In this document: one piece after another, positions 1-64,000 of the stretch
Position numbering within the stretch: position 1 is the stretch's first letter
Layout of the letters: every line of letters starts with the position of its first letter
From: Rhizoclosmatium globosum
Taxonomy: Eukaryota; Chytridiomycota; Chytridiomycetes; Chytridiales; Chytriomycetaceae
Reading direction: 5' to 3'
DNA length: 64,000 nucleotides
NCBI GenBank assembly: GCA_002104985.1
Contig: MCGO01000009.1
Span: forward strand, 248,001-312,000
Position numbers and translations under genes: made by a program
Notes under the pieces: model-generated
Told to the model about the DNA's origin: nothing
Database searches by the model: none
What the model saw: the letters and a program-made list of their open reading frames with translations, nothing else

Positions 1-474
1 GATTGCGTCTCGCTTCATTCCCTCTCCTTCCACAACACATTTGTTTCCAGCATTTCAGTTCTTGGTACATGCACCTCTCTCACAAACCTCGATATGCACA
101 CCACGCTTGTTTTCGATATTTCTATCCTCGCCCACTTGAAGCTACTCCGTATTCTTGATGTTTCTCATACCAATGTCTCGGACGTTACCCCTCTTCGCAC
201 TCTCAAAAAACTCACTTCTCTCAACGTTTCTCACCTGGTACACCTTACCAGTGGCATGAAATCCGTCGCTGATTTAGTCAATTTAAAAATTTTGAAGTTG
301 GATGGTACTCCAGATGTTAGTAACTTACATTTTGTGAAGGCCTTGCGTCACCTTGAAGAAATCGCGTTTGACACTTCTTCTGTTGGGACTGGAGTGTTGG
401 CTTTAAAGGGTTTGAAGAAGTTGAGGAAGGTGAATGGAAGAGAGTTAATCCAGAGCGAGAGTTGTGTGGAATGA
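1..474 (+). CDS. Leucine-rich-repeat protein, C-terminal part (5' end outside window)
   Basis: The frame is open from the first base of the window to the TGA at 472-474, so this is the end of a longer gene. About 157 residues are visible. They form regular LRRs of roughly 23 residues with the pattern LxxLxxLxLxxT/S-x-V/I-x-D/S, for example around LRILDVSHTNVSDVTPLRTL, followed by repeats beginning LTSLNVS, LKILKLD and LEEIAFD. LRRs usually form curved protein-binding scaffolds. No catalytic domain, signal peptide or membrane segment is visible in this part, so the role cannot be given. The last repeat degenerates before the stop, as is usual for a capping repeat. An ATG at 94 is internal, because the same frame is open and LRR-like upstream of it. 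Confidence 0.75.
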   Translation, partial: DCVSLHSLSFHNTFVSSISVLGTCTSLTNLDMHTTLVFDISILAHLKLLRILDVSHTNVSDVTPLRTLKKLTSLNVSHLVHLTSGMKSVADLVNLKILKLDGTPDVSNLHFVKALRHLEEIAFDTSSVGTGVLALKGLKKLRKVNGRELIQSESCVE

Positions 475-570
475 AATGAGGAGAAGAGACATGACAGGGA
501 CTTCTACGCTTTATCCTTTTATAATCAAATGTTAAATGCTCCCAGAAGTCCTTATTAAACAAGACTTTGA

Positions 571-2580
571 TTGAAAATCTTCATTATTAATTTGCACGGA
601 AGATCGCATCCCAACCACCACCGAATAAGGGCAATGAGCACCACCACCAAAGATGCATCCACAGTGATGGCATCGCTTCTCTTCGACAACAACTCTGATC
701 CGGCGCCACCGAACTTGGACCCAAAAGATGCCCATCCAACAACCAACTCAAATCTAATGATGAACTGGCTATCAACTCCGTCAACACAATACCCTCTCGA
801 TCCACCTCTAGGCTCGTCTTTATCAACGAAGTCCCGGAAGCCTCAACGAACAAATGCAGCAATGGGAAAGATCCTCTCGCCCTTGACACACCGCTGGACG
901 ACATGGAGAACAATGACTGGGGAATGCAGGATCCGGATCTTATGCCTTCCATCGACGACTGGATGCTGGTGAGTTGATAAGGGGAGGGATCAAGGTCACT
1001 CACACTTGTCAACCCAAAAATAGGTGAGCCGATTCTTAACGGCGGATAAGCGAGCTGCTGCCATCATTGTCGTGTTCGACAGTCAGCGTTTCCTTGAAAA
1101 CTTCTTCCTGGAGCCACCTCCTTTAAGGTGTGTGGCATTAAATGTGTGTGGCTTGAGTGGTTTGGCTGACAATACTACAGATTGGTTCTTTGCGCCATTG
1201 TAGCACACTTTGAATCTTTACCGGATACTGTATCGTTCTCCTTCTTTCGACGGGCTCGGAAGCGGTCATGCGTGCTCAACCGTCACTTCGTACTGCACAG
1301 GCCTTTCTCTTTATTTATATCTTTAGCCTTTGGAAGGGACAGCCGTCGTTGGGGCAGCCGTTTTTTAAGCTTGCGGTGGATATGTGTTTGTTTCTTCAGA
1401 TTGATAAGGATGACGAGACGGTTTTGAGTGAGTTGAATGAACTTGAGCGGGAAGAACGGGCTCGGTTTTATGGAACTTGCTTATATGCGCAAAGGTTTGT
1501 TTTTTAAGGCTTGCTTGATACTTATATTTATTTCAGTGTGGAGCAAAGTCTGTCGCCTGATCCTGTTTCAATGAGGCTCTCTCCTGATAAGCTAAAGCCT
1601 GGAAAAGAATTCACGAAACCATACGTAGCTTTTCTTGGCCATGGTCCCACTTTACACTTCAATAATGTTGCCAATTTAATATCCGATATCAAACGCCACC
1701 ACCTACGAATACCATCTTCAGTCTACGAATTAATCAACTCAGAGGAATCCCTCATCCTACGAAACCATATGCGCCACGTACATTCAAAGATAAATTCCAA
1801 ATACCTCCTCCTTGGCGAAACAGATTCCCTGGCACCCCCCAAGTAACCCGATTCCTTGCGAAACTATCAACCCTCACTCAATCCGAAATCCCCGAAGTAA
1901 TCCTCGTCCAATTAATTGTCCTCACAAGCATATCAACCTGTCTCCGCCCAGCCCTCTACGTCACAAGCCTCGCATCTCACAGACCCACACTCATCGACCG
2001 CCAAACCCGTCAAAACCTCACATCCATAATCCACCAATCCCTCGACGCCGTTGACAGAATCTTCCGAATAACCTCCATCGTCCTCCAATCCAACGACGTA
2101 TCCATAAAGCACGGTGTCGCGATCCGGATATTCCCCGCATACGCAATGTTCGAAGCCATAATCGTATACTGGTTTCTTATCTGCCGTATGCGTGTTGAAT
2201 GGCGCGCGTGTGTCGTTGGGTTCGTGGATGGATCGTTTTGGGGTGGGGTTGAAGAGAAGGTTGGGATGTTGGGTGGGTTTATACGGGAGAAGGCGGATGC
2301 AGGGCCGACGAATGATGTTGGGGTGTTTAACCGATACGTGTTTGTATGGAAGCGATGGTTGAGGAGATTCGAGGGGTTTTGAGGGGGAGGTGGAGTTGTG
2401 GTTCGTGATTCTGTGGATGAGATTGTTGTGGGGATGAAGGTTGTTTCGTTGGATAAGGATGAGTCTGTTGAACGGGATCCATGGTGTTTTTTGGGGTTGT
2501 TGGGGATGGAGGTTGTAGGGAGGGTGAGGTGGAAAGGGAAGAGCGAGGAGCAGTGGAGGTTGTTTTGGAAAACGCATTGA
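571..2580 (+). pseudogene. Decayed full-length zinc-cluster transcription factor (no DNA-binding domain)
   Basis: Pieces in order align with the two longer paralogues at 26984-29066 and 40905-42802. They are: a W-P-P motif (MNWLSTPSTQYPLDPP, about 760-810), a DPDLMP segment, VSRFLTADKRAAAI (from about 1023), an RRARKR block, a WKGQPSLGQPF block (about 1330), a middle helical region (1550-1840), a WFLICRMR block (about 2170) and the C-terminal GLLGMEV...WRLFWKTH block ending at 2580. Introns are recognisable at about 969-1022, 1136-1181 and 1498-1545. The frame is lost near 812, 1260, 1838 (in a C6 run) and 2345, and there is an in-frame TGA at 2380. No CxxC zinc-cluster motif is found upstream. 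Some breaks could be assembly indels, but a missing DNA-binding domain plus five lesions favours a relic. Confidence 0.72.
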
Positions 2581-2650
2581 TAATATAATTTTTAATGTAA
2601 AATATAATATTACAGGGCGGATCTGCCGCATAATTATCTCAAAGTAATGG

Positions 2651-3240
2651 TCAAGCAGGTGGAAACAGTGGCAATTCTTCAGCCGGGCTACCGAGCCATT
2701 GTAACAATAAACTGCGAGTATAGTCAGGACGTTGCACGTGTGGCTCATCAATCATGTTGGTTTTAGTCATCTTATCTAAAGGCAAGGTTTTATCTAGGTC
2801 CGATTGTTGGTGAGACAGTTCGGCACTTGCGATAGACACAGCTTGTGAATTAATCCAATTCAAACATTCGTTCAAATCAAGAATTTCAGTGAATGTTGTA
2901 TTGGCATCGTTGGTGGGGAAGGCGTGGGAGTGAGTTGTACCATGCCATCACCGCCACTCATTTCGACTGCGAGCAATGTCGCAGCCTGTGCAGCATGTTT
3001 AGCTTTTCGGTCAGTTTTCAGCTTTGTTTGCGCATTACGACTTCTTGCTCTCTTTCTTAGGCTCCTGTTGTGAAAGTCAGTAAAGCCAGCGTTGCTATTA
3101 ACTTACAATAGATTTGCTTCAGGATATACACAGTGCAATTCTTTCATTTGACAACTGATACAGCCACTGAGTTCCTTGGAACATCCTTTCTTGTGAAATC
3201 GGCATTCAATACAAGGTTTGACGGAAAACTCTGAAGCCAT
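2651..3240 (-). CDS. Mini Zn2Cys6 zinc-cluster protein, copy A (intact cluster, frameshifted tail)
   Basis: Start ATG at 3238-3240. Exon 1 (3107-3240, 134 nt, phase 2) encodes a complete Gal4-type cluster, C-x2-C-x6-C-x6-C-x2-C-x6-C, at residues 10-37. The intron is 3065-3106 (42 nt, GTAAGT...CAACAG). Exon 2 runs in frame only to a TGA at 2872-2874, giving about 107 residues. Downstream in another frame lies a tail ending LLLQWLGSPAEELPLFPP (stop near 2651), homologous to the tail of copy B, so one base separates cluster and tail. There is no fungal-specific transcription factor (MHR) domain. The cluster should bind CGG-type DNA by family knowledge; with no effector domain, a competitor or scaffold role is inference. 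Convergent with the decayed factor. Confidence 0.72.
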
Positions 3241-3361
3241 GACTCTTGTTGTTACGATGAGAAAAGACAAGAGCTGCGCGTTTTCCGATTGATGTTTTGA
3301 GTGGCTGGTGCTCCCTGTTAAATACCAGTTCATCAGTCATCCGGGATTTTTAACCGAGGAA

Positions 3362-3378
3362 CGATCTCCTTGGAGATG
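3362..3378. promoter_or_regulatory. GGAGAT-type upstream element of mini gene copy A
   Basis: CGATCTCCTTGGAGATG is an imperfect palindrome about 122-138 bp upstream of the ATG at 3240. Related GGAGATC elements lie at comparable distance from the other four mini genes. That it is a functional site is inference. Confidence 0.35.
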
Positions 3379-3395
3379 TTGCATCTTCCGACCGA

Positions 3396-4252
3396 GTCCA
3401 ATCTTCATCACAGAGCGGCGAAAACTCAAAAGACATGAACAATGCCCTAAAAAAGTCGCATAACTTGTTAATTGCGAGTTTCTGAACACGGAGCAAGGAT
3501 GATTTGTATTGTCGGATCACTAAACCCGATAATTTGGGTTCGGGTCACAATTAGATTATTGGACCCTCGTGGGTTTTAATCGCATGCAAACAAATGAAAT
3601 CCGAAGCCCGGCGATTCCGTAAATACAGATGTTAACATTGTACAAAATTACTATCGGTAACACCTCCGACTGGATGGAGATGACGCAAGACCAAAGTCTA
3701 GGAGCGCTACAAACACTCATGATTTTGAATGGTGCACAGGACTTGAGGCGATCTGTCGGCAAATTAAATATGAGCACCATGGCGTTAACGCCGACGAAGA
3801 AATCCCTCCGATCTCCTATTCGGGACTAAGGAAATCCTTAAATCTCAAATTTTCAATGAAGATCTGTAACACCTGGAAAAATATGCAATTCAGAGCTCGA
3901 GTTCAGTTTGAGGTGTGTAAACTCGCGAATCGAGTCTACGACGCGAAGGTGAGCACTTCAGTTGCTTAAAAGGGGACAATAGAGGTGCGATCTTCAAATG
4001 ACGACTATGATTTGTTAAAGCTGATATTGGGTTCGGGTTTTTCTTGGGTTTTATTACCGCATACAACTTTTAAGAAAACTCGGAATAGACACATGTTCTC
4101 TGTCTCTTTGCTCGATTGGGTTTGAGAATAGAAATAACTGACGCTGAGAACTCATTTCAAGAGGAAGGAAAGGAAAACGATTGTGATATATCTTTTTTTC
4201 TGGTATAAAATCGAGTCCTCAATTCCGGACTGCGTCCTAGCAGTGTACCAAA
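3396..4252. other. Spacer between the tandem copies, no gene recognised
   Basis: The short frames here (for example 3629-3829) have no recognisable motif. CCGATCTCC with the flank TATTCGGGAC (3808-3825) matches, in reverse complement, a segment at 7799-7820, so the spacer carries a member of a dispersed repeat. Nothing else is supported. Confidence 0.5.
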
Positions 4253-4380
4253 AGGCGATGAAAGTTCTTTCGTTGGGTAAGGAGGAGTCTATTGAATGGA
4301 TCCGTGATGTTTTTTGGGGTTGTTGGTGATGGAGGTGAAGACTGAAGAGCTTTGAAGGTTGTTTGGAAAACACTTTGATA
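4253..4380 (+). pseudogene. Fragment of a zinc-cluster factor 3' end
   Basis: The nucleotide match to 2432-2580 covers only the region encoding the C-terminal MKVVSL...GLLGMEV...FWK block, already with stops and indels (GTTGGTGATGGAGG in place of GTTGGGGATGGAGG). It has no upstream coding sequence, so it is a passenger of the tandem duplication, not a gene. Confidence 0.65.
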
Positions 4381-4438
4381 ATACAACTTAATTTTATATA
4401 ATACACTTTTACTGAGCGGACCTGCGCACGCTGAACAT

Positions 4439-5041
4439 TTAAAAGGGCTGTTTCATATTATCAAAGGGTGGTAAGAGTGGCAACTCTTCCGTGGTGCTAA
4501 CCAGCCATTGCAATAGCAAATCCCTGCTATTCGCGGGATTATGCGCTCCTGGCTCAACGATTGCGTTGGTTTCTACGAGCTGATCTAACGCCTGGCTTGG
4601 GGGTTGATACATTTGTTGACCAGGAAGGTCGACACTTGCCTTTTGGATATCGACCCAATACAAGTATTCATTCAAATCAAGAACTTTCGTCGAAAGTGGT
4701 GTTAATGGCAAAGTTGTGGGACTTGACGACAAATAACAAGCATTCAAGGTTAAAGTATCGACTGTGAGCAGCGTCGGATCTTGTGCTGAAACTCTATGCT
4801 GATGGGCGGACTTCAGCTTTGTCTGAGAATTTCGCGGTCTTGTAATCTTTCGCAGACTATGGTTGTGAAAGTAAGCACATTTGAACAACGGTATCGATTA
4901 AGCTTACAGTAGATCTGCTTTTGGATACGCACAGTGCATTCCTTTTACCCGACAACTGATCCAACCACTGAGTTCCTTCGAACATCCTTTCTTGTGGGAG
5001 CGGCACTCAATACAAGGTTTTACAGATAACGCAGGACTCAT
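4439..5041 (-). CDS. Mini Zn2Cys6 protein, copy B (zinc ligand lost, full tail)
   Basis: Start ATG at 5039-5041. Exon 1 (4908-5041, 134 nt, phase 2), intron 4857-4907 (51 nt), exon 2 4439-4856, in one continuous frame of about 183 residues. The tail is intact and ends with DLLLQWLVSTTEELPLLPP and a short extension. In the zinc cluster the fourth cysteine codon TGT of copy A is TGG, so Cys becomes Trp (SGWISC instead of SGCISC). The other five cysteines and the basic KKGC segment are kept. A Zn2Cys6 cluster needs all six ligands, so DNA binding is probably impaired. This base substitution cannot be explained by an indel-type assembly error. With copy A it forms a pair in which each partner lacks what the other keeps. 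Confidence 0.75.
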
Positions 5042-5150
5042 TGATAGTCTATGGGGACAGAAAGCTATTCGGTTCCGTGAATCGAATGTTCTGAGTGGCT
5101 GGCATCCACTCCTTTATGAAGGCATTCGGCATCTTTTGTTGAGCGAAGAA

Positions 5151-5158
5151 CGATCTCC
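5151..5158. promoter_or_regulatory. GGAGAT-type upstream element of mini gene copy B
   Basis: CGATCTCC, about 110 bp upstream of the ATG at 5041, in the same GAAGAACGATCTCC context as in copy A. Functional role inferred only. Confidence 0.3.
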
Positions 5159-5185
5159 GTGGTGATGTGTGTCTCTGCCGTAATA

Positions 5186-6470
5186 TTTCGAGCAGTGCGC
5201 GCATTCGGTGTTCTATTCAAATTTTCACCGGGCCCGATTCAACTCTTCACTGCAGCGGATCCAGGGCCATCTAGGCCTCAAAAAACTAGGAAATAGTATA
5301 CAAGGCCTTGTTTCAACGAATGGTTTGGTCATTGATGTTGGGGACACCAGTTCAGTGTGATTGCAGTGATCTAATTCGTCTGCCTCGAAACATTTCTAGT
5401 GGCAAGATCGCAATTAGCACGAGATACCACCATTTCGGGTTTCGGGGCCAGGTTCGGGTAATAGATTTTAAGTAAGAACCATAAACGCAATTCCCAATTC
5501 GTCCAGAACCACCAGGCCACTTTGCTCTAACACTGTCTGCATTCAAAGAAAGAATACTTTCCTTATTGATACTAAAAGCCCAGAGGTGGATGGGAATATC
5601 GTTGTCAGGTATTCACTTGCAGGAATGACAGGAATAGACGAAAATGGTAGCTATGTGAAACTAAGGATGGCCTTGTCCCCGCTCTTCGTGGATGTTGAAA
5701 ATATATTTGCTTCCTACAACGAGACTGAATTGATCGATTGGTGTATGCCTTGGCCAAGTCCAAAATAGAATCGTTCAAAAGGGTTCAACAAAAAAGTTAA
5801 CTGTGCAGACTGTGCGTATTTTTCGTCATATTCTTTCCAATTTCTGTCTGAAGTGTCAAGCTCGTCCTGCTTCAGCTGCGAGTTTTCTTGAGTTGATCTC
5901 AGCGTCGGTGCCCTCTCCGACTAAGTGGAGATTACGGTCTCTCCATCAACAATGTTATTTCCAACCAAAGTCGTGCTTGGCAGCCTTGGCTTTGCAATAT
6001 TCTTTCTATGAGACAGTCCATTTCGTTCCGCATTTATCTGAACACTTCCCACCTACTTCATGGCTAAAAATTAATGCAATTCGGCGGTGGCCCAACGGTT
6101 TACTAACAGTATTCTGATTCAATATCCGTCTCTAGATTCAATCCGAAGTTATAAGAGAGAACGTCTTAACTGGTCGCGACACATTTCTTTGGAATATGGG
6201 CTTGCCCCGATCTCCAGCTTGGGCGGCTCCCGTACTTGCGTTTTGACTTGCGTGGTCATAAAACCGACTTGTTTTGTGGATCCGCTTTAAATTATGACAT
6301 TGCATTTGATATTAATGAATCATTTGAATGACGAGAGCAAAAGGTCAGAGTTTAGATAGGGTTTGGAATGTTCAGAGATCGGAGTACCCTTCTTGACCGC
6401 GGACTGGCCCTCCCAACGGAAACACCCGTCAACACATCCACAAATCTTTCTTTTACACAGATGTTTATTA
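5186..6470. other. Gene-poor stretch, nothing recognised
   Basis: Frames of 60-104 codons exist (5586-5768, 5803-6117, 6087-6290 on plus) but show no family motif and no supporting splice pattern. CCGATCTCC at 6207-6215 and GAGATCGGAG near 6375 belong to the dispersed GGAGATCGG elements described below. Confidence 0.45.
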
Positions 6471-6963
6471 TTATGGTGTATTTGTACAAAGAAACTCCTC
6501 CTTCATGACAGCGGGTGGAAGTAAAGGATATTTCTCGAACGGCACGCACAACCAGTGTTGAAGCAATGCAGTATTATCAGCAGTTTGTTGGTATGTATTC
6601 AGTGTATCCAGAAATGAGGACGTTTGCAGAGTTTGTAATGCTTGCAGATCAAGACACAAGTTGTGAAAAGGTGAGTCTGGCCAGTGAAGCAATGGCTGGC
6701 TTTCTGTTGACTTTGGAGAATGATCGAACCATTCGAAAGCGGGCTCGGCTGGCGAGGCAGGTTGCTTCCTTTGTTCACTGAGCAGATAAGTTAGCTGAGC
6801 AGTCTTCACCAATCAAGGCTGTAACTTACGTTGAGCTAGTGCAAGTATCTATGTAGACGCAGGTTATTCCTTTCACTTTGCATCCAGTGCATCCAGTCTT
6901 TTCTTTGGTGCATCCCTTCTTCTTGATGCGGCATTCTTCGCAGGATGTTCTCTTGACTTTCAT
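6471..6963 (-). CDS. Mini Zn2Cys6 zinc-cluster protein 3
   Basis: Start ATG at 6961-6963. Exon 1 (6830-6963) is again 134 nt and phase 2; intron 6778-6829 (52 nt, GTAAGT...CTCAG); exon 2 6471-6777. The protein is 146 aa in a clean frame. Residues 8-35 form the cluster (SCEECRIKKKGCTKE..., six Cys spaced 2-6-6-2-6). The tail is Leu/Gln/Ser-rich and carries LLQHWLCVPFEKYPLLPPA close to the C-terminus, the same signature as in the other mini proteins. No MHR domain, signal peptide or membrane segment. The first 20 residues are nearly identical to those of the mini gene at 58315-58716. Predicted nuclear DNA-binding protein; target unknown. Confidence 0.85.
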
Positions 6964-7092
6964 TGTTTGGCGTAGGTGGTATATGTTCGGCAAAGCCACG
7001 CCACTAAAAGAATTGTGAAATAGCTTTTGTCTCAAGTGGGGACGCCGCGGTTTTTTAAACAGTCTCGGTGAAAGAAGTGGAGATAGTGGGAA

Positions 7093-7101
7093 GGAGATCG
7101 G
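7093..7101. promoter_or_regulatory. GGAGATCGG upstream of mini gene 3
   Basis: Exact GGAGATCGG 130 bp upstream of the ATG at 6963. It contains a CGG triplet, the usual half-site of Zn2Cys6 proteins. Binding is hypothesis only. Confidence 0.35.
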
Positions 7102-7536
7102 ATATGGCCTTGTCTCACAACCCGAATCACCGGAGGCCGACTGAATACGCCAGCCATTCAAGAGGCATCATGCGGCAGTATAAATATTAATAGTGACTTT
7201 CATCCGGTACTAGCCAGACTGCTTACCAATCATAGTTTCTGGTTCGGAAATCTGCTGATTCAGTTAATATAACAGCCAACATCAAAAACGAAGCCCTGAT
7301 ACATGCAGATGGCACATATCTGTCGTTATAGCAAATCTTTGCGAATTTGATTGTCCTTTTCCATTGTTCGGCAACTGTTTCATGGGAGATTGGAGATAAA
7401 TTCGTGCTCCAATATCGATACATTCACATTCTGATCCTCGCACTCAATTCGAAAGAGTCCAACTGTCTTCATTGACATATTCCGGCGAGTCAGATGGCTC
7501 ATTTCCAGAGCAATTTGCTGACGTGCTTGGGTGTGT

Positions 7537-7680
7537 GGAGATCGGGCTATGGTGTAACGCCGTCGCAACTTCGGTTTCCCAACCTGGAGATCGGGAAACA
7601 GTGTAACTCTGTCGCCATTCAATGTTCCAGTTGGAGATCGGAACCGTTCCTCTCTTTGTATGAAGACTAGGAACCTCATA
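7537..7680. repeat. Three imperfect direct repeats of about 48 bp
   Basis: GGAGATCGG occurs at 7537, 7586 and 7633, that is 49 and 47 bp apart. In the first two units it is followed by a shared GTGTAAC...GTCGC segment. The third unit continues into a sequence that recurs at 7808-7850. The array underlies the repetitive minus-strand frame here and is not protein coding in my view. Confidence 0.6.
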
Positions 7681-9394
7681 CTCTAGTGATGGACTGAACT
7701 GACCGGGTTACGTACCCGCACTGCATGCGAGCTGCGCAAGTTGTATGCTTGAGAATCGTGGCATATCTCCAATTCAATTTTTTAAGGATTGCATTTGAGT
7801 CCCGAATAAGAGATCGGAGTCATTCCTCTGTTAATATGAAAGCTAGGACGTTTAAATTAAGCTGGTAAACTCAAATTCGTCGCATTTATGAGTTCATGAA
7901 ACCATTATCTCAAACTATTGAAAGAATATTGTCCAGAGTTTGGTGATCTGGCATCGACGGAGAACACAGAGATCGGAGATGCTTAAGTCCGCTCTCTTTC
8001 AGCCATTCTCGTTGGTTTAATCGTTATGTCCGTGTAGCTATCACTAACGTCAGGAAATGGTTGTTTCCTGTAGTGAAAAAGGGATGCAGTAGTTTAACTT
8101 TTTGAATTGATTAGTAGCACGTCAACCGGTGTTTTTTACATTGTGCAGACTACTGCATAGTATCAAGATTCAACATCATCAATTCCGTTTTCGTTTATTT
8201 AAACTGGTGTTTATTTTGGGTAAGTGTTCTGCAAGACACAACTGTAATAACCATTTGTCATCCAAATGGGCAGATCCTCGCACCAATCATTTGAATGATA
8301 AATCATCAATGGCTCGTAGTCGTTTCATTGTATTGCGAGTAAGAAGCGATTTAGTCTTTTCTGGACTTCGTGTTTGATTCAGCGTCAAGTTATTTCTTTC
8401 ACTGCTTTGTGTGCCTTCACATGCTTATGGCTCTCCATTGACGTTATATACTGGTTTCAAATCGCAGATGTGGTTGGTTTCTGCTTCAGCAAAGAAAATT
8501 ATGAGCTTATCTATGAGCCTCTTTCAGTCCAATATTCCATAAAGTAAAAATGCTTAACTACATTCAACCATGTTTCTGATGAACCAACTTCAAATTCTGT
8601 ATTCGTTAACGTTTCACATTCAATCTCGATAACATGACAGACATGTTCAAAAAGGGATATTAAATACCCAGTTAAAGAATATGTACTTTCACACGAAATC
8701 TCTTTCATCTCGAAATGATGACTGATGATACGTAGATTTAAAATCAACATCAGCCTTATTTAGCTTTGATTTTCAATCCTTTGCAAGATCATCAACCATA
8801 TGATTTAATCCACCATGTTATTCCAGTATACTTTCTAAATAAATGAGATAATTTCCACGAGAGCAGATTAAATTGGGCATTTGATTGCCCCCTTTTGGTC
8901 AAGGATTTAATCAAGGGCAAGGCTCAACAACATAGATCTCCATTCCGGAGATAAATCTCTAAGGATCTCTAAACTAAAAATTTCTAGGCTCCATTAACAA
9001 GAGCTAACGGTAGGCGTTTTCCATACGGGACGAAACACCGGTGAATTCGCAGCGTAGAGCACTCGGATTCCTTTTTTTACCAATGTTAATGTTTGAATGT
9101 GAGCATTTTCTTGACGTATCGGCTTCGTATTGTAGTGGACACCTCTTTAATGTCACTTCTTTACGTTAGCTAATAGAGTCTTTCTGAAATCTACCGTGTC
9201 GAACTGTAACCTCCTTTTTAAGGGTGATCTCTTCTTCACTAGGTTACACAGTTCAAACAAAAATCGGCCAAACCGGCCCGAGACCGACACGATTTTTTTT
9301 GCTATCCAGCCACCGGCAAGAACCAACCACAGAGGGAAAAAAAACAAAAAGGGGAGGAGGGAGATGTGGACCGCAAAAACAACGCTCAGAAAGA

Positions 9395-10425
9395 ATGCCC
9401 AAGATCTCAACCGTCCTTCCACACGTCCACGCTACCAAAGCTGTGTCCTGCGAGTCCTGCCGATTACACAAGAAGAAATGCACAAAAGAACGAGGCGGAT
9501 GTGAACGGTGCTTAGATAAGGGGCTTTGTTGCGTCTATATTGGGGTGGTGCCTGTACAAGCTGAACAAGGCGATAAATACCCGTCTCCACGAACGACGCC
9601 ACCAATGTCGTCGCAGCAGCAGGGTGTTAAGAAGGAGGATGGCGGGGATTGGCTTTGCTTGAATCCAAGTGGAAGTGATGTGCCGCCGGTTGAACAAGTC
9701 GATGCGCTTTGGAAACGGATTCATGCAATGTATAGTGGGAAGGGGGTGGATGTGTTCGGGATGTGGTTGCGAGTAGGGAAGGGGTGTTGTTGACGGGTGA
9801 CTTGTTGAATGTGTATGCGTCGATTCCGGATTTGTTTCTCGTGCATCCTAGGACGTTGGGAGAGCAAATGTGTAAAGTTCCGATTGGGCAGTGGTCTGTG
9901 GTGTTGGGAATGAATTTGCAGTTGTTGGGGTGTGCAAGTTATTTGAATCGGTCGAAACTGTTTTTGGCAACGAAAGGGCCTAGTTGGTTTAGGGATGTGG
10001 AGAAGGAGTGTGTTTTTGCGGCCGTTGAACAGTGTTTGGATGTTGCGATTGAAATCTGCGAGTTTTTGCGAATGGGTGGAATGTGGGTTGGGCGAGAGAA
10101 GGATGTGGAAGGGGCTGTGATGGAGGCACTCGTTGTGTTATGGTTTGTTTCTTGCAGGATGGATCGGGAATGGGTTGATGGTTTAGATGTTGTGTATGTG
10201 CGGAATAGGGCAAAGTTGTTGGTGGAATACTTGCGAATGTTGGGGACAGGCCGACAAGCAGTACAAGCAATGTGGGAGGAAATGAATGGAATGACATCTA
10301 CTGTCTGGCTGGATCGAGCAGTCGAGGTGGATGCACTGGAGGTATCACTACTTGGAATGGAAGTAGGCCCGGAAGGAAGACGAGTGCGAATTCGAGGGGA
10401 GGAACGATGGCATCTTTTATGTTAA
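9395..10425 (+). CDS. Zinc-cluster transcription factor with shortened middle
   Basis: ATG at 9395. Residues 18-45 hold the cluster (SCESCRLHKKKCTKE..., spacing 2-6-6-2-6). After a short linker the protein goes directly to the late part of the factor domain: a YLNRSKLFL segment, VVLWFVSCRMDREW and a final LLGMEV...EERW block, all matching the C-terminal halves of the factors at 26984, 29306 and 40905. The W-P-P motif, the RFLT/RRAR region and the LDVDPD segment of those paralogues are absent, so about 200 residues are missing. The frame changes near 9730-9776. A 47-nt GT...AG segment at exactly 9730-9776 would join both frames (phase 2 to phase 2), although it lacks a pyrimidine tract. Function as a factor is doubtful. 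Confidence 0.65.
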
Positions 10426-10490
10426 ATATCTTTAGAATATAGACTCGCTGTTTTTTATATTTATTTAGTTTCTTTCACTGAGTGGACACG

Positions 10491-13400
10491 ATGGGAGTCA
10501 AGGGACTGTGGCAGCTCCTTGAATCCTCGAGCGAGACCGTTCCCCTTGAAACGCTGTGTGGCAAAGTAGTCGCTGTTGATGCATCGATTTGGCTGTTCCA
10601 GTTTGTGAAGGCGCTTCGAGACGCCGATGGAAACGCGGTTCGTGGCGGACACGTCAAAGGCTTCTTTTCGCGGATTTGCAAACTACTTTTTGTTGGAGTG
10701 AAGCCAGGTGCGTTTGTTTGTTAGGTGGTTCTAGGTTGTGTTCGGTGGTTGTCCTAGGACTCGTTGCTACCTCCTAGGGTCCTCGTCTTAAACCACCAAA
10801 AACAACTCAGTGTTTGTCTTCGATGGCGCAACTCCAATGCTCAAACGCGCAACGGTCCGAAAGCGACGCGAACGCAAGTCCGATGCCTCGTCGTCCGTCG
10901 AACGAACCGCGGAGAAACTGCTTCAGCAACAGCTCCGACTTCGCGCTTTGACCGCGGCTTCAAAGCCATCAAAGAATGATGACAAATCAATGTCGGTCAC
11001 GGATGGCGCTAATTACTTGGATTGGATGCGGCCTTGGATGCTTCGAGATCGGCAACTTCGCTCAAACGGGCTCCTCCTTCATCAGGCTCTCAGCTGCAAC
11101 AACCCAACAACCCAACAACCCCCTGCAAAGAAACACAAACTGGATCCATCGATGCTTACCTTCTCCCTCCCCAACTGCATCCCCTCCAAACTACTTCTTC
11201 AACAGACTCTCGTCTTCTGGATCCAACAGATCTCAGCCATTTCGTGCACACTCACCTTCCTTCTCTTCTCACTGATGTCGAATCAAAGGAACTGGCTGGT
11301 CTGAGCCAGGACTTGCAATACCAAATCATTTTGAATCTAAAGACAAAGAGTCGTGAAGCGAATGCAGGACGAGTCATGGAATTATGGAATGTGCAACAGA
11401 AGGAAGGTGAATATCTCTTTTTATTTGTATGTGGTGGGACCAGTGGATTATCTCTGATTCTCCAACTTCAAAAAAACAGGTGTCAAAGCGTTCAGTCAAA
11501 TGCAGATTGATGGTTTGGTTCGACGTAATGCTCTTACAGAGAAATTACATTCTGTTGCGAAAGGTGAATCCATGGTGACGGAAGGAGTTGTTGGAGGAAC
11601 AACTGCCCGACGAATGGCTGGAGTCCGGGGACGCGAATACGTTCTAGTCAAAGACGAAAAGTTGGGAGGCGGCTTTGTCATGAAAAGTTCGGGGAGTGTG
11701 AAAGAAGAGAAGGAGAGAATCAAACTACAACAGAACGTTGTGAAGCAAGAAACGCTTGATCGATCAAGTGAACGGAAATGATCCTTTGAATCTCGACAAG
11801 TATCGAAGAATGGCGACTATGCAACCATTGTCGCTGAGGGGTATTCTGGAGAATGACTCAATCGATGCCGAAGATTTGCTGGCGGATGATGATGTGCTGT
11901 TCAATGATGACCATGAGTATAACCAATCAGGCATTATGATTGAGATACCAGACTCTGGTTCCGCATCTGTTCTACCGACTATCACTGAAGAAGATGATGC
12001 TCCGTTGTTTTCGGATGACGATGACGAAATTCCTTCCGTTCCTCGACGAATAGTACCCATCAGCAGTACCATGTCTGACTCTGAATCCGAAGACGAAGTC
12101 TTTGAAGAAATTCCGGTGCCTGAATCCAATGTAGTTGGGGAAGTTGAAGTGTTGGAAGACGCAACACAAGAATCAATCGATCGTGACGAAATATTTGAAG
12201 CAATTCCCACTAAAGCGGATTCAAGTTTGTCGTCGACGGTCGAGCCAGCAGTCATTAACTTGAACAAAGACGACGAAGCACTGTTCAGCGACTCTGATGA
12301 AGACTTCCATCCAAACACGAAACGATCGAAAACTCAGCAAAAGCCTTCAGTCCAACCGATCGAAGTAATAGATGAATGGGAAGACGTGATTGTCAATGAA
12401 AGGGACACTGTGAAACCAAAAGTCATGATCCAAGAAACCAACGGCAACACCCACGTATCTGACGAAATGAGTGCCAACGATATATGGAAAATGTTTCAGG
12501 AAAGTGGAACGCTGAATCAACATCGGGGATGGACGTGTTAGCTGGAATCGCGAACGGGGCTGTTGCAGATGACATGTCTCCTGAAGAAGTGATGCGACTG
12601 TTTGAACGTGCTTCAGAAAAACCAGCGGCGAATTTGGATATACTGGCGCGGACTGCTTCTGGCGCTGTTCCAGATGAATTGGGGCTTCTGAAGTGATGAG
12701 ACTGTTTGCGGAGCAGGAAGCTTTTGGACCTCAGCCGGAACATCCTGTAAACCAAGTTTCGTCGAATGCTAGAGTAACTGCGTCGAGCAGTTTTGTGTCG
12801 GATGAAACTTCAGTTCAACAAGTGATGGATTTGTTCAAGCAGCAGGAATCGGAACTGAAAGGATCTTCGTCAACTTTAAAGAGGCAGCAGATGTGACACC
12901 GAGTATTGCTCGGTTGTTGAAGAAAGCAGGCGTTACTTGTAAACTTGGTTGACCCGTCAAATGGACCCACGTATCTCTTGCATAACTGGAAAACCCTGAT
13001 TCCATCGTATCTGTCACCATGTACCTGACGCTATTTCTTTGCTGGAGAACGCGCATTTATGTGAAATCGAGGAACTGAAATCACAGCTTCATGGGCTCGA
13101 ACGGCGTCTTGGGAAACTGGCGGATACAGGCCTCGGCGCGGAAAAGAAAACTGCTGTTGAAATTGTTCATAGAGCTTTGGAGGAGGTGTTGGGGATGCGA
13201 GAGAGTATGGCTTTGGCGGAAGCGTTGCAGCGGGAAGCTGAAGAAGAGGCTGAGGTTGTGGAGAACATTGCAAATAATTATGAAGTTACACAGGTTGAGG
13301 AAGCGGAGAAGGTAGTGCGAATACGGTCGCCTTCTCCAACTCCGTCTGATGCAGGCTCTGATCATTCCGCGCATTCACTGCAAGAGCGGATACGAAAAAT

Positions 13401-14791
13401 GGAAAACGGTGATGTTGAAGAACCTGAGGACGAAAATCTTGTGTATGAGGATGCTGAAGACTTGACGGATATTCCGCAAGCAAGTGAACATGAAGATCGA
13501 GAGTTTCTTGAATTTCTTGCAAAGAGTCGCGAAATGGATCGAAGTGGGATGCAAAACGATGTGCAAGCAAATATTGATAAGTTAATGTCACAGAACCGTA
13601 AAGAGAAACGAGATTCAGCGACGATTTCAAGTGATATGATTCGCGAGTGTCAGGTTTGATTTGTTGTGAAAGTTGCTGTGGAATCTGATGTTTATTAGGA
13701 CCTTCTTCGTCTCTTTGGAATACCGTACATTATCGCCCCAATGGAAGCTGAATCTCAATGCGCGTTTCTCGCAACATCTGGTCTTGTCGATGGAATCATC
13801 ACCGACGATTCCGACGTGTTCTTGTTTGGTGGATCCAACGTCTACAAAAACATGTTCAACTCAAACAAGTTTGTCGAATGTTATACCCAAGACCGGATTC
13901 ACGCCAACTTGGGAGCTGAACGAAAGCATTTGATTCTACTCGCGTATTTGTTGGGCAGTGATTACACTGAGGGCATTGACGGTATTGGTGTTGTATCTGG
14001 AATGGAGATTATGAATGAGTTTTGTATTGGGAAGGATGCTGGTGGAGATGGAAGTGTAGAGGCATATTTGGATGGACTGAAGGAGTTTCGTGAGTGGGTT
14101 ATTTCGGTTCAGCGAGGGTTGGAGAAGGAAAAGGAGGTGTCAAGTATTCGAAGGAAGCTTGTGAGTTATAAGGTTTTGAGATTTTAACTCAAACACAACG
14201 TTGTAGAAATCAAAAGCCAAGAATATCGAACTACCTCTTGGGTTTCCCGACGCACGTATATTTTCAGCATATTTTAGACCGGAAGTGAATGAGAGTATGG
14301 AGCCGTTTAAATGGGGTTCGCCTGATATTGAGGTATAATGATCTAACAGCATAATATAAATTTATTAATGAATGATTTTTTACAGGGAATTCGTAGGTTC
14401 TTGGATGATAAAGCTGGATATTCAGATCGTAAAACAAACGAAGTCTTGATTCCCGTGATTCATGAAATGGTATGCTGCACTTTATTTCTTTTACATTCTT
14501 ACTGTCTCTCAGGATAAACGGCTCTATGGTCCTGTTCAAACGCGCATAGATCAGTTTTTCACATTGGGTCCATCGCCAACCAAAATCGTGTCAAAGCGAC
14601 TCCAGACTTCGATTCAAACATTGAAAGGAATTCCAGTCTCGATTGCACCTCGAGGTCGAGGAGGAAAAAAGAAGAGCGGCAATGTGCGTAAACAACCTGT
14701 GAACCTGAAGCCTATTTTGGGAGTCAAGCGAAAAACGGTGACCAAGCCAAGTGAAGATAGTGATGATGGCTCGTCGTCCTCTTCAAATTAA
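10491..14791 (+). CDS. RAD2: XPG/Rad2/ERCC5-type structure-specific endonuclease (3' incision in nucleotide excision repair)
   Basis: Begins with the family N-terminus [12 protein letters not shown]-domain: [16 protein letters not shown], then, across the intron 10708-10810, [13 protein letters not shown] (metal-binding Asp residues). A long acidic spacer follows. The I-domain starts at 13699 ([20 protein letters not shown]) with DDSDVFLFG and a helix-hairpin-helix region ([12 protein letters not shown]). The C-terminus has a PCNA-binding-type QTRIDQFF near 14540. Verified introns: 11408-11479, 13654-13698, 14161-14206, 14333-14385, 14470-14512. The separation of N and I domains by a long spacer is typical of XPG, not FEN1. 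The reading frame breaks near 11010, 11750, 12510, 12670, 12880 and 13020, all in the spacer; conserved domains are intact, so assembly indels are likely. The spacer holds repeated VMRLF motifs (see findings). Confidence 0.9.
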
Positions 14792-14845
14792 AACACGGAT
14801 ACTTTATTTCTTTGTACTTATATGATCCCCCAATTAAATCAATCT

Positions 14846-17800
14846 TCAGCTGGAAACTTTCCCTTGTCGTAACGATTTTCCAATAAGGACTTGGGTGTTC
14901 ATGGCGAGCTTTGGCTCCGCTGGTTTGACTTCCGGGACCGCTTTCGATTGGGGTTTAAACAGAGTTAGCTCGTTTGCAGAAATGTCAGTGTAAACTTTCT
15001 GATGTGCCTGAATTTGTAGGGTTACTTTCTTGACCTTATGATTTGAAACTCACGTTATTTCCAGCCGCTGCTGCTGCTGCATGGGTTGGATTTGACGTTT
15101 GATATACGATCGGCTTCGAGGATGGATCCCATTGCGTTTTAGCTGGTTCTTTGTAAGTCTTGCCAGAGCTAGACTGGCATCGTCCATTTTCTTGTAGAGA
15201 CTCGTCTAAAGCAGATTTAGCGAAATAACACGTACAATGAGAACAGATAATCGAACCTTCTGCCATGGTCCAGGAACCGCATCAACTTCGGGAGCGTTGT
15301 GTTGATTGTATTGCCCGTTTGGTAGAATTCGGAAGTCTCCTGTCGCGAAAGCTCGAGAAAGCGTCTTGAATTTGCGGAGATATCTGTTTGGGATTAGGGA
15401 ACGCTCAGAACGGAGAAGGTAGTTTACAGATTTCCGCGCTCTAATTCAAGTTTTCGGTCGCCTACTTCATCGGGCACATTCTCTGCCTTGTCCTATTGTT
15501 CTCAAGTGTTATTTTAGGCTGGGATATGGAACTTACATCTTTGTCTGGGATTACACTCTTTAAGAGACTCGGCTTGACGAAACTCTTTGCCATAAAAGCG
15601 TTCGCGGTTCTGTCGATATTATTACCAGTTATAAATGGCGTGAAGTCTTACTCTGGTCTCTTTTCGGCACTTCCTGGCTCTATGTTTATAGTTAGAACTG
15701 ATAACACCACAATAGCCTCACCATTCAGTTTCGGCAGCCTCTTGGCTCTCTCCTTCTTATTAATCCTTGCGCGACTCAACAAAAACTCTTCAAAAGTATT
15801 CGTCATGGACAAATACTCCTCTGTCCTTCTTGCAACCTCCTTCTCCATGAAATCTGCAAACTTCTCTCGTTCCTTCAGTCTCTTAACAAGTACTTGGTTT
15901 TCAGCGATAAGAGAATCGTAGCGAATAGAGAGTTGCTCGAATTCAACGTGCAAGTCAGTTGTTTCACGCGTGATTCTTTTGATCATGTTTTCGATAGAGT
16001 TTCCACCTTCTCCCTTTGCGTTCAAGTTGAGTCGGATAACTTTGTGACGTAGATGCTCTTTTTCATGTCCGAGGGCCAAGATTTGTGCATGGCATTCAGC
16101 CAATTTACCCTGTCAACGCGACCATCAAATTTGGCTCAAAATATATAGTTCTTCATACCTCATACTCTGTCTCCAATTTGAGTCTTTGTTCTTCGCGGTC
16201 GTTGATGATTTTAATCTTTGCCTCAATTGTTCCCATCAGTTCCCTGATTCTCATTTCAAGCGTTTTCAAATGCGCCTGCAGCTTTTCACATTTAGATTCA
16301 AGGGAGACGTTTTGACGTTGGAGAAGAGAAATGAGGTTCTTCTGCTCTGATTCCTGGTCGGATTTGACCATTTCAATCTCTCTTGCGTGGTCTTTTCGAA
16401 GGTTTTCAATATCCTAAGCCAGATGTTAGAGCGTTTTTACACTTTTAGCAGTGTATGTACCAATTCATGTTTCTGCATCAAAGTTTGCAAGTCAGATCCT
16501 TCAATCAGATTCATGATCTTGGCATCTTTTGAAACCATCATGTCTGCATAAAACTTGTCTTTCGCTTGAATCACATACATGATTTCTTGTTCGTATTTCA
16601 TGGCTTGAATGGACAACTCTTCTTCCAGTTTTGAGATTTCTCCACTGAACATATACTCAGTCGCGGAGCGATACTCTTCAAATTGAGCTTGCATTGCGTG
16701 TAGCAAAGTCTATTTCGTTGTTACTGCTGATTAGAGTGAAATGATATCACTCACTCCATAGTCCCCGGATAACCGCTTCTTCTCTTCGTAATGGTTCAGC
16801 TTCATCCCTTCAAATGCAGATTTAAGCTCATTATACTCATTCAACTGGCTTGTTCTGAATGACTCCGTCTCCAGCTTGGTAATTTCAATGAACTCTTCAT
16901 ATTCCTTCCTGATTCCTTCAATCAGCGCTTCAACGCCCTGTAGTTGGTTTTGGAGTTCGTTGTTTTTTCGATCTGCATCTGTCGCGATTTCTATGGCTTG
17001 CTTTTTCATATTGCTGATGATTCCATCTTTGATTTCGATTTCAATCTTGAGTTCTGAAGCGTCGACTGGTGTCTTTTCTTCCATCTCTATAATATTTTAA
17101 GCCAGATGATAAAGTTTTAAAGCTACGTTACTTGATTGCAATGCTTCAAGTTCCTTCATTGCGTTGGTTTTGAAGTTTCTTAGTTCATTGGTTTCGATCT
17201 TTTGCTCCGCGATATCCTTTCGCAAGTTAGCTATAGAAACTGTTATTATAGTATCTGGATGAAAGATTCCGAACCAGCAACGGCCATTTGATCCTCCAAG
17301 GAGGTTTTAAGATTATTATAGTCTTCGGTGAGCAGCTTCAGCTCATTCGATTTTCGTTCCAAAGCAAATAAAGCCGATTCAAGCTCTTTCGTTGTTACGT
17401 GAGGAGCCGGCGCTGTCGTTGGCGGCGGAGGAGCCTTGAAGATTCTTAGACGCGAACACTTCAATGTCAAAGAAGCTTACGGATTCAGGAGTCCCTTTAA
17501 CAGGTCTTTTAGATGATGTGGTTGTCTATCGAGCATAGTTAGATGGTAGGGTTGGTAATATCGGAGTACCTGTGGCCTTGATCCCGTTGCTGCCGTTGAA
17601 GATCGATCTGGAGTAGAACTGACAGGCGCTCCTGTCGCAAGCTCAACCTTGAGCTTTAGCTGTCTGATTTCTTCCTCGGCAGCTTCATTTTGAATGGTTT
17701 TGTTGTAGAGCTGGAATCATCACTGTCAATCGACACGAAAACAAGCGTTACAGTACCTCTCTTTGCGCCGTGTTAAACTTGAGTCGAAGTTCGTTATTCT

Positions 17801-17920
17801 CCCGGAATAACAGGTGCAAGAAGTCAGAATCTTCCTTCTCCATTTGTGTTTTCAACACGTAAATCTGTCTCAACAATATAATTAGCGTCAATTTATTCAA
17901 CAATTCTTCAAGTACTTAAT
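14846..17920 (-). CDS. Long coiled-coil protein, many small exons (possibly ciliary or centrosomal)
   Basis: At least nine minus-strand exons split by introns of about 45-65 nt encode heptad-rich helix: FLHLLFRENNELRLKFNTAQ near 17800, ELESALFALERKSNELKLL near 17350, further blocks at 17084-16760, 16706-16450, 16371-16160 and 16103-15680. Near 15750 is an ERLK-type helix followed by ADFMEKEVARRTEEYLSMT. The C-terminus is not coiled coil (FRILPNGQYNQHNAPEVDAV near 15320, then a Ser/Lys/Pro-rich tail ending at 14846). The last two exons (15298 downward) could instead be a separate gene of about 107 aa starting at 15266, because the join at 15250 needs one extra base. No family was recognised. 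A ciliary or basal-body role is only a guess from the flagellated host and the coiled-coil architecture. Confidence 0.6.
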
Positions 17921-17934
17921 GAGACAAAAACTTG

Positions 17935-18986
17935 CTATGTTCGATAAAATACTCAAATATTTGGTCTCTCTTTCGACTTCGACATCAAAGGATTCTCCGC
18001 CAACAACTCTGCCATGTAACTCTTGTCCTTCAACACCGCTCGAACATCAATTCCGCCTGTTTTGAGCTTTGGAGCTCGTTTCCAGATATGTGGAGGAATC
18101 CAACGCCTTCATTGAAAAACAGTTCAAGTTCTGGGGCTTATTCACTATTGCCAAGTAGAAGAGAAAGAAGTTTTTGGAAGCGAAAGTGAGTGCTTTGGAC
18201 TGATGACGCAAAAATGAACTCAAGACGTCCACAGTTCCAAATGCAACAAGCCAGATAATCACAGTTCTCAAAAGGGTTTCGGTAAATGGAAACAAAGGAA
18301 ATATTAAATCAGCTAGATTTAGTTGACTATTTGGAGAATGAGGCCGTCGCATAATTAATTGAGTCGGATAATGTTTGTGATGAGAATTCTGAGCGTTCAA
18401 GATACAGCGAAGGATACAATTGTCATAAATGGTCCAATTGAATTCATGGATACAAATGCTTTGGTGGTTGGAGTAACCAGTTCTGCTGCGCCTCAGAAAA
18501 GTTGTTCGACACAGCCCAAAGAAGCGCGCGCGTCAAAACATTAACATCGGTCCAAGAGTTCCGAGAATTGAGAATCTTGATAAAAGCAATAGATTGAAGT
18601 CGGCTGGGCGCTGCGGGGATGGTCATGGATTCCTTCCATGAACGGTGATAAAGATATGCTTTTACTCCATACGGGAGCCGATCAAAGACTTTCAGTCTAC
18701 TCAATTCTTTCATGAAGCTGAGCGAGGTTGTGGCAGAAGAGCAAACAGACTTCAAGTAGGATTCAATGACAGTTGGGCGGGATTGAAGACAACAGTGCCG
18801 GCAGAGCACAACACTCCATGTTTTCATGTTCGTAAGACTGAATCTGCAAGTTATCATGCATTGAATCTCACGCGGTAGATCGAGCAAAGCATGAGACTGT
18901 AATGGGTCAAATAATTCGTAACAGTACGGAATCTCGGCTTGCCCACGGCGACTCTTTTTGGATCTTGAAGATGACTTCTTTGTCAT
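17935..18986 (-). CDS. Unidentified gene or decayed gene, minus strand
   Basis: From an ATG at 18984-18986 a frame of 181 codons starts with a basic MTKKSSSRSKKSRRG, then SHALLDLPREIQCMI, which resembles the start of an F-box. Further coding-like pieces follow downstream in different frames (a KLLSLLL helix near 18150, and a DVRAVLKDKSYMAELLAENP segment near 18020 ending at about 17935). The pieces cannot be joined without frame changes. Neither ankyrin repeats nor any catalytic domain is certain. It sits directly after the methyltransferase gene on the same strand with about 70 bp between them. Treat as hypothetical. Confidence 0.35.
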
Positions 18987-19055
18987 ATGAATCTTCGAAT
19001 GGTTTAAGAATGGTGTATGGAGGTTTCGTTTTTCAGAAAGTTTCAAAATTGCATA

Positions 19056-20119
19056 TCATTTTATCCACGATATTCTGACCCGAATTGGATAGTCCTTATC
19101 AGGGTTATACTCGTTCGATATTTGTACACTTCGTAAATGAAGCTGCCAAACGACGTCGTCGTAATTCTCCACTAAATCAGCCGACAACTTCTGCCCTCCT
19201 AACATCTCACAATGGTTGGATTGCAACATCCCAAGAAATTTATCCAAGTATCTCCACGACGAGGACAGAAAAGATACGCGACTCCGTCAGGATATCGGAC
19301 TGAGCTATGAAGAGTTGAAACAAGGTCCCATGTGATTCGCGACCAAACGTGCAGTCTGCCCCCAGGACAATATCAAATGACTCCGTAAGATTCTTCCCCC
19401 AAGCAATTGTTCACCGAAATGTCCAGAAAATCGTTGAACAAACTCTATTCCTCGCTAAGTTTTGACTGCACGACGCGACACTGTCAGGATTCCCATCAGT
19501 TATTTTTACACGGTTTGGTGATGCAATAAGCGCTGCTGTCAGCCCCGCTAGTCCTGTCACACCCGCTCCTATTTCCAGTATCGATTTGCTTCTGTATCAC
19601 AACTTAAGGCTCAAACGAAAATCAAGAAATCGATTACCTGAAGATATTGATATTCTTGGAAATCCAAAAGGCCATCGCCAGCTCAGAGTTCCATATCCGA
19701 ACGTTGCCTGTATTCAAAAAACCCGAAAAGGGAGAGAATAGATTTGCATGATCTAGAGCTCGAATTGGTAACTATGTGAATTAGTATTTTGGCTTTAGAA
19801 CTGTTCGAAGCAGGACTCACATGAAGTTGAGACGAGTCTTGTTATCTGTGCTGTCAACCTCAAATTGAATGGTTTGAAGCCTCGTTGACGAGCCGTCTTC
19901 ATTATCGATAGTTTCAATTGGACCAAATGATCCACTCATAAGCGATGCGAAAGACTCCAGCTGCTTTCCCGATGGGGCTTTAGTCAAAAGAGCCTGACGA
20001 AGTTGTTTCCATCTCTTTGTGACCTGAAACGACATCAGTACTATCATTAATAGCCATAGAAGCTTTACCATTCGCTCTCCTTCGACCTTGGACGCTTCAG
20101 CTTGGATAGCTCCTTGCAT
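19056..20119 (-). CDS. Calmodulin-lysine N-methyltransferase-like protein (METTL/PF10294 family)
   Basis: Start ATG at 20117-20119. After a basic N-terminal region and two introns (one of 45 nt near 20025-20069) comes a segment typical of protein-lysine methyltransferases: WNSELAMAFWISKN, then the SAM-binding motif I SILEIGAGVTGLAG, then KITDGNPDSV (acidic end of strand 2), GADCTFGRE (motif near the catalytic site), and LFCPRRGDTW with ENYDDVVWQ near the end. Order and spacing fit CAMKMT, which trimethylates a lysine of calmodulin. CAMKMT rather than another METTL is a judgement from TDGN, the CPRRG block and the NYDD...W tail. Frame breaks near 19470 and 19260 look like indels. Head to head with the WD40 gene, only 32 bp between start codons. 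Confidence 0.72.
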
Positions 20120-20151
20120 CTTTACAAGACAATTTCAAACATCAACCAAAA
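20120..20151. promoter_or_regulatory. Minimal bidirectional promoter interval
   Basis: Only 32 bp separate the divergent ATGs at 20119 (minus) and 20152 (plus), so core promoter elements must lie within the opposite gene's 5' region or its first exon. No TATA box is visible. Confidence 0.45.
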
Positions 20152-23100
20152 ATGACATCGCTTTATCCAGCCAACAACAACAACCAATCGTACAATCAAT
20201 ACGGGGATCCAATTCCAACTATTCATGGTTTGGATCAACTTGGGAGGGTTTCACGTCCACTGATCAGTTAAACCAGCAACTGATGCTTCAACGGATGGCC
20301 AACACGTCATTATTGCGAAACGACGCGTCGTTAAAGTGCACCTGAAACAATGTCTCGCTATTGATGTTCCCATTGCTGCGTTCCATATTCATAAACAGAG
20401 TGGGCTGTTGGTCGTCGCGAGTGGAAAAGTCCTGTACCTGTTTGATCTGGAGCGGTTGGGTTTCCTACAGAAGGTGAGGAATAGCGTGAGATTAAAACTC
20501 ACCGTTTTTAGTATGGTCGCACGAATGGAAGTATTCATAGAGGTTCGACTTCAATACTACGTCAATAAAACCTCCTGACGATTTATTTAGAAAACATTCT
20601 CGATGTGAAGTTCGATTACACAGCTACAAGAATGGTATCGGCAGGAGAAGACAAGCGAATTGTGATTTGGAATGTGAAAGACGTGAAATCTGAAAAGTGA
20701 GGTTCGTTCTTTGATTGAAACCGAATGGCTAAATATGTGTAGAATCCTTGAGGGACATCAAGGAAAAGTATTTCAAGTCGAGTTTACGCGTGAGGGAGAA
20801 AATATCATATCGTGTTCTGACGACGGACGTGTGTTTGTGTGGGAATGGAGAACTGGTGCTATTTTACTTTCGTATTTGCGACATCCGGCTGCAGTACGCT
20901 CTATTGCATTTTTTCCGGACAGGCCTGATAAAATCGTTGTCGGACGAAGTGATGGTGCTATCGCCATCTGGGATTTGACGGTTCGAGGTATTATTGACAC
21001 GATCGAACCTGATCCGGATTGGCTGCGCGATGGAGAAGAGCATAGTTTAGTTGGATGGCATGGGATTCACAAACACCACAGCGGTTAGTGCTATTTCAGT
21101 ATCAGCTTTATTTATTTTAACAGGTGCAATTATGGCTCTTGCTGTATCTCCTAACGGAAGATACATGGCTTCAGCAGCAACTGATCACACCACAAAGTTA
21201 TGGGGTGTCGTTTCTTACATGAAAGACGTCGACGTTGTTCAGGCAGAGCTGAGAGAAGCCAACCAGAAATCCCGACAGTTGGACAAATACATTGACGTTC
21301 TTGACGAAAAATATGACGTACAAATTAAAATGCAAGAGTTTGTGGGATTACGTGTTGGCGAAGTCCCGATTCCAACAGGATATCATTCGGACCTTATATT
21401 CACGTTCAGACACGACTCGACTGTTCTGTCAGTTGCTTTCAATCCCGCCTCTGAGTATGTTGAATATCATACTTGTTGAATCTGATTTGTTTCTTAAGCA
21501 TATGTATTACTGGATCCATGGATTCAACTTGTCGCCTCTGGTCTTGCAGACGCGGAGACCTGCTCTTTCAAATTAACGTCCCTGCACCGGTTTCGTCTGT
21601 AATTTCGAGTATGGATTCAGAAGAAATGTACCTTGTCTGTCAAAATCGAGTTTTGGTAATCTAGTCTCAATATCAATAGACGATTGGACTCACTTTTACG
21701 TTTGTATATTCTATAGATATTTGGATATCAGGCGAGTGCTAAAGAGGAAGAATTACCTGAATCCTGGAGAATATCAGCAGACGCCTTCTATTCAGGAGAC
21801 AATACGCGTGCCAAAAACGTTCGTACAAAAATTTGAAAATTTACGGCCTCTGATACATCAATAGACTCCCGATACACGTGTTTACGTCGACAGCGATGAA
21901 GAAGATTTGGATCAAATGGATCCAGAAAAGCTGGCCGCCAAGAAAGCAAGTGAGTAGCAGAAACATCCAAAATGCAGGAGCTAACTCTTTCTTTTCGTAA
22001 GATATGACCATATCCGAATTGAAGCAACTGATTTCGCATGGACTTGTATTGCCCAGTTTCTTGGATACTCTCCTAGCACAGTTCCCCGATGTTGATGCGG
22101 AGAGACTCATCTATTTGATGAAAAAGGTTTTGGATGAATTTCGCATGCATTTGAAGCTAACCTAACTTAACAACATAGTACAAACTCCATCCTCGTCAAC
22201 TCCTTCAACTCCTTGTGAATTCGAAATATCACCCACGCGATATCTTGATGGCACTTTCGGGAAAAGTGGACACTGGAAAGCTCTATGAGTTGGCTCTTTC
22301 TGTGAGTCAAGACAAATGTTACAGTAACTGATAAATAACGAAAGGGAAATCCAATTTCATCACTGATGGCTAAACTCGGATACAAACCTTACGACGAAAA
22401 CAACGATAAAAATGGTATCTTTGTCGTCATTGCCTTCAGAATGTCTAACTCAGTATTAAGCTCAAATCTTCCTCCATTATCGTGACTTTGCTCCAGAGCT
22501 TTGTGAGTCTCGCTCTAATCTTTGAATGAATGACGTGATTTAATTTGTGGTACAGACATGGAACGACCTCCTAAGCCTGGCTTCAATGATAAAGTCAGAG
22601 GGACAACACCTTTCTCGCCTTCGGACAAGAGGCTCGCCGCAACTCATACGACACTGACGAATACAGACGTCAGTCTTTACGTGATCAGTTGTACTATACT
22701 GGAGCTCAAGGAGAACGCTACCGTGGCGAACTGCAAGGACCAAAATACCAGCGCCACACTCCAACTGGAGACTTACTCCATTTCATTCCAAGTATTCAAT
22801 TGAAGCTGCTTAAAGGTGATTTCAGTCAGTACAGCGCCGATTTTCTAGCTAAACTGCGTTCTCCCTTTAGACTTGCAAGCTCATCGTGAAGTCAAACCCA
22901 TCTTCTTGCGTCAAATTCTCATGGAGACTCCGAAGCAGCCAAACTTTTCTCCCGAGTACAAGATTAGAGATACGACTGTGAGTTGTTTGGTGTGGATAAC
23001 TGCGGTTTCTGAAGTATTCATGCAGCCTTGGGTACCTGGAAGAGGCCCTGTCTCGCGTGAAGGAGTGCGGTTCAATGAAGCGTAAGCGATGTAAGTGTAG

Positions 23101-23452
23101 ACAGAATCTGACAGCCTCACAGTATTCCATCAACGCGCCATGGGCCCATAATGCCTCTCAACAGTTATGCATGCAACTACTCCAGGAAAAGAGACGCACA
23201 GGTCCAGCTCCCGTTCCATTGCACGGAAAGGGGGAAATACAAGGAACAAGTTCCAAGACCATCTTTAATCCTGACAGGTATGTTCCATATCTAGAATACA
23301 TATGGGATTGACTCAGCTCGTCGAAAAGATACCTGAAAACGATGGGAATGAATGTAAAGTGGGCCATGCCAAGCCAACGACGAGGAACAAACAACAATAA
23401 TGGAACATTCTATGGAGGCAAGGACGCGGTCAAGTGGAGATTGGCGGTGTGA
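20152..23452 (+). CDS. WD40-repeat protein with an unrecognised C-terminal half
   Basis: ATG at 20152 follows the pattern MTSLYPANNNNQ. WD40 blades are clear: LVVASGKVLYLFDL, AGEDKRIVIWNVKD, ILEGHQGKVFQVEFTREG, SCSDDGRVFVWEWRTG, VGRSDGAIAIWDL, LAVSPNGRYMASAATDHTTK and TGSMDSTCRLWSCRRG, with a short helical insertion near 21240. About 14 small exons are needed. After 21850 the protein has an acidic linker (DSDEEDLDQMDPEK), a helical segment with repeated leucines (LPSFLDTLLAQFPDVDAERL), NPISSLMAKLGYKPYDEN, then PPKPGFNDKVRG and an Arg/Gly/Tyr-rich region, ending at 23450-23452. I do not recognise the C-terminal half. Frame breaks near 20260 and 22670 look like indels. Function unknown; a scaffold role is expected for the propeller. 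Confidence 0.72.
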
Positions 23453-23787
23453 GTGGAAACGGGTTGATGATTGGAAATCCAAGGCAAGGTGGACCACTTG
23501 TCAATCGAATCGGAGCAAGAGGGAATATGATACAAGGACACGTTTACACTCAGCCCATTGTTATCAAACACAGTAATCGGTCCATGGTAATATGAATTCC
23601 GAATTTTCGTTGCAAGGACATTGATCCACTGACGAATATGGTGAATAGGAGTTCAATCAACAATTTATTGCTGGGCATGGAATGCAGCTGAAAGAAGCGA
23701 CAGTTGATCGCGCCACGTTCTTCCGAGGATACTAGAGTAGAGGGGGGAATCATGGAACCAATAAAAATTAGAGCAGCCAAATCGTCA
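23453..23787. other. Interval between convergent genes
   Basis: About 335 bp between the WD40 gene (plus) and the mL40-like gene (minus). No gene or structured element seen. Confidence 0.5.
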
Positions 23788-24268
23788 TCACTGTCTTCGT
23801 TCGTACTCCCATCCGTCAGTTGGAGGTGTTTCCGTTGGAACTCGCAGACGTCGAGGGAATGTTTCGCCCTGATCAATAGCGCTTTGAGTCACTTGACCAG
23901 TCCCTTCAAACAACTCTTTGTGGTTCTTTTCAAGGTCTTCCATAGCTAATCTGATGCGGAGGTATTTGCGGGCCAATCGCTCTTCAGTTTCGACAGCTTC
24001 TTTTGTCTTGGTTTCAAACGAGGGTTAGGGCACACGGGCGGACGGGATAAGCTTACTTTGAGATGGCACCACATTCGCTCGATGATTCACGTTGGGAGAG
24101 GGTTTCGGCTGAGACTTTGAGGGCGGGAGGGACTGGCTGGGACAGGGGGGCTGGGTACAGAATGTCCCGCACGACTTGCATTCGCTTGTCGGTGATTCCC
24201 TGCACTGGCCGCTTCTTGGCTCCGCTGGAGGCTACTTTGGTTGCGAATGAACGGAGTTGGATGAACAT
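23788..24268 (-). CDS. Probable mitochondrial large-subunit ribosomal protein mL40 (MRPL28/MRPL40-like)
   Basis: Two exons, ATG at 24266-24268. The N-terminus MFIQLRSFATKVASSGAKKR is an Arg/Ser/Ala-rich mitochondrial targeting-type sequence. It is followed by DKRMQVVRDILYPAPLSQP, which resembles the helix after the presequence in the mL40 family. Exon 2 is a charged helix (ARKYLRIRLAMEDLEKNHKE) and ends PPTDGWEYERRQ. Length (about 145 aa) fits. The intron between about 24000 and 24058 has a good donor (GTAAGC), but the frame does not close with the visible acceptors, so the join is one base off. Assignment rests on overall layout and two short similarities, hence moderate confidence. Confidence 0.5.
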
Positions 24269-24570
24269 GACTGGTTTTGCTTTTTTTCCCTAACACCCCT
24301 TCCGTCCTTCAAACCATTCTCAATAACTCCAACACTCAACCTCTTCAGAAAAGGAATAAAGAGAGGGAAAGGGAAAATAAAATGGAATGTGACATAACAA
24401 TGACTGTCCAAGCTTTATTTGTAACAGTTGTGACTAGACAGGGAAAGCAAAGATCTTTGCATTGACAAATCAAATGACTCAAATCCAATGTGAAATGTTA
24501 CAAATACTTGAAAATTTCTGGATCCCACGTCGATTTGAAACCGCAACTGCAAAAAAAGTTGAAGATCCGA

Positions 24571-25612
24571 ATGGCTTCATCAGGACTGACCAGGAGCTCC
24601 AGCACATCCAGCACCCTCAGTGCGGAATCAAGAACATCTATTCACTCTGGCAGTCATGATTCTGGAAGTCTTGGCCGGATATTTCGCAAGTCCGCCGCTT
24701 CTCTTGATGATCACCATCACAACGCCGTCTCCTTCCATTGCGCCTACAGAGATGGATTCAAACTATTTCAAGGCAAACTGTTTCTGAATGAAGTTTCTGG
24801 AAGTGTTCTCTTCAAGAGTCTATTGCATGCAGATGTATGTGGATTGATTTGCTCTCTCTCACTCAAAATGCTCACAAGCCATTTCTTCAGATCCACTTCC
24901 ATATCCATGATATACAGAGTACAAAGAAAGAAAAGTACCTTGGGATCAATACTTCCTTGTCACTTGAAACATCACGAGGAGAGGTGAGGCGTGGCCCACG
25001 TCGGGAAATTATTACAAATTGCTGATATTTGTCAACTTTGTAATAGTATCACTTCTCGTCATTCTTGCATCGGGATTCTTGTTATGAACTTATGCAACAC
25101 ATGATTGCAAACAAGCGGGATGATGTCGTCCGGACTTGTGCTTCTCCCCGCCGAATGTCTAGCCTCGAAGATATTGTCGCCCCAGACTCTACTTGCATTT
25201 TGTCTGAACGGTTAGAAAAACTTCAAGAATCAATAAGCAAGAGAAAGCTGACGTTGTCCAAGAAACGCGATCGGACTGTTTTCAGGTCAATTTCATCGGA
25301 AACATTGGTTGAGTCTCCTCGGGAACTTACGTTGGAGCGACGTGTGACACTTCCTATTTCGAAAAAGGATTCGGTTGTTGTCAGTGTTGTCAAGCCAAGC
25401 ACAATTGTGACAAATGTCCAAGAATTGCCAATAAGGGAGGATTTAACAGTCAAGCCAGCCCCAATCCCTAAAAAGCCGCAACTGGTATTGGCAAAAGATG
25501 CACACTATCGGCTCATGTTTTTGCTGGTGTGTGTTTCATCATCGCCAACATTGTGATTATCGTGTTGGGTATTGGACACAGAACCGTCTTCAAAAGGTTC
25601 AGAGCGACCTAG
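24571..25612 (+). CDS. GRAM-domain membrane protein A
   Basis: ATG at 24571 gives a Ser/Thr-rich N-terminus. The GRAM domain starts near residue 50 (VSFHCAYRDGFKLFQGKLFL) and continues over two introns (24835-24890, 24984-25046) through IHFHIHDIQSTKKEKYL to YHFSSFLHRDSCYELMQHM. The linker is charged. At the end one frame stops at 25556, but the +1 frame gives a hydrophobic segment VCFIIANIVIIVLGIG and stops at 25612, which matches the single C-terminal membrane anchor of gene B, so a one-base indel in the T5 run near 25518 is likely. GRAM proteins bind membrane lipids at contact sites. There is no VASt/StART-like lipid-transfer domain, as in GRAMD2-type proteins. Sits 289 bp before its paralogue. 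Confidence 0.75.
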
Positions 25613-25901
25613 CTGCGTTTTAAATTATCTTTGTTTTTATTTTTGTGATACCTGTAAATAACGTTGAATATGTCATCAATCCGTCATCAGCATTCTGAAT
25701 TATCGTACCATAATTCAAAACGAATAGCCAGAAGTTGAAAAGAAGCAACAAGAGATCGGTGTAATCGTGACTGCCAGCTAAAAACAAAAGATCGGAAAAC
25801 ATCGATGGAGTCCCAGATGAGAGATCGGAATTTGTTGCTTCAACAAGAGGCTGGATTGAAGATGGTTCGATGTCTCCAAAAAACCACACCACCACTTTGC
25901 C

Positions 25902-26862
25902 ATGGCAGCGATCCACTCACCACCACCATCACCGTCACAGCTCCAACGGCGACTCAGTTCTCGGATAAAGTTCGGACTTCTGAAACGGGACTCGGGCGGA
26001 TCCGTGGATTCGAGCGGCGACGATGTTCGGGTGCTTCGGACGCAGAGCTTCTCGTGCGCTCTTCGGACGGGATTCTGGCTTGATCAGGGCGTGTTGAAGC
26101 TGTGCGAGAAGAGCGGGCTGTCCAGTTTAAAGCCCCGTTTGCAAAGACGGTGAGCTTATTTTGGTTGCTTGCTTGGCATTACAAATGGTTCCCTGATCGC
26201 TCTTTATTGGCGTAGGTGCATATACCACTGTCAGAGATTGTGTCGGTAGAACGCGCAAAGTACTTGTATGTCAACACGTCCTTGATTATCCTCACAAAGA
26301 AGCGGGAGGTGTGTTTGAGTTCTGCCTTTTTGGAAACACCTTAATCATTTATCTCCCCTTACAACAGTATTTCTTTGCTTCATTTCTATCACGCGACGGT
26401 TGTCTAGCCATGTTAAAGGGAATGCTCGAAATGAGGGGAATTGAAGTCAAAGACCGTGCCATCCAAGTTAAACCATCGATTCTCCCCGACACATCAGCTA
26501 TCTGTGAATCCCCTTTGGAAGTCGATTCTGCTGCTACTATACCCCGCCTACAACCGAAAACTGAGCCCATTCCTCGGAAAGCGCAAACACTTCCTCGACC
26601 ACAACCAAGCCAAAAACAATCTGTCGCTTCAGACCTGACATCATCGTCTCAGTCAAATATTTCTGTTCAGAAATCTGCATCGGTGCAGTCAACTGTAATG
26701 GATCGAGTGGGGAAGCTGGGGAAGATGGAATATAGGCTTTTGTTGGCAGTTGTAGTCATGTTTGTGGCAGTGAATGTAATGATGGTGGGGATGGCGGTAT
26801 ATACCATGTTAAAACTGTCGAAACTGGTGGGGGAGCTGAGTATTGACATTCCAGCCACATGA
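25902..26862 (+). CDS. GRAM-domain membrane protein B
   Basis: ATG at 25902, Ser/Pro-rich start. The GRAM domain reads SFSCALRTGFWLDQGVLKLC in exon 1, then VHIPLSEIVSVERAKYLYV in exon 2 (26216-26308), then, after an intron at 26309-26367, YFFASFLSRDGCLAMLKGM, the canonical end of the domain. A Pro/Ser/Gln-rich linker leads to one strong membrane segment near the C-terminus (LLLAVVVMFVAVNVMMVGMA). About 310 aa. One base is missing between CEKSG and KAPFAKT (near 26110). No VASt domain. Same architecture as gene A, so a tandem pair; predicted ER-anchored membrane-contact proteins. Confidence 0.8.
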
Positions 26863-26983
26863 TTCTTGGGACACTTTCTGCACAAGTTCTTTCTTTAGTT
26901 GTTCGTATACCCATACCTGAAATATTGTAAATTAGTTTGTTATTATACTTTCTTTCAGCCACAAAACTCTGGTTTGTTTGAGG

Positions 26984-29066
26984 ATGGCAAAGGAAAAGAG
27001 GCTGCGCCCGAATCCATGCATCCGATGCAAAGACATGCGTCGAAAGTGTGGCCTAGAAAAACCAGCGTGTCTAAGGTGTTGCAACCTAGGGTCTTGCAGC
27101 GCAGTGTCAATATGCTCCTTCACGAGAACAGCAAGAGGACACCAGCCGCTCTCCTTCAAACCAAAACTCAACCCACACTCCGCCTACTGCCGATTTAAGA
27201 AGTACAGGAGTTCCGGAAGATCCGATTCGTCACTGGCACCATCCAGCTCCAATAATAGGACACCCACTCTCTCCAAACTTTACCTCACCCATGCGGAATA
27301 TCAGCAGTCAATCTAATATACCCGAATCTACCGCAGAGTCGCTGGTTCCGTCGGAGGGTAGAAGCGGAGGTCTCCTATCAGTAAACTCTCAGCCACTCAA
27401 TCCCAGTCTCGCCCAGCTCGTGCAATCAATAGAAGACCCAATACCAGATGACTCGATTCTTGATTCCGAAAGCCTTGATTCGGATTTATACCCTACGGAA
27501 GAAGAGTTTAATTTGGTTACGCGGTTTCTGACGAACGATCGAAGGGCTTTAGTGATTCTTGCGACGATGGATGGATCCAAGTTTTTGGAAAGGTATCGCG
27601 ATCAGCCTGCGGCATTGAGGTTGACAGTTTTGTGTTTTTTTCTTGAACCACATTGTGTCTGAATTTACACCGATCAGATACACGGTCGCCGCAATTGCAG
27701 CACATTTTATGAGTCCTTCTACACCCGAAGAAACTATATTATCATATTACCGACGCGCAAGGATGGCTATTTTTCGAGTAATTGATAAACCGTGTTTGGA
27801 AACCTTTCAAGCCCTCATCTGGATAACTTGGTTATCACGCTGGAAAGGAGACCCGGAAATGGGACGGCCGTTTATGAACGCTGCGATTCAAATGGGGCAT
27901 TGGCTTCGTTTAGATGTCGATCCCGACGATTCTCCGTCTCTCAAGTTGAATGTTTTCGAAGCTGAGACGCGTCGGCGAGCGTTTTGGAGCCTGCATTTTT
28001 TAGATGTAACTGAAAAGACGTTGGTGGTGGATGTAGATCCTGTTGCATTTCAGCCAGTTCGAATGAAGCCTTTGGGAACTGTATCGCAAATATTTATGGC
28101 TTCGGAAGCAACGCAGCTATCGTTTCAAACATACAATTTAATAGCAGCAATCAAGCGATATTATTCTGTTGCACCTGCCTCGCTGGACGAGTTGATAGTC
28201 AATCAGACAGCAGAGCAGCTTACTGTGCGACTAGCTGCCGTTGATGCTGGCATTCCATCTAAATATAAACTTATTACCGCAGCAGCTGAAGTGATTACTT
28301 CCACTGATATAGATCGCTTCTCCCAACAGCTTTCATTCTTGCACCCAAAAGAATATCCAATCGTCGTGATTGGCCTGAACATGAATCTCTTTGCCTCTAT
28401 ATGCATGCTCCAACGTCCACGAATGTTTCTACTAGCATCAAATCATTCGACCCTAATACAATGCCAAACGCGAATCGAACCATTATAGCAGCTGCCATCA
28501 ACCAATGCTTCCACGCCGCCCACCGAATCACATGTTTGATTGTTTATTTAAGTGACATGACTGTCGGCACACCTCAAGAACGACTCGACGCGAACCAACG
28601 AAACACATTCCAATCCCACTTCATGTCCATATTCCCACTCTTTGAAGCCGTGATTACATTCTGGTTCATGAGTTGCAGGATGGACCCGCGGTGGTGGATC
28701 TACCTGGAACGCGGGAACTGTCCACGCGACGCGCTTCGGGAACGGCTTTTGAACGTATTGGCGTTTGTGAAGGGGAGTCAGCCTGTGGATTCGGGGATGT
28801 TGAAGCCGATTGTGAAGTGTATTGAGGCCATGTATTTTGAGATGGATCGGATGGAGAAACGGGTTCCTATTGTTACGCATGTTGAGGATGCTGAAGAGTT
28901 GTTGTGTGGGATGAAGGTGCATTCTGTTGGGGCTGATAAGGGTGGTGATGGTCAAGTTAAGGAACCGTGGGCTTTTATGGGACTTCTGGGGTTGGATGTG
29001 GCTGGAGGTGTGCGATGGTTTTCTAAACAGGAATCGCAGTGGAGGAACTTTTGGGCCTCAACTTAG
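26984..29066 (+). CDS. Zn2Cys6 transcription factor, full length
   Basis: ATG at 26984. The cluster begins PCIRCKDMRRKCGLEKPACL and continues into the +1 frame (GLAAQCQY), so one base is off at 27095. A Ser/Thr/Pro-rich linker of about 130 residues follows. The fungal-specific factor (MHR, PF04082-type) region then runs NLVTRFLTNDRRALVILATM, intron about 27619-27677, YTVAAIAAHF, YYRRARMAIF, ITWLSRWKGDPEMGRPF, LRLDVDPDD, RRRAFWSLHF, and on to FWFMSCRMDPRWW and a C-terminal FMGLLGLDVAGG...WRNFW. A second break lies near 28460. It is the best complete template for the other family loci in the window. Nuclear regulator, target unknown. The cluster is a different subtype (CIRCKDMRRKC) from the mini genes. 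Confidence 0.85.
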
Positions 29067-29305
29067 CGTGGATGACTAAATGCCAAACCAAGGTAGATAA
29101 GAAAAAGTCGGTGATTGGTGCACGTTTAATACCGTCTGATGATCCATTGTCCAGTCCGTTTGCATTGTTTCGCGTTAAATCAGTACATTTTGGGACGTAG
29201 TTTGCGGTCCATCGAATAACAAGATACATATCAGTTGAGGCTCCAGCTGGTACACAGTCTTTAAAGTCCTCAGTGATTTGTGTCTTTCGTGATAGCCGAA
29301 GGGAG

Positions 29306-31462
29306 ATGGCCAATGAAAAAGACCATAACCCCAAAATGCAAGTTCAAAAGCACTGGCTGACGACAGCGTGCACCGGATGCCGCCGCCTCAAACGCAAGTG
29401 CCAACTTAAGCCCGGATCGTCGGCTTGTGTTCACTGCGAAAAGCGGGGCCGGGCCGACACGTGCGATGCCCTGAATTTGGATGTTGCCCCGCCGCCAAAG
29501 AGCTGCGCCCGATGCATCAAATACCACAAAAAGTGTGTTCCAGGCGCATTTGGCTGTGTTTTGTGCATGGACCTGGGCCTCGAGTGCGCGGCATCGTCTC
29601 CAAAGCATCCGGAAAGGTAACCCTGAAAACCTGTCAAAGGCACCTTACTGACCAGACCACGCATCTGCCAGCCCTATCGCTGCTAAACTGGAACGGAGGA
29701 ATCTTTCGCAGTCGTCGGCAGAGTCGTCGCTGACACTGTCGACACCAGTTGAGCACTCTCGATATCTTGACAGCAGCGCTCAGACAGAAACTCGACAGCT
29801 GGAAGATACTGACCTTTTCCCCACTGTCGAAGACCAGTTCATGGTCATCAACTTCTTCAATTCGTCTCTTCCCAATGTTGCATACCTCACCATGAATATT
29901 CTGGATAAGGAGTCCATCATTTCTTCGTTCTTCAGTACAGCCCCTGCTCTTCGGTAACAAGTTGCTGATAAGAAATTTAATTTCTTACCTTTTCGTTCAA
30001 GGCTGGTTGTTTGCGCTATCGCAGCTTACTATGCAAACCCCCCACTTCCAGATATGATTTGCCATACGTATTATCAGCGAGCGCGGAAAGCTATCATGCT
30101 AGCTGCAGATACTGCCTCAATTTCTACGATACAAGCTTGTCTTGCCATATACAACTTTGCAATATGTATGTTGCCTTCAAATCGCCAATGATGGCTCTAA
30201 TTTCTTAAAATTAAGGGAGGGGCCACCCTCTTGTGGCGCAAACATTCTTTCGATTGGCTCTTGATATGGCCGTAGCTCTTAAACTGTACGTCGATCCAGA
30301 CGATTCCCTTGGCTGGCGCAGTATAACTTGACGGAGAAGGACAAAGATTCGCGACGACGATTATTTATGGTTTGCTGTTATTTGCAAAAACGTGAGAGTG
30401 TCTTCTTCGCTTTCTCTCTGTTCTAACTGGCCTCGAAGTTGACCAAAGCGTATCGCCAAAGGCGTATAATCTTGACATATCACTTGACGGATTAAAGCCG
30501 TTCACGGGCTCACAGAATGCTGTGGCCAGAGTAAAGATCTACGATCTTCTGTGTAAAATCAAGACGCATCATTTGCAAATACCTGAATCAGTCCATCACA
30601 TCATGTTCTCGGATTCAACAATTCAACTTCAGTCAGACCTGATGGCTCTCCATCACAATGTATCAAATAGCCTATTACTCAGTTCAGATGCTGAAAGCCT
30701 CTCGATTGCCGATTGCGATCGCTTCGTGAATGAAATTGTTTCTCATGAGTCTCATCACGAAACGTATTTCTATCTGGCGGCCAATTTCAATACCCTCATG
30801 TCGATTTCTCTTCTCCAGAGACCAAGAATGTATCTCTCCCATTTATCAACCTGCCGCCCATCGCGCCTCACTACCGAGTCAGTTTTAATCATCAGCAATG
30901 CAATTCGTTTATGCTCGGGTCGGCTCATCGCATCACATACTTGCTCGTATTCTTAACAGACGTACTGAATGGAAATATCCTCTCATTTCCCAAGAAAAGC
31001 GAAACTATTGTAAGCCTACGTTTCTCGGATTCTATTGCTTTGAAGCCATGACTGTATTTTGGTTCGTTTACTGTCGCATGGACCCCACTGGCTTCCTGAA
31101 TCGGTACCATTACGAGGGATCGGAGAGATCTGAAGGCGAGGCTGGAGTTGGTCGCGAAAACTGTCAAGGAAATGAAAGGAGTTGAGATTATGGCGCCTGT
31201 TGTTGTGTATGTTGAAGCAATGTGGAGTGAGATTTTGGCAAAGTGGAGTGAGGAAGCTCCAGTTGATGTTGAAATTGTAGGTGGGGAAATGGTTTTAGGA
31301 AACAAGGCTGAATTCATGAAAGAAGCTGGAACCAAAGAGTCGTGGGGATTCTTGGGGCTGCTTGGAATGGAAGTTGCAGGCGGTTTAAGATGGGTTGGAA
31401 AGGGTGAGGATTCTTGGAGACAGTTTTGGCAGGTGCATGGATATGTGGAGCGAGAGGAATAA
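29306..31462 (+). CDS. Zn2Cys6 transcription factor with two tandem zinc clusters
   Basis: ATG at 29306. In one uninterrupted exon there are two complete six-cysteine clusters. The first is at Cys 22, 25, 32, 41, 44, 53 (spacing 2-6-8-2-8) and the second at Cys 67, 70, 77, 84, 87, 94 (2-6-6-2-6), separated by 13 residues (DALNLDVAPPPKS). The rest is the usual factor domain: FMVINFFNSSLPNVAYLT, intron about 29954-30000, VVCAIAAYYANPP, YYQRARKAIM, RLALDMAVALKLYVDPDDS, RRRLFMVCCYLQK, SLLQRPRMYL, FWFVYCRMDP and FLGLLGMEVAGGLRWV...WRQFW. Frame breaks near 30320, 30940 and 31110 are probably indels. It lies 240 bp behind its paralogue in the same direction. Confidence 0.85.
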
Positions 31463-31498
31463 TCCATTCTCACTTTGAATTTAATGCCGTAATAATCG

Positions 31499-34400
31499 AT
31501 GCAATTAATCTTTATGCAAATGGTCCGTCTTGAAAGCAATGCCTTCTTTGCGCACTTTGTCAAGACTTCCGAATTCAGTCTGTTGAAGAACAGCTATGCC
31601 CGCGGAGATAGACAGTGGATATTACTTGTACCTCAGCAGAGTTCGTTGGTTGGCATTGACGTTGGAGTCGCTGGATTCACTGCTGCCCATATCCTCGTAC
31701 CCACCAGAGATGAGACAACAAACACCCGACATTCATTGAGACGATATCGATCTTTGGGACTCGGAAGTAGAAGGGTGGACCTTGGAATCGGGTTTCTCCT
31801 GGTGAAAGATGGTATGGTAGTGTATATGCTTTCGCTTCCCTAATTAGCAAATAGCATTCGATTCAGCCGATGTATCGCAAGAAGTAAATATCCTGGAAAG
31901 CGTTTTATACTCAGAGAACGGAGTGACGTTTAGTATTCTGTGTATATCAGAACCCCTTAGTCTACCTTCTCCGGGCATACTTCCTCCTCAGGTTTGGACG
32001 TCAGTACATAATATGCTATAATTAATCTAATTGAGCAGGAAATGCACGACTCTATTCTGTCCGTGGCGCGAATTTTGGGTAGCGTCAAGAATTCAAGGAC
32101 GAACTTAACTATTCTGGATGAGATAAATAAGGAAATTGATTCATTCAATGATAGAGTACTGGAAATGCAGAGTTTGATTGCGATGGGGACTGAAATGAAG
32201 GTATTGTTTCTGGGGTTAAATGAACGTTAAATCTTACATCACCAACAGCACACGCTGGACGCTTGCTTCAATGTAAACATGATTCTTGCGTTACTTACCG
32301 CGATTTATAAATGATAAAATAGATCATCAACAAGATCGAACAAAAGATGTTGAACGCAATCCTCGAGGAATCAGATATCCAGGTCGAGACCCTGTATCAG
32401 TTGACGGAAACCTATGTGATGGAAAACACATACGAACTCACATACTTCTTGATATCCAAGGAATTAAGGCAACGAGATTCGGAATTCGCTGCTGCTGTGA
32501 TTTCCATCGAATCCCTCGACTTAGTTCAACTGGGTATATCAAGCCGCTTTGGAGAGTCTCTGATGCGAGCTGTGAAGGTAATACTTTGGGATACGAGATC
32601 GTTCCTTACTGATTCTCAGGAATTCTCGCATATTTCAACATTACGAACGCCATTCGAGAAAATCAAATGCCTGATGAAGAGTATACGCTTACTCAACGCA
32701 AAAACCACTCGACGAAGCTCATCTCCGACGCGACTCAACGGCGATGTGGTCTTGTCGTCTGATGTGTTGGTTCCGCTGCTCGTGTTGATTGTCATTCGCT
32801 CGAACGTCCAGAACCTCCCATCTAGTCTGTATTACATGCAGCATTTTTCGTTCGAACATGATGTGGAGGGTGGAGAATATGGATACGCTCTATCATCTCT
32901 GGAAGGTGTGATTTCTTATATATTGACAAGTTCTCCTGGACTGGCTGAGGTTTGTGCCAAAAATAAGGAGCTTTTGGGTGCTATTGAGAGGAGCGACGTT
33001 GCTGCCTTGTCGTCCTTCATGGACGCTTCGATGAATGAAGTGGACGAATCACAGCGTTTTCTTGAAATTCGAAGTAATGTTCAAGGAGATGGGCTTTTGA
33101 TTCTAGCTTGTAGAGTCTCTAGTATCGATATTGTGAAGCTGCGTGAGTGCATCTGTTATAAAAAGTGGTTACTTAACTATCGTTTAGTGCTTCAAAAAGG
33201 ATTAAAGGCCACATCACAAAATTATAATCTGGAAACTTCTCTCCATATTGCCGCAGTACGGGGAGACTCATTTATTCTTCAGCTGCTCCTCGAAAACAAT
33301 GCAAAATCTTCTTACGATATATTCGGTTACACTCCGTTTCTCCGATGCGTGGAAAACAAGCACGTTGACATCCTTACCTACTTCGTCCGAATACGAAAGA
33401 ACGGAATCAGGCAGGAATGACAGCCTTTCACCTTTGCCGAGATGAACAAACTCTGTCGAAATTAATCGAGCTCCTGGGACTCAGCTCAATCAATGACCGA
33501 AATAACGAAGGCTTGACTCCTCTGTTACACCATTGTCAGCGTGGGAACGTGGACCTTGTCATGGCATTAATCCAGCTCCCGCAAGTAGATTATAAAGCGA
33601 TTGATTACGCTGGTCGCGGGGTGTTGCATATTGCCGGGTTTAGAGGATACACACTTATCGTCGAAGCTGTTATCACTCGCATTGAGGCGGAATCAGGTAC
33701 CTCAGCTGCGTTCATAAACGCGCTCAGTGTGCGAGGGAATACTGCCTTACATGCGGCTGCGGAGCCAGGTCACTTTGAAGTAGCGAAAGCGTTAATTCGA
33801 GGCGGAGCAAAAGCTGGTGTTAAGAATTTAGAAGGAAAAGTTGCGGGTGATACTGCAAAGGAAGGAGAAGTGCGGGAGTATCTTGATTCACAGGTTTTCT
33901 TGAGCCGGGCGAAAAAAGAGGGCATTGGTAAACAAGGGTTCAAGTTTTCGATGGTTAGTCGGCTGGATAAGCGAGACGGAGTTGCGCTTTTTGCGTCAAG
34001 AGTTTGAAGCGTCTTGAGGAGGGTTCAATATTTGACGTCAAGAGGACTCTACGTGACTTTGAGTTCTTTCGACAGCAAATTTTGGTGGAATATCCGAATG
34101 TGTTTTTGTGAGTTGATAGGTTCATCTGTGAATTGTTTGTGACTGTTCTTTCAGGCCAACGGTGACTGGAATTGTGGCGATGGATGCGCCAATAGCAAGT
34201 TACACTACAATATTAGTGCGGCAACTCGTGAATCGCTTAAACGAATTTCTGAGTTACGTATTGAATCACCCATCACTGATGGAAAACATACTTGTTTGGG
34301 ACTTCCTTAGCACTCAAAGTCTCGACGTAAGAACTTAAAGTGTCTACAACGAATGGTACTTACTTGTCACAACAGAAAGAACTCGATCTACGAAATGCAA

Positions 34401-35286
34401 AACAACGAAGCACTGATATGCTTGAAATGATCACGTCATCATTTCCACCAGTAGTTGATGGACTAGAAGCTACACAAGCCAAGTTTACAAAATGAATGCA
34501 ACGTACCTTGCACCCATGATCAATGTGCTCAACGCCTCAGCTGATGCAGGCCGCAAAATGGCGAAGGCACAGAAGGTTCTCAGCTCGTCCATTACGTTAG
34601 TGAGGCACCAATTGGGCCGTGTTGATGCTGATTGTACATTTGGAGATGATTATTCGTCTCGCTTCATACTGGTTGATTTGTATGCTCAATTTGAACGGAT
34701 CTACCTGAATAAGGTAAATTCAAATTTCTGTGATATGTATGCTCATACTGGTATTTAGAATGTCCCAAGCGCAGTTAAATTGGCAGAAACTTTGTTTGAT
34801 TCTATTCATCAAATGCATACAGCAGCAAATACCCTTGCAAGAAATGGTCTTGTACTTGCAGAATATACCAAAGCCTCTCGGGAAGTAAATCAGCTTAGTG
34901 CGGCAGTTACAAAACTCGAAACTGCTGCAAAGTCGAATCCAATTGAAGAAGTGGTTCAGAAACTTAGTGAGGTCAGTATCAGCTTCTGACAATCGTATTC
35001 TCTGACCTTTTTCAACAAAGGTATATTTTAAGTATGAAGAAGCTTCCAAAGTCGCCCAACAAAAGGCATCAAATTATAATTACACCATTGCAAGTCTTCA
35101 ATCTGAGTTAGAGCATTTTCAAAATGTAAGTGCTTATTTTCTAATAATCTAGATGCACTTATATTTTTATTCAAGTATCATTCATCACAACTCCTGCCTG
35201 TATTAAATGGATACGTCGCTTCTCAGCTAGAGGCAGAAAGAGACTGTTTGGCTCTTGCGGAGGCGGCAATAATCTCACTTCAATAA
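31499..35286 (+). CDS. VPS9-ankyrin-PX-BAR protein (VARP/Vrl1-like Rab5-type GEF and sorting nexin)
   Basis: N-terminal region as in VARP (AAHILVPTRDE, then VDLGIGFLLVKDG, intron 31812-31854, VTFSILCISEPL). A VPS9 domain is near 32650-32930 (DVLVPLLVLIVIRSNVQNLP, YALSSLEGVISYIL), the catalytic core that loads GTP on Rab5-type GTPases. Ankyrin repeats follow (TSLHIAAVRGDSFILQLLLE, TPLLHHCQRGNVDLVMALI, NTALHAAAEPGHFEVAKALI). A PX-like segment lies at 34020-34330 (RTLRDFEFFRQQILVEYPNV, then RLNEFLSYVLNHPSL). The end is helical and BAR-like, reaching TAA at 35284-35286. This order fits yeast Vrl1, the GEF subunit of the VINE endosomal coat, and extends animal VARP. Start chosen as the first ATG; 31514 or 31520 are alternatives. 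Frame break near 33400. Confidence 0.85.
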
Positions 35287-35405
35287 AGCAATTCCACGAA
35301 CTATTTCTTAAGCATTGATCATGATGGATTTCGTTTTCTTTTCTTTATTTTCTTGTTTTCGAGTTGTATAGAATTGTGAGTGAAAGGTTTAAGAATTGTC
35401 GGAAA

Positions 35406-37748
35406 ATGGCCACTGACCGTAGAAACACTGTCGATGAAGTCCCATACGAAGGAACCATCAATAATCCGACCCATTACTTAGAAGGTATGCTGGTTACTTT
35501 CTAGTTTCGGTGAACTTGCTAAACACCAAACCACAACTTCAAAAGCTGTGAACGTCGATCTCGATGATTCCGACGATGACGACATCAACTTTGCGGACAT
35601 CGGCGCGGAAGAGTTTGACGAAATTAGCGAAAGCGATGAAGAAGAGACGTTAGAGAAGGCGATTCGGACCATGAACGAGACGGTTTTCTTGGGTGAGTTG
35701 TCACATTAGACAAGTTGAAGGTTCTGACGCAGATGCCTTTCAAAGGAAACGTGGACTCGTTTAAACAGGAAGAAAAACATAAGGAGTCACTTACGAAGCG
35801 GCCGGAAGTTATTGATGATTATATTCGAAACTTTTTGTCGACAAAGGGGCTTTTGAAGAGTTTGGACGCGTTTCAGGTATGAAAAACTATATCAATATTT
35901 ATTGCGATGTGAAGTTTATGTGTGTGATAATTTAGAATGAGTGGTACGAGTTTCAGCAGAAAGGAAACCTGTCACCTGAAGATCGCCTCGTGGTTCCCGA
36001 CGTTTACATTAAAAACCAAGAACTCGCCGATTCACTTCAAAAGCTACGTATTGATGTTGATAACTACAAAGAGATTGCGAGGTAAGTTTTCGACTCTTAA
36101 TTACCCACGATTCCACAAGAAATCAAACCCATTCACCCTACAGCAAAGCGCGTGCCACATACGATAAACTTCGCAAAGAACGCGATTTCCACCGTATGCA
36201 TCATAAACGCGTCGTTCAAGAAAAGAACCGCTTGATCGGAGACATCAAGCGCCTCAAAAAGCACTATGAGACATACGAACCGACTCTCAAGAACTTGCGT
36301 AGTCGTTATGAAGTCGCTATGAAAGAGAAGATGTTGGTTAAGTTGGAGAGGGATCGGATTGCTGGTAAACTTGGAGTTTTGGAAGGGGCTGTGAGTGGTG
36401 GTGGTGGCGGGGTAGTGTTGGAGAGAAAAAGGGAGAGAGACGAGAGTCTGTTCAGCCGATTGGAAAGAAAGAGTTGGGGTGCAGGAGTTGTAGCTGCGGC
36501 TGCTGAGGGTAAGGCGAAGAAGGGAAGTATTAGTGGTGGACCACCTGTCCTACCCAAGAAACCTTTGGTTAAGGAAGCTGTGTTACCCATGGATGATCGC
36601 CCGAACGTGTATGCGAACGCAGATTTACCATCTGCAAGAACGGATCGTATGAAACAGATTCATATGATCAAGGCTCATTCTATGGCAGTCAGCGCGTACG
36701 TTATTTTTTCCTAAACCTGAACTTTCTGTGACTAACGTCTTTGGATTCCCATAGTATCAAGTTCCATCCCAAGAAAATGATTCTCGCAACCGTGTCCGAC
36801 GACAAAGTCTGGAAAATGTGGGCGTTCCCCTCTGGAGAACTCATCATGAGTGGGGAAGGCCATAAAGACTGGATCGCAGACTGCGACTTTCATCCAAAGG
36901 CGCACACTTGGCTACTGCGAGTGGAGATGGAACTGTCAAGATTTGGGACTTTGGGAAAGGAGTTGCGACCTTGACGTTAGGAGATCACACCCAAGCTGTG
37001 TGGGGATGCTCGTTCCATGATCAAGGAGACTTTTTGGCGAGTTGTAGTATGGATCATACTGCAAAGTTGTGGGATATTACTACGTATGTAATATTTGTTG
37101 GGGTTTTGGGTTTTGGGTATTAACGTTTATTATTCCGAAGTGGGAAGTGCAGACAAACTTTCAGAGGGCACGCAGATTCTGTGAATCATGTTGGATTTGT
37201 GCCCTTCACAAACACGATTTACACTGCTCTGGGGACAAGACACTCTCTTTGTGGGATGCGCGTACGGGACTGTGTTCGCAAACCTTGTATGGGCACATCA
37301 ATGCAATTAATCACGTCGCTTTTTCTTTAAGAGTGAGTCATTACTTATCAAATTGTATTGACTTAAAGTTTGTGACGGTAGGGTGATACTGTCGCGTCAT
37401 GTGACTCTGATGGAATCGTAAAGTTCTGGGATATTCGCAACGTGTCTGAGTTGGAAAGCATCGACGTAGGACCTCATGCAGCAAACAAGCTTGCATTTGA
37501 TCCTGCTGGCAATGTTTTGGCGATAGCGAGTAACGATGGTTCAACAAAGACGTAAGTTGCGAGTTCTGTTCCAGCTGCTTTACGCGATTTTGACTTTGAT
37601 CTTGGGTGTTAGATATAATATCAGAGATAAACAGCGTGGGAAGGATCTTGGGTCAGGAGATGATGCTATCCAGGCAGTTGCTTTCGACAGATCAGGCGAC
37701 TTTTTGGTAACAGCTGGATCTGATTGCATGGTACGCGTGTATCAGTAG
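35406..37748 (+). CDS. SPAG16: PF20/SPAG16 axonemal central-pair WD40 protein
   Basis: ATG at 35406. After an acidic N-terminus (DSDDDDINFADIGAEEFDE) comes a LisH-like IDDYIRNFLSTKGLLKSLDAF, then NEWYEFQQKG, PDVYIKNQELADSLQKL and the diagnostic coiled-coil block KERDFHRMHHKRVVQEKNRL, HYETYEPTLKNLRSRYEV and MKEKMLVKLERDRI. Seven WD40 blades follow from 36750, including HPKKMILATVSDDKVWKMW, LATASGDGTVKIWDFGKGV, FLASCSMDHTAKLWDIT, YTCSGDKTLSLWDARTGLCS and ASCDSDGIVKFWDIRN, ending MVRVYQ. In Chlamydomonas and animals the protein sits on the central-pair bridge and is needed for flagellar beating. At least seven introns; frame break near 36905. Its presence is the main evidence that the host makes flagellated zoospores. 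Confidence 0.93.
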
Positions 37749-37860
37749 ATAAGAGAGTATTTAGATGCATTCAAGAAGAATAAAACGCGTTTCAGTGGAT
37801 TTTGAATCATTTACATGAGTTTTTGCCTATTTAAACGTATTATCAACACAGTTCATCAGT

Positions 37861-37934
37861 GCCTTCTTAGCTCAGTTGGTCAGATCGCCTGCCTAGTAAG
37901 CAGGAGGCCACCAGTTCAAATCTGGTAGAAGGCA
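37861..37934 (+). tRNA. tRNA-Thr (anticodon AGT), no intron
   Basis: Acceptor stem GCCTTCT pairs with AGAAGGC (discriminator A). The anticodon stem CCTGC/GCAGG closes the loop CTAGTAA with anticodon AGT. The T arm ACCAG TTCAAAT CTGGT is perfect and the D arm starts GCTCAGTTGGTCA with one C.T mismatch. A T4 run at 37939-37942 (GCGTTTT) can serve as a weak RNA polymerase III terminator. The 74-base gene sits 112 bp after the PF20 gene. Confidence 0.95.
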
Positions 37935-38309
37935 CGCGTTTTGGTTGTGGAGGTTGAGGGAGGTGTGGTTTAGAGAGTGATTGCCAACGTCACCTTGCAC
38001 TCCTACGTTGTGTGTGACAACGTTATTATATATTAATATACTCGTCCCCGCACTAGGGAGCAGCTGTCTTGGTTGTCCAAGAATCCATATGTTCCATAAC
38101 ATTCGTGTTTCAATTTGTTACCATTAGGACGATCAGATGTTGCATATATTGATATTATCGACACTGCCAGTATGAAAGAGGCATATGCATCAAAACACGT
38201 GGGAAGGGTCAAGCAAGCAAAGGTGAGGTTGATGAGCAAGAGATTTTCGCTTTGCAAAAGTTGACTTTGACCACCACCACCAACACACACCCACCAACCC
38301 ACCAACCGA
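37935..38309. other. Intergenic, SRPK upstream region
   Basis: No gene. The last 50 bp before the kinase ATG are a CA/CCA-rich run (ACCACCACCACCAACACACA near 38270-38300), giving an A/C-only 5' leader. Confidence 0.5.
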
Positions 38310-40688
<2,379 letters not shown>

Positions 40689-40904
40689 ACTCGCCAAGTC
40701 TTTGGGGGGGATGATGGCTCTGAACTTTTATGCATATTTCCCATTCCTCCCCATCTTTTGAATTGCTGTTGTTGTTTCTTTATCCGTGTTGATATAGTGG
40801 TTTCATTGTTTTATGTGACGGGGCAGTAAGACATATTTTTAAATCTTTAATTCTGATTGCAAGACTCTGGGATTAAATTTGTGGCTGTGCAAGCCTGTTG
40901 AAAC

Positions 40905-42802
40905 ATGAATCGCCCTTATCCGTCACGAGCGACTTCTTGCCAAGAGTGTCAAAAACGAAAGAAAGGCTGCACGAGGGAAGTGTCAGGATGTTCGGGCTGC
41001 CGTTCCAAAGGAATCCGATGCATTTACCCTCGCCACACTCAAAGTAGTGAGCTCACTCCCGAAAGCCGAACTGCACAAAACGTTCCAAATACTTCTAATT
41101 GGAATGATGATGGACTTCTCCAGTGGGATCCATCCGCTGATGCTGTTGGGCCAATTGCGGTGGCATGCCCAATAACACCAGCTTTCGCTCTGACGCAAGC
41201 GATGACAATGTTAGAAGCGCCAATACTGGATAAGGATGATCTTGATATGGCCTTGGAAGATCCAGATCTAATGCCAACGTTTGAAGATTTTGAGTGTGTG
41301 CTCACATTCATGACAACGAATCCACGTGCTGGAACTTTGATGGTACTAATGAATGTGAACCAGTTCCTGTTAACTTTCTTTACGCAACCGGCGTCGTTGA
41401 GGTGTTGTGCTACACTGTTGATATTACTCACCAGTGTTATCTAAAAGCTGTAAACCAGACTTGTCATAGGCGCGATCGCAGCATGTTATACCAGATCAGC
41501 TATATCAGATGATACAGTTCTCTGGTTCTTCAAGCGTGCCAGAAAAGCAGTGATTCTTGCTGCCGACGACCTTCGTTGGCAACTGCAAAAGCGTACTATT
41601 GGATATTTATTTTCGCATGGATCATGAAAAAATATGAGCTTGGATTCCCGTTTTTGAAGATGGCTGTTGGATTGGTGTCTGTGTTGAGATTGGATGTTGA
41701 TCCAGACTATCTTCCAGACCTTGTGGACATAGTGAAGCTGAGAAAGAGGAACGGAGGCGGCTTTTTTGGGCGTTGTGTATCGCTTCATGGTGTAAGCACT
41801 TTCAATTTGGCAGAGCCAAAACTAAATATCAACTACACGTAGTTGCATTGAGTCGATCGTTAGATTCAACATTAATTTATCTGTCCTCTGCCGCCGTGAA
41901 CCCCTTGGGCCCGTAGAAGGCGTCTTCAAAAGTGTTCCTTCGTGCAAACCATTTTGCGATGTACTATGTCTCATCGTAGATATCAAACGGCATTATGCCA
42001 AAATTCCAGTGTCTCTCGACGACATTATTACATCTCCAGAATTACTGCACTTGCAAATGCGCTTTGCAATCATTCAATCCAGTATACCTTCTGAACAAAT
42101 GATGTCGATGGAATCCCCTCAAGTATTTGCGTCCACACTTCTCGCAAATGATAACATATCAGACGTGTATAGTCCTTGGATGAATGCCAATCTTTTTGCA
42201 TGTGTTACGTTGTTAAATCGGTCCAAGTTATATCTTACAGCGTTGAGTAGTTATCACCCAACTCTTTTACCTTCATCAACATGCGACATTATTATCGGAG
42301 CTGTAAAGCAGTCTTCCTCGCTATTTGTGGGGCAGTAAGCTTGGTGGGTGTATTATCGAACATGAATGATTACGATCGATTTCGAGTTACAACACATGCG
42401 CCGTTTTGGTACCCGTTGTTTGAGATATCGATCACGGCATGGTTTATGACTTGTCGAATGAGCGAAGAGTGGAAACAGATTGTCGAGATTGATTTGAATA
42501 TGTTGATTGACTCTATCCAATCGCTGACCAAATTCGTGGAGATAACCATGAGAGAAGAGCTCACTGTCGAGCCAATTGGTTATTTTATGAGAGTAATGCT
42601 CAGAGAAATGAGAAAAGATTTGCAAGATGGCACAATAGAAACAGCGGATCAACTCGCTTTAACGGGAATGAGTACTACCAGCGATGGAAACTACTATGGA
42701 TATTTGGGATTGTTAGGCGTTGAAGTGGGACAAGGATTATGCTGGAAAGGTCGAAACGAAGATACGTGGAGGGAATTTTGGAAACAACAAGGAATGGTGT
42801 GA
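40905..42802 (+). CDS. Zn2Cys6 transcription factor, same subfamily as the mini genes
   Basis: ATG at 40905. The cluster at residues 12-39 (SCQECQKRKKGCTREVSGCS..., spacing 2-6-6-2-6) is closest in type to the mini proteins. A short linker has DDGLLQWDPSADAVGP, a diverged form of the W-P-P signature, then LEDPDLMPTFEDF (also in the decayed factor at 571-2580). The MHR region follows after an intron at about 41402-41469: FFKRARKAVILA, LRLDVDPDYLPD, RRRLFWALCI, IKRHYAKIPVSLDDIITSP, TLLNRSKLYLT, TAWFMTCRM and LGLLGVEVGQGLCWKGR...WREFW. Frame breaks near 41575, 41735 and 42330 look like indels. Convergent with the phospholipase gene (104 bp between stops). Confidence 0.82.
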
Positions 42803-42906
42803 AACGTAAATTTCCAAATCAATTGTCAACTATCCATAGCTTATTTGAGCAAACACATAATTTTTTATTCAAGAGAAGCATCGAAATTATGAACATATCA
42901 TTGATA

Positions 42907-43545
42907 TTAGTTGTTTCCATTCCATGGCTCATTTCTTGCTCCACAATGCTGTCTATCATAGTCAAAAGCCTGTTCCGCCTGCGAAGCAATATTCAAAACG
43001 GCATGTCCTAGTCCTTCAGCTCCAGAACAAATCAAATAATTGTGACGGTCCAATCCTTGGCAGAGGGCAGCCATGTTGTTGCTGAGAATGTCATCACATT
43101 GAGACTTGGAAAGCGGGTTACCAGCATTAACCAATTGATCGCGTTCGTCACTGTAGCAGAAGTCGTGCTGGACGCAGGCCTCATACCAAAAGGCCTTCAT
43201 AGATCCCCAACCAAGATCAAAGTCTGGCATTGAACAACCATCGCTGAATGATCTGTTTCATCACAGAACATTCGGTGATAAGTGTGATTAGACGGGGATT
43301 CGATGAACAAACCTTTGGAATCCACATGGAGTGCTCTGAGGAAAGCTGCGCAAGATAGTGTTAACATCCTGGCAAGGAACGCAGCCGTTGGACCAGTTAA
43401 AGCAGTTTGCGACAGTGACGCTTGGCACTCTTCCCTTATTATCAGGGATTCCACCTTGAATGACAGTCGACGGGTTGTAGAAGCAGCGCCAGTCTGCAAG
43501 AACAACCTGAGAAAGACAGAGAAGAGGAAGGAGAGTGACAATCAT
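42907..43545 (-). CDS. Secreted phospholipase A2 (fungal/prokaryotic PLA2 type, PF09056-like)
   Basis: Exon 1 43313-43545, intron 43253-43312 (60 nt), exon 2 42907-43252, continuous frame of 192 aa. The N-terminus MIVTLLPLLCLSQVVLADW is a signal peptide. The mature part is rich in Cys (CFNWSNGCVPCQD, CGFQRSFSDGCSMPDFD). The active-site helix is EACVQHDFCYSD, where His-Asp in CxxHDxC is the catalytic pair of PLA2. Later cysteines fit disulfide pairing. The enzyme hydrolyses the sn-2 ester of phospholipids; in fungi it is secreted for nutrition or membrane remodelling. The first splice donor (GTTTGT) is ordinary for this genome. Start is the only ATG before the signal sequence. Confidence 0.85.
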
Positions 43546-43797
43546 TTCGTTGATGATTTTGAATTGGGCATTAATTGGGCTGGGTGGCTACAAGAATGAG
43601 CGCGTGCAAAAATGCACGCACCCTCGTATATTTCAAATGATTAAGATTTTTGCAAAGCAGCAATTTAGATACTCTGTTCTGTTGCCAATCAGTCGCAAAC
43701 AAGTGCAGCCACCAACATAAATTGTTTCATCATCAGCTCATTTACTTGATTTATCCATCTATTCACGATTTAAACATGAAATTTAAAGTAAATAGAC
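43546..43797. other. Interval between two minus-strand genes
   Basis: About 250 bp, AT-rich, phospholipase promoter side. No gene seen. Confidence 0.4.
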
Positions 43798-44622
43798 CTA
43801 TTGAGCCATTAAGATTCCCTTCTCCGCCTTCTCCATTCTCTCTCCCTTTCTATCCTTCTTCATAATCGCTACATAAATGCGATGTGCCCACACCTGTGTG
43901 ACCGCCAAAACCAAGAAAATCACAGCCGAAAATACAGTCCAAAAGTAAAACAGAGGGGAGAACTCCTCCAAAACGTGCAAACAAAAGTAACGCACACAGA
44001 ATATTGTTTCCAAGGCGAAAAAATGTCAACGGCCATGCACTAAGAAATCCGAAAAAGTTTGTAAGTCTAGCAGGAGCCTTGAATTGACGTAAAGTCAAGT
44101 AGATATGGGGCACACAATCAACCACAGCATGAATAGCACCCAACGCTCCCGTCCACATAATATACTGAGCCAAGAAGACATTCGTAGTTGAAATGGATGT
44201 CCATCCAGCTCCAAACCCAAAGATAATTGCAGCCAAGTGATGAACCTTGAGCATAGTCTGCATTTCATCCCCAAATCGAATCAACTCCACAAGATACAAA
44301 ATCTTGTACGAAAACACACTCGCGACGATAAAGTTGCAGGTGAACGAAAGGTTTGTTAGCTTCATCACCTTGTTTCCCTGAATCACATTCAAAAACGTGT
44401 CGGGAAAGAAGAAGAGACAGTAACAAAGAAATGCAGTTAATTCTGGCAGAATGGACAAAATGTAGAAGACGAGCTTTTTCGGCTTTGGGGACCATTGAAG
44501 GTAGGGAGGATAACGTTCACCAACAAGTTGATGAACAGAGCAATTGGGCAAATAAGTAGGGAAATTGAGATAAGAGGGTCCCTGATGTCAAATGGCTTGG
44601 TCGAAGCTGTTGAGGTTTCCAT
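43798..44622 (-). CDS. Multi-span membrane protein, TLC-domain-like
   Basis: The N-terminus METSTASTKPFDIRD is cytosolic-looking. It is followed by about seven hydrophobic helices: LISISLLICPIALFINLL, VFYILSILPELTAFLCYCLF, a segment near NFIVASVFSYKILYLVEL, the HHLAAIIFGFGAGW helix, YIMWTGALGAIHAVVD, a helix near 44030, and FYFWTVFSAVIFLVLAVTQV, then a Lys/Arg-rich tail (IMKKDRKGERMEKAEKG) ending at 43798. The His-His at the start of the fourth helix and the overall helix count recall TRAM-LAG1-CLN8 proteins, but similarity is weak. About 265 aa. The frame changes near 44530 and 44000, likely indels. The basic C-terminus could be an ER-retrieval-type tail. Confidence 0.5.
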
Positions 44623-45172
44623 GGCAGGTGTTGTTTTCTTGCAGGAACGTTTTTAAATGCGCTGATAAGGCTGGACCAATATAGCTTTGCTGATGGCCAC
44701 TTTCCCGTCCAATCTCTCCAACCAGCCACTAAACCCACAAATCCAACTGGGCTACAATAGACTCCGTCGGGGCATCATTTATATTTACGCAATCCCCGAA
44801 TGAAAGAATAACGGATGAACTATAAACTTCATGAAAATAAAAACCAACAGAGTCAATGTGCAATCAGTTCTATGTTGATTGAAACGTGTCAAATTAGCAG
44901 GATATATTTCTTTCTTCATTCGGAGACTCTTTATGTTCAATAAGTCCAGATAAGTGCTAAGTGTGCCCAAATTTTGGGCCTTCTTGAACCAGTTTTGACC
45001 CATGAGGTCCATCCAAGGTCTTTTTTTGTCAGCGATGTGAATAATAAATAATCAGAGATGCGATAAGAAGCGAGGAGACTGATAGGAAGCGAAACTCGCA
45101 ACGTGTAGTTTAACGCATTATAGGAAACACACAACATTTATGTAAAACGAAAATGAAACGAAACAACAACTA
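44623..45172. other. Intergenic, no gene recognised
   Basis: 550 bp. A minus-strand frame of 75 codons (44785-45012) has no motif. AT-rich; probably the promoter of the TLC-like gene and the 3' region of the polyproline gene. Confidence 0.4.
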
Positions 45173-48100
45173 TCAAAGAGTCAATCTACGTCCATTCCTT
45201 CCCTCACCAACGTTATAAGACTTCTTGAGCAATGGAATCAACACATCTACAGGAACTCCAGCCATCGTGATACTTCCCTTCGGATTCGGAATTGCACCGT
45301 CAGGACCTGGAACAGCCCCACCTTCAGCAGCAGGAGCAACAGCAGGTGGAACCTCTGTTTTCACAGCAAGAGCAGGCTTCTTGGCCTCCTCTTCCTTCTT
45401 CTTCTCCTCCTCCTTCTTTTTCAATCCATCTGGACTCTCCGCCGACAAATCCATCTTCTTCAAGAACTCGGGCGTCACTTTGAGTGTATCAGCCTTGATA
45501 ATCATTCCAGTCGCTTGCTCCAAGTTCTTGGCGATTTCTTTGACTCGTTTTGGAATCTCCTTGATAATGTTGCGCAGTTGTTTGGGTGTGAAACCGGTGA
45601 ACGTCTCGTTCATGGCTTCACCCATGCGTTTCATTTCCGCGAGGGTTTGTTCGAGCTGGTTCGCGGCGGCAACGACGGTTTCGTCGGAGGTGAGGAGTTT
45701 CTTGAAAATGAGCTCGAATTGCGGGAAATCGGATTGCATGTAGGCTTGCTTTTTGTCAAACCATTCGTCCCAGAGTTTACGCTGTTCGAGAGACTTTTCT
45801 TTGCCGGGGGGTTCGGGGAGTCGAATTTTTTGGTTTGGCGAGGGAAGTGGCGGGTTTTCATGAGTGCGATTTCGTCGGTGACGTGTTTGCGGGAGGCTTC
45901 GTCGAAACGGTACATGTGTACGCGGGCTACGATTCCTTTGCTGACGCCTTCGTCGCCGTCGTCTTCGGCAAATGCGTTCTTGAGCTCCTCTTCATAGACG
46001 TCCTTCAGCTCAATGTAGGTTGTGACTTCCATATTTTGCCACACGATACAAGGCTTATTCGCTTTTCCAATCGCAGGGTTGATGACACGCACACCTTCAA
46101 GCCATTTTCGACGAATGAGCAAGAAAATGAAACTACGCACGGTTTTGGTGGACTTGACGAGTTTATCGAGAAGTTCTTCCACGTTTCCGTTTGGAGCTTC
46201 CATGAACCCAAGAAGTTCGATAAACAGCTCCTGCTTTTCAGCTTCAAGCATCATCTTCTCTTCTTCAGGCGTCATTTTAGGAACTTCAACCGCTGCGACA
46301 ACGGGCTTCTCTACAGGTGGGGCACGCTTTCGGAGACGGTTACGCAAGTTAGGGTCTTTCAAGGCGTTCATCAAGTCAGCCTGAACGTCTCCTGTTGGCT
46401 TTGGAGGAGGTGGTAGACCTCCTGGCGGTGGTGGTGGAGGAGGAGCACCTGCAACAAATAAGCTACAGTTCGTCAACGAAAGAACGTATCATACCTGGGC
46501 CTCCTGGAGGTGGAGGTGGTGGTGGAGGACCAAAGCCTGGAGGAGGAGGTGGCGGGGGGGCCCACCACCTGGTGGAGGAGGAGGGGGAGGTGGAACTCCA
46601 CCTAAGTTGGTAAAGTTAGTTTTAGCCCAGAACAGACAATTTATGAGCTTACCCATTCCAGGAGGCGGCGGAGGAGGTGGTGGAATTCCAGGCCCACCCG
46701 GAGGAGGTGGAGGAGGTGGCGGAATGCCTCCCATCATTGGTGGGGGAGGAGGTGGTGGTGGAATACCGCCTAAGTCAGTCAAGTTTAGTTTGAAAATCCA
46801 ATAAAGCCGTTTGTCAACTAACCCATCATTGGAGGCGGAGGGGTGGAGGTGGAATACCTCCCATCATTGGTGGAGGAGGAGGTGGTGGTGGAATACCTCC
46901 TGTACCAAGCCATTAAAATCGACATTCACAAAATAAGATCTTCGAAAAGCTTACCCATCATCGGTGGAGGTGGAGGTGGCGGAGGAATGCCTCCTGCTTT
47001 CATCATTGGTGGCGGAGGGGTGGAGGTGGGATTCCGCCTATTTAATCAAAGTAAGATTATTGACGGAGACAGCAACCAACATATTACCCTCATTGGGGGA
47101 GGTGGAGGTGGAGGAGGAGGGATACTGCTTGCTTTCATCATGGGCGGAGGTGGAGGGGGTGGAGGAATGTTGCCTGTGGTGAAAGTTAGAACCTTTTACA
47201 ATCCCAAAAACCAAACATACCCATCATTGGAGGCGGTGGAGGTGGCGGTGGAGGAATGCTGCTAGTCTTCAGCATTGGCGGTGGGGGAGGAGGAGGAGGA
47301 ATACTGCTAGCAACTGCATCGATAATTGTTAGAAGCATTACTTCGTCGAAAGAGAGTATACCTGGAGTTGCCAAAACAGGAGGAGGTGGAGGTGGTGGGG
47401 GAATACTGGAAACGACAGGGGCAGGAGGAGCCGGTGGCGGTGGAGGGATGCTTGACGTTACTGGAGTTGGAATCGCAGGAGCAGCTGGAGGAACTGGAAT
47501 CGCTTGCACTGGTGCCGGCGGTGGAGCTGGAACTGAAGTAGGAACACGTCTGAAAGCTGAAATCGGTTCAGAAGCAGGAGCATTGACAGGTTCAATTGCG
47601 GCCTGATACGATTGTTCTGCTTGCTCCGAGACAGGTGTCAAAGGCGTCATTGTAAGTGGAGACGACACAGGTTCATTCAACCACCCTGGAACAGCCGTCA
47701 ACGAAGTCCGCTTCGCAGGAGGTGCACCTGGCATTGGAACCGACGCCTTAGAGGACCCGCCTCCAGGTCGTGGAATACCGGCTGGCTTTGGAGCAAAGAG
47801 GGGGCATCGCTAGCTCTACTTCTTCTGTAATGTGGGGATTGACTGATGGTTTTGAAGGGGTTGGTTCTCTTCATCGTCAGAGTCTGGGTTCGCAATCTGA
47901 GAGTCTTTCGAGGGAATGCTGAAGATCTCCTGTGGCACTCTTTCGGGATTCCATGAATGGGAGAGATGGGATCGACGCCATCACGGATGGCATTGGTGGC
48001 ACTGTATTCATTGGGTTAAACCATTGGGTGTGTCGTGATTTAAGGGTACTCACAAATATCCATCAAGATACTGAGAGCAGAGGCTCTCGTCAATCGCCTG

Positions 48101-48728
48101 TTCACTTTTTCTTCTGGAGTGACGGGCGTTGGTTTTGTGGTGCATTATACTCAAGTTCTGTTGCGACGTCTTCTTCATCCACAACCACAAGAGTCTCCTC
48201 TCCGAATGGATTCAAGACACTAACAGCAGCGACTTGCGGCTCGTCCAATACTTGTTCAGAAGAATCTTCCTCCTCCACTTCCAAAGGTGCTTCTTTTCTG
48301 CGACGCAAAGTTTCCGCAACAGCCGCAGCATTCTCCTTCTCTGCTTGTTCAAGTTGAGAAACCATGGCACCCAAGTCATCCACAGATCCAGGATTCGCCA
48401 TAACACTCATACGAATTCTGGAGGCAAATTTGTCGGTGACGTTCTACGACGAGCCAATTTCAACGCCTTGTCCTTTTCGACGGTTTCCGGGTCCTTTTCC
48501 TCTACTTTCCTTCCTTAGTTTCTGGTGCTGGTTGAGACGGTGTTGCAGTCACTGAAGGAATCACGGCTCGTTGACTTTTGTTGTTTCGCTAGAGAGTGAT
48601 TCGGTGTCTGGCGACAAGCGCTTTGCACGGGCATGTTCTTCCGCGCTAACAGGAGAGGCAGCGAAAGCATGGCGAATGAAGGGGGAATGTTGGTTGTTTC
48701 CTGAGCCGTAATTGCGAACAGAATCTAA
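45173..48728 (-). CDS. Large polyproline protein with FH1-like region but no FH2 domain
   Basis: The N-terminal part (48720-47700) is charged and disordered with a helix near 48390 (VDDLGAMVSQLEQAEKENAA). Then come FH1-like PPPPPPPP runs spread over at least eight small exons (47700-46449), of the sort bound by profilin or SH3 domains. Next is a WH2-like DLMNALKDPNLRNRLRKRAP near 46370, followed by an unrecognised conserved-looking C-terminal region: ELFIELLGFMEAPNGNVEEL, a WLEGVRVINPAIGKANKP block, RVHMYRFDEASRKHVTDEIA, an amphipathic region with GFTPKQLRNIIKEIPKRVKE and a Lys/Glu linker, ending GRNGRRLTL. No FH2 motif is found, so it is not a formin. An actin-regulating role is inference from the FH1-like and WH2-like parts. 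The true start is unresolved; frame breaks near 45810 and 48445. Confidence 0.62.
46449..47362 (-). repeat. Array of tandemly duplicated polyproline mini-exons
   Basis: Introns on the minus strand at 46449-46494, 46602-46652, 46770-46822, 46900-46954, 47038-47087, 47174-47220 and about 47309-47362, each 46-55 nt, separate exons of about 80-110 nt. Each exon encodes one or two PPPPPPPP runs. Most donors have the same context, ATGG/GTAAG or ATGG/GTATG after an encoded P-M-M, and acceptors lead into G-G-I-P or G-N-I-P. This indicates repeated duplication of an exon-plus-intron unit. Confidence 0.75.
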
Positions 48729-48974
48729 TGTATTGTAGGTTAGAACATGTTATTCCCCTTGATTTTGGTTCTGACGACACTTTGTTTCACACTCTAAGCC
48801 TTGAGCTCTGTTTGTAGCCTCCCCAAACAATCCGATCCGCACTATTTGCTTTCTCATTTCTTCGGTTGTCCGCTGTGCTCACACATTCTTGAATTGCCTG
48901 TTATTCCTCCATCCAATACAGTCCAACACTTCCCTCCATTACGTACTTCGACCACGAGCTGTAGTCTTTCATTT

Positions 48975-49785
48975 TTATCGATTCGTTGATCTCTTCACTC
49001 GCTCCTCACTCTGAAACCGGAATCACAATTTATAAGACCTCACCTTGTCGTCCTTGCAAACATCAAAGACAAGATCCTCTTCGCCAGCCACTTTCCCACT
49101 ACCTGTTCTAGCCGCAACAAGAACGACTCTCTGGCTATCATCTGCGTTGGAGAGAGGATTGGCGGCCATCATCAAGTCCGAAGCCACCTCAAGGGCCCAA
49201 TCTATAGTGCTCTCGACACCGGCCTTGACCTAGATCGGACAGTGCATTCAGCGACACGAGATGTGACAAGACGCAATACTTACGATGAAGGTACCTCTGG
49301 AAGTGACAATGACAATCTCCTTCTGCAGAGTGACTGGAGCCATGCGGGTAGTTTGGCGGTTGATCGCCCTCGTTCCTGCCGTGCTGACACCGCCACTCGA
49401 AGCCGGTTTAATTGATTGATTCGATCGGGTGCGCGAGACGGAGGGCAGCTGCGAGTGAGGTCTAGCAGAGGATGAAGTTGACGATGAATTCGAGGTTGCA
49501 CGGGCGCGTGTTCTCGTTGTTGAGGGTGGCGGAGTCGGCGTGAACACGTGTTTCTGTTTGGGCTCGGGCGGCGGCGGCGGCTCGCGGAGGTACAGCGAAC
49601 CCTGCGAGAAGGTGTCGGGCCGAACCACTTGAAGTCCTTTTGCACGACGACTCCCGATGTCGGTGTTGGTGTCGCTGTCGGTGTGGGGCCGGGCTTGGTG
49701 GTTGACGGTCGGCTGGTTCCCGGGACGACTTGGACCGCGATCGGCTCATTCCTGGTGGCGCCGAAGGAGTCGTCATCCTCGTTGG
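48975..49785 (-). CDS. Unidentified protein with disordered Pro/Ser/Thr-rich N-terminus
   Basis: Exon A (49284 to about 49785) reads through a Pro/Thr/Ser/Arg-rich region with VVVQKDFKWFGPTPSRR, SQGSLYLREPPPPPEPKQK and, at the end, VTLQKEIVIVTSRGTFIV. The intron 49230-49283 (GTAAGT...CTAG) joins it in frame to exon B (49045-49229) KAGVESTIDWALEVASDLMM and SQRVVLVAARTGSGKVAGEE. After a second intron a short exon ends SEERVKRSTNR at 48975. One frame break lies near 49600. Exon B could form a small alpha/beta fold. No family recognised. No in-frame ATG is visible upstream of the acidic EDDDSFG start, so the 5' end is missing; it may be linked to the neighbouring polyproline gene, but phases do not match. 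Confidence 0.45.
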
Positions 49786-50403
49786 TGGGAGAAATTGGTT
49801 CACCTGTTTCACATTCATCACCCTCAAAACATAGAGAGACACATGGCCATTCACCCTTATTTCTTTATAGTATGGACTCTAACGGAGTGCATTATGCCTC
49901 CTGATTTAAATTCTAAAGAAACTGTTTTGCATACGAAACCTCTGCTCCAGTAGTGGAGAATCAGAAAGAAGTGCACAAATGAGGGAGGAATATTGAAAAC
50001 TTTCTTGGCAGCTATCGCACACAGAACCTGAGAATATTTTTGACATTAATCACGATGGAATGCGTTGGCGTCATTCTTACGTTATTCAAGTTGTCCTTAC
50101 AAGCGTAAAGAGTCAGATCCTTTACTTTCGTAAACTCTCCATTCAAAGTTCTAACTATATTAAGATGGAAAATTCACAGTCGTCCTCAAAGAGCCTGAAG
50201 CTTCCCCAACCAGTATTCGTCTGCCGAGACTCAACTACACAACCACAAGTTTATTTCACGTGTATTGTATTCATATAAGAACGACGGGGAATAATATCAA
50301 TAAAAAAACTGGACTACAAACGGGTGTAAAGACAAAAAATCACATCACAACTATCCCATCCCCCAACACTAATGCATGATGAATAAATCCCAATAGCACT
50401 CAT
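49786..50403. other. Intergenic between two minus-strand genes
   Basis: About 620 bp with no recognisable gene; only short frames without motifs. Confidence 0.45.
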
Positions 50404-52177
50404 TTACAAGAAGTAGTCTGGAGTTCTTCTTGTAACGTGTGGTTCACCACGTCTTGGTGCAGGATCAAATTGCAAGCTACATTAAAGGGAATCCATTAGC
50501 CCCATCAAATTCAAAACCATATCCATAAAACAAAAGAACTCACAAGTATACTTCAAATGCTCATCAATCTCCATAATAGCCGCCTGATTTCCACATCGAT
50601 AACAGTAATTGGGTGCCGAGAAAATCGTCACAACATTCTTCTCCTGTGCCCAGTTGTATCCTTCCATAACAAGCTGATGCGCACGTGAAATCAATGTGAG
50701 TCCGTTGTTTCTGTTGAACGCTTCAGAGATATCTTGCCCAAAGGTGTATCCGGCACCACGGGGCGAGATTCCCCAGCCGCAGCGTTCATCTGGGTCGGAC
50801 CAGAGGAGGTCACACATTGGGCCTTCGTGGGGCACTTCTTGGATACGGTCAAGGGAGCGGACGTGGTCGAGTGTGTCGATAGAGGGGGAGAGACCTCCGT
50901 GGAGACAGAAGATCTTTTTTGTTTTTCGTTATTAGTTAAGGTGCTGGTTTTATATGTGTGGTCGAACATGGACTCTTTCTCATTGCTTCCTTGGTCAATG
51001 TTCACTTTGTTCGCTATTTTCTTTGGATTTGCCTGATCACATCGAGCTCCGGTCAAGGCTTGCCTATGCAATTCGCTTCGCGAGAGGTTGTTCGCTGCGC
51101 TCACTCATTTTTTGGCTCCGCCTGAAGGTAAAGGGCTCCGGTCGTGACCTCCCTATGCAATTCGCTTCGCAAAAGTCCGTTCGCTGCGTTCACTTTCTTT
51201 CGTTTCTCTGTTCGCTCACACATTTCCACATGATATATAGTCACCCACCTGATCATCAATCAAAGCCGTCAACGGAAGGTAATCAAACAAATCGGTGAAA
51301 TACTTCCAAACATTTGCATTCCCATACTTTCTCAAGCACTCATCATAGAAGCCATAGACCTGAGTAATCTGTCTAGATTCATGGTTTCCTCTGAGGATGG
51401 TGACACGGTCACGGTACCGGACTTTGAGGGAGACGAGGAGGGAGACGGTCTCGACGGAATAGTAACCACGGTCGACGTAGTCACCCATGAAGAGGTAGTT
51501 TGTGTCAGGACAGTTTCCACCGATTTTAAAGAGTTCCATGAGGTCGTGGAATTGACCGTGGATGTCGCCGCAGACGGTTACGGGGCAGCGGACTGGTTGG
51601 ACGTTTGATTCTTCCATAAGGATTTCGCGGGCCTTTTTAGTTTTTAATGATGGGGGTTAGTCAATGTGACAGGAGTGGGTTTGTCCAAGCGATGGTAAAA
51701 GGGGGTCCCTCTTGATGAGCGCGAATCACTATTCAAATAATCCATAGTACAATAGTATTTGAGGGGCTTTTGATGCTGTTGCAGTTGCTGGTGGGGGCAC
51801 ACCAGAGACACCGCTTTCAATTGAGGAGCCTCTGGCCCACTGAAGCACAGCCTCCCCCTCCCTTCTATTCACTTCAATATTTGATACCGGGATTTGAAGG
51901 CTGGCCACGCGTTTCGAGTGACCACTTGATATAACCCATTATTTGACAAGGCCTCTGTCCTCTTACTCGTCCGTCTCTCCCTTTCCCTCTCCCTTCCAAC
52001 CAAGTAGCCCACGAGTACTCGTCCAGCGAGTCCAACAACGAGAGCCGAACCAATCAAAGCGACACGCACCTTCTCGCACAGTTTCTTCACATCGGCCTCA
52101 CTCAATTGTTTGCACTCCATCAGCGTCGACACCCAGCCATCGACTTCAGACACGTTTTCAACGATGCGGGCGGCCAT
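50404..52177 (-). CDS. Protein phosphatase 2A catalytic subunit
   Basis: Exons: 52070-52177 ([20 protein letters not shown] ... [11 protein letters not shown]), 51249-51632, 50544-50913 and 50404-50476. All PPP-family motifs are present: [76 protein letters not shown] and [15 protein letters not shown], which bind the two metals and the phosphate. The C-terminus is TPDYFL, the carboxymethylated tail specific to PP2A (not PP4 or PP6). About 311 aa, normal length. The exon 3/exon 4 join is one base short. Introns 1 (51633-52069, 437 nt) and 2 (50914-51248, 335 nt) are six to eight times longer than usual for this genome, and intron 2 holds a repeat. Acts in a heterotrimer with scaffold A and regulatory B subunits. 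Confidence 0.95.
51040..51230. repeat. Two diverged direct repeats in PP2A intron 2
   Basis: GCTCCGGTC ... CCTATGCAATTCGCTTCGC ... GTTCGCTGCG(C/T)TCACT occurs twice, at about 51048-51105 and 51128-51195, roughly 80 bp apart. The sequence is unlike the surrounding AT-rich intron. Together with GTTCGCTCAC near 51210 it gives three GTTCGCTnnn(C)TCAC-like ends. Confidence 0.6.
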
Positions 52178-52287
52178 TTGTTTTTTGAGGTTGTTTTGAG
52201 TAAGAGGGGTTGTGTGTGTGTGTTGTGTGTGTGTTTTGTGTGGGTGAAAGAAGAAAATTGGATAGTGAAAAAAGTACTTTGAAAACG
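52178..52287. promoter_or_regulatory. Divergent promoter between PP2A and RhoGEF with a TG-rich tract
   Basis: 110 bp between the ATGs at 52177 (minus) and 52288 (plus). It contains a TG-rich run at about 52210-52240 (GTTGTGTGTGTGTGTTGTGT). No TATA box seen. Promoter function inferred from gene orientation. Confidence 0.45.
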
Positions 52288-54416
52288 ATGGATGTTGGCT
52301 CGCTTCCCGATGACATGATTGGTTTGTAGTCAGTCACAGTGGCAAGAAGGAGAAGAGGCTTACGTAAGCGGCGCTAGATCCGCCGCTTCTTCGGTCGCCG
52401 TTGTACTCGGCCGATGCGATGGTGTTGCTTACTCCCTTTCTGATTGATGCGATATCGGGGACACTGCCAGATGTACGTGCTTGTTTTTGTTTTGTTTTGT
52501 TTTGTTAGAAGTTGGTGTAGCTGAATTGGGGCTCGTTGTAGGATGCCGATGACTGGAACTCGGTCACTATCAACTGGATTGCTCCTATTACTCCGGCTCG
52601 GAGGTGTGTTCCGTTACCTTAAGCATTCTATACCACAATCTTTCTACTGGAAGAGACTTGCTGTGAAGGGATGGAGGAGGTGATGTGATGGGGTTTGCGG
52701 ACTGGCGGTGGAGCAGCACAACCTCATCGAATAGGAGTTCTGCCGCAGAACGCATCAACAACACGTATCGTACAAAGCATTTTAGATCCTCTAGTACCTC
52801 CCTTCGGTCGTTCCTTCCACTTGAACACTCAAACCAGCCTCATTTCATTCCACTCACCACACCCAACTCCATTTCCACTCCACACCCCCCGCACACAATC
52901 AGAGCAAAGACCCATACTACTACATCACACACGATCCATCCGGCTCGAAACGCGGTTACGCCGTCCTCGAAATTCTAACTACCGAAGAAACATATTACCA
53001 TGAACTCACTATCGTTAAGGAAGTCATTCAACGAAACTCAGGGAATTAAATATTCTCTCGGATTATGCTATGAAGACTATTTTTGAAGGGATGGGTGAGT
53101 CTTGAGTTGTTAGTGTGGGAGGTCAATTAGTTAAGAATAGTGAGTGATGCGAGCAACAAGAAACCGCAGGAAACATGCTTTCACAATTGCGTTGGAAAGA
53201 TCTGGAAAAATGAATTGGAAACGATAACGACGCAATATAGAAGGGTAGGATGAAATATACTAACTCCCATCACTGAATCAAGATGAATTGCATGAATTAC
53301 ATACCAAAATGCTGGCAAGTATGAAAGAAGTGTGTGACGATCAATCATGGTCTCCTACAGATTCCAAAATTTCAGAAGTCTTCCTCGAAAACGTGAGCAA
53401 CAGTTGTTTGACTTTACAAAGTATTAACAATGCAAACAATAGTCTCACAAACTTGAGAAATTGTACGTCATATACATTGACAACAGAGAACGTTCAGAAA
53501 AGACAATCATGGACTGCCAAAACAAGGACGAAAACTTCAAAAACTTTCTCGCTCAATGTACAAAGTCGCGTGAAACAAAGTTCACTGAACTGAAAGAACT
53601 GCTTTTGAAACCTTTCCAGCGTCTGACGAGATACCCTCTCCTCCTCCGAGGTAAAATTCTCCATTCCCCCAACACTTCACATCAAAAAAAAACAAACTCA
53701 ACCTATCCTCCCATTCACACAGAACTCAACAAACAAACCCCTGACACCCACGCCGAAAAACCAATCATCCTCCAAGCAATCACAGCAATGGAAAACATTG
53801 CCCACTCCGTCGACGAAAAAATGGGCCAAATCAAATCAACAGTCCTCCTCTTCCAAGCACAACGCGAAACAAAAGACTGTCCCGCAACAATCATTGCCAA
53901 CAATCGTAAATGCCTGCTCACGATTGACGCGATGGATAACCGCGCTGTTCGGAATAAGCTGTTTTTGTGTAATGATTTGATTATGGTTACGACGTATGAG
54001 AAGACGGGTGGATTTGGGAGTGCGTATTTCAGACCGTTGGCGGCGGCGGAGGGGGGTATTGGAGGTGGTGCTGGAGGGAGTGCTGGGAATATTAGACCGA
54101 GTTATAAGTTTTTGCGGTTTATTGATTTGTTGGATATTGAGGATGTTGAGGATTTGGCTGGTAATTATTGTCTTTTCTGGGTGTTTTGGGTTGTTTGGTG
54201 CTAACCATCGCGACAGATGATATTCTCAAGATCAAGTTGCGGACACCTGGTCCTAATAGTTTGAGTACATTGACCAGTTTGAATGGAAGCCCGCTGCCTA
54301 TGGTGTTGGACTTCAAGATTGACAGTCAAGCTGCTGGAAATGCAAAGAACAGGTTCACCTTTGTACAGACTTTCCAAAATGAAATCAAGCTTGCGAGAAA
54401 ACATGCTCAAAAGTGA
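52288..54416 (+). CDS. DH-PH Rho guanine-nucleotide exchange factor
   Basis: Likely start MDVGSLPDDMI at 52288, then short exons (AALDPPLLRSPLYSADAMVL, DADDWNSVTINWIAPITPAR) and a Pro/Ser/Thr-rich stretch. The DH domain begins YAVLEILTTEETYYHELTIV near 52950, the CR1 signature, and includes the CR3 signature LLLKPFQRLTRYPLLLR near 53610-53650. An intron separates it from the last DH helix (ITAMENIAHSVDEKMGQIKS). A PH domain follows (KCLLTIDAMDNRAVRNKLFL, LIMVTTYEK, a Gly/Ala-rich loop, RPSYKFLRFIDLLDIEDVED, RFTFVQTFQNEIKLARK). It ends at 54416. Exchanges GDP for GTP on Rho-family GTPases at membranes. Frame breaks near 52930, 53040 and 53465. Divergent from PP2A. Confidence 0.85.
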
Positions 54417-54580
54417 GGGGATTGCTGTGGATTGCGAGTTTCTCCTCCTTTTACGTCTATTTACGTTGAGTTGAATCCATGTGTTTCTCTTGTATTTTGT
54501 CATTAGTGTAGTTGAATAGATAAGTTGTCAAATGTACCCTCAAAAGCGTATCACATTATTTATTAGGTAATTATAACAAC

Positions 54581-56175
54581 CTAAGACGACACCAATAGCT
54601 CCGATGAAGTTTTATCCCCCAGCTCCACATTCTCACTCACCTGTGACACAGGCGGTGCTGTCAAACTCCAAAACTTTCTAAACGCAACCCCAAGCATCAA
54701 AGAAACGAAAAACACCCCAATATCCATCCAAAACGTTGCTCTATATCCATCTGAAATATCTTCCACATTCTTACTCAACCCGGTAATCGTATCCGCAACC
54801 GTAAACTCCACCGCAATCCCGATTCCACTCCCCAACTGCACGACCGTATTCAACATACCGCCCGCAAAAGATCGATGCTCCTCACTCACAGACGTTATCA
54901 ACAGGATATTGAAAAAGTTGAATACAACGTCGAACCCAAGAACAATTGTACAGAGCGCAGGGAAGGCTAGAGCCCAGTACGTGATTGATGCGCGCACGAA
55001 AGAGAACAGAATAGCGGCTACGATCATGGAGCAGTGGCCAAAGATGAGGAAGGGGAGTGGGTTTGGGTAACGTGTCGCTAGGTACCCTGTTGCTGATGCG
55101 GTTAAGAATCCGACAACCATCATGGGGATAAGGTGGACTGCTGTCATGACGGTTGAGTACTTGTATACATTGAGTAGCGAGAGGTTTGCGAAGATGGCGA
55201 AACCGTTGAATCTGTGTAGAAATAGATTAGAAGTTATCTTGGGGATATTCAGTGACGTACGCGAAAAAGACCAGAAACGTCATGATAATTATCAACGTCG
55301 TTTGTGGGTTGAAGAAAGTCTTTGGAATCAATGGAACAGGGGCCTTTTGCTCCCACCAAACGAAAACTACCATTCCAATGATTGACAAAATCAACGTGGA
55401 CAGAATTTCGGCAGAAGCCCATCCATCAATAGATCCCGCAGAAATAGCATAAATAAACATGATCAAAGAGGCTGTCGAAACCAATGCTCCAAAGTAATCA
55501 ATCTTGGCAGCTTGATCCCATAGATTCCCTTCATAAGCCTTATCTTTCGGCAGTACAATAATGCCGGCAGCCATTGTAAGAAACGTCAGTCCCGCATACA
55601 AAAGAACACAGCTCTCCACCCAGCCGCCTGTCCAATAGTTCCACTAATGAAAAGCCCACTAATGAATCCAAGCGGCGATGCAGCTCCAAACTGCGAAAGC
55701 GCAATGTTCCGTTCAGCAGGATCAGAGAACAGGTCGGTAATCGCACCAACAGCAGATGGGATGTTGGCAGCAGCGCCAATGCCTTGTAATGCTCTTCCGA
55801 TGATCAAATGTTTGACGGACGGTGCGAATCTGGTGAATCGAGTGAATCAGCCTCAGTTGATTACAAATAACGTCCAATAGGAGTTTGAAACCAAACATAC
55901 CCACAGTAGATTGACGTTATCGTCAACCATCCCATCCCAAACACAACTCCCTTCTTCTTCCCAAACAAGTCAGTTAGCCTGCCAAACAGGAGGAGGAGGC
56001 CTCCAAAGGTAAGGTTGTACGCCGACAGGATCCATTGAGCTTCACTTGGTGATGGATTCAGGGATTCGGAGATGATGGGAAGGATGATGGTGAGTCCCAG
56101 GAAAACGTCGAGAAACTGGGCTGAACAGAGAACAAGGTGGCAGAGACGGCGGTTGGGCTGCTTTTCTGATGGCAT
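54581..56175 (-). CDS. Major facilitator transporter, DHA2-like drug/H+ antiporter type
   Basis: ATG at 56173-56175 (MPSEKQPNRRLCHLVL). Helix 1 contains FLDVFLGLTIILPII. The loop 2-3 motif A is GRLTDLFGKKKG and helix 4 has IIGRALQGIGAAANIPSAVG. Motif C in helix 5 is PLGFISGLFISGTIGQAAGW. Intron near 55830-55895, another near 55215-55258. About 14 helices in total: FLTMAAGIIVLP, FGALVSTASLIMFIYAISAG, STLILSIIGMVVFVWW, LIPMMVVGFLTASATGYLA and a final FWMDIGVFFVSLMLGVAF. The acidic C-terminus ends SSELLVSS. Substrate cannot be read from sequence. One frame break near 55620 where VFFC changes frame. Divergent from the nucleoside transporter. Confidence 0.85.
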
Positions 56176-56422
56176 TTTTTGAAAGATGTTGTTGTCCAAT
56201 GGGAGAACTTGTCTGGCTTGATTTCGAATAATTAATTATGAGTAATCGTCTTATTGCATGGAAGGTAGAACACGCAGGCATTCGCTCGTTCCTTGGGCAT
56301 CGGTGGTCCAACAAGAAAAGCGGGTTATTTTTGGTATTTCCCGTAGAATATGTCAGCGATGCACTAGTTCTTTTAATAGTTCAATTCAACATACGTTTTT
56401 TCTTTGAACCAAACCGTGAAAA
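56176..56422. promoter_or_regulatory. Divergent promoter region, MFS / CNT transporters
   Basis: 247 bp shared 5' region between two transporter genes on opposite strands. No specific element recognised; co-regulation is possible but only inferred from layout. Confidence 0.4.
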
Positions 56423-58250
56423 ATGGCTATTCCACACAACAAAGCAGTCATTGACTTGAACCCAACCAACGGCCTTGGCGACACCATCGAAGCCCAATCC
56501 AAGGAAAAGAAGAAGTTTGGAAAGAGAGATGCCAAAACTGCCCTCTACCATTTGGCCATTTGGCTGCCACTGACTGCCTTCATCATCGCGGTCATCATCA
56601 AAGGTCAAGGGAAGCCTGGATACGTGTTTGCAATTGTTGTCTACGTTCTCATCACGCTGAGATTCTTGGCCCAGCACATTTCTATGAGCCAACTTATTTA
56701 CGGTATGTTTGTTTCGGACCTGTGTTCTAGAAGGAAACTAAAAATAGCGTCCAATGAAATTTAGAGCCACTTGGGAGAGCTTGGAACCTCACTATCGGAG
56801 CTGGAGTTAATGCGGTTCCAGAGAAATTCCAGCTTCCAATTGCTGGTGTTGTTTACTTGGCGATTCTCCTTGCCGTCGCGTGCGGATCTCCTATCACTGA
56901 AACTGGAAATATCGGACAAAGACTCCAGTCCATTGCAGGAATTATTCTTATGACAGCTTTACTCTACGGCTTCTCAAATGATAGAAAGAACATTCCTTGG
57001 GGAACGGTCCTTTCTGGTTTCTACATCCAATACATCATCGCGATTTTCATTCTCAAGACTCAGATTGGTGTCGACATCTTCTGGTTCTTGTCTAACTTGA
57101 TTACTACCTTCTTGGAGGAGTCGACAGCTGGTCTTGAATTTGTTCTTGGAGCCAAGGCGAACAACCCGTTTAAATACACATTTGCTGTGGCTGTTCTTCC
57201 TGCGATTCTATTCTTTGTTTCTTTCATTTCAATCGTCTACTATATTGGTGGTATGCAGTACATTGTTGGAAAGTTTGCTTGGATCATGGTTCGCTTGATG
57301 GGTACCTCTGGAGCTGAGTCTGTTGTGGCTGCTGCTTCTCCTTTCGTTGGACAAGGAGAGTCAGCACTTCTTGTTAAGCCCTTCGTTGAGTTTATGACTC
57401 GATCTGAAATCCACTCCGCCATGGTCTCCGGTTTCGCGACTATTTCTGGATCCGTTTTGATTGCTTACATCAATTGTAGGATATTCTTTTCTTTGATATT
57501 TGCTTAACCTTTCATGTTATAGACACTGGTAACAACCCATCGTCCACTTCTACCTTATTGGCTTCTTGCTTGATGTCTGTTCCCTGCTCGCTTCTTGTCT
57601 CCAAGATCATTTACCCAGAGACTGAAGAATCAATCACCAAGGGTACCGTTAAAGTCCCAGAAACCGATGAAAAAGATGCAAACTTACTTGACGCTGCTTC
57701 CAAGGGAGCCGCTATCGGTGTTCAACTCTGTCTTCTTATCACTGGTTCCCTTTTGGCCATCATTTCACTGTATCAATGTGCCAACGATATTGTCGCTTGG
57801 GCCTTCAACATGGTCGGCATTGCCAACTGGATTGACTCCTCCCAACCAGTTTCCATCCAGCTTCTCCTTTCATACATTTTTTGGCCAGTCGCTGTTTGCC
57901 TTGGTATTCCAGTTGGCGATGCGCGCAAGTCTGCCGAATTTATGGCAACCAAATTGGTGGTGAACGAGTTTGTTGCATACGCGAATTTGCACGACTATGC
58001 CTTCCAGGTTAACGCTACAGCAGACGGATCTTATCCATTGAACGGAGCTTTCCCACTTCGTACTGTCCGCTTGATGAGTTTTGCACTTTGCGGGTTCGCG
58101 AATATTGGTTCAATTGGAATTCAGACCTCAATTCTGGGAGTTATTGCTCCTTCTCGTAGAAAGGATTTAGCTGAATTGGCTCTGTCAGCCATGTTGACTG
58201 GAGCTTTTTCTACTTGGATCTCAACTGCCGTAGCTGGTGCCATTTTGTGA
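56423..58250 (+). CDS. Concentrative nucleoside transporter (SLC28/CNT family)
   Basis: Three exons with clean joins: 56423-56702, 56765-57475, 57523-58250; 572 aa with no frame problems. N-terminal cytosolic tail, then TM segments starting IWLPLTAFIIAVIIK. Core CNT motifs: IQYIIAIFILKTQIG, FWFLSNLITTFLEESTAGLE, LMGTSGAESVVAAASPFVGQ with GESALLVKPF (nucleoside site), MVSGFATISGSVLIAYI, KLVVNEFVAYANL (Na+/nucleoside region) and FALCGFANIGSIGIQTSILG, the family signature. About 10-11 helices. Imports nucleosides at the plasma membrane by coupling to Na+ or H+. The intact frame shows that frame breaks in neighbours are not universal. Confidence 0.95.
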
Positions 58251-58314
58251 TGTCTCGCAACGAAAATTAATTAAAGAGGGCATAATTTTTATATATGTAA
58301 ATTACCAATGTTGC

Positions 58315-58716
58315 TCAAGAAGGTGGGAATAACGGATATCGGGTTGAAGGTACTGCTAACCATTGAGTAAGCAAATAATTTACGTTTGATTTTTCCTGAG
58401 GGATATTTGCCAAGGGCTGTAGGGGCTGCAGTGGACATAATAACTGCGGCGATAGCTGGTGATTCGGGAGTGGCTGATCTAGGAATGCTGTTTGATTGAG
58501 CCAGTTAAGAAGATACATATCGTTCGCGTTTTCTTCCTGGGTTGTCCTGGATACGATGGCTGTTAGTGATTCCTGAACATCAGGTAAAACTTGCCTTCTA
58601 TCAGAATAATAACATGTAATACCCTTCATTCGACATCCTGTGCAGCCATTAAGTTCCTTGGTGCATCCCTTCTTTTTGATGCGACATTCCTCACAGGATG
58701 TTCGTTTGACAGTCAT
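58315..58716 (-). CDS. Mini Zn2Cys6 zinc-cluster protein 4 (single exon)
   Basis: ATG at 58714-58716, 133 aa without intron. The first 20 residues (MTVKRTSCEECRIKKKGCTK) are almost those of mini gene 3 at 6471-6963, with the cluster at Cys 8, 11, 18, 25, 28, 35. The tail is Leu/Gln-rich and ends TQWLAVPSTRYPLFPPS, the shared C-terminal signature, right at the stop. No MHR domain. The missing intron and the near-identical cluster suggest recent dispersal, possibly through a cDNA copy, although no poly-A remnant is visible. The complete frame argues that small size is the real state and not the result of decay. Confidence 0.85.
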   Translation of the reverse strand: MTVKRTSCEECRIKKKGCTKELNGCTGCRMKGITCYYSDRRQVLPDVQESLTAIVSRTTQEENANDMYLLNWLNQTAFLDQPLPNHQLSPQLLCPLQPLQPLANIPQEKSNVNYLLTQWLAVPSTRYPLFPPS

Positions 58717-58836
58717 AGTTTGTGTGCAGATTTTTCCCTTGCGCAGTTACGCAAAGGATGAGCGATTATATATTCCAAGAGTGGTGGTAAAGTCGCTGTT
58801 CTTGAATTCCAGCTGAACGCTTGAGGAGACACAAGT

Positions 58837-58848
58837 TTGGAGATTCCG
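58837..58848. promoter_or_regulatory. GGAGAT-type upstream element of mini gene 4
   Basis: TTGGAGATTCCG about 121-132 bp upstream of the ATG at 58716. The following bases (GTGTTCTTCCG) resemble the segment after GGAGAT upstream of copy A (GTTGCATCTTCCG). Inferred only. Confidence 0.3.
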
Positions 58849-59007
58849 TGTTCTTCCGCCAAATTGTTACAGCCCAAATTTATAGTCTAATTCGTTTTTA
58901 CTTCATTTGAGTTGTTGGTTATAAACCACATCACAAAAGCTTCTTCCTTTTGAATTTGTCTGCAAAATCATGGAGATCACTGTATAGAGATCGTCTCTCC
59001 TCATCCT

Positions 59008-59016
59008 CCGATCTCC
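59008..59016. promoter_or_regulatory. CCGATCTCC upstream of mini gene 5
   Basis: Exact inverse of GGAGATCGG, 69-77 bp upstream of the ATG at 59085. Role inferred. Confidence 0.3.
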
Positions 59017-59084
59017 AAGTCACGAAAAGTATCGCAAGAACACAATCTGATCCAGGACTCCATCAAACGGCGGTTGCCATTTCA

Positions 59085-59372
59085 ATGAGTGAAGTCAAGT
59101 GGAGCCGGAAAGGTTGTCGCGAATGCAGGGCCAAGAAGAAAGGTTGTTCGAGGGAGTTGGATGGCTGTGTTAGTTGCAAAAGCAAGGGCGTTGAATGTGT
59201 TTATCTGATGCTGGAAAACAAGTAAGTCGCTTTAGTTTCTTGATCCTATCCTATTGCTAAAACACTACCCTACAGTGCAAACGTGGCTGAACGAGCACCT
59301 CAATTAATACAACCGTCTGGAAACTCAAATAACAAGCGCGTCACCGATATCGCCAATTTGCTGCTCTTTTGA
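59085..59372 (+). CDS. Mini Zn2Cys6 zinc-cluster protein 5 (shortest, 77 aa)
   Basis: Exon 1 59085-59221 (137 nt, phase 2), intron 59222-59275 (54 nt, GTAAGT...CTACAG), exon 2 59276-59372. Cluster at Cys 11, 14, 21, 28, 31, 38 (GCRECRAKKKGCSRELDGCV). The tail is 30 residues and ends RVTDIANLLLF, so it stops at the point where the other members have LLxQWL. The exon 1 length and phase match the other mini genes closely (134 nt, phase 2). ATG 59085 is chosen because it places the cluster at the N-terminus as in the paralogues; the frame is open further upstream. Confidence 0.75.
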
Positions 59373-59399
59373 ATAAGATAAATAACTATTATAGAAGAT

Positions 59400-60253
59400 T
59401 CACTTTGTTTCTGAAGTATTCGAACTATTATCCATGCCAACACATTCAGCACCCAGTTCGCGCAAATAATCAATCATAATTTCATGTCTCTTGATTCCCA
59501 TTCGTTTTCCTTCCTCCGTTAACAGTCGATCTTTAAGTTTGAGGAGTTTCTCGAAAAAGTGGCCAACTGTTGATCCAGTGTCTTTTCGAGAATATTCCTG
59601 CTCCGTTAGTTCTCGACTTGTGTTTGAAAAGCAGCCTGTTGGAGACAGGGATTCAGTGTCATAGAGTGGGCGGTCTCGTGATCCTCCAAAGGCAAAGGCA
59701 CGAGCAATTCCTATTGCACCCATAGCATCCAACGTATCTGCATCCTGAACACACGCCAATTCAATCGACATTTCCTGATTGTACTTCTCTCTTTCTTCAG
59801 CATTCGCAAATGCATTCTTCTTGAAACCAACTCTTGATGCAACTGACGCGACTCGCAACACTGTTTCTGCGGGGCAGTTGGTAGTTTTGAAGAATGCTAT
59901 GACGCCATTAGCAGAAAGGCTTCAACTCAACTAGAGATAGCAAGGTCCTCACCAGCAATCAGAGCCTCAATCTCAGCCTGGTTCCGATCAATCTTTGTAA
60001 GTTTATAGTCGCCGATATCGTGCAGAAGAGATGCCAGCTCCACAATCAGAGCATCTGCACCAGAAACAGAGGCAAGATGCACAGCCGTTGCCCTTACTCG
60101 CTGAATGTGCGCAAAGTCATGGGCCTGGAAACACAGGAACTTCATTTATAGCTTATTATTAGTTTAAAACGTGATTACCGCGTCGGCATTCGCGAGTTCT
60201 TTCCTCACAAAGTGTTCAGTGGCAGCAACCACATCTTGCTTCATTTGAGCCAT
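59400..60253 (-). CDS. HD-domain phosphohydrolase (YedJ-like)
   Basis: ATG at 60251-60253. Exon 1 60179-60253 (MAQMKQDVVAATEHFVRKEL), then, after an intron at 60125-60178, AHDFAHIQRVRATAVHLA and VELASLLHDIGDYKL, which supply the metal ligands H...HD of the HD superfamily. A further intron (about 59897-59949) leads to AFFKTTNCPAETVLRVASVA and QDADTLDAMGAIGIARAFAF, the conserved block with the last Asp of YedJ-type enzymes. It ends EKLLKLKDRLLTEEGKRMGI and a short tail at 59400. About 237 aa, cytosolic. Family members cleave phosphate esters of nucleotides or related metabolites; the substrate here is unknown. Same strand as the helicase gene upstream, 71 bp apart. Confidence 0.85.
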
Positions 60254-60324
60254 TATTCGAAATCAACAAACCAAGTGTCAAAGCTTTAAAACAATACGCC
60301 TCACTAGATACTTTCTCGAAATTG

Positions 60325-63300
60325 TCAGCGTATTCGCAAACCGCTATCATCCACCCTTTTCCTCTTTTGCCCTCTTCGCCCCGTACCAAACTGAGATTTT
60401 GGGACTGGATCGAGCCTTTCATCTTCTGTTTGCAGTATTCCTACCATTTCATCAGTCTCTTGAGGTGCTCCTGCAAAGTCAACGGCGTTCTCCTGCTCGA
60501 CCTCAACGGCCAGTACTTCTTCTTGCTCCAACTCCACGGCTATTTCATCCACAGCTTCAGGTTCCTCAATTTCCTCGATTTTTTCTGCACTATCGTTTCC
60601 ACGTTTGCCGAGAAGGCACCATGCCACATCGTCATCAACGACGTATTCTCCACCACCCATATCCTTAGTCTCCTTCTTCACTTCTGTCAGGGCTTGAGTG
60701 TCTCGATTCAATAGCGTGTATACTCGTCCTTCAATCGTGTTCTGAATGATGTATCGATACACATTGGTTTCCTTTGTTTGGCCAATTCGATGAACTCGAT
60801 TGATGGCTATTCGAAATAATTAGCATTCACTTCACATGAGGATTCTATTACCTTGCATCTCGACTCCAGGATTCACAACCGGCTCCACTAAAAACACGTG
60901 CGTTGCATTCACAAGGGTCAATCCGCTGCTCTGACTCTTAGAGTTTAACATGAACAATTTGATATTTGGATCGATTCGAAACTTTGTCACAGCGTCTACT
61001 TTCTTCTTGTTTCCGCCAGTGTCCATTTTGACGTATCCAATCGAGTTTTTGTCGCAACCAGTGCCAATAACTGAAAGAACCTGCTCCCACTGAGAAAATA
61101 GTATGCATTTTGCTGTTGGCTCTGTGGTGAAAATGTGAAGGAGGTGGCGCAGCAGGAAATCAGCCTTTGTTCCGAAACTGTCACGAGAATCAAGCTTCAA
61201 CGATGTGATTCGAGAATGGAGGGAGGTATCAAGCGGCTCGTGGCGATAAATAACAGGTTCTGAAGGTTCATCAGACTGTGGGGCGGGTGGAAGGCCGGTA
61301 GTGACAGCAGAGTCAATTTTCGTCAGTTGAGTTTTCAAATTCGTGATGGATTGTTTGCAAACAGCGCATTTTCGATGTTGTGGAATCCAGAGATTCATGC
61401 ATTCTTCGTGATAAAAGTGACCACATTCTGTTATGAAACCTTTGTCGATTGGTTCTTTGCAGATGGGGCACTCTTGGGTCTTTTCTTTCTCAGCCTCGGA
61501 ATGATCGTCTCCTTCCGAAGACAAGCTATTGAGATACCTTGATCTTCCAATTTGAGCAACAAGTTGAACTTCCGTCTTTCCTATTTCTGATTGAATAACA
61601 TCCATTTCATGGTCAACATCGACCGGCTTCTCCATTGGATCCAAGCTGTGCGAGATTTCCTGAAAACGTTTAAAGAATTCAATACGCGCATTCGCAAGGT
61701 CCTTGAGGTTCTTGAACTCCCTAAGTTTCGGTTAATCAAAATTAATAACTCGATAACCTTACTTTTTCAAAGCCTTTACACACTCCAACTCAAGCTTTAC
61801 TCCTTTTTCCAGTTCCGAAACGTATGTTCTTGCAATACGACGTTCAATTTCAGGCATATATCCTGTCTCAGCCAGCTGTTTGATTTCCTTTACAACTTGC
61901 GATAACGGGACACCACCCTTCTTTAGTAAAAAACTTTTCCCTCAGCGCCTCGCACTCGCGGTCCTTCTTTGTAATAATTGAACCAGTGTGTTTCTTGCGT
62001 TGTACTACAGTTCCTCCTTCTGCTACATGTTTTACGTCCAACAGCTCCCACCTATCTTCCAGCATTTCTCGATAGTGATCCATCAAATCGTCCATTTCGC
62101 TCTGTCGCTCCTCACCAGCTGCGTACTCTTCTCCGGTAAGCTTTTCACCCTCGGCAATTTCATTCCCTTCTAATCCCGTATTGATAAGTTCCAAAATTTT
62201 GGACCGCCAGCTCGCGATTCCTTCTTCCCACTGTCTACTTAACGTACTCAATAACACTCTTGCATCTGAAACAGCACGTCGAACAACGAGTCCAATATCG
62301 CCGCCCACAACTTTCGCAAAATCCCGTCGCCAAAGCTCAACGTTTTTAATAACTTCATCCGCACCACGATTCTCCCACCCCTCTTTGAAAAAGGCACTTC
62401 GTAACTTTTCTACATCCGATTCAAGACTTCCCAGCATCTCGCGACGAAGTAGTTCTGCGTCTTTATACCACTTGTTCTCCAACTCTTCGTTTCCAAGTGA
62501 GTTGTAGCAACACGCGGTGAAAAAGACAGCTTGGTGCTGGAGATCTCGGTATAAATGGAGCTGTAAGACCAAGTCCTTCCTTTTATCACTTATGGACATA
62601 TCAGCTTCACCACTTTCACTTCCGTCATCTTCGTCACGGTTGGTTACTTCCTCAAGACGAGACAGAGCTGCAGTTGCGTTGTTGATATGATTTCGAATTT
62701 CAATTAACGCTGCTCTGTAGATTCCGATAGCACGTTCATAGTCTTTTTTGAATTCAATAAGATGCGCTTTGGTGAACTTTAGTTGAAGTAAATGACGTTC
62801 GCTAATGTTGACTGCCGAAATGGCTTGTCGCTTCATAACTTGAAGGACTTGGTGTATTGTCTTGATTTCTGCCGCGCCTCCAGCACCCAGAGCCTTCTTG
62901 TTGTGCTGGCCGATTTGAGGGTGACAACTGATTGTTTTAGAGTAAGTATTATTCTGCGAGAGAGAAAACGTGAAAGAGATTACCATATTTGCCTAAGTTG
63001 CAAAAGCCATTGGCGCATTTTAATCTTTCCTTCGTCCTCCGACTTCTTTTTCTTGTTTCTCCGTAGAGAATACCCAGTCTCAGGATCCTGATGCGTTACC
63101 TCCTGCAAGCACAAGCGATACAGTTCATCATAGTAACTCCGTTCAACCCTACTAAACTCTAATTCCACAATCCACTGCCTCTGTGCAGGTAAAACGAGCT
63201 CATCTTTGACACTGGCCTTTGTGTTTCGACACATAATACGTCTCGTCAACTCCTTCAAGTCCCTGAAACGCTCTGGCTTCAAGAACCAATTGATTCCCTT

Positions 63301-64000
63301 CCCATAAGTACACTCCACTCCAAGAAATACACCCAACCCATACAGATCGGACACCCCGTGCTTTGAAATCGGAGTCCCCGTAACAACCCACGGATGTATT
63401 CGTGGAATTCGTCGAGCCATCGCTGCCGTATGTGTTGTCACAGATTCAACCATCTGCGCTTCATCCAAACAAACACGCCACCAGTTCACTGTTGTCAACG
63501 GACATTTTGCAGGCTCGTATTCTCGATCATGTCGCGTGTATCGTGGATTGTCTTCAGCATTGACAAAAGGAAACTCCTTCTGGAGAACGTCATACGTCGT
63601 GATAACAATATCATATGAGGATAGCTCATGTGGAGTTGAGTAATCTTGCTTTTTGCGGCCAAGGTAGTGGTAGACGGAGAGGGTTGGCGCGTGTGTGTGG
63701 ATTTCTGAGATCCATTGAGAGAGAATTGAAGGTGGAGTTATTATTAAAGTTGCTGTAGTTGGTAAAAGAGATTCTGGCGTTTTACTAATGCACGTGGAAC
63801 ATCGGTAGGGAGGTGGATTCTTTCTTGGGGGTTTTGATGGGATGCATTTAACACAGTTGAGGTGGTAGCGATATGAACAGAGAAAGCACTGTATTGTTAC
63901 ACCTTTTTTCTCCGAGACAGGACAAGATGAACAGGTGTAAATCGTTGAAGATGCGTCAAGTTCAACTTTGGTTGGAGGCTTAAAGATTTGATTCGTATCA
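60325..64000 (-). CDS. SHPRH/Irc20-type SNF2 helicase and RING E3 ubiquitin ligase (5' end outside window)
   Basis: From the right edge inward: a PHD-like Cys/His finger (about 63960-63800; CSSCP, CFLCSYRYHLNCVKC, YRCSTC), then SNF2 segment ATLIITPPSILSQWISEIHT, then WRVCLDEAQMVES (DEAQ box II) and PWVVTGTPISKHGVSDLYGL (motif III). A long helical insertion follows (63000-61650). A C3HC4 RING is near 61500-61350 (CPICKEPIDKGFITECGHFY ... CAVC). The C-terminal helicase half has KCILFSQWEQVLSVIG and QSSGLTLVNATHVFLVEPVV, then a final exon YIIQNTIEGRVYTLL and an acidic, then basic tail ending GQKRKRVDDSG at 60325. Finger and RING inserted in a SNF2 motor are diagnostic of SHPRH. Family role: ubiquitylation of PCNA or chromatin factors in damage tolerance. 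N-terminus lies beyond 64000. Confidence 0.9.

Follow-up and report, generated by a model that had tools for sequence, protein, structure and literature searches.

Short genes for a Zn2Cys6 cluster and a conserved tail motif, candidate small regulators in the chytrid Rhizoclosmatium globosum

Five short loci lie in the window analysed here, a stretch of 64,000 nucleotides from the aquatic chytrid fungus Rhizoclosmatium globosum, and each encodes or formerly encoded a small protein with a Zn2Cys6-type cluster at its front and no factor domain behind it. Taken as a whole, the best explanation of these minis, which we consider rather probable, is that they are maintained short Rhizoclosmatium genes derived from the front of long factors and that their products act as docking-dependent small regulators. 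In fungi, the Zn2Cys6 factors form the largest family of regulators. The minis share with these Gal4-type factors (PF00172 with PF04082) the C-x2-C-x6-C-x6-C-x2-C-x6-C head and the basic segment, and differ from them in being without the factor domain, in their length of 77 to 183 amino acids as read here, and in a short conserved end, LLxxWLxxPxxxxPLxPP (WPP), carried by four of the five.

Five short loci and their state

All five predicted loci were found in the window (Table 1). As a family of five they hold in part: minis 3 and 4 are intact and carry the WPP and mini 5 is open without it, whereas minis 1 and 2, once members, are damaged in the R. globosum genome.

Table 1 Coordinates of the minis and of neighbouring features in the window
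Feature	Position	Strand	Structure
Mini 1	2651..3240	-	Exon 1 3107-3240 (cluster, six Cys); short intron, acceptor uncertain
Mini 2	4439..5041	-	Exon 1 4908-5041; 51-nt intron; exon 2 4439-4856; 183-aa open frame
Mini 3	6471..6963	-	Exon 1 6830-6963; 52-nt intron; exon 2 6471-6777; 146 aa
Mini 4	58315..58716	-	Single exon, 133 aa, six Cys, intact
Mini 5	59085..59372	+	Exon 1 59085-59221; 54-nt intron; exon 2 59276-59372; 77 aa, six Cys
Decayed long relative	640..2580	+	WPP 754-807; after it, pieces of the factor domain (879-2577) that switch frame; convergent with mini 1
Stretch convergent with mini 2	4250..4400	+	Aligns with 3' end of the 640-2580 gene (DNA alignment)

The six-cysteine cluster expected in all five was seen with canonical spacing in minis 1, 3, 4 and 5, whereas in mini 2 the fourth cysteine is a tryptophan. 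With the Pfam model Zn_clus (PF00172), minis 1, 5 and 4 scored over the cut-off of 21 bits (26.2, 24.8 and 23.1, respectively) and minis 3 and 2 under it (19.4 and 15.3). Lysine was read in minis 3, 4 and 5 at what we take to be the Gal4 contact positions. Three of the four tails said to contain the WPP fit it strictly (2657-2710 in mini 1, 6513-6566 in mini 3 and 58321-58374 in mini 4), while mini 2 (4466-4519) has threonine for the first proline. The pattern, which was written from the mini sequences themselves, occurs four times in the window, or five times in a looser form, and was absent in either form from 60 first-order Markov shuffles.

Public gene models exist for the whole of mini 3 and for part of mini 2. 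The intact mini 3, with six cysteines, is identical in its model to the R. globosum protein BCR33DRAFT_781686 (P0001). P0002 (BCR33DRAFT_781685, 149 amino acids) supports the intron of mini 2 and starts at an internal methionine, hence omitting the cluster. Mini 4 itself had no match among database proteins of its length range; mini 5, its divergent neighbour, is an open frame.

The frame of mini 1 is broken between about 2875 and 2900, the WPP lies in another frame, and if an acceptor is chosen that preserves the frame of the tail, reading ends at 100 to 108 amino acids. A relative of the mini 1 tail beyond R. globosum was found in one other species, Rhizoclosmatium hyalinum, in which P0003 aligns with the tail before and after the break in two pieces (67/73 and 52/62 identical) and reads it unbroken through the WPP. 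The record of P0003, on a contig of 1,485 bp, is partial and shows no cluster; the protein is likely to end as a mini. The frame break of mini 1 and the Cys4 loss of mini 2 indicate that loss is tolerated in R. globosum.

Minis 1 and 2 each border on a convergent long gene at its 3' end, and their DNA alignment continues into it (3700-2400 with 5500-4200). The arrangement suggests that long gene and mini form a duplicated unit, and since both minis adjoin such a 3' end, the mini form probably predates the split between the two.

The first exons of the four minis with introns measure 134, 134, 134 and 137 nt and end in phase 2, as predicted, and all have GTAAG donors. The first introns are short (at least 42 nt in mini 1; for the others see Table 1), and mini 4 needs none. 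Their position is the same as in part of the long Zn2Cys6 paralogues in the R. globosum genome, and a donor-like GT stands exactly 23 nt past the last cysteine in 10 of 24 distinct factor-domain-bearing cluster sequences. The length and phase of the first exon, being common to part of the long paralogues, were rejected as a hallmark of the minis. In cluster type and first-intron position the minis do resemble the front part of long factors, as the original prediction held.

Constraint on the cluster and the WPP end

The cluster and WPP blocks were picked for being conserved, a choice that favours low dN, and within them the WPP of minis 1 and 2 gave a pN of 0.10 and a pS of 0.76, their cluster a dN of 0.10 and a dS of 0.63, and the cluster of minis 3 and 4 a dN of 0.15 and a dS of 3.1, which is near saturation. 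Third positions accounted for 20 of the 30 differences between minis 1 and 2 (P = 2e-4) and for 28 of the 48 between minis 3 and 4 (P = 3e-4), compared with one third. Judged from these substitutions, cluster and WPP evolve as constrained protein; the dN/dS check on the minis gave dN well below dS in both, and not a ratio near 1.

Second haplotypes of mini 4 (L032) and mini 5 were found on contig C23. Between the haplotypes of mini 4 there was no change in the 63 bases of the WPP end and one, synonymous, in the 120 of the cluster part, compared with 25 in the 364 bases of the spacer (Fisher P = 4e-4). The linker had 8 changes in 210 bases, its only indels measuring 3 and 9 nt, and the spacer had 16 gap columns. 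Five amino-acid replacements fall in the linker, with a pN/pS of 0.46 on only 10 changes. The mini 5 haplotypes have no indels within exons. That the short size is not merely decay was upheld by the clean frames of minis 3 and 4 and by the constraint on cluster and WPP. This pattern suggests that at least two of the minis are real, maintained genes.

Factor domains and the WPP in the genome

With the factor domain of L053 as query, tblastn found no match on the whole minus strand of the window, which carries minis 1 to 4, or on the plus strand past 42790, where mini 5 lies, and splicing of the minis to a factor domain is therefore unlikely. Within 2.5 kb, a factor domain was found for 24 of 28 distinct cluster sequences, and the four without one are minis 1, 3, 4 and 5; mini 2, its Cys4 lost, is outside this list and is covered by the minus-strand search. 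What marks a full-length Zn2Cys6 factor, PF04082 or the middle homology region after the cluster, is lacking in the minis.

The genome gave 92 matches, of which 90 were compared with factor-domain rows for the contigs concerned (the mini 3 tail and one weak match on C124 were left out); 53 were paired with such rows and 37 were unpaired. The unpaired include seven entries for minis (second haplotypes in two cases) and eight matches with a factor domain by the 2.5-kb test (C16, C366, C363:259410, C346:275859, C410:257434, C201, C223:364244 and C44:81475). The remaining 22 of the 37 may include others of either kind, and the claim that the minis are the sole ones in the genome was dropped.

The original prediction placed the WPP between cluster and factor domain in the decayed long relative. 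The WPP and the factor-domain pieces are present there, but the cluster is not: none was found upstream, where a leucine-rich frame stops at 474. An HMM made solely from the motifs of the four minis recovered this WPP with 17.0 bits (E 0.003) and that of locus L074 with E 0.03. In both of these damaged copies the motif stands just before the factor domain, further supporting the minis as the front part of long factors. The diverged WPP proposed at 41107 did not survive, the 40905 frame scoring -1.2 bits with the same HMM. An HMM into which all nine motifs had gone scored the 20 known places at no less than 23 bits and the next best place at 10.4 bits, and among those below it gave no recognisable cluster-to-factor linker. 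The idea that long factors with a cluster generally carry the WPP in their linker was rejected, as the motif was seen neither in the linkers read nor by HMM.

Possible action of the minis

In the reading that we prefer, the front of a long Zn2Cys6 factor, comprising cluster, first intron, linker and WPP, would have become a mini after loss of the factor domain. Each mini protein would bind CGG-type sites via its cluster and the WPP would dock one partner, giving a small regulator that occupies sites but lacks any control which the factor domain would exert. The WPP is a short stretch with a weak helix prediction, in an arm whose fold is modelled with little confidence. AlphaFold2 placed the stretch of mini 3 within a helix (113-121) at low confidence, and this structure was set aside as evidence, being too poor to use; both models made, of mini 3 and of P0012 (see below), are low-confidence at the WPP.

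It is possible, at a clearly lower probability, that the minis act as competitors which block long paralogues by occupying CGG sites or by forming heterodimers with them. The conserved cluster, the absence of the factor domain and the presence on the same contig of long paralogues that share the cluster type all agree with such a role. However, pure competition leaves the conserved WPP end unexplained, no dimerisation segment was noticed in the minis (no dedicated search was made), and none of the long proteins among the sequences examined combined a cluster with a recognisable WPP. Since mere competition for sites would not require the WPP to be conserved, we lean towards the docking-dependent regulator.

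We regard it as unlikely that the minis are decay products, i.e. 5' fragments of long factors being lost from a contig rich in broken copies. The divergence in cluster and WPP is rich in synonymous changes, minis 3 and 4 are clean with only in-frame indels between the mini 4 haplotypes, and a related unbroken tail occurs in R. hyalinum, all of which speaks against decay, whereas the damage to minis 1 and 2 would fit it, as would a relic at C410:219032 (L077), which lacks Cys4 and shows no head of a factor domain within about 0.8 kb, and the several frame-broken long copies on C410 (L036, L039, L074).

About as unlikely is a two-part system, in which minis with cluster and WPP would bind DNA and clusterless proteins with WPP and factor domain would regulate, the two being joined by the WPP or a shared partner. 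The two clusterless copies with the WPP before the factor domain would agree with this, but both of these C410 copies are damaged. Factor-domain proteins with intact frames, a WPP-like arm and no cluster also exist, namely P0012 of R. globosum, for which the 0.9 kb or so upstream (L075) contain no cluster, and P0010 of R. hyalinum, a partial record that is clusterless as annotated; P0016 was rejected as clusterless at face value, as it starts after a cluster present upstream in L076. FarD of Aspergillus niger offers a precedent, being a factor-domain protein without a cluster, like P0012 and P0010, yet a needed regulator, which shows that such a half can function; it is large (817 amino acids), and no paired mini is described in the text covered (PMC10512302). 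An HMM of the six remaining WPP sequences, however, missed P0010 and P0012 (-2.0 and -3.0 bits), which were rejected as proven WPP homologues, and the minis do not rank with an HMM built from these two. Because the hold-outs failed both ways, the motif of P0010 and P0012 may be convergent. The arm of P0012 has a pLDDT under 50, and WPP packing, which is not readable from this model, was rejected. That Rhizoclosmatium has split a Gal4-type factor into minis and clusterless WPP or WPP-like proteins, which would form a regulator in trans via the WPP or a shared partner, is the least probable of the proposals considered.

The term microprotein does not apply to the minis in its strict sense. Strict microproteins keep the interaction domain and lose the DNA-binding domain, and in the minis the DNA-binding cluster is the part kept. 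In a looser sense, for a short derivative that acts against its long relatives, the term would fit if the minis had a negative effect on the long paralogues. The Id and LITTLE ZIPPER microproteins are short derivatives of long transcription factors, formed via duplication and domain loss. The minis would be like them in origin from long factors by duplication and domain loss, and are unlike them in that the cluster is kept and the effector part lost, with no dimerisation domain identified. In Aspergillus nidulans, retention of the first intron of AN1569 is reported to lead to a premature stop and a cluster-only peptide, likewise a protein reduced to its Zn2Cys6 head (PMC8396895). This is an RNA form of a full-length gene, whereas the minis are separate genes with, apart from the single-exon mini 4, a second exon of their own and, apart from mini 5, a conserved tail motif. 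The R. globosum papers covered contain nothing on these genes, and no separate fungal genes for a cluster and a short selected motif alone were found in the literature covered, which included few subscription papers.

If real, the minis would be naturally occurring minimal regulators in a model chytrid for which RNA-seq already exists, with the WPP as a concrete, testable docking candidate; the published data cover life stages of R. globosum JEL800, with reads mapped to the genome of that strain (eLife 2022, PMC8887899). They would also allow a test of how a family of factors can lose domains and yet survive.

Gene models and the absence of a factor domain

The assembly (56.9 Mb, 420 contigs) carries the window at C410:248001-312000, and the five short zinc-cluster loci of the window (minis) all matched Zn_clus (Pfam, E 0.1), with scores above the Pfam cut-off in m1, m4 and m5 and below it in m3 and m2. 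The m3 gene model is already public, being letter-identical to BCR33DRAFT_781686, a 146-aa R. globosum protein that was also the only database relative found for m4 (one of two candidates). When a profile of six mini sequences was used as query, three of 1905 candidates matched: this protein, HDU99_006990 of R. hyalinum and BCR33DRAFT_781685, which is m2 starting at an internal methionine, with the same intron as our model. In Gal4 the fourth cysteine bridges both zincs, and because m2 has lost it, the m2 cluster is probably dead. The m1 frame out of the cluster exon meets a stop at 100-108 aa with acceptors that keep the tail frame. No paper joining Rhizoclosmatium, or microprotein, with Zn2Cys6 was found in a literature search reaching few subscription papers, and this absence is therefore weak evidence of novelty.

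The minis of the window (cluster, Zn2Cys6 head; WPP, tail motif LLxxWLxxPxxxxPLxPP)
Mini	Position	Strand	State
m1	2651-3240	-	cluster exon intact; WPP in different frame
m2	4439-5041	-	open frame 183 aa; Cys4 = tryptophan
m3	6471-6963	-	clean; six cysteines and WPP
m4	58315-58716	-	clean; six cysteines and WPP
m5	59085-59372	+	clean; 77 aa; without WPP

The original prediction that the short size reflects more than decay was supported. No factor domain, the later part of the long factors, was matched on the whole minus strand of the window or on its plus strand after 42790, which covers all five minis. Within a fetched set (window and loci L031-L071), 28 distinct cluster sequences passed a fixed spacing and motif filter; a factor domain lay ≤2.5 kb downstream in 24 of them, the others being m1, m3, m4 and m5. 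The window clusters outside the filter (9449, 27017, 29369, 29504) each have a factor-domain match. In the genome, 90 of 92 cluster matches were taken into factor-domain pairing and 37 were left unpaired; part of these were resolved, and the genome may therefore have additional minis outside the window. The unpaired match at C410:219032 (L077) has lost Cys4, had no factor-domain head within roughly 0.8 kb, and resembles a simple relic.

The family is locally concentrated on contig C410, where a stretch of about 180 kb (183000-362000, window and five minis included) has 18 clusters, and several copies have broken frames. Six loci (L002, L003, L004, L005, L007, L013; contigs C409, C44, C223, C371, C235, C1) have 2-3 tandem zinc clusters spanning a few hundred bases, and the 1-2 kb downstream gave no match to the factor domain of this family; they are read as multi-cluster proteins of another type, some of which look like haplotype pairs (C44/C223). 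At window 29369-29587, two distinct cluster motifs stand in one frame, about 40 bases apart, 5' of a single factor domain. Four similar long factors (open frames 661-665 aa) lie in tandem at G000:C124:560103-567519, spaced about 2.43 kb; the loop between cysteines 3 and 4 is enlarged in both copies read (2 of 4).

Selection and age of the minis

The m1 and m2 loci are identical in 643 of 989 alignment columns. Between them WPP had pS 0.76 and pN 0.10 and the cluster dS 0.63 and dN 0.10, while m3 and m4 gave dS 3.1 and dN 0.15 for the cluster and 1.58 and 0.38 for WPP, the blocks having been chosen as conserved, which biases towards low dN. Third positions held 20 of 30 (m1 vs m2) and 28 of 48 (m3 vs m4) differences. 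Between m4 and its second haplotype, changes numbered 1/120 in the cluster part, 8/210 in the linker, which also has a 3-nt and a 9-nt indel, and 0/63 in the WPP end, and cluster plus WPP differed from the m4-m5 spacer (25/364 changes, 16 gap columns; Fisher P 4e-4). In the codon alignment the linker had 4 synonymous and 6 other changes, with 5 replaced residues (pN/pS 0.46); it is looser than the two ends of the mini, and the few changes allow no more to be said. The m5 exons had 2/137 and 2/97 changes and no indels. The divergent neighbours m4 and m5 share a 368-bp spacer (58717-59084), which changed faster than any other stretch in the haplotype comparison.

The m1/m2 alignment does not stop where the two minis end but reaches into the 3' end of a convergent long gene, and therefore the unit of long gene and mini was probably duplicated, the mini state predating the split. 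P0003, a partial R. hyalinum record covering the tail and not the cluster, matches the m1 tail in two pieces (67/73 and 52/62 identical), which are one protein there and lie in different frames in m1.

In a mini, a looser linker joins the DNA-binding head to a single conserved end motif. Most likely, the head would locate a DNA site and WPP would dock a partner. The main rival is that the minis may be simple competitors of long factors, for which the head could suffice and the conserved WPP would be left unexplained. Decay products, the second rival, would suit m1 and m2 better than the clean m3 and m4.

First intron and WPP in long relatives

The constant 134/137-nt, phase-2 first exon was confirmed in the four minis with introns and is not specific to them. 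A donor-like GT lies exactly 23 nt past the last cysteine, in phase 2, in m1, m5 and m2 (in m2 by its 134-nt exon), and likewise in 10 of 24 factor-domain-bearing cluster sequences, so the fixed exon would most simply be inherited; in m3 the GT is at 29 nt. Because phase 2 with GTAAG or GTGAG places a stop codon immediately inside the intron, retention would yield a cluster-only peptide from long and mini genes alike, as is reported for AN1569 of A. nidulans (PMC8396895).

WPP had been placed between cluster and factor domain. It does stand immediately 5' of the factor-domain head in two damaged copies, window 640-2580 and L074 (C410:226.7 kb), and no cluster was found before it in either; a frame ends shortly upstream, at 474 and near base 446, respectively. 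In the window this frame, whose end lies within 1-474, is leucine-rich-repeat-like and directly precedes the decayed factor. No gene ordered cluster-WPP-factor domain occurred among the sequences examined. An HMM made from just the m1-m4 WPP sequences matched the two copies at E 0.003 and 0.03, respectively, and lent no support to a diverged WPP at 41107.

Clusterless factor-domain proteins

With the L074 factor as query, 33 of 7304 candidates matched, from Rhizoclosmatium, Siphonaria, Obelidium and Chytriomyces. Two of these proteins, P0012 of R. globosum and P0010 of R. hyalinum, start with an arm that resembles WPP; the factor domain comes next, and there is no cluster. For P0012 none was found in the locus and about 0.9 kb before it, and its N-terminal stretch matches more loci on C346 and C223, beginning at the arm. 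The likeness of these arms to WPP is only a lead, since an HMM from the remaining six WPP sequences recovered neither protein. The AlphaFold2 model of P0012 (33 sequences; mean pLDDT 82.7) is confident in the factor domain and under 50 in the arm, with a helix at 20-28. BCR33DRAFT_734893 (P0016; L076, C410:244 kb) is annotated without a cluster, yet has a good one in an upstream frame, and public clusterless models of this genome therefore need checking.

The boldest explanation is a split factor working in trans, in which minis and clusterless proteins might supply the two halves. FarD of A. niger, a clusterless factor-domain protein, is a required regulator of unknown mechanism, which shows that a protein of this kind can be one (PMC10512302).
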